Source: Baffinella frigidus
Taxonomy: Eukaryota; Cryptophyceae; Cryptomonadales; Baffinellaceae
DNA length: 25,239 nt
Direction: 5' to 3'
Assembly: GCA_026770585.1 (NCBI GenBank)
Contig: MU646334.1
Span: 197,405-222,643 of the forward strand
Below, piece by piece: positions 1-25,239 of this stretch. Positions within the stretch are counted from its first letter, which is position 1. The number at the start of each line of letters is the position of its first letter. The translations under genes and the position numbers were made by a program. The notes under the pieces are model-generated. The model was not told where the DNA came from and searched no databases. It was given only the letters and a program-made list of their open reading frames with translations.

Positions 1-35
1 TCCCTCCCTCCCTAGACTGGTGGACTGCTGGAAAC

Positions 36-60
36 GGAACCTGGAAGTCGAAGACGTTGA
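36..60 (-). repeat. Downstream copy of INTS11 exon 11 end
   Basis: It repeats NVFDFQ and the CAG|GTTCC donor of exon 11 (147-225); the flanking intron (CACACAAAAAGG, GCTGGAAACGG) is duplicated as well. Confidence 0.7.
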
Positions 61-146
61 GACATAGACAGAGCTAGGGAGTGCTGGAAACGGTTGTGGT
101 CCATCCCACACAAAAAGGGTTTAGCCCATCTCACACAAAAAGGAAC

Positions 147-3100
147 CTGGAAATCGAAGACATTGCGCTTGACGAAGGTGTCCTTGATCTTCTGGTTCGT
201 CCACGAGATGAACATCTTGTAGTACCTGCCGTGGTCACGCGGCATGATGACTTGGCATGATGCCGTAACGTGATCCAGGCGCCTGGGAGAAATGGTCACG
301 TGCCATGGTCCACGTTGGACCGTTCTCAGAAGGTTGCGCTCTGGCGGAAATGATGAAATTTATTGGACACCCATAACATCTGAAATTGTCACGTGCCGCG
401 GTCAGGTGGCATGCTGACGTGGCAACAGCGATGCACGAGACACACAGAACCCCGCTAACTTGGTATGGGGGTCTCGAGGCACACCAGTTGGCCTTCTCGG
501 TGAGGCCTGCCGAGAAGTAAAAGGTCCCGCTGGTCCTAGCCTGCTCGCATTACCACACAATGGGATACGAAGGGATGTTCTGGCCAAAATTGAGCGATTT
601 CCGGTCAAAATAGGTCGCGGGGCTCTCTCACCAGTTGGCTTTCTCGGTGAGGCCTGCCGAGAAGTAGATCGGCACGTCGAGGCCTGTGCGCTCCCAGAAC
701 GCGTCGAGGAGCAGGCAGAGCTCCTGCGCGCGCCCCAGCGCGAACACCGGGATCAACACCTGCCGTCCAAGCCTACGCGTCAGTTCTTTTGATCGTAGGT
801 ATTTTGTGTGAGATGGCTTCTTCTGAGGAGGAGGACTTTAAGCTCACTCCTAGTGGCGTGCGCGGCGCGCTCGGCTGGATTCCGCTCTTTAACACACAGG
901 ATATCGCTGTTTTTATGGGTGTCCGATACACTTCAACAGCGCTTATGTGCGCACGCCCCAACGCGAATACCGGGATCAGCACCTGCCGCACCGATTAGAG
1001 TTGAAGAAACTGAGTATAGTGTAGGGGTCCGGGTTGAGTTTTGAGGGGTCAGGTGTTTTTAGTTTGAGTTTCAGGTTTAATTTTCAGGTTTTGACGTTCA
1101 GGGTTTCGGATTTAGGGGCTGGGATTTCGAGTTTTGAGTTTAGAGTTTAGGGCTCGGGTCGTGGTTCAGGGGTCAAAGATGGGGGTCAGGGTTCCTGCCG
1201 CCGGCGCGCACTCGGAGACCTGGTTCTGGAGAAAGAGGGAGAGCGAGCGAGTGTGTGTGTCTGTGTAAGATAGATAGAGATAGATAGATAGATAGAGAGA
1301 GCGAGAGAGAGGGAGGGAGAGGGAGGAAGTGAGAGGGAGGGATGGAGAGAGAGAGAGAACCAACGAGAGAGAGAGAGAGAGATAGAGAGATAGAGAGCGA
1401 TAAAGAGAGATAGTGAGAGTGAGAGAGACACAGAGAGTGAGAGTAAGAGGGACAGCGAGAGAGAGACGCGGACCTTGCCGCCGGCGCGCACACACTCGGA
1501 CACCTGGTTCAGGAGGTCGCGCTCGCGCCACCTCTTCGACTCCCGGATCGTCGTCGCGTACCTATGTCATAATTTTGGGTTAGCTCTAAGAATTTCAATT
1601 TTTTTTTTCGGGTTCAGGGGTTGGGGTTCATTTTTGGGTGGTTTAGGGTGAGGGAAACGCTTTTTGGGTGGTTTAGGGTGAGGGAAACGAATCGTGGATC
1701 GTTGTCGCGTACCTGGGCGACCGTTTCGGTTTAGCGCTAAGAATTTGAGGGATTAGAATTGAAGGGTTTAGGGTGTAGAATTTCAGGGGTTGCGGTTTGG
1801 GGATTGGGGTTTGGAGTTCGGGGGTTTCGGGTGTAGGGTAAGGAAAACGCTTCGACTCCCCTATCGTCGTCGCGTACCTAGGTGACCGTTTCGGGTTAGC
1901 ATTGCGCGTTTCGGGTTCCACACAGCGGGCTTCGAAGGAAATCAGAAATCTGGTCGAACGGTCGGCTAATGAGATGTCTGCGCACCGAGCAATTCTTAAT
2001 CAGTATCACGAAAATCTATGTACCGATCTGCGAAGCCCACTGCGTGTCTGGTTTCGGGTTTCGAATTTCGGGTTTCGGGTTTCTGGTTTCGGGTTTCGGG
2101 TTTCGGGTTTCGGGTTTCGGGTTTGGTGTTTCTTGTTTCGTGTTCCGGGTTTCGTGTTCCGGGTTTCGTGTTCCGGGTTCGGGTGCAGGGATAGGGAAAC
2201 GTACGTGCTCTCCGTGATCATGAGGTCCGGGCGCAACCTGTCGCACCGCGCCGAGCCTGCACGTGTGTTCAAGGTTTAGGTTTTAGGGTTCAGGTTCACG
2301 AAACACGAACCCCGAACCCCGGACCGGAAGCGCCGAGCCTGCACGTGCGCCAACGCCAGGTCACACGGTGTGCATAACCAGCAACATCTTCACCACCTGC
2401 TCGTGGCCGAACCCCAGAGGCACCCGTGGCTGTCAGCCGACCCTGCAAGGTCAGAAGTGGGGCGCCCCCGTCAGTACCACGCTGGACTGGACCCCGAAGG
2501 GTTTGTACCAGGGGATGAATGTATAATAGATGTAAACAGTATATGACTACATATAGGCGCAGCCTGTCGCACAGCGCCGAGCCTGCACCCCAGATCAAAC
2601 GCAGGAATGTCAGACCGCACACCCAGCAACACCATCACCACCTGCTCGCGATCCCCCCCACGCACCCGTGGCTGTCCATTGTCGACCGTTGCTGATAAAT
2701 CTTTCTGTGTGACGTTTGGCGATCGGCATCCAACTGGGCGACGCGTGTGGAAAAAGTGGCATCGATGTCAGGGGTAGGGCACCGAGGTGGCGGTCGGGTG
2801 TCATGTTGTAGTCGCCCGTGTAGAGGAAGGACTGCTGCCCGACGCGAACGTAGAACATCGCCGCACCCAACACCTGTTTAGGCTGCAGTGTTTAGGGTGT
2901 AGGGTTTGGGTTGAGGGTTGAGGGAGCATTCGGGAAATATTTCCGCAACGAGGATCTAATCCCGCCGAGAGTTCAACTTCAATACTCGCCCGGATGAGAT
3001 CTGGTGATACAGATTCCGTGTTCCTCACTTCTGACGAAATCTAGATTATTATAACCACGGCACCAGGCTTATAACCTTTCCAGACAAATACACGAGGTGG

Positions 3101-6100
3101 GGTATGTTGCGGGTACAGACGGGTCCGGCGTAGTAGGGGCGGATCTCAAAGCCCGGCCCAACTCCAACCGTATCCAGGTAAGGTTCAGTGTCTAGGCTTC
3201 TCCAGCTCTGCCTGAGTTTATTCTGGCCCGCCCTTAAAACTATTTAAGAGCAGACATCCGACACAAAAAAGCGAATATAAAGCCTTCGGGCAAGACGGAA
3301 TTCCACCTCAGGCAGCGCTAGGGTTGAGGTAAGGGACAGACGTGTCCGGCGTAGTAGGGGCGGATCTCAAAGTCCGGCGCGATGACAACCGTCTCTTCGA
3401 GGACGCACGGCGTCACCTTCATCATGCACTCTTTCACCTGTTCAGGCGGTGAGGTCAAAAAAGGCCAAAAACGCATACCAGCCCCCTGTTCTCCGAAGCC
3501 GTGCAAGGGTTTAGCCCTGGACCCCTTTCTTAAGTCATTGCTCGTACACAACCAGGATCTGGAAGTCCAGCGCGATGACAACCGTCTCTTCCAAGACGCA
3601 CGGCGTCACCTTCAACATGCACTATTTCACCTGATTAGGCGGTGAAAGGTCAAAAAACATACCAGCCCCGTGTTTTCCGAAGCCAGATTTTCGTCTCCAC
3701 CATTAACACCCTGATAAATATTCGTCTGCAACACCTCCACCCGGAGTAATCTTAGAGCGAATGGGTTTAGCCCTGGTCCCCTTTCTAAGGTCATTTCTCG
3801 TACCCAGCCAAAAACGTACTCGGGCACGTATGGGAACTAACCCGTATTCGAGGCGCTTCCAGACTTTAGGGGTTTGCAGGTGTGAAGGGGGCACACAGCG
3901 GTTAGCATATCCGTAGAAATAACCCCCACGTCCCTGCTGATTGCACACCGCAGGGTCCTATGGATTATCCACTTCTGGTTTATTCACAAATGAATCCCTG
4001 TGTAGTCCCCTGTGAGGCACCACGTAGGGGACTACGCAGGTGGATTTTCTGGCCAACTCCTAAACACAGTCGGTTACGATATCCGCAGGACCAGCCTATG
4101 CCCCTACGGCGTTTCCTACCGTAGGGTCTTGACGCTTATCCACTTGTGGGTTATCCACAAAATCTCTGTGTAGCCCCCAGTGAGGAGCGCACGATTCTCG
4201 CTCAGAATCCGACAAAAAATCCCTTGCAGCCCGCTGTGTGGGGAGGGAGCGCACTTCCAAAACCCTTTCTGCGTAACGGGGTTTAGAGGTGTGGAGGGAG
4301 CGTTCGATCCCCGCCCCCATCCCCCGTCCCTGCTCCGTCTGGGAACTAACCCGAATCCGAGGGCGTTTTCCGCCTAGAGGGTTTTAGAGGTGTGGGGCAC
4401 CTGCTGGGACGTGAAAAAGTCCTTCTCCTCACCCCTAAGCGATGAGACCTAGGACCCTACGGTAGGCAAACCGTAGGGACATAGGAGTGGCCTTACGGAT
4501 GATGTAACGGAAACTCGGGCATTTCCTGCCCAAACAACCCTTCGTAGCCCGCTGTGTGGGGAGCCACTCCAGGCCCTTGGGTGGGGTATTCCGGAGCCGT
4601 TTGCTCGTTCTTGGAGCCGTTTTTGTGCTAAAAATCGACGTTTGAGAAAGTTTTCCCATCAAAAATGACTTTTGAATACCCCCCCCTCCAGCCCTGCATG
4701 GGGAGCGCACCTGCTGGGACGTGAAAAAGTCCTTCTCCTCGATCCCGCGGCGCTCCACCGAGATCTTCCGATAGTCCTCTAACAGAATCGGCATCACCTG
4801 CACAGGTTGTGGGCCTCGCCGTGAGCTCTGGTGAGTGTACCTGAGGGAGAGTTTGGTCGGTCTGGCACTGTATATACAATCATCGCAAGGATCCGGGGTT
4901 GGTACCCGACTGGGCAGTCCTTTACCCGATTGTCATGAGTTGACTTAAAGACTGGGCAGTTACGAATCGGCATCACCTGTATGATGCCGATTCGTAACGG
5001 GTTAGTTTGCATGTAGGCTCCAGGTGAAAGAGTGCACGATGAAGGTTATGGACCTCACCGTGAGCTCTGGTGCGACGGTAGGGAAACCACGCACCATAAA
5101 CCCTGAACTTACTCCAGGCGCTACGGTACGGGTGGATCATACCACCAGCCCTCACATAAAGCTTTAGGCTTTAGGGCTTAGGGTTCATGGTTTCCCTACC
5201 GTCGGGCCTCGAGGTGAGCTCTGGTAAGTGTATGGTCCGACGGCGTAGGTTCAATAAAATCTCTTCTCCCATCTGGAGCTACGGTACGGACGGAACCCTT
5301 CAACCCTAAACCTAAACCCTTGACGTGAACCATGTGCTACGGTATGGGTGGATCATACCCACAGCATTTATCCGGGGAAACCTGTTTTTCTTTCATTTGA
5401 TGGCAATGAAAATTACTACACAATTCGTTCTTACTAGTAATATTAAAACATTCGTGTAGTAATTTTCAGTGGAATCAAATGAAAGAAAAATAGGTTTCCC
5501 CGGATAAGCATAGCACACAAGCAAACTCGCCAGCTGCGACGAGTATCCCGACGAGTTATTCATCCCGAGGCGCGCTGAGAGAACCACACGAAGATTAACA
5601 GAACCAGATATGTTGTGCACCAGAACGGTACCAAACCCGCGCAGGAAACCGTCCAATTTTTCGACACGAGGAAGCTATGCAATATTTCGATCATCGGGGG
5701 CTCTGCGCTTGGATGAGGGAGTGACCGCTTTGGTCGGGTGTGTCGCGTAGATGGGACCATCGTACCCCAGGACCTGGTGGGGTGCATCGTCCATTAATCA
5801 TACAGCACGCCCGAGAGAGAGCGGGAGAGAGAGGGAGGGCTAGGGAGGGAGAGAGAGAGATAGGCCTTTTTTTAATACCATGCCAGAGAGGGAGCGAGAG
5901 AGAGGCCTCTTTAAACACCTTGCTCCTAATCCCTAAACCCTACGCCCGAGGAGTTAACGCACCTGCGTGAATTAGGGCAGGTATACAACGATGGATAGAA
6001 AGCAAGCGAGAGGGAGAGAGGGATAGCGAGAGAGAGAGAGAGAGATGGAGAACGAAAAGGAGATAGCGGAGATAGAGAGGGATACTCCTTTCTCGAAGCT

Positions 6101-7175
6101 GACCCAGTGTCTGCACACTAGAGGGCGAGGGAGGTGTTCAGGCACTTAGCCCGAGCCCTCTCTGGACACCTTGACGTGATGGTCGGACGTCATATATGTT
6201 CAATAAAAATCTCTTTTCTGTTCACGCACCTGCGTGAAGTAGAAGAGAGGGCTAGAGAGAGGGAGAGTGGGATATCGAGCGAGCGAGCGAGCGAGAGAGA
6301 GAGAGAAAGCGAGAGAGCGAGAGCGAGAGATAGTGAGCCGGATAGAGATGCGAGAGAGAGAGAGGGATGTATCATTATGGAGAGAGAGAGGTGTTCGCGC
6401 CAACTCCGTCAACTTTGGAGCGGGAAAGAACCCGCACACATCCCATCGGTCAGCCCACAGAGACTGACATATCCCTAGCGAGAGAGGAGAGGTACGCACC
6501 TGCGTGAAGTACGGCAGCGAGCCGCAGTGGTCCAGGTGGAAGTGCGAGATGATCACCAGATCGATCAGCCCCGTGAAGTTGCCCTCCGATGAAATGTACC
6601 GGAAGTCGGGGAAGCGCCGGTGGTCGTTGTACCTGCGGGGCGCCGCCACGTGTTGGTTCTCGCGTGGGGAGGCGAGTGCTGTGGAGCAGGGATGGGGGAT
6701 GGGGGCGGGGAGCGCGGACCCTGGGTGCATGCCGCAGTCGAGCATGATGTTCTTGCCGCCCATCGTGATCTGCGTGGGAGCGGACGCATTCACTTTCACC
6801 AGACCCGTGGGGGCTTGGGGGGACACAGAGGAGGCTTTTCCTATCTGTTTCTCGAAGCTGCCCCAACCTCTACTCTCTTCTGCGCTGTGGGTTGCGGATC
6901 GCGGGAAGCTGCAGCGCAGGTTCATTTTCCGAGTGAGGAAGTTCGAGCCAGCGTGTCTTCTCCACTGCACACAGCAAGCCACGCCGTTGCTGCAGCAAGG
7001 GCCGACAAGCTGGGGCACCACATGGGCAGAACCAGGATTCCCTCTCCGGTGGAAGATCCGTGCGGTGGGGGATTGCGAGCGATCCCGGGAGAGGGGGGGT
7101 GGGGGGGCTCACAAGGATGCAGCTCTTTCCCACGTCCTGCCCTGCACCGAGCGGCACCACCTTGATCTGCGACAT
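147..7175 (-). CDS. INTS11: Integrator complex subunit 11 (INTS11/CPSF73-like RNA endonuclease), N-terminal 305 codons
   Basis: INTS11 is the metallo-beta-lactamase/beta-CASP endonuclease of the nuclear Integrator complex, which cleaves snRNA and other nascent transcripts. Exons (transcript order): 7113-7175, 6720-6769, 6500-6632, 5726-5773, 4711-4797, 3342-3437, 2783-2873, 2205-2256, 1474-1561, 632-759, 147-225. Every junction is GT..AG and phases agree, giving 305 codons without a stop. The start is the ATG of [19 protein letters not shown], the family N-terminus. Visible motifs: LDCGMH (about residues 31-36), HFHLDH (68-73), AGH with His159, YTGDYN with Asp180, and ITEST with Glu205. These are the metal ligands and beta-CASP motif A, at the spacing seen in CPSF73/INTS11. 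Exon 10 has [11 protein letters not shown]; exon 11 has SWTNQKI. The family is about 600 residues, so roughly half the gene (beta-CASP motifs B/C and the C-terminal domain) lies left of the window. Animal-type motifs such as SWTNQKI favour INTS11 over CPSF73. Identity is secure; exon edges are inferred. Confidence 0.95.
482..519 (-). repeat. Downstream copy of INTS11 exon 10 3' end
   Basis: It repeats the [10 protein letters not shown] end of exon 10 (632-759), including the TG|GTG donor join, then diverges. Confidence 0.8.
949..988 (-). repeat. Upstream copy of INTS11 exon 10 5' end
   Basis: It repeats the GGCAG|GTG acceptor and [11 protein letters not shown] codons of exon 10, then departs where QELCLLL should follow. 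The matching 3' fragment lies on the other side of the exon. Confidence 0.8.
1195..1230 (-). repeat. Downstream copy of INTS11 exon 9 3' end
   Basis: It repeats the NQVSEC..RAGG codons of exon 9 (1474-1561). A GA tract (about 1236-1465, CT on the sense strand) separates it from the exon. Confidence 0.75.
1236..1465. repeat. GA/CT microsatellite in INTS11 intron 9
   Basis: GAGA and GATA tracts on the plus strand (CT on the INTS11 sense strand). Several long open frames here are only low-complexity artefacts. Confidence 0.9.
1575..2190 (-). repeat. Degenerate telomere-like repeats in INTS11 intron 8
   Basis: GGGTTTAGGG, GGGTTTCGGG and GTGTTCCGGGTTTC variants on the plus strand surround the exon 9 echoes; the run at 2048-2180 is almost pure GGGTTTC. 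A further degenerate run is at 1020-1160 and another at 2880-2930. Confidence 0.8.
1686..1893 (-). repeat. Two upstream copies of INTS11 exon 9 5' end
   Basis: Copies at about 1686-1722 and 1848-1893 carry an acceptor (CAG or TAG) followed by GTACGCGACGA, i.e. YATTI, as in exon 9. The second extends to the GAGTCGAAG region. Telomere-like repeats lie around both. Confidence 0.75.
2325..2690 (-). repeat. Tandem copies of the INTS11 exon 8 acceptor region
   Basis: Two repeats of about 245 bp period (2325-2440 and 2572-2690) each carry GCGCCGAGCCTGCA on the plus strand, the acceptor and first codons of exon 8 (2205-2256). They share ACCACCTGCTCG and CACCCGTGGCTGTC. They extend the intron between exons 7 and 8. 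Confidence 0.65.
3112..3160 (-). repeat. Downstream copy of INTS11 exon 6 3' end
   Basis: It repeats FEIRPYYAG of exon 6 (3342-3437) and the GTCTGT donor, with the catalytic His codon changed (CAC to CCC), so it is not a usable exon end. Confidence 0.8.
3561..3634 (-). repeat. Upstream copy of INTS11 exon 6 5' part
   Basis: Over 70 bp repeat the CAG|GTG acceptor and the [20 protein letters not shown] part of exon 6 with few changes, then diverge before PDFEIRP. Exon 6 is thus flanked by an upstream head copy and a downstream tail copy. Confidence 0.85.
4396..4432 (-). repeat. Downstream copy of INTS11 exon 5 3' end
   Basis: It repeats the [10 protein letters not shown] codons and CAG|GTGC donor of exon 5 (4711-4797). 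A left-truncated CACACAGCGG-family element joins it directly at about 4433. A shorter copy of the exon's 5' end (GTGATGCCGATTC with CAG) is at 4964-4979. Confidence 0.75.
4433..4559. mobile_element. Left-truncated CACACAGCGG-family MITE
   Basis: It carries ACCCCTAAGCGATGAGACC, CCCTACGGTAGGC, GTAACGGAAACTCGGGC and the right end CCCTTCGTAGCCCGCTGTGTGG, but no left end. Further isolated ends are at 1919-1940, 3895-3905, 4215-4240, 10399-10423 and 11253-11272. Confidence 0.75.
5368..5507. mobile_element. 140 bp MITE (TTATCCGGGG family), copy 1, in INTS11 intron 4
   Basis: The ends are TTATCCGGGGAAACCT and its inverse. The inverted repeat extends about 55 bp inward (TTTTTCTTTCATTTGAT, AAAATTACTACAC) around a short AT-rich loop. 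GCAT flanks both sides (5364-5367, 5508-5511), a 4 bp target duplication. No coding capacity, so it is non-autonomous. Confidence 0.9.
5959..6242 (-). repeat. Two downstream copies of INTS11 exon 3 end in GA-rich intron
   Basis: CGCACCTGCGTGAA at 5959 and 6222 repeats the TTCACGCAG|GTGCG donor join of exon 3 (6500-6632). GA tracts (CT on the sense strand) at 5810-5920, 6000-6080 and 6240-6400 fill the rest. Confidence 0.65.
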
Positions 7176-7541
7176 GGCTGTTGCCGCGCGCGCCTGTTCC
7201 TCTTCCCCCTTCCCTCCGCTCTTGCCACCCTGGTTGAGGGTTCTTCAAAAGTCAATACGCACGAATCTGGGGGTCTCGTCCAGGTGGATCGCTCGTCAAC
7301 TTTTTGCAAAACGTGCCTTCAATAACCCTCTTGGGTTTGACCATCAAAATATCCCAGTCAGCAGTCGCACGCCGGCATCGGAGACTGGACCCTGTGTCCC
7401 CTCAGGACCAGGCCCGTGTTACCGTCGGTAACAGGGATCGACTAACCGGGACCGGGTGCTGATCCCGGGAACGGGAACAGGACCTGTCGGCGTTCCTGTG
7501 TTACACCCAATCCTGGTGTTGTCACCGTCCACGCTTCCGAC
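7176..7541. promoter_or_regulatory. Divergent intergenic region between INTS11 and the GTPase gene
   Basis: These 366 bp separate two oppositely directed start codons and must hold both promoters and 5' UTRs, possibly shared. No TATA box is obvious. A palindrome GTTACCGTCGGTAAC sits at 7418-7432, followed by a GGGAACGGGAACAGG stretch. It lacks the telomere-like arrays and MITEs that fill the introns. Transcription start sites cannot be placed from sequence. Confidence 0.45.
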
Positions 7542-8573
7542 ATGTCCAACCACGAGCTCGCGCTGCGGGTGCTGCGCGAGGCAGCGCACATGTACGACGC
7601 GACGCGCGGCAGCGGGAATGATGACGCAGAGGGCAACGACCTCCAAACGCTTGCGGCGCGCCTGACTAAGCAGGTTTGGGGATTCGCGGATTCAGGGCGC
7701 AGGCGGGGATCTCTGAGCGACCCGCAGGCACCACGTTGCACCGTGCCCCGCTCACGCCCCCCCTTCCACCCCTCCAGGATGACTTCGCCAAGGAGCTTCC
7801 TGCCGACATGCTCCGGGAATGCTCGGCTGTGCGGCCTCCCACGGTAAACACCCTACACCCCACACCCTACACCCTAAACCCTAAACCCTACACCCTACAC
7901 CCTACACCCTAAACCCTCAACCCTAAACCCTCAACCCTCAACCCTAAACCCTAAACTCTAAACCCAGGACCGGGTCACATGCTTGCTCGTCGGCAACCAC
8001 TCAGCGGGGAAGAGCAGTTTCGTGAACTGGTACGTGGGGGAACATATCCAGAGCACGAGCGTCGCGATGGAGACGGCGGGGTTCACGGTCTCGTCCCCAC
8101 ACATGCCCTCTACCCCAAGCGCAGCACAGACACCAGAGTAGTTCACGTGAATCTTGACGAGTACGATCAAGCGTGGAACGTCGCGTTTTGTAAGTTTGAA
8201 AGGAGGTCCCGCCAGGCAGCCACAGGAAGCCACATCCAGCCAGCCACCCACTGGCAGACAGCCAGACAGCCAGACAGCCAGCAACCCACACACTCGCATC
8301 TCCCTCAGCTGCATCGCATTCTTCCAACCATGCCACGTCTCCTGCACTGCCCCGCTACAGCAACCGAGCACGCTGCGCTCACGCCCGAAGCGCGAGATCC
8401 TGATTTGGACCCTCCACCCTTCACCCTACATCCTGAAACCTCAAAATCAACCCCTCAAAACCTGAACCCCACACTCTGAACCCCAAACCCTGAACCCTAA
8501 ACCCCGGGGCGGCAGGTTGTGCGGAAGGGCAAGAAGCGCAGACGCCAGCGTGGTTTACATGTCTTGACGAGGA

Positions 8574-8618
<45 letters not shown>

Positions 8619-8879
8619 TCAGCAAGCCACAGCCATCCAGCCAGCCTGAACCATAATTCTTCCTGATCCCAAAACACCGCATCTCAACACCGAACACCAC
8701 GGCAGGTTGTGCGGAAGGGCAAGAAGCGGGTGGAGTGGCGGGGCAAGCAGACTGCTAGCTCGTTCCCGCACCTCGAGCATGTGGTGAGGGTTTACCTGAA
8801 CCCTACACCCTGAACCCTGAACCCTGAACCCTGAACCCTGATCCCTAGACCCTCAACACTCAACCCTGACCCCTAACCC

Positions 8880-8925
<46 letters not shown>

Positions 8926-11900
8926 ACCCTGAACCCTAAACCCCAAACCCTAAACCCCAAACCCTAAACCCTCAACCCTGAACCCCAAACCCTAAAACCC
9001 AAACCCTAAACCCTAAACCCCAAACCCTAAACCCTAAACCCCAAACCCCAAACCCCAAACCCCAAACCCCAAATCCCAAACCCTAAACCAGGTGAGCTTG
9101 CCGGGGGTGGTGGAACACATGGAGACGCAGTTCTCGACAAGTACGGCGCGCGACTTCCCCATGGTCTGCCCGCCCACGCACGATGCTTGACTGACATGGA
9201 CGGTTTTGCTCAAGGAGAACGACTCGCCCGTGGTTTTTTTTCGGGGAGGGGAACTCGCATGTAGGCTTCGTGCCAGGAAAACCCCTGAGGTGTCTGTTTG
9301 TCCTGCTTCTACGCAGACTTAGTGGGAGGGGGTTGGCAGCATGCACACCGTGCACTCTTTGGTTCTGTCTCTCTGTCTCTATCTCTGTCTCGTGTCTCTG
9401 GCTCCGGCTCTTTTTCTCTCTCTCTCTCTCTGACAAGTGGATTCGGACGCGACGCAGGTCGAGTTCATCGACACGCCTGGCCTCGTCGACGGCACTGTCA
9501 AGGTCCTTATCCGGGGAAACCTATTTTTCTTTCAATTGATGGCGCAGTGAAAATTACTACACAATTCGTTTTTACTGGTAATTTTAAAGGATTCGTGTGG
9601 TAATTTGTGTTGGAATCAAATGAAAGAAAAACGGGTTTCCCCGGATAAGTCCGTCTGGAATCTAATGTAGAAACTGTTTTAATTTAAAACACCCAATTTC
9701 AATGAAATATTTTACACGTTTGCTTTAATGTTTCTAGCAAGGGCTCGTCGACGGCACTGTCAAGGTCTGGAATCACTCCCAACCATTCAACCGCTCAGCA
9801 ATTCTGCCCTGCCTCTGATTGCTTCTGCTTGCGCGAGCGTTGCTCTGCTGCTTGCTTCCGCTCCCGAACTTGCATGCAGACTAAAGCTCAGGGAACGCGC
9901 GCAGTATCCGTGAAACCGGAGTGTGGGAGTATATATGTGAAACCGGAGTGTGGGAGCAGTATATGAGTAGTATATGTGAAACCGGAATGTGCAGATGAGC
10001 AGTATCCGTTCGACATTGATGAAGCGATCGAGAAGCTGGCAGAACACGCGTCCATCATCCTCGTCTTCCTAGATGCGCATTGTGGTAGTATATGAACAGT
10101 GTACGTGAAACCGGCGTGTGGAAATATGCGTGAACCCGGAGTGTGGGAGCAGTACATGAGTGGTATATGGTAAACGCGAAACCTATATGAACATTATATG
10201 GTAAATGCGGAACCGTGGGCGAGCAGTATCCGTTCGACATTGATGAGGCGATCGAGAGGCTCGCGGAGCACGCGTCGATCGTCCTCGTCTTCATGGACCC
10301 CATCGGCAAGGTCTGAGCGAACACTCGAAACTCCAACACAGTGGGCTTCGCCAGATCGGTCCATTTATTTTCGTCGTGGTGGCTCAGCCACCAAGAATCC
10401 CTTCGTAGCCCCGCTGTGTGGCTGGTTCAGAAGATGTGATTGTGGTGAGGATTACGGTTTTGGCGCGAGCGAAGACTTGATTGGAACCTCCAACCCTCCG
10501 TCACGCCTGCCCGTAAATCTGCTCGCAATGTCAAGTTTATTGGATCCCCATACCATCACGAGATTCGAGCATTACCGAGCGGAATCCAGCCGTATAAACC
10601 GAATCTTCTGCCCCGGTGAAGACCACTATTCTGAAGTTGACATGCTGGGTGTGTGGTACAAACTCGTCAACTTTGAAGCGGGGAAGCACCTGGGCCCAGC
10701 AAACCGAGACAGAGCTATGAACCGACTCCTCCGCCCCGGTGCAGGCGCTGGTGGCCCGGACCATGAAAGTCGTCGAGAAACTCTCCACACGGTACGTTTC
10801 GATCTTGATCCCTATTTTGTTGGTTGCACTTCCCACCGCCGAGAAACTCGTTTCTGCACCTTTTCTGCACCCGTCATTTTCGCATGTCTTTCGCAACGCC
10901 TGGTTATCGGCCCGAATCGTCAAGCAGCTGCCGCACCACCTTGATCACATGCAACCCTACACCATAAACCCTGAACCCTTCAGGCACCTGGCTAAGATGC
11001 ACTTTGTCCTGGCCAAGTTCGACACGGTCGCCAACCAGAACGATCGCACCAACGTCATCTCCCAGGTATTCGCCTGCATGGCCACACTAATAGGGTAACT
11101 GACTAAAAATGGGGTAGTTGGGCCTACGGGATTGCCTAGGACCCCCTACTGTAGGCCAAAATCCCAAAACTTTTTGGCCATAGGAGCCCTACGGCCTACG
11201 GTAGGCAATTCCGTAGGCCTAACTACCCCATTGTTGGTCCGTTAGTCTATGAACACAGCGGGCTGCGAAGGAATTTTCCTTTTTTGAGCCGCCGTAAATC
11301 GGTTAGGATATCCGTAGGAACAACTCTATGCCCCTACGGATGGCCTACCGTAGGGTCCTATGGACCATCGTCATCTCGCAGGTACTTGCCTGCGAACCAC
11401 ACGTTGGGCAACTGGGCTCAACCCCCAAAAGGGAAAGTGAGGTTCTCAGGTTGTTCACCATCCACACAGCGGAGTACGGAGGGATCCGTGAATAACCCAT
11501 ACGATAAGACATACGACCCTACGGCAGGCAACCCGTAGGGAGATTGGGGGGTTCCTACGGATAAGGTAACGGAAAATGGCTTACATTTGGCCATTTTTCC
11601 CCTGCGTAGCCCGCTGTGTGGTAAGCTTTTGCCATAAAACCTAGAGTGCTGACCTGAGACGGACGCCGAGGGGTGGGTTGTATAGCCTGTAAATGTATTG
11701 TATATCATATACATGTATTGTATAACCAGTAACTGTTTGTACATATATTGTATATCTCCTGGGTTCTTGAACGCAGTCCCTGACGCACAGGGAGGTTGTC
11801 TGGTGTACAACCCGCGACTAAATTCAAATCAATTTAAATCAAACTGAATTCAAACCAAAAATCAAATCAAATTAAACTTGGTGGTGCGCGTGCAGGTGGC

Positions 11901-12594
11901 GCAAGAGCTGAGCGTGCGCGTCTCCGCGACCCACGCCCTCAAGATCCACTCGGTGCCTTTCCCACACCCTAAACCCCATAACCTAAACCCTCAACTCAAA
12001 ACCGTAAACCCACATGGTGAGACTTTGGTTGAAGGAAACATGGCCACCTTGCATACCCCCCTAAACCGACGAATTGTCTCACGGAGGAGGGAGGATCGCT
12101 CGAACGGTGCTCGGAGATGTCGTCAAGTTTGTATTGTCAAGTGCCCCACGCTCGAGGCCAGGCATGATGCTCGAGACCCTTGATCCGACATTAGGGTGCA
12201 GAATCGGATTCTGCATGGACGTCCGGATGCCTTGGATAAAGGCTGCCTCATCCGTTCGTTTCTAAATAACAACCCCCGAGGCCATGTCGGTACCATGAAC
12301 AGGCGTAGCATATACATATGATATGATATATATATATATTAATCCCATCATGTACATATAATATGATGCGTTCTCGTATATTAACCCCTCTCCGTTGGTC
12401 TCAGATATTCATCCCGGATCGCGCGGGAGAGAAGGCGGAGGCGATCCCGAACCAGATTGGTGCCGTGTGCGGACTGCTCACCGCCGCCGTCGACGAGCGT
12501 GTTCAGCAGGTTCGTGATACTCAACGTTTGGGGTTCAGGGTAGGAAAAGGATCGGTGCTTCCTGGGACATTTCTCTCTCTCTCTCCCCCCCCCG

Positions 12595-12632
<38 letters not shown>

Positions 12633-15600
12633 TCCGAACCAGATTGGTGCCGTGTGCGGACTGCTCACCGCTGCAGTCGACGAGAGCGTCCAGCAGGTCC
12701 TTCCACACCGTGGAATACGAGGTTTTCATTTTACAAGGATTCTTGGTCAGTTTCACTTATTTCAGCCCTTTTCCGGTTCAAAAATTGGGCACGTTACACC
12801 CATATTATGGGTGCTGTGAAAGCGGTGCTCACCGCCGCGGTCGTCGAGCGTGTTCAGCTGGTCCTCAACCAAACACACCCAGGATACCCAATGTTCAGGG
12901 TAGCTAAGGGGTCGGGTGCTTCCTGGGTCACATCTCTCTCTCTTTGTTTCTCGCGGTTCCGTCCCAGATGGATGCGGTATGTGCGGACGGCTGACCACCG
13001 CTGTCGACGAGCGCGTACAGCAGGTCATCTCCTTTCGAGTTCTGGGGAGCTACCGTACGGTATTGGCCTGCAGTAGGCCCAAGGACTCCTACACGGGACA
13101 CGGTCCTGAGAGACAAGCGGAGGCTGCAAATCTGGAATCGTCGTTGACCTGTTTTCGCATGGCTTGCGCGTTCGCGCTCGGCTGGACCACCTCACGCTGT
13201 GAGCGCCCTGGATTTCGCGAGTTTCTGGGCATCCAACGAATTCCGTCGTTTTCGCGAAAGTCACCAACGTTGACTTTCGATGCAGGTGATTGAGACGCTG
13301 CTGCAAGACACCCAGTCGCGGTCCTAGGAGCCAGAGCCAGAGGAAGGAGACAGAGGAGGGTGCAGATCCGGAATCGTCGCAGACGAACATGCCAGAACAT
13401 GCCCGCATAAAAAGGCATACGATAGCATCATTGTATGCCTGAAATAGCATACACACACTTATATCTGGCGTTGAACGCCTTAAAAAGCGAGACATGTTAT
13501 GTCTGGTTCCGAAGTTAGCGTGTTAGGTGTTGCGCTGACCTGTGGTGGCGATGCGGGTGATCGGTTGAACCGTCGCTGACCTGTGTTCGCGAAAGTCACC
13601 AACGTTGACTTTTGATGCAGGTGATCGAGACGCTGCTGCAAGACACCTCGCGCCTCTCCCGCCTCGCGCGCGCACGTACCACCCCCATACCCTGAAGAGA
13701 ATTTTTTATCCCCCTAGTGTATTACTAGATGTAGCCTGCGTATACGAGATCTCAATGTCGAACCCTGCCTCGAAAGTCAATGTGGTTGACTTTCACATGT
13801 GACAGTCTTCACACATCTACCTCTCCCACCCCCTCATGCCTACCATACCCTGATGTGGACACCTGTCTCGAAAATCAATTTAGGTGACTTTTCCCGTGAA
13901 AGTTGTAATGAACGACTCCTAGCCCCGCCTGCGTATAAGAGACCCTGATGTGGACCCCTGTCTCGAAAGTCAATGTAGGAGACTTTCACCTGTGGCAGTC
14001 CTCGCGCGTCTACCTCCACACGGTGGGCTTCGAGGGTTTCGGGACCTCTAGATTTCGCGGTAACGTGACCAAATTTGCATGAGAAAATCCTGAAAGTTAA
14101 TTGCCCACAGGGTAAGTTGACTTTTGATAAAAGGTCCGTAGTCCACCGTGTGCCCCCCCCGCCCCGCCTGCGTACACGAGATCCTGATGACGGACCCTGT
14201 CTCAGTAGTCAAGACAGTTGACTTTCCCTGTGGCAACAAGACGGGAAGAGACATCGATGCCGAACCCTGTCTCAAAAGTCAATGCAGAGTGACTTTTCCT
14301 GTGTCAACTTAATTGAATATTGACTTTCAAACAGGACGGGATCTCTCGGTCAAGTGGGGCACGGCGAACCGCATGGCAGCTGCCGCTCGCACACTCCTCG
14401 CAGCGGTACGGAACTCCAGCCCCGTATCCGTCTATTTGGTCTCACCTTTTTCGCTCCAAAGTTGACGGACTTGTACCGCAAACCCAACATGGGATCTTAA
14501 GATTAGTCAACCCGAGTGGGGACGGTGATTCGCATGGCAGCTGCACCCTCCTCGCAGCGGTGACCCTGCACCCCACACCCTCAAACATCAACCCTCAACC
14601 CTCAACCCCACACCCCAAACCCCGCACAACCCTCGTAACGGTCCTCGCCCTAGCTCCGTCTCAGTCTTTTTCGTCTTACCAATGTCTCACCAATGTTTCC
14701 AAAGTTGACGGATGTGTACCGCACACCCAGCATGTCAACTTGAGAATAGTCGGTCAAACCGAGTGGGGACCTTGCATCGCGTCCCAGCTGCCGCGAGCAC
14801 GCTTGCACCGGTGACCCCACAGCCTACACCCTCGACCCTTACCACCAAACCCTAAACCCTAAATCCTAACCCCCCAACCCTCAACCCTCAACCCTCAGCC
14901 CTCAACCCTCAACCCTCAACCCTAAACCCTCAACCCTAAACCCTAAACCCTACACCCTAAACCCTAAACCCCAAACCTTAAACTCTAAACCCTCAACTCT
15001 AAACCCTCAACCCTAAACCCTCAACCCTAAACCCTAACGTCCACCCCTAACCGCATGCGGGTGGCCTGCTGCTGCTGCGGTTGCTTCTTTCCCTGGCGGC
15101 TGGAACCCTTAACCCCTCACCCAAAACCAGGTCGGCGCAATGGTTGTAGTGCTGCTGATGGTCGCGCTGTTGCTCTCCATCCGCATCGTGGACCCTCTCG
15201 CCATCGGCAGTTCATTCACTGGGTTATAGAACGTCACACCACGAAAGAATCTGGGAAAACCCAAGTTTTTGATCCGTGGGGAAAATATATGCAGGTGTGG
15301 GGGATGGTGGTCGTCCTGCTGATGGTCGCGCTTCTGCTCTTAGTCCTCAACGACAACCCTCAACCTTCCACCTCAGACTCTGAACCCCACGCCCTAAACT
15401 CAGGTGGGCTTGATGGTGGTCGTCCTGCTGCTGGTCGCGCTGCTGCTCTCAGTCCTCAACGTGGACCCTCTCGCCATCTGCGGTTCCGCTACCGGACGCA
15501 CCATCACCCGCACCGCCCCAGGTGCTCTCTCTGTCTCTCTGCCCCGCACCCTGCACCCTGCACCCTCGATGTGAGGACCTGGTCCAGGACGAGCCCGCCT

Positions 15601-17771
15601 TGGGCCGTTAGGTCGACATTACTCGGGGCGTCAGCCCTCACAACGAACCCTAATCCACACACCGCTCCCACCGGCAGACGGATCGGTAGAGACAGAGAGG
15701 CAGAAACCGTGCAAGACACTTTCATGCATGGCCCTTACCTTCGCACCCTTCACTATAAACCCTGATCCCTCAACCCTGCTCCCTGCACCCTAAACCCTGC
15801 ACCCTGGACCCTGCACTTCAAAGCAGACGGATCAGTGGAGAAGGAGAGGCAGGAGCCGCGCGAGCTGACATACATGGCCCTCACCTTCGCGGCGGGACTT
15901 CTAGTGGTTAACAATACCTGGCTGTGTGCCAGAAATACTTGAGACTGGCAGATGGATCGGAAGAGGCAGAGAGGCAGGAACCGCGAAAGACGCTCTCATG
16001 CATGGCGCTCACCTTTGCACCCTGCACTCGAAACCCTGACCTCTGAACCCTTCTCCCCGCACACCTCTGAACCCTGCTCCCCGAACCCTGGACCCTAAAA
16101 CCTGAACCCTTAACGCAGACGGATCCGTGGAGACGGAGCGTCAGGAGCCGCGCAAGACGCTGTCATGCATGGCGCTCACCTTCGCTGCCGGGGGGCCAGC
16201 CGCCGCATTCCTCACCGCTTCTCTCGCGTACCCCCCTGCCCCCTCCTAGCTCTGGCTCTGTTTATTTGGTCTCACCATTTTGGTGTTTCCCGCTCCAAAA
16301 TTGACGCATGCGTACCGGGAAGGCAGCATGCCAACTTTGCAATGGTCGGTTAACTTTGCAATAGTCGGTTGACTTTGCAATAGTCAGAGGCAAGACGCTG
16401 TCATGCATGGGGCTCACCTTCGCGGCCGGGGGCCCAGCCGTCGCGTTGATAACCGCATCGCTCACGAACCCTCCCGCCCCCTCCTAGCTCTGCCTCAGGT
16501 CTATGTGGTCTCACCATTTTGGATGAAGGTGAAGAGTTAGGCACATGTTGTGTTCTGGACACGCTATGAGGGTCGATCGGGGATATGACGATGCAACATG
16601 GATTTGCCATGCATGTGAAATGATGTGCAGGGCGGTGGGATACCTCTCCAGTATGCACGCATGGTGGAAGTGAAGATTATATGTTGGATCCAGATGAAGG
16701 TGAAAAAGATAGGCTCATGTTAGGTTATGGACACATGCTCATGGGGGATGACGATGCGCAGGGCGGTGGGGTACCTCTGGATCGTCAAGACCGCGCGCCG
16801 CCCTCAGCTCTCCTTCGCGGTGGAAACCCGGAAACCGAAACCCTAGAAAGCCTTCTTGACCCGAAACCCGAAATCAGAATACCGAATCCCGAACCCCCAA
16901 AATCCAAGCCTCCTTCACCAGAAATGCGAAAGTCGGAAGCCGAAAGCCGAAACTTTGAACCCCTCCCCATTTTTCTCTTAGACTACTGAGAGAGTTTATT
17001 GGTTCGAACTAAGCCTGCGCGGTTTGGCGATCGTTCCGGTACACAACCTTCCCGAATTAGATTGATAGTCGTGCGGGAGAAGTTTCTCTGGTCCAAATAT
17101 TCACCTTCATCTAGCTCCCACTTCACCTTCATCTTATCCTGGGCGTCCGCTGGCTGTGAACCCTAAACCCTAAACCTTAAACCCCAAACCCTAAACTCCA
17201 ACCCCCAAATCCTCAACCCTAAACCCCAACGCAGGAGTCACGCGGCATGGTCGCGATTTGCAAGCACCTCGAGTCCACAGGTTATAAACCCCAAACTCTA
17301 GTTTGCCCCGAACCCTACACTATACACCCTTCTTTCTTCCTTACCCTACACTATAAACCCTTCTTTCTTCCTTGTGTGCGATAAAAATTTATTGAGCTGG
17401 TGGTTGGCCACGAAACTGAATATCATTTGAACAAAACCGGTACGCGGCCAATTACCGTACTTAATCTTCGGTTACGATGTAACCTCGGTTATAACGGACA
17501 CTGGGTAGGTGGCTGTCGAAAGCATCTTCGGCTCTCGTGTCTTCTCCCCACCGTGGAGCCAACCAACCCTGAGTCACTCGCTGATGTGTGGTGTGGTGTG
17601 CAGTGGTGACACTTTTGCGGCCAATTATCCCCCGTGTTTACCTGTGGGTAATTTGGCGTGTGGCGCAGATTCTTGCTGATGTTTGCTGATTTTTCGTGAG
17701 CAGTGATGGTGCGGGCGCTGGCGCTGCGGAAGCGCGTCACGGCCGACGCTCTCGACGACGGCTTCGGCTAA
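7542..17771 (+). CDS. Dynamin/EHD-like GTPase with C-terminal membrane hairpin, complete, 18 exons, 470 aa
   Basis: Exons: 7542-7673, 7778-7843, 7968-8087, 8706-8783, 9092-9163, 9458-9502, 10227-10310, 10745-10791, 10984-11065, 11896-11952, 12405-12509, 13621-13675, 14335-14405, 15404-15521, 16119-16227, 16762-16819, 17235-17280, 17704-17771. All introns are GT..AG with compatible phases; the sum is 1413 bp, ending in TAA at 17769. Seen: P-loop GNHSAGKS (residues 75-82, G1), IDTPGLVDG (G3, Asp161), LAKFD (G4 position, 224-228; the usual N/TKxD Asn/Thr is Ala), DPIGK after the G3 helix, then helical segments with NQIGAVCGLL. Hydrophobic stretches at about 339-356 and 395-422 suggest a C-terminal two-pass anchor, followed by a basic tail. 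The G-motif order and the DPIG/FDxxxA pattern recall EHD/dynamin-superfamily ATPase/GTPases that remodel membranes; no EH domain is seen. Function beyond membrane-linked GTPase is inference. The start is the first ATG of the open exon; an upstream 5' exon cannot be excluded. Confidence 0.85.
7853..7966 (+). repeat. Telomere-like CCCTAAA/CCCTACA array, GTPase intron 2
   Basis: It fills the intron between exons 2 and 3 and ends directly in CTAAACCCAG, the acceptor of the P-loop exon. Confidence 0.9.
8511..8550 (+). repeat. Upstream copy of GTPase exon 4 start
   Basis: GGCAG then GTTGTGCGGAAGGGCAAGAA repeats the exon at 8706 exactly for about 28 bp, then diverges after AAGCG. The exon and this copy are separated by a (CCAG)n tract at 8573-8618. 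Confidence 0.8.
8795..9088 (+). repeat. Telomere-like CCCTAAA/CCCTCAA/CCCCAAA array, GTPase intron 4
   Basis: Nearly the whole 308 bp intron is heptamer repeat with blocks of one variant in a row (CCCTCAA, then CCCCAAA), ending in CCCTAAACCAG acceptor. A smaller array is at 8405-8505. Confidence 0.9.
9507..9648. mobile_element. 142 bp MITE (TTATCCGGGG family), copy 2, at the GTPase exon 6 donor
   Basis: It has the same ends and inverted repeats as the copy at 5368. The flanking duplication is GTCC (9503-9506, 9649-9652). The left GTCC starts immediately after the last exon 6 codon, so the duplicated target supplies the splice donor. Confidence 0.9.
9740..9773 (+). repeat. Downstream copy of GTPase exon 6 end
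   Basis: CTCGTCGACGGCACTGTCAA, then GGTCTGGAATC, repeats the exon 6 end (9458-9502) and its intron start. Its undisturbed AAG|GTCTGG join shows what the exon 6 donor looked like before a MITE entered 4 bp downstream. Confidence 0.8.
9907..10226 (+). repeat. Minisatellite flanking the two exon 7 copies
   Basis: A unit of about 28 bp, with GTATATGTGAAACCGGAGTG and GGGAGCA, recurs with variation on both sides of the exon 7 copy, up to the functional acceptor at 10226. Confidence 0.7.
10003..10080 (+). other. Near-complete second copy of GTPase exon 7
   Basis: It reads YPFDIDEAIEKLAEHASI with an AGCAG acceptor, like the chosen exon at 10227-10310, and stays open to LVFLDA. It then diverges: the DPIGK codons and the AAG|GT donor are replaced by GCGCATTGTGG. 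The 10227 copy is therefore taken as the functional exon. The copy lies within a minisatellite that flanks both copies, pointing to a tandem duplication of a unit of about 220 bp. Confidence 0.7.
11096..11244. mobile_element. About 149 bp inverted-repeat element in GTPase intron 9
   Basis: TAACTGACTAAAAATGGGG at the left matches the inverse of the right end (TAACGGACCAACAATGGGG), followed by inverted GTAG..GGCCTACGG arms. Inside lie CCTACGGTAGG-type palindromes. A target duplication is not clear. Confidence 0.8.
11366..11393 (+). repeat. Downstream copy of GTPase exon 9 end
   Basis: ATCGTCATCTCGCAGGTACT resembles the exon 9 end ACGTCATCTCCCAG|GTATT (exon 10984-11065) with its donor and following TGCCTGC. 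Confidence 0.65.
11462..11621. mobile_element. 160 bp MITE, CACACAGCGG family
   Basis: The ends are CCACACAGCGG and CCGCTGTGTGG, with inner GAATAACCC, GATAAGAC, CCCTACGG..CCGTAGGGA and TCCTACGGATAAGGTAAC. The inner order is shared with 23881-24040. No clear target duplication. Confidence 0.85.
11655..11880. other. AT-rich end of GTPase intron 9
   Basis: ATGTATTGTATATCATATAC-type short repeats (11690-11760), then AATTCAAATCAATTTAAATC repeats (11818-11878), leading to the exon 10 acceptor. Another AT run (12300-12365) precedes exon 11. Confidence 0.6.
12570..12630. repeat. CT microsatellite in GTPase intron 11
   Basis: CTCTCTCTC interrupted by CCCCCCCGCGCG, between exon 11 and its first copy. 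A similar TCTC tract is at 9358-9432 in intron 5, ahead of the exon 6 acceptor. Confidence 0.9.
12632..13026 (+). repeat. Three decayed copies of GTPase exon 11 3' part in intron 11
   Basis: Copies at about 12632-12699, 12811-12862 and 12964-13026 repeat the exon 12405-12509 end (GAVCGLLTAAVDERVQQ) with growing divergence. Each ends in CAG|GT or a related join. The first is still in frame (AVDESVQQ); the third is frame-broken. CT tracts lie between exon and first copy. Confidence 0.8.
13250..13312 (+). repeat. Upstream partial copy of GTPase exon 12 with its acceptor
   Basis: It repeats the sequence at 13585-13650: GAAAGTCACCAACGTTGACT, then TTCGATGCAG, then GTGATTGAGACGCTGCTGC. After AAGACACC it diverges, losing the rest of the exon, so 13621-13675 is taken as functional. 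Confidence 0.8.
13760..14305 (+). repeat. Tandem units with AAAGTCAA..TTGACTTT hairpins
   Basis: Units of about 90-100 bp recur: GCCTGCGTATAAGAGA, CCCTGTCTCGAAAGTCAA, then TTGACTTTC and CCTGTGGCAG. Clear hairpins sit near 13764, 13867, 13965, 14207 and 14273. A MITE (14018-14152) interrupts the series. The acceptor of exon 12 contains the same GTTGACTTTTGATG string. Confidence 0.7.
14018..14152. mobile_element. About 134 bp MITE shared by genes 2 and 3, copy in GTPase intron 12
   Basis: The ends are CACACGGTGG and CCACCGTGTG. The interior (GTGACCAAATTTGCA, GAAAATCCT, GTTAATTGCCC, AAGTTGACTTTTGAT, AAAGGTCCGTAGTCCACCGTG) matches 21449-21582. Confidence 0.8.
14459..14745. repeat. Short AAAGTTGAC palindromes (two copies here)
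   Basis: A 45 bp module, AAAGTTGACGGATGTGTACC then ACCCAGCATGTCAACTT, occurs at 14459-14505 and 14699-14742, again at 16297-16342, and inverted at 10635-10678. A TTTGGTCTCACC stretch precedes it at 14440, 14661 and 16260. Confidence 0.7.
14520..14813 (+). repeat. Two downstream copies of GTPase exon 13 end
   Basis: Copies at about 14520-14563 and 14757-14813 repeat GCATGGCAGCTGC..CTCCTCGCAGCGGT, the end of the exon 14335-14405. The second is more divergent. AAAGTTGAC palindromes lie beside each. Confidence 0.75.
14818..15048 (+). repeat. Telomere-like array, GTPase intron 13
   Basis: CCCTCAA and CCCTAAA heptamers fill 230 bp downstream of the exon 13 copies. Smaller arrays lie at 15741-15815, 16016-16115 and 17155-17232, the last two leading into acceptors of exons 15 and 17. 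Confidence 0.9.
15131..15345 (+). repeat. Two upstream copies of GTPase exon 14 (membrane-segment exon)
   Basis: The copy at 15131-15222 follows AACCAG and reads VGAMVVVLLMVALLLSI..VDPLAI. The copy at 15297-15345 follows TGCAG and reads MVVVLLMVALLLLVLN. The chosen exon, 15404-15521, has a clean CAG|GT phase-1 donor that fits exon 15. The first copy stays open for over 80 bp and might be an alternative exon, though its donor is unclear. Confidence 0.75.
15673..16014 (+). repeat. Three upstream 5'-part copies of GTPase exon 15
   Basis: Copies begin after GGCAG or AGCAG at about 15676, 15823 and 15952 and resemble the exon start ACGGATCCGTGGAGACGGAG. Each runs to CATGCATGGC..CTCACCTT (CATACATGGC in the second) and then breaks into telomere-like repeat or unrelated sequence. 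Frame-breaking changes mark them as decayed. Confidence 0.8.
16387..16530 (+). repeat. Downstream 3'-part copy of GTPase exon 15 plus following intron
   Basis: It repeats the exon from AAGACGCTGTCATGCATGG through the intron start and on to TCTCACCATTTTGG, so the duplicated segment crossed the donor junction. The donor has changed: functional CTCGC|GTACCC is CTCACGAACCC here, so the copy cannot splice at that point. Confidence 0.8.
16622..16651 (+). repeat. Upstream copy of GTPase exon 16 start
   Basis: The sequence TGCAGGGCGGTGGGATACCT repeats the acceptor and first codons of the exon at 16762 (GCAG then GGCGGTGGGGTACCTCT). The surrounding intron (GATGAAGGTGAA, TATGACGATGC) is repeated too, at about 16522 and 16691. 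Confidence 0.7.
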
Positions 17772-17871
17772 GGCTCCCCTCTCGATGCGCTCTTCCAAGT
17801 CGAATGACGGGAGACGCGGAGCAAGAGTATGCCTCGCCTCTTTCATTCGAACCTCTCCACGTCGCTCAAGC

Positions 17872-17911
17872 TCGTCACGGCCGACGCTTTCTCGACGACG
17901 GCTTCGGCTAA
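17872..17911 (+). repeat. Downstream copy of the GTPase terminal exon end, including stop
   Basis: It repeats CGTCACGGCCGACGCT and GACGACGGCTTCGGCTAA of the last exon (17704-17771), with extra bases (TTCTC for CTC) that shift the frame. It lies just 3' of the gene, in the presumed 3' UTR or beyond. On the opposite strand it makes a false open frame. Confidence 0.75.
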
Positions 17912-18617
17912 GAGAGAGAGGGGAGAGACATCGAGAGGGATGGAGGTGAGGGGGGGGGGAGTTGAATGTTCTATAATGTTCTAGAACATTCGATGCTGAC
18001 GCCGAGAAGAAGGGTTAGGGGTTGAGACCTCGCGCACGCGGCGCAGCGAGTCCAGCCGCTCGCGGTACGACTCGTCCGAGAGAGAGGGGGTTGGGTCTTG
18101 GGGGGATGCGCCTCCTTATGAGTGGGGTACCCCCGTAGGGCACACCAGTTAGTTACCAAAATTAGTCACCAAATCTGTTTCGAAAGGTGGAGAAGGGTCT
18201 ATGGGCGTGCTGCAGGAAAACAGCACGAGGCTTTGTCTCATCAGCATACGGCGCTAGAGAGGTTTCTGGAAGCGCCGCACAATAAACTACATCCCAAGAG
18301 ATGCACCGGTGTGGGAAATAATGCCGTTTATTTTGATCACATGGCACGACCGCAGAAATGGAAGCACTGTTGGTATCAATGCAGGGCTCTCTCTCTCACT
18401 CTCTCACACACACTCTCTCTCTCTCGCTCTCTCTTCGCGGAAAGCTCATGTGGGGGATCTCTCTGTCACAGAGACGATGAGTCGGTGGTGCCATCTGTGT
18501 ACACACGGTTTATTATTCACAGTTTGGGCGAGGACTTGGGTGCCTCGCCATAAGACCCCCCCCCCCCATAATGGTCCTGGGAGGTGGAAATCGTCGCATC
18601 ATCGAGGTAACCCCGTA

Positions 18618-18732
18618 CAGGGGTACCTCGCTCATAAGAAACTGCCCCCCCCCTAGGACCACCATAGGGCCCTAGATAGACCTACTCTAGGAACCTACGG
18701 GGGCGCTGTTTCTTGTGAGCGAGCTACCCCTG
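18618..18732. mobile_element. 115 bp MITE with CAGGGGTA ends and TA target duplication
   Basis: Inverted ends of about 27 bp begin CAGGGGTACCTCGCTCA and CAGGGGTAGCTCGCTCA. TA flanks each side (18616-18617, 18733-18734). A paralogous unoccupied site (CTGTAGATGCCAG, about 18806-18818) lies nearby because the element entered one of two tandem copies of the local sequence. Confidence 0.85.
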
Positions 18733-18754
18733 TAGATGCCAGTTTGGCATCTAC

Positions 18755-21700
18755 CCCCCGATAATGGTCCCGGGAGGTGGAGATCGTCGCATCATCGAGG
18801 AATCCCTGTAGATGCCAGCTTGATTCCCGAGGCACATTGCCCATCTCAAGTCTCTCGCGCCGGTCTTGCACTTACTCCACCTACCTTGCTCCCCTCAGGG
18901 GCCTGTCTTGCCTGTGGCTACATACGCCTGCGCCTGGGTGTTCTGCCCGCGGTTCTGCCCGCGGTTCGGACACAATAAGCCCGATCCTGCATGCTCGGGG
19001 GTTTCTGCTACATGACCCTGGTTCTTTTCCGAACTTTGCAAAGTTCGCCTATGCGGCCTATCCACTTAGCAGCGGCCGAGTTCCTTTTCCCCCAGATACC
19101 CGGGGGAAATGCGGTTAGAATCCAATGCACATGGATAAGATTCCAGTACAAATCCTTTAGATGGACTGTATCCCTGAAGCCTCCAGCGGCTTCTAAGTGG
19201 TACAGCCTCGTTCCCGCCTCGCCCTATAACCCGTAAGTGGCCAGTAGGCGCATACGCCCTACCGTAAGGAGCTAGGACCTGCCTAGGACCTCTTGGGGGT
19301 CGATTTTGACCCCCCTCGCCACTTGAGAGATGTGTTCCTTAGTAGTGTACCGATGGAGAGTAGGACCAGAGAGATCTCGGCCCGTTGCGTCCGATGTCTT
19401 CCATCGCTAGCCCGATCAGTATTCCCTGCGTTCGGGTTTCAGGTTTAGGGTTTTCAGGGTTCTGGATTTTCAGCTCTCTCTCTCTCACACACACACTCAC
19501 GCTTTGTCTCTGTCTCTGTCTCTGTCTGTCTGTCTGTCTCTCTCTATATCGCTCTCTCTCTCTCTATGTAGTGTAGGACCAGAGAGATCTCGGCCCGTTG
19601 CGTCCGATGCCTTTCATCGCGAGCCCGATCAATATCCCCTGGATTTGGGGTTTGTGGTTCAGGGCTTGGGGTTTTCAGCAAGAGAGCGATCCCTTTTCAA
19701 AAATGGTCAACCTAAGAAGGTCAACATAAGAAAAATTTGACGAGTGTCCTTTTCAAACGAAAACTTCGTGCTCCACCGTGCAGAGGGGGGAGGGGTGAAC
19801 CTGCAGTACCGACGAGATGTGGCGGCGTGCGCCCACGAGCGGAATGCGGTCGCGCGCCACGAGGTCAATGACAGTGATACTGTCGTAAGATGTGGGAGGG
19901 GGGTGAGGACCTGGAGGACCGACGAGATGTGGCGGGCGTGCGCCACGAGTGGGATAAGCGTCGTGCACAGCGCATACGCCCTAACTCGCCCTAGGCAGGC
20001 CATAGGGCCCTACCGTAGGGTGTATGATCCTACTGGCCACTTATGAGCCTACTGGCTACTTAAGGGATACCTGGAGGACGGACGAGATGTGGCGGTCATG
20101 CGCCACGAGGGGGATGAGCGTCGTGCACAGCGCGTACGCCCGGAACTGCAAATGGTACCTGTTTGGATCACTCAACTTGAGGCTCGAGAGTAATGAAGAG
20201 GAGATAATCGGCCGCGTGCAGGGGTTACTCGAAATCAAGAAAAAACACAGCGCGTACGTCCGGAACTGCAGATGGTATCTGCGTGTATTTTGGGTTCAAA
20301 TGACGGTGACGAAGATGGGCATGCGTTAGTCAGCAAACGGGGTTTGTTGGTGGGTGTTCGCGGACGCAACCGGGGACGCGATCAGTCAGCAAAATCAGCA
20401 AACCGGCTTCATGCGTCAGCAAACCGGCTTCGTGCGTCAGCACCGCCGGTTTCGTGCGCCAGGAGTGGGAGGGAACCCCAACGCATCGCCAACATCTGAG
20501 TATAACGCGGTGGGCTGTGACCTTGCCGAGATGGCAAGCGAGACGCCCGCGACCGACACGCCAACCTGCCACGCACGCACAAGAATATGAGGTTAGGGTG
20601 TGGGGTTTGGGGTTTGGGGTTCGGAGATTTTTGTTTTGGGTGGTTGGGGGTTGGGGGTTGGGGGTTGGGGTGTTTGGGGTTTAGGTTGTTTTTTAGCATG
20701 TTGCGACGGTAAAAAGGGTTGAGTTTTTTTTTAGCATATTGCAACGATATCACGATAGGCTGGGGGGGGGCGAGACCAGCGCAAGGCCCACGAAAACCCG
20801 CTCCAGCTCCCCCGCTTTGTACGTCAACCGCACCTGCCAGAGCACGAGCAGTGGTGATGCGCAGTACCCAAAACTTCTTTTTCTTCTTCTTTCTTACCCT
20901 CAGAAAGGACCTCGATGATATTCGAGAGGCCCCTACAGCCTTTTGAAAACGCTGGCATGTGACGATGCTCACACGAGGCCGCACCTAGAAGAGAACGTGC
21001 GTTCATGTCGGATCAAAATCAAAAGCCCCTCCGCCTGGTACGTCAGCTGCACCTGCAAGATCACGAGTCGTCAGTGCCCAATACACCCAATTCGCTACCA
21101 GAGAGAGTGTCCCCCACGTAACACGTGCGTCAACCCCACCTAGAAGAAAACGTGTGTTCGTTACAGATCGAAACCAACAGTGTATTCCCGTCAGTCAATG
21201 TTTGACAGATGACGCGTGGTCAGACTCTGTGACAATGCTCAGGGCCAGAACACCAACTTAAACGTTCACAGGCGGCTGTATCAGAGCTTTCCCACGTACA
21301 CAACAAAAACCCTGCCGGTCAAGGCTACCATCCCGGTTCAAAACGTGAGCGGCTGAGGCAAGGGAGGGTGCAGCACCGATAGCGCAAAAAAAGCCCCTTG
21401 GTGTCGAGGCTAGATGGCTTCTGGTGTCGAGGCAAGCGAGAGCCTCTCCATACGGTGGACTACGATGGTTTCCACTACGCTATGTAGCGTATGTCGTGAC
21501 CAAATTTGCACTAGAAAATCCTCGATGTTAATTGCCCCTGGGCAAGTTGACGTTTGATGAAAGGTCCGTAGTCCACCGTGTAGGGGCGCTCACCTGGTGT
21601 ACCAGCACAGCACCGATAGCGCACAACAGCAGCCCCCCATGTGTTGAGGCGAGAGGGCTTCTGGTGTCGAGGGTAGCGAGAGCCTCTGAGCGGTTCGAAC

Positions 21701-24700
21701 CGAGCGCGGATGAGGCAAGGAATGACTTCAGGTCTCGAGGCTAGAAGACATCTGGCGTAGATGATAGAGAGGGGCCGTAAGGTTTGAGGGTTTAGGGTTC
21801 AGGGTTTGGGGTTTAGGGTTTAGGGCTTAGGGTTTTGGGTTTAGGGCGTAGGGTTTAGGGTTTAGGGTTTGGGGTTGAGGGTTGAGGGTTTAGGGTTCAA
21901 GGTTTAGCGTGCAGGGTTCAGGGCTTAGGGTTTGGGGTTTAGGGTTTAGCACCTGATGCACCAACACAGCACCGATCGCGCAAAACAGCAGCACCGTCAG
22001 CACAGTCTCCACCCCAGCCGTCTCACCCCCCCCTGCGTCCGCCCCTGGCCCCACCCCTCTGCCACGCCGGGTGGTTAGTGGGAATCTCACAACGCAACGT
22101 TTCGTGGTACTAAATGGTACGTAGCTACGTGGCGAGACGCAGCCCCGCCTCTCTGGTGGAGGGTGGTGGCGTGTCAGCCGGCAGGTGAATCAGCCGCATG
22201 GAGGTCTAGCGATGTCTCAGTCTGTTTGGTCTCGCCAAGTTGGTGAGACCCCACTGGTGGGCGGGGGGGGGGCGTCACCTGGCGGGTGAGGGACGAGCTG
22301 ACGGGAGACCTGGCGCTGTCTCAGTCTAGCTGGTCTCACCAAGCTGGTGGGTTCTCTACCGAGGAAAGACATATGGAAGGGGTGGGGGGGTACTTTGGGG
22401 GTTGAAGTGCCAAGGCGCGAACGAGCGCGGCTGAGAGGAGCATCGGCGCCGCAAATCCCAACTGCCATCAAATGATCAAGTTTATTGGATACGAAAACAA
22501 TCGGGCAATCCAGGGTGTTACAGAGCGGAATCTAGCCGTGCGCGACCGCGCAAGCCAACTGCCATGATAGACGCTGGGGGTCCTGTAGGCCAAGGCTACA
22601 GGCCAAGGCGCGCTACGGCTTCTCCTACTCCACACTGTGTTCTCAATTACCCCAAAATCAAGAAAGCCACCGGAGAACAAAGAAGACTAATCCGCACATG
22701 GGTTCAAAAGCCAAGAGCGGAAAGTTGTTCTGGGGGCGGGGACGCACGAGGTTCCGTGTGACCAGCTCCCGGGAGGTGTCTCAGGACGGCGTTGGCAGAT
22801 AAGGGATACATAGAAAGACTCGGTTGAGAAGATGGTTCCGGAGGGAAAGGACGAACGAGGTTCCGTGTGACCAACTCCCGCAGCGTGCGGGATGCAGACA
22901 GGCATGTGTGCTCACGGTGGACCATGTGCGCCATCGCCAGGCTCGCCAGTAATAAAGAAGAAAGCATAGGAACTATGGTTCCGGAGGGTTCTGGAGAGGG
23001 CAGGGAGGGGGCGGGGACGCACGAGGTTTCGTGTGACTAGCTCCCGCGGCGTGAGTGCCGGGGCGGGGAGCCGCGTCGTCCAGTGCCTCTGCAACCATCC
23101 CACGCATTAGTCACGCGGCATCAACAAACATAATCACTGGCATCGTGTTGCATGAATCTCCCGCGGCGTGAGCGCCGGGGCGGGGAGCCGCGTCGTCCAG
23201 TGCTGCTGATTAGGGTTTCGGGTTCAGGTTCTCGGGTTTAGGGTTGAGGGTTGAGAACCACCCCGAGCATTTTGCGCGCCGTCCATTGCCGCTGAAACAT
23301 GGATGCATCTTATACCATACCGTCAGCTCGCGGTTGTCTGGACTTGTCTCGAGGCTCCATGCCTTCGCTTGACGAGTCTATGGGTCTGGCAAACACGGCG
23401 AATTCCTCACTGTTGAGTCCAGAAACAGCCCCTGCAACCATCCCGTCCGTTGGCCACGCGTGAAGACTCAACCGAATCAACATCCCGCGGTGTGAGTGCC
23501 GGGGCGGAGAGGCGCGCAGTCCACAGCAAATCCCTCTAAATATAAGTCCAGAAACATCGAGAAGCAGCCGCTACAACCATCCCGTGCATCAGTCACGCGC
23601 CATAGTCACTGGAAGCATATTACACGCGGTACACGCTCCACGGTTCAGTTAACAGTCACGGGTGCATGCGTAGACACGGAACCTTGCGGACACTAAGTGC
23701 AATTACCGTCGTGATAACCAGAACAAAGGTTCGCTACCCTATCCTACACTGCTAGCCGCAAAATTTTGAAGCAGCCAATCCCCCACACGCCGTCACCCAG
23801 CTTGGGTACCATGTTACTACAATGTTCCACGGGGGTTGCCTAATGCAAAATCTTCCCGCTAGCAGTGTACTATCGGAGGTCACACAGCGGACTTCAAAGA
23901 GATTTCGAATAACCCCTAAGCGATAAGACCAAGGACCCTACGGTAGGCTATCCGTAGGGACATAGGGGGGGGTCCTACGGATAAGGTAACAGAAACTCGG
24001 GCTCTCAGAGCCAGAAAATCCCTTCGCAGCCCGCTGTGTGGGGAGGGCCTGCACCTGGCTAGTTGGGGAAGGGATCTGCCATCGCAAGCGGGGCCAGTAT
24101 ACGCCCTTCCCCGGTCCAGTTGACGGTCGATGGTTCATCCGTGGACACGGAACTTTGCCGACACTAAGTGCAATGATCGTGATAACAAAACAAAGCTTCC
24201 CTTTTCCTGAAGTGGCCTGTAAGCTCATACGCCCTACCGTAGGGCCCTGGGACCTGCCTAGGACCTCTTGGTAGTCAAATTTGACTGCCTGGTCACTTAA
24301 GGGATACTAACTAACGGGAGAGGGGCTGCACCTGGCTGGTTGGGAAAGGGATCTGCCATCGCCAGCGGGGCCCTCGTAGTACCTGGTTTCGGGTTTCGGG
24401 GTTAGGGTTTGGGGTTTGGGGTTTGGGGTTTGGAGTTTGGGGTTTGGGGTTTGGGGTTTGGGGTTCAGGGTTTAGGGTTTGGGGTTTTGGGTGCAGGGTT
24501 CAGTGTTGAGTGTTGAGTGATTAGTGTTTAGGGTTCAGTACTTAGTGTTTGGGGTTTAGAGTTTATGGTGTGCGTAGTACCCAGGCGGGTCCGAGTAAGT
24601 TGGCCCCCACCACTTAGGGTTTAGATGTTGGGGTTTAGGGTTTAGGGTTTAGGGTTTAGGGTTTGGGGTTTGGGGTTTGGGGTCTAGGGTCTAAGGTCTA

Positions 24701-25111
24701 GGGTCTAAGGTCTAGGGTCTGAAGTTTAGGGTTAAGGACAGTACCTAGGCAGGCCCGAGCAAGTAGACGTCGATCACTCAGGTTTCAGGGTGCAGGGTTG
24801 AAGGTTTAGGTGTTCGGGTTTAAGGTTGAGGGTTGAGAGTTTAGGGTGGTGTGTTTGCAGAGTGGAGTACCCAGGCAGGCCCGAGCAGGTAGACGCCGAT
24901 CACGAACAAAAGATCTAGGATTTGGGGTGTAGGGTGCAGGGTGTAGGGTGTAGGGTGTAGGGTGTAGGGTGTAGGGTGTAGGGTGTAGGGAGTAGGGTGT
25001 AGGGTGTAGGGTGTAGGGTTCAGGGTTTTGGGTTGTACCCAGGCAGGCCCGAGCAGGTAAACGCCGATCACGAACACCACTGCGAAGAGGACTGAGCCGT
25101 CCGGGAACGCC
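18755..25111 (-). CDS. Multi-pass membrane protein, C-terminal part, probably LCCL-domain membrane-protein type; 5' end off window
   Basis: Exons in transcript order: 25039-25111, 24332-24382, 23019-23088, 21953-22032, 20777-20833, 20522-20565, 20071-20158, 19580-19638 (twin at 19367-19425), tentatively 18755-18805. Phases fit at each listed join; a missing exon between 24332 and 23088 is possible. Seen in order: a membrane segment (VLFAVVFVIGVYLLGPAW); an R/W-rich stretch; LTPRELVTRNL; a membrane segment (TVLLFCAIGAVLVHQ); a short RLTYKAGELER linker; another membrane segment (VGLALVGVSVAGVSLAIS); YHLQFRAYAL; a hydrophobic stretch; and VLQGILIGLAMKGIGR. This order resembles the C-terminal module of fungal/oomycete/algal LCCL-domain membrane proteins (LTPHDL, TM, R..G linker, TM, HHY..LLPGT, LLYQGLLxGLFxNGxARWG). 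The LCCL domain itself would lie right of the window, so the family call is inference from memory of the pattern. The 3' end is unresolved: a final coding exon may lie between 17970 and 18750. Confidence 0.55.
19235..19324. mobile_element. 90 bp AAGTGGCC element
   Basis: It begins AAGTGGCCAGTAGGC, contains CATACGCCCTACCGTA and GACCTGCCTAGGACCTCTTG, and ends in an inverted GCCACTT. A sister copy is at 24210-24298 and a partial one at about 19976-20069, each followed by TTAAGGGATAC or similar. Confidence 0.7.
19367..19425 (-). other. Second intact copy of a 59 bp exon (possible mutually exclusive exon)
   Basis: This copy and 19580-19638 have the same length, the same frame, a CAG acceptor (CCAG / GCAG), a GTCCTA donor, and translations that differ mainly at AMKGIG versus AMEDIG. 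Both read GILIGLAM..IGRNGPRSL. They are about 213 bp apart, separated by a CT repeat and short telomere-like sequence. Including both would add 118 bp and break the frame, so only one can be used per transcript. It could be a recent dead duplicate, but nothing in it is broken. Confidence 0.6.
19475..19566. repeat. CT microsatellite between the twin exons of gene 3
   Basis: CTCT/GTCT/CACA on the plus strand, which is GA on the gene 3 sense strand; the same holds at 18385-18440. This differs from genes 1 and 2, where such tracts are pyrimidine on the sense strand. Confidence 0.85.
19803..19983 (-). repeat. Two downstream copies of the YHLQFRAYAL exon 3' part
   Basis: The plus-strand blocks at 19924-19983 and 19803-19862 share GACGAGATGTGGCG with the exon at 20071-20158. 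They still read IPLV..RHISSVLQ with CAG|GT joins; the second has two overlapping copies of the LVAR/LVGAR part. An upstream head copy lies at 20246-20285. Confidence 0.75.
21026..21148 (-). repeat. Two upstream copies of the VRLTYKAGELER exon start
   Basis: GTACGTCAGCTGCACCTGCA (21041-21060) and GTGCGTCAACCCCACCTAG (21125 on) repeat the acceptor and first codons of the exon at 20777-20833 with increasing decay. Confidence 0.65.
21371..21634 (-). repeat. Downstream copies of the TVLLFCAIGAVLVHQ exon end
   Basis: The block at 21590-21634 reads LLLCAIGAVLVHQ with a CAG|GTGAGC donor; a shorter block at 21371-21400 keeps CAIGA. The source exon is 21953-22032. A 134 bp MITE (21449-21582) sits between them. 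Confidence 0.75.
21449..21582. mobile_element. About 134 bp MITE shared by genes 2 and 3, copy in gene 3
   Basis: TACGGTGGACTACG at the left inverts CGTAGTCCACCGTGT at the right; the interior matches 14018-14152. Same orientation on the plus strand, hence opposite orientation relative to host gene. Confidence 0.8.
21779..21950 (-). repeat. Telomere-like GGGTTTA array in gene 3
   Basis: It directly follows, in sense orientation, the donor at 21952. The C-rich strand is the sense strand of the gene. Smaller arrays are at 20590-20690 and 23212-23252. Confidence 0.9.
22100..22735. other. Gene 3 intron segment without recognised exon
   Basis: It contains two blocks with TCTCAGTCT..TGGTCTCACCAAG (22214-22250, 22316-22345), kin to the TTTGGTCTCACC stretch in the GTPase introns, a homopurine GGGGTGGGGGG run near 22380, and no open stretch that looks coding. 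Confidence 0.5.
22740..22886 (-). repeat. Two downstream copies of the LTPRELVTRNL exon end
   Basis: Blocks at 22740-22776 and 22858-22886 repeat RELVTRNLVR with GTCC donors, as in the exon 23019-23088. The second continues upstream into an open stretch (LASLAMAHMVHREH) that might itself be coding in a different splice form. Confidence 0.65.
23160..23515 (-). repeat. Upstream copies of the RHWTTRLPAPALTPREL exon
   Basis: A nearly full copy at 23160-23206 reads HWTTRLPAPALTPRE but lacks a GT where the exon ends. Weaker copies lie at about 23264-23300 (QWTARK) and 23484-23515. The intron piece CAACCATCCC..CACGC before the acceptor is repeated at 23091, 23434 and 23574. Confidence 0.7.
23881..24040. 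mobile_element. 160 bp MITE, CACACAGCGG family
   Basis: It starts CACACAGCGG and ends CCGCTGTGTG. The interior AATAACCCCTAAGCGATAAG, CCTACGGTAGGC and GGATAAGGTAACAGAAACTC matches the copy at 11462 and the truncated one at 4433. It lies in gene 3, beside an exon echo. Confidence 0.85.
24046..24096 (-). repeat. Downstream copy of the RWQIPFPTSQ exon
   Basis: It reads PRLRWQIPSPTSQ with a CAG|GTGCAG donor, against RGPRWRWQIPFPTSQ in 24332-24382. It directly abuts the CACACAGCGG element ending at 24040. Confidence 0.75.
24210..24298. mobile_element. 89 bp AAGTGGCC element, sister copy
   Basis: AAGTGGCCTGTAAGC at the left and GGTCACTT at the right; shares CATACGCCCTACCGTAGGG and GACCTGCCTAGGACCTCTTG with 19235-19324. 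Confidence 0.7.
24385..25032 (-). repeat. Series of telomere-like arrays between copies of the VYLLGPAW exon end
   Basis: Arrays at 24385-24575, 24615-24735, 24780-24845 and 24918-25032 alternate with exon echoes. Variants are locally uniform (GGGTTTG, GGTCTAG, GGGTGTA), showing recent local tandem expansion. Confidence 0.9.
24582..24903 (-). repeat. Three downstream copies of the VYLLGPAW exon end
   Basis: Copies at 24859-24903, 24741-24779 and 24582-24611 repeat the end of 25039-25111 (ACCCAGGCAGGCCCGAGCAG on the plus strand). The nearest keeps FVIGVYLLGPAW|GTAC intact; the second has a stop in place of Trp; the third keeps LLGPAW. They are spaced by telomere-like arrays. Confidence 0.8.
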
Positions 25112-25129
25112 CTGGCAAGGCTTCAAGCT

Positions 25130-25157
25130 TTAGATTTTAAGGTTGAGGGTTGAGGGC

Positions 25158-25238
<81 letters not shown>

Positions 25239-25239
25239 G
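25130..25239 (-). repeat. Homogeneous GGGTTGA array at the window edge
   Basis: At least 14 units of GGGTTGA run to the last base and probably continue beyond. It lies upstream, in gene 3 sense, of the exon at 25039-25111. Confidence 0.9.

Follow-up and report, generated by a model that had tools for sequence, protein, structure and literature searches.

Truncated copies of exon ends in introns of the cryptophyte Baffinella frigidus and their probable origin by local duplication

Local duplication at an exon boundary has been described in the potato RdRp gene, where a tandem duplication over an intron-exon boundary took in the acceptor and the exon start and carried the splice signals along; this was a single tandem event in one gene, which created a new intron and altered the mRNA (PMC4974935). 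In rice, tandem and partially tandem duplications have been attributed to break repair (Vaughn and Bennetzen, 2014, as reported in PMC7407515 and PMC5730883): short duplications and insertions lie near breaks, nicks on both strands with end joining are proposed, and the insertions are described as fill-in and end joining with captured filler, the passages concerned making no tie to exon ends. In mouse cells, tandem duplications are reported to arise from breaks with protruding ends. Among protists, the introner elements of Amoebophrya also show direct repeats at intron edges, which are 3–5 nt boundary repeats of repeated families with inverted repeats (PMC7789003). Exon-derived sequence within introns is likewise a feature of Rogers-type intron gain (PMC3443670).

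A different arrangement is found in a window of 25,239 nt (the whole stretch of DNA analyzed here) from the cryptophyte Baffinella frigidus, an Arctic unicellular alga, in which exon ends recur in the adjacent introns. Unlike the potato duplication, these copies are truncated, often separated from the exon by filler, and present at more than half of the examined exons; unlike the introner repeats, each direct repeat belongs to a single exon, and head and tail copies stand in the opposite order to that predicted by Rogers-type gain. Among the literature matches listed, judged by their titles and the starts of their abstracts, there is no report of this pattern, and no relatives of the window were found in the viral contigs or prokaryote genomes searched, from which records of the alga's own genome were possibly excluded.

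The INTS11 gene (147–7175, reverse strand) runs beyond the window edge and is represented by 11 exons (7175–7113, 6769–6720, 6632–6500, 5773–5726, 4797–4711, 3437–3342, 2873–2783, 2256–2205, 1561–1474, 759–632 and 225–147), residues 1–305 of the model aligning over their full length with INTS11 chains of solved structure. On the forward strand, a gene for a dynamin-type GTPase (7542–17771) has 18 exons (7542–7673, 7778–7843, 7968–8087, 8706–8783, 9092–9163, 9458–9502, 10227–10310, 10745–10791, 10984–11065, 11896–11952, 12405–12509, 13621–13675, 14335–14405, 15404–15521, 16119–16227, 16762–16819, 17235–17280 and 17704–17771), and its conceptual protein equals P0001 (T484DRAFT_2799097, Baffinella frigidus, 470 aa) at every residue. 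These two, with 29 exons and 27 introns, are hereafter called the verified genes. Gene 3 (18029–25239, reverse strand) is provisional and is counted apart: the protein search gave one partial relative (P0079), which backs only the join of exons 1 and 2, and the rest of the model was drawn from the open frame and splice dinucleotides. Its nine analyzed provisional exons lie at 25111–25039, 24382–24332, 23291–23262, 23088–23023, 22006–21953, 20833–20777, 20565–20522, 20158–20071 and 19425–19351, with an additional provisional exon (18076–18029) outside this set.

In a strict test, in which exon-only queries from the verified genes were compared with their own flanks (introns or gene flanks) at a score of at least 36, 18 of 58 exon/flank pairs matched (nine upstream, nine downstream); the corresponding figures were 0/841 for non-adjacent sense pairs and 1/899 for antisense pairs. 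Fourteen of the 29 exons yielded 23 copies. A more sensitive, junction-centred query gave 42 matches in own introns where about one was expected (24 matches in 1,304 control pairs), 27 of them spanning the junction, one exon-only and 14 intron-only; its low-complexity filter removed the tail copy of INTS11 exon 5, which reappears in the unfiltered comparison. When both queries are pooled, 17/29 exons have copies (18 counting INTS11 exon 11, with only 2 nt of exon), as do 15/27 introns (12/27 at the strict threshold), and so do seven of the nine provisional exons of gene 3. The presence of exon-end copies in introns is confirmed, and with 24 of 38 exons it agrees with a sequence-only reading of this DNA, which had spoken of at least 20 of about 38; the examples cited there were all found again (INTS11 exons 6 and 10, GTPase exons 11, 13, 14 and 15, and the gene 3 exons at 25039, 23023 and 20071). 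The exon end at 23023 had been given there as 23019. The same reading held that head copies always lie upstream of their exon and tail copies downstream, which is the case for 23/23 copies of the verified genes (12 upstream, all heads; 11 downstream, all tails), but for only 10 of 11 in gene 3, where the eleventh is nearly whole and spans 73 of the 75 nt of exon 9.

In INTS11, all on the reverse strand, the strict query located head copies of exon 6 (3555–3630, 91% identity, intron flank included), exon 8 (2556–2582, 93%), exon 9 (1850–1877, 93%, with a weaker one at about 1688–1746) and exon 10 (948–982, 89%), and tail copies of exon 5 (4401–4430, 100%), exon 6 (3123–3174, 87%), exon 9 (1196–1231, 85%) and exon 10 (485–519, 97%). 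To these the junction-centred query added two tail copies of exon 3 (6224–6241, score 36; 5957–5980, score 38), a short head copy of exon 5 (4964–4979, 16 nt, score 32) and a weak match to the exon 11 acceptor made up of 32 nt of intron and 2 nt of exon (391–424, score 38). The GTPase gene, on the forward strand, has strict-query head copies of exon 4 (8516–8538, 100%), exon 7 (10003–10068, 89%), exon 12 (13286–13320, 89%, plus 38 nt of intron flank), exon 14 (15140–15213, 85%; 15303–15361, 90%) and exon 15 (15678–15744, 82%; 15827–15896, 84%; 15954–16018, 83%), together with tail copies of exon 6 (9741–9764, 96%), exon 11 (copies 1 to 3 at 12629–12696, 91%; 12807–12858, 87%; 12953–13023, 79%), exon 13 (14515–14559, 77%) and exon 15 (16390–16463, 86%, intron flank included). 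Junction-centred matches are a tail copy of exon 9 (11364–11414, score 41, intron flank included) and a head copy of exon 16 (16622–16647, score 42), and the end of the last exon has a strict-query copy in the 3' flank (17868–17911, 93%) that includes the stop codon and stops 1 nt beyond it.

The gene 3 copies, on the reverse strand, comprise tails of exon 1 (24871–24908, 97%; 24747–24777, 90%), exon 2 (24055–24095, 93%), exon 4 (22857–22887, 87%; 22748–22771, 92%), exon 5 (21594–21636, 86%) and exon 8 (19911–19981, 92%; 19801–19855, 82%), and heads of exon 4 (23158–23203, 98%), exon 6 (21024–21067, 82%) and exon 8 (20246–20277, 94%). A further match to exon 5 ends 14 nt before the junction (21371–21389, score 33), and the near-complete copy of exon 9 (19566–19638, 90%) is uninformative on polarity.

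AG or GT borders are found in 20 of the 22 splice-junction copies, and several copies extend into longer intron flank, not into the next exon; the source was therefore genomic DNA, and an origin from spliced mRNA or cDNA is ruled out. Differences between copies and exons fall on the three codon positions as 30/23/69, close to the 25:25:50 expected if the copy drifts while the exon changes at silent sites only, and the copies have the look of debris that drifts neutrally. They do not fit alternative or mutually exclusive exons, because they are truncated (gene 3 exon 9 excepted) and nine of their 10 indels, in 1,147 aligned nt, are frame-breaking; the database protein P0001 of the GTPase includes none of them. 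The closest copy is the most similar in four of seven arrays and is not in the other three, and in four of six arrays some copy is nearer to another copy than to the exon, so that copies of copies occur too. Introns that hold a copy have a median length of 630 nt and those without one a median of 415 nt (one-sided p=0.006), although any intron with an insert is necessarily longer.

Within this window, local duplications cluster at exon ends. Of 23 families of local repeats, 15 touch an exon, against 16% expected (p=1.8e-7), in a test that excludes repeats of low complexity and those made purely of short tandem units, some of them intronic, and in which intron-only pairs, decaying on both sides, are harder to detect than exon-touching ones; a simpler circular-shift test shows no more than a mild excess (21 of 40 pairs against a mean of 14.6, a count reached by 17 of 476 shifts). 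The proposal of the sequence-only reading that introns grow by local duplication is in keeping with the greater length of the copy-bearing introns, but the duplications are unevenly distributed.

We favour, at a probability of roughly 0.57, an origin of the copies as survivors of small local duplications that recurred at exon ends, often with filler, through the repair of staggered breaks. Each event would duplicate a stretch containing an exon end, often with unrelated filler in between, so that the order becomes exon end, filler, exon end, old intron; whichever copy is joined to the remaining exon would keep its function, while the other would turn into intron and decay neutrally. Introns would thereby lengthen at both ends, probably by way of staggered breaks whose overhangs were filled in and which were then end-joined with captured filler. 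The polarity is for the most part a matter of survivorship, since an arrangement can persist only if the exon stays intact, and to this extent the earlier argument that the truncated copy lands on the intron side is sound; it also argues against a scattering of exon pieces, since harmless head copies could then sit downstream. A splice junction, which the duplicated segments had been held to cross, is not needed for copying, because the last-exon copy ends just after the stop codon. In favour of repair with filler are the adjacent-only, sense-only and polar copies, their neutral decay, the sharp edges, the clustering at exon ends, the copies lacking flank, the greater length of copy-bearing introns, the four arrays led in similarity by the closest copy, and the precedents from rice and mouse cells. 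Against it, about 10/23 copies are compatible with plain tandem duplication, the data come from one window, the exon-end preference is not predicted by the repair model itself, the nearest copy is surpassed in similarity by another in the three arrays mentioned, and dispersed repeats are no commoner in spacers.

Plain tandem duplication across the splice junction, which the sequence-only reading had proposed, with the repeated flank masked elsewhere by later intron mutation and insertions, is possible but rather doubtful. Local, sense, adjacent and polar duplication of DNA is what was found, but a repeated flank was found in only about 10 of the 23 copies: flank alignments beat the best of 60 shuffles in 16 and in none of the other seven, and of those 16, ten were judged to be repeated flank and six to be matches that were dispersed, of low complexity or out of register. 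Flank matches at GTPase exons 7, 9, 11 (one copy), 12, 13 and 15 and at INTS11 exons 8 and 9 speak for tandem duplication, as do two abutting repeat blocks at the INTS11 exon 6 head (3362–3500 with 3507–3554, against copies from 3555). The 13 copies judged to lack repeated flank are nonetheless 79–100% identical in their exon parts, and flank is absent even in pairs of 96–100% identity (the tails of INTS11 exons 5 and 10, and GTPase exons 4 and 6), which tells against it; by the same judgement, these 13 are direct repeats around unrelated DNA, a spacer that would have been inserted (spacers measure 42–443 nt across all 23 copies). In 16/23 copies similarity ends no more than 9 nt from the junction, where 7.9 are expected (P=0.0004, for random placement and double decay), as it does in 5/5 at an exon identity of at least 93% (2.9 expected), too few to carry weight. 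Short edges in junction-centred, exon-reaching matches number 17 on the intron side vs one on the exon side, or 17 vs 4 with intron-only matches ending within 9 nt of the junction added. With 10 indels in 1,147 aligned nt of the copies themselves, flank erosion by indels is unlikely as the sole cause of the sharp edges. In three of the 16 sharp-edged copies, however (INTS11 exon 8 head, the second GTPase exon 11 copy and the GTPase exon 13 tail), the flank match restarts farther out: a later insertion or indel beside the junction breaks an older, longer match, so that a short edge can be secondary. Without these three the count is 13/23 vs 8.2 expected (P=0.02), and this weaker test takes weight from filler repair, and from the hot-spot reading given below, and adds it to plain tandem duplication.

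The spacers might instead be mobile elements inserted at splice sites, the copies being long target-site duplications, and palindromic repeats do occur in some of them (9506–9649, starting 4 nt after the end of GTPase exon 6, and 4431–4563, immediately before the copy of INTS11 exon 5). One element is present in the spacers of both GTPase exon 13 and GTPase exon 15. Such an origin is nevertheless quite improbable: the repeats range in length between 27 and 139 nt, no sequence shared by every spacer was recognized in the window, and a transposon origin is unsupported by the dispersed-repeat share, which, measured as nucleotides matching elsewhere in this window only, is 12% in spacers vs 13% in other intron DNA. 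The Rogers model, in which introns are gained when AGGT-bearing exon segments are duplicated in tandem, would make the copies as old as the intron and fits the AG/GT at 10/27 donors and CAG/GT at 13/27 acceptors (the slash marking the junction), but it expects the head copy of the downstream exon to stand before the tail copy of the upstream exon. This order was found in none of the eight introns with both, the tail coming first in 8/8 and likewise in a ninth, INTS11 intron 10 (weak head match), and as many as three copies per exon end are incompatible with a single birth event, so that this model is very unlikely to apply. That the copies are an assembly artefact or a haplotype collapse, in a genome whose description calls it draft quality, is hardly conceivable, given divergence of up to 23%, frame-breaking indels, truncation at one end and polarity; the near-100% identity expected in that case is seen in 2/23 copies.

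A broader and rather unlikely reading, offered tentatively, is that exon ends are duplication hot spots in this lineage, where a boundary-sensing process would cut near the junction and stagger into the exon, for instance one involving exon-delimited RNA-DNA hybrids or breaks coupled to co-transcriptional splicing; introns would then grow outward at both ends throughout the genome, which would help account for a genome size 6.1-fold that of Guillardia theta (534.5 vs 87.2 Mb). Intron lengthening is hard to trace, since both members of a non-coding duplicate pair decay. Here the conserved exons act as rulers that give the intron copies an orientation and an approximate age, so that it could be measured across a genome how fast, in which direction and with what edges introns grow. 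Should the exon-end preference prove general across the genome, a mutation process dependent on gene structure would be indicated, which could bear on the large genome of Baffinella.

Partial, decayed copies of exon ends lie in the introns and flanks beside their own exons, a local finding that we consider solid for this window, which covers three genes, one of them provisional, in the assembly sequence of one strain. The GTPase gene spliced from the window (+ strand, 18 exons) matches P0001 (T484DRAFT_2799097, a hypothetical Baffinella frigidus protein of 470 aa) with 100% identity over its whole length in the protein search, and a scripted comparison returned the exact P0001 sequence from the model translation. 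The protein contains a Dynamin_N match, and its next-best relatives among the matches listed (44–46% identity) include the labels Hemiselmis, Rhodomonas, Geminigera and Guillardia theta. On the left lies INTS11, read from the – strand in 11 exons, whose 305 residues align along their whole length with solved INTS11 chains. The gene 3 model, also on the – strand, is provisional; exons 1 and 2 find a match in P0079, a protein bearing a precomputed PF03815 domain, at 83% and covering 18% of the query.

For all 29 verified exons, alignments were run against each intron and gene flank of both verified genes, on both strands. At a strict threshold (score of at least 36), 18/58 own-flank pairs matched, against 0/841 non-adjacent sense and 1/899 antisense control pairs, and repeated masking yielded a strict set of 23 copies from 14 exons. 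The 12 copies in upstream flanks all derive from the exon head (offset 0–9 nt) and lack at least 18 nt of the tail, and the 11 in downstream flanks all reach the exon tail (offset 0–2 nt) and lack at least 18 nt of the head. A junction-centred query, whose low-complexity filter lost the INTS11 exon 5 tail copy (recovered without the filter), gave 42 matches in own introns (27 across the junction, 14 intron-only and 1 exon-only) compared with about 1 by chance (24 matches in 1,304 control pairs). The sequence-only reading, which reported such copies in adjacent introns, is borne out for 17/29 verified exons (18 counting a weak case) and 15/27 introns when both sets are combined, and for 7/9 provisional gene 3 exons, where one match ends 14 nt before the junction. 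The strict polarity claimed for all three genes, with head copies upstream and tail copies downstream, holds for 23/23 copies in the verified genes but for 10/11 in gene 3, the exception spanning 73/75 nt of exon 9.

Differences between the 23 copies and their exons number 30, 23 and 69 at codon positions 1, 2 and 3, approximately the 1:1:2 expected for a freely drifting copy and an exon changing only at silent sites, and 9/10 indels in the copies break the frame; on both counts the copies look like neutral debris. AG or GT is retained in 20/22 splice-junction copies (heads 12/12, tails 8/10), a proportion not clearly above expectation at their divergence. The acceptors of the two verified genes are CAG in 26/27 introns, and the donors of the same 27 introns are nearly without consensus past GT (0.01, 0.29, 0.28 and 0.01 bits at +3 to +6).

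Direct repeats that are sufficiently complex and lie no more than 1.5 kb apart group into 23 families in positions 1–18000, of which 15 overlap an exon by 10 nt or more, against 16% expected for duplications falling anywhere that keeps exons intact (p = 1.8e-7), although intron-only pairs decay on both sides and the test omitted pure short tandem repeats, several of them intronic. Three of the eight remaining families adjoin an exon-touching unit by coordinates (2372, 3507, 4804), and a fourth family (3893) is a dispersed repeat. Pairs put through a simpler circular-shift test showed a mild excess (21/40 vs. a mean of 14.6, reached by 17/476 shifts). Over the whole window, 97 such repeats comprise 62 direct at up to 1.5 kb, 2 at 1.5–3 kb, 11 farther apart and 22 inverted. 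Selection eliminates events within exons and offers no obvious reason for an excess of exon ends over intron interiors. Away from exon ends, introns contain two duplications arranged head to tail, one of 30 bp and one of 31 bp (1631–1689 and 17312–17373; 100% and 96% matches), and GTPase intron 12 (13734–14308) holds an intron-only local repeat family of 37–90 nt tied to no recognised exon end.

Plain tandem duplication across the junction, the mechanism first proposed, implies that the intron adjoining the real exon should recur beside the copy. A gapped flank search found an alignment exceeding the best of 60 shuffles in 16/23 copies and none above shuffles in 7/23. Sorting the 16 by eye from the alignment table, we judged the flank to be repeated in 10/23 copies, some displaced through later insertion: the heads of INTS11 exons 6, 8 and 9 and, in the GTPase, the 7 and 12 heads, the second copy of 11, the 13 and 15 tails and, less clearly, one 14 head and one 15 head. 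Elsewhere the match is by dispersed repeat only (INTS11 5 tail), by low-complexity sequence only (GTPase 4 head, two GTPase 15 heads) or out of register only (GTPase 11 first copy, one GTPase 14 head). Plain tandem duplication fits about these 10 copies. The 13 judged to lack a repeated flank include the least decayed ones: INTS11 exon 5 (30 nt at 100%), GTPase exon 4 (23 nt at 100%), INTS11 exon 10 tail (97%) and GTPase exon 6 (96%). Extended from the junction into the intron, similarity ends within 9 nt in 16/23 copies, where random junction placement with double decay of the intron part predicts 7.9 (P = 0.0004); removing three whose flank match resumes farther out leaves 13/23 vs. 8.2 (P = 0.02). 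With gene 3 included, the intron side is at most 9 nt in 24/39 matches reaching at least 12 nt of exon (11.7 expected without decay), and three of these 24 end at or before the junction. In the 3′ flank of the GTPase gene, a 44-nt copy of the last exon ends 1 nt beyond the stop codon; a splice junction is therefore not required, and this single copy speaks against a purely splicing-linked cause.

We infer that repair of staggered breaks with filler may operate in Baffinella frigidus: overhangs would be filled in and then joined with inserted DNA, and the product would be exon end, filler and exon end. For rice, later papers that cite Vaughn and Bennetzen (2014), including a review (PMC7407515; PMC5730883), describe duplications that are tandem or partially tandem, with the hypothesis that asymmetrical nicks and then end joining gave rise to them; experiments in mouse cells link tandem duplications to end joining at breaks whose ends protrude. 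Among the literature matches listed, the closest single event is a potato RdRp duplication across an acceptor (PMC4974935), and none reports the exon-end-copy pattern. Transposons as the source of the spacers between copy and exon are not favoured, because in this window spacers are no richer in dispersed repeat than other intron. Short dispersed repeats, partly palindromic, form three families in the window, which we read as MITE-like (5368–5508 and 9506–9649; 3899–4182, 4431–4563, 11253–11364, 11463–11621 and 23881–24047; 19234–19331, 19990–20043 and 24210–24305).

Introns also carry telomere-like period-7 arrays, 26 across the window under a loose pattern in which a few matches may be plain C-rich runs (e.g., 7851–7955, 8801–9087, 14850–15038, 21784–21944, 24921–25032 and 25143–25233). 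The C-rich (CCCTAAA-like) strand is the gene's sense strand in 25/26, the exception lying at 4309–4329, and in 24/24 segments under a stricter pattern (GTPase 13, gene 3 11, INTS11 0). (CCCTAAA)n contains neither GT nor AG and its opposite strand contains both, so the orientation is possibly due to selection against new splice sites.

In introns holding both kinds of copy (INTS11 5 and 9; GTPase 6, 11, 13 and 15; gene 3 after provisional exons 5 and 8), the left exon's tail copy precedes the right exon's head copy in 8/8, and a ninth intron, where the head match is weak, keeps this order, the reverse of that predicted by the Rogers model of intron gain from exon tandem duplication (PMC3443670). 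Introns are longer where they hold a strict copy (median 630 vs. 415 nt, one-sided p = 0.006), and the four shortest (87–192 nt) have none. Of 14,931 intron nt, 4,632 lie in copies or in the spacers that separate copies from their exons. The most similar copy is the nearest one in 4/7 arrays, and in 4/6 some copy resembles another copy more closely than it does the exon. The genome, given as 534.5 Mb in the genome paper, is 6.1 times that of Guillardia theta; the word intron is absent from that paper's main text. We read the copy order, the intron lengths and the similarities within arrays as intron growth at both ends, in which some copies have themselves been copied.
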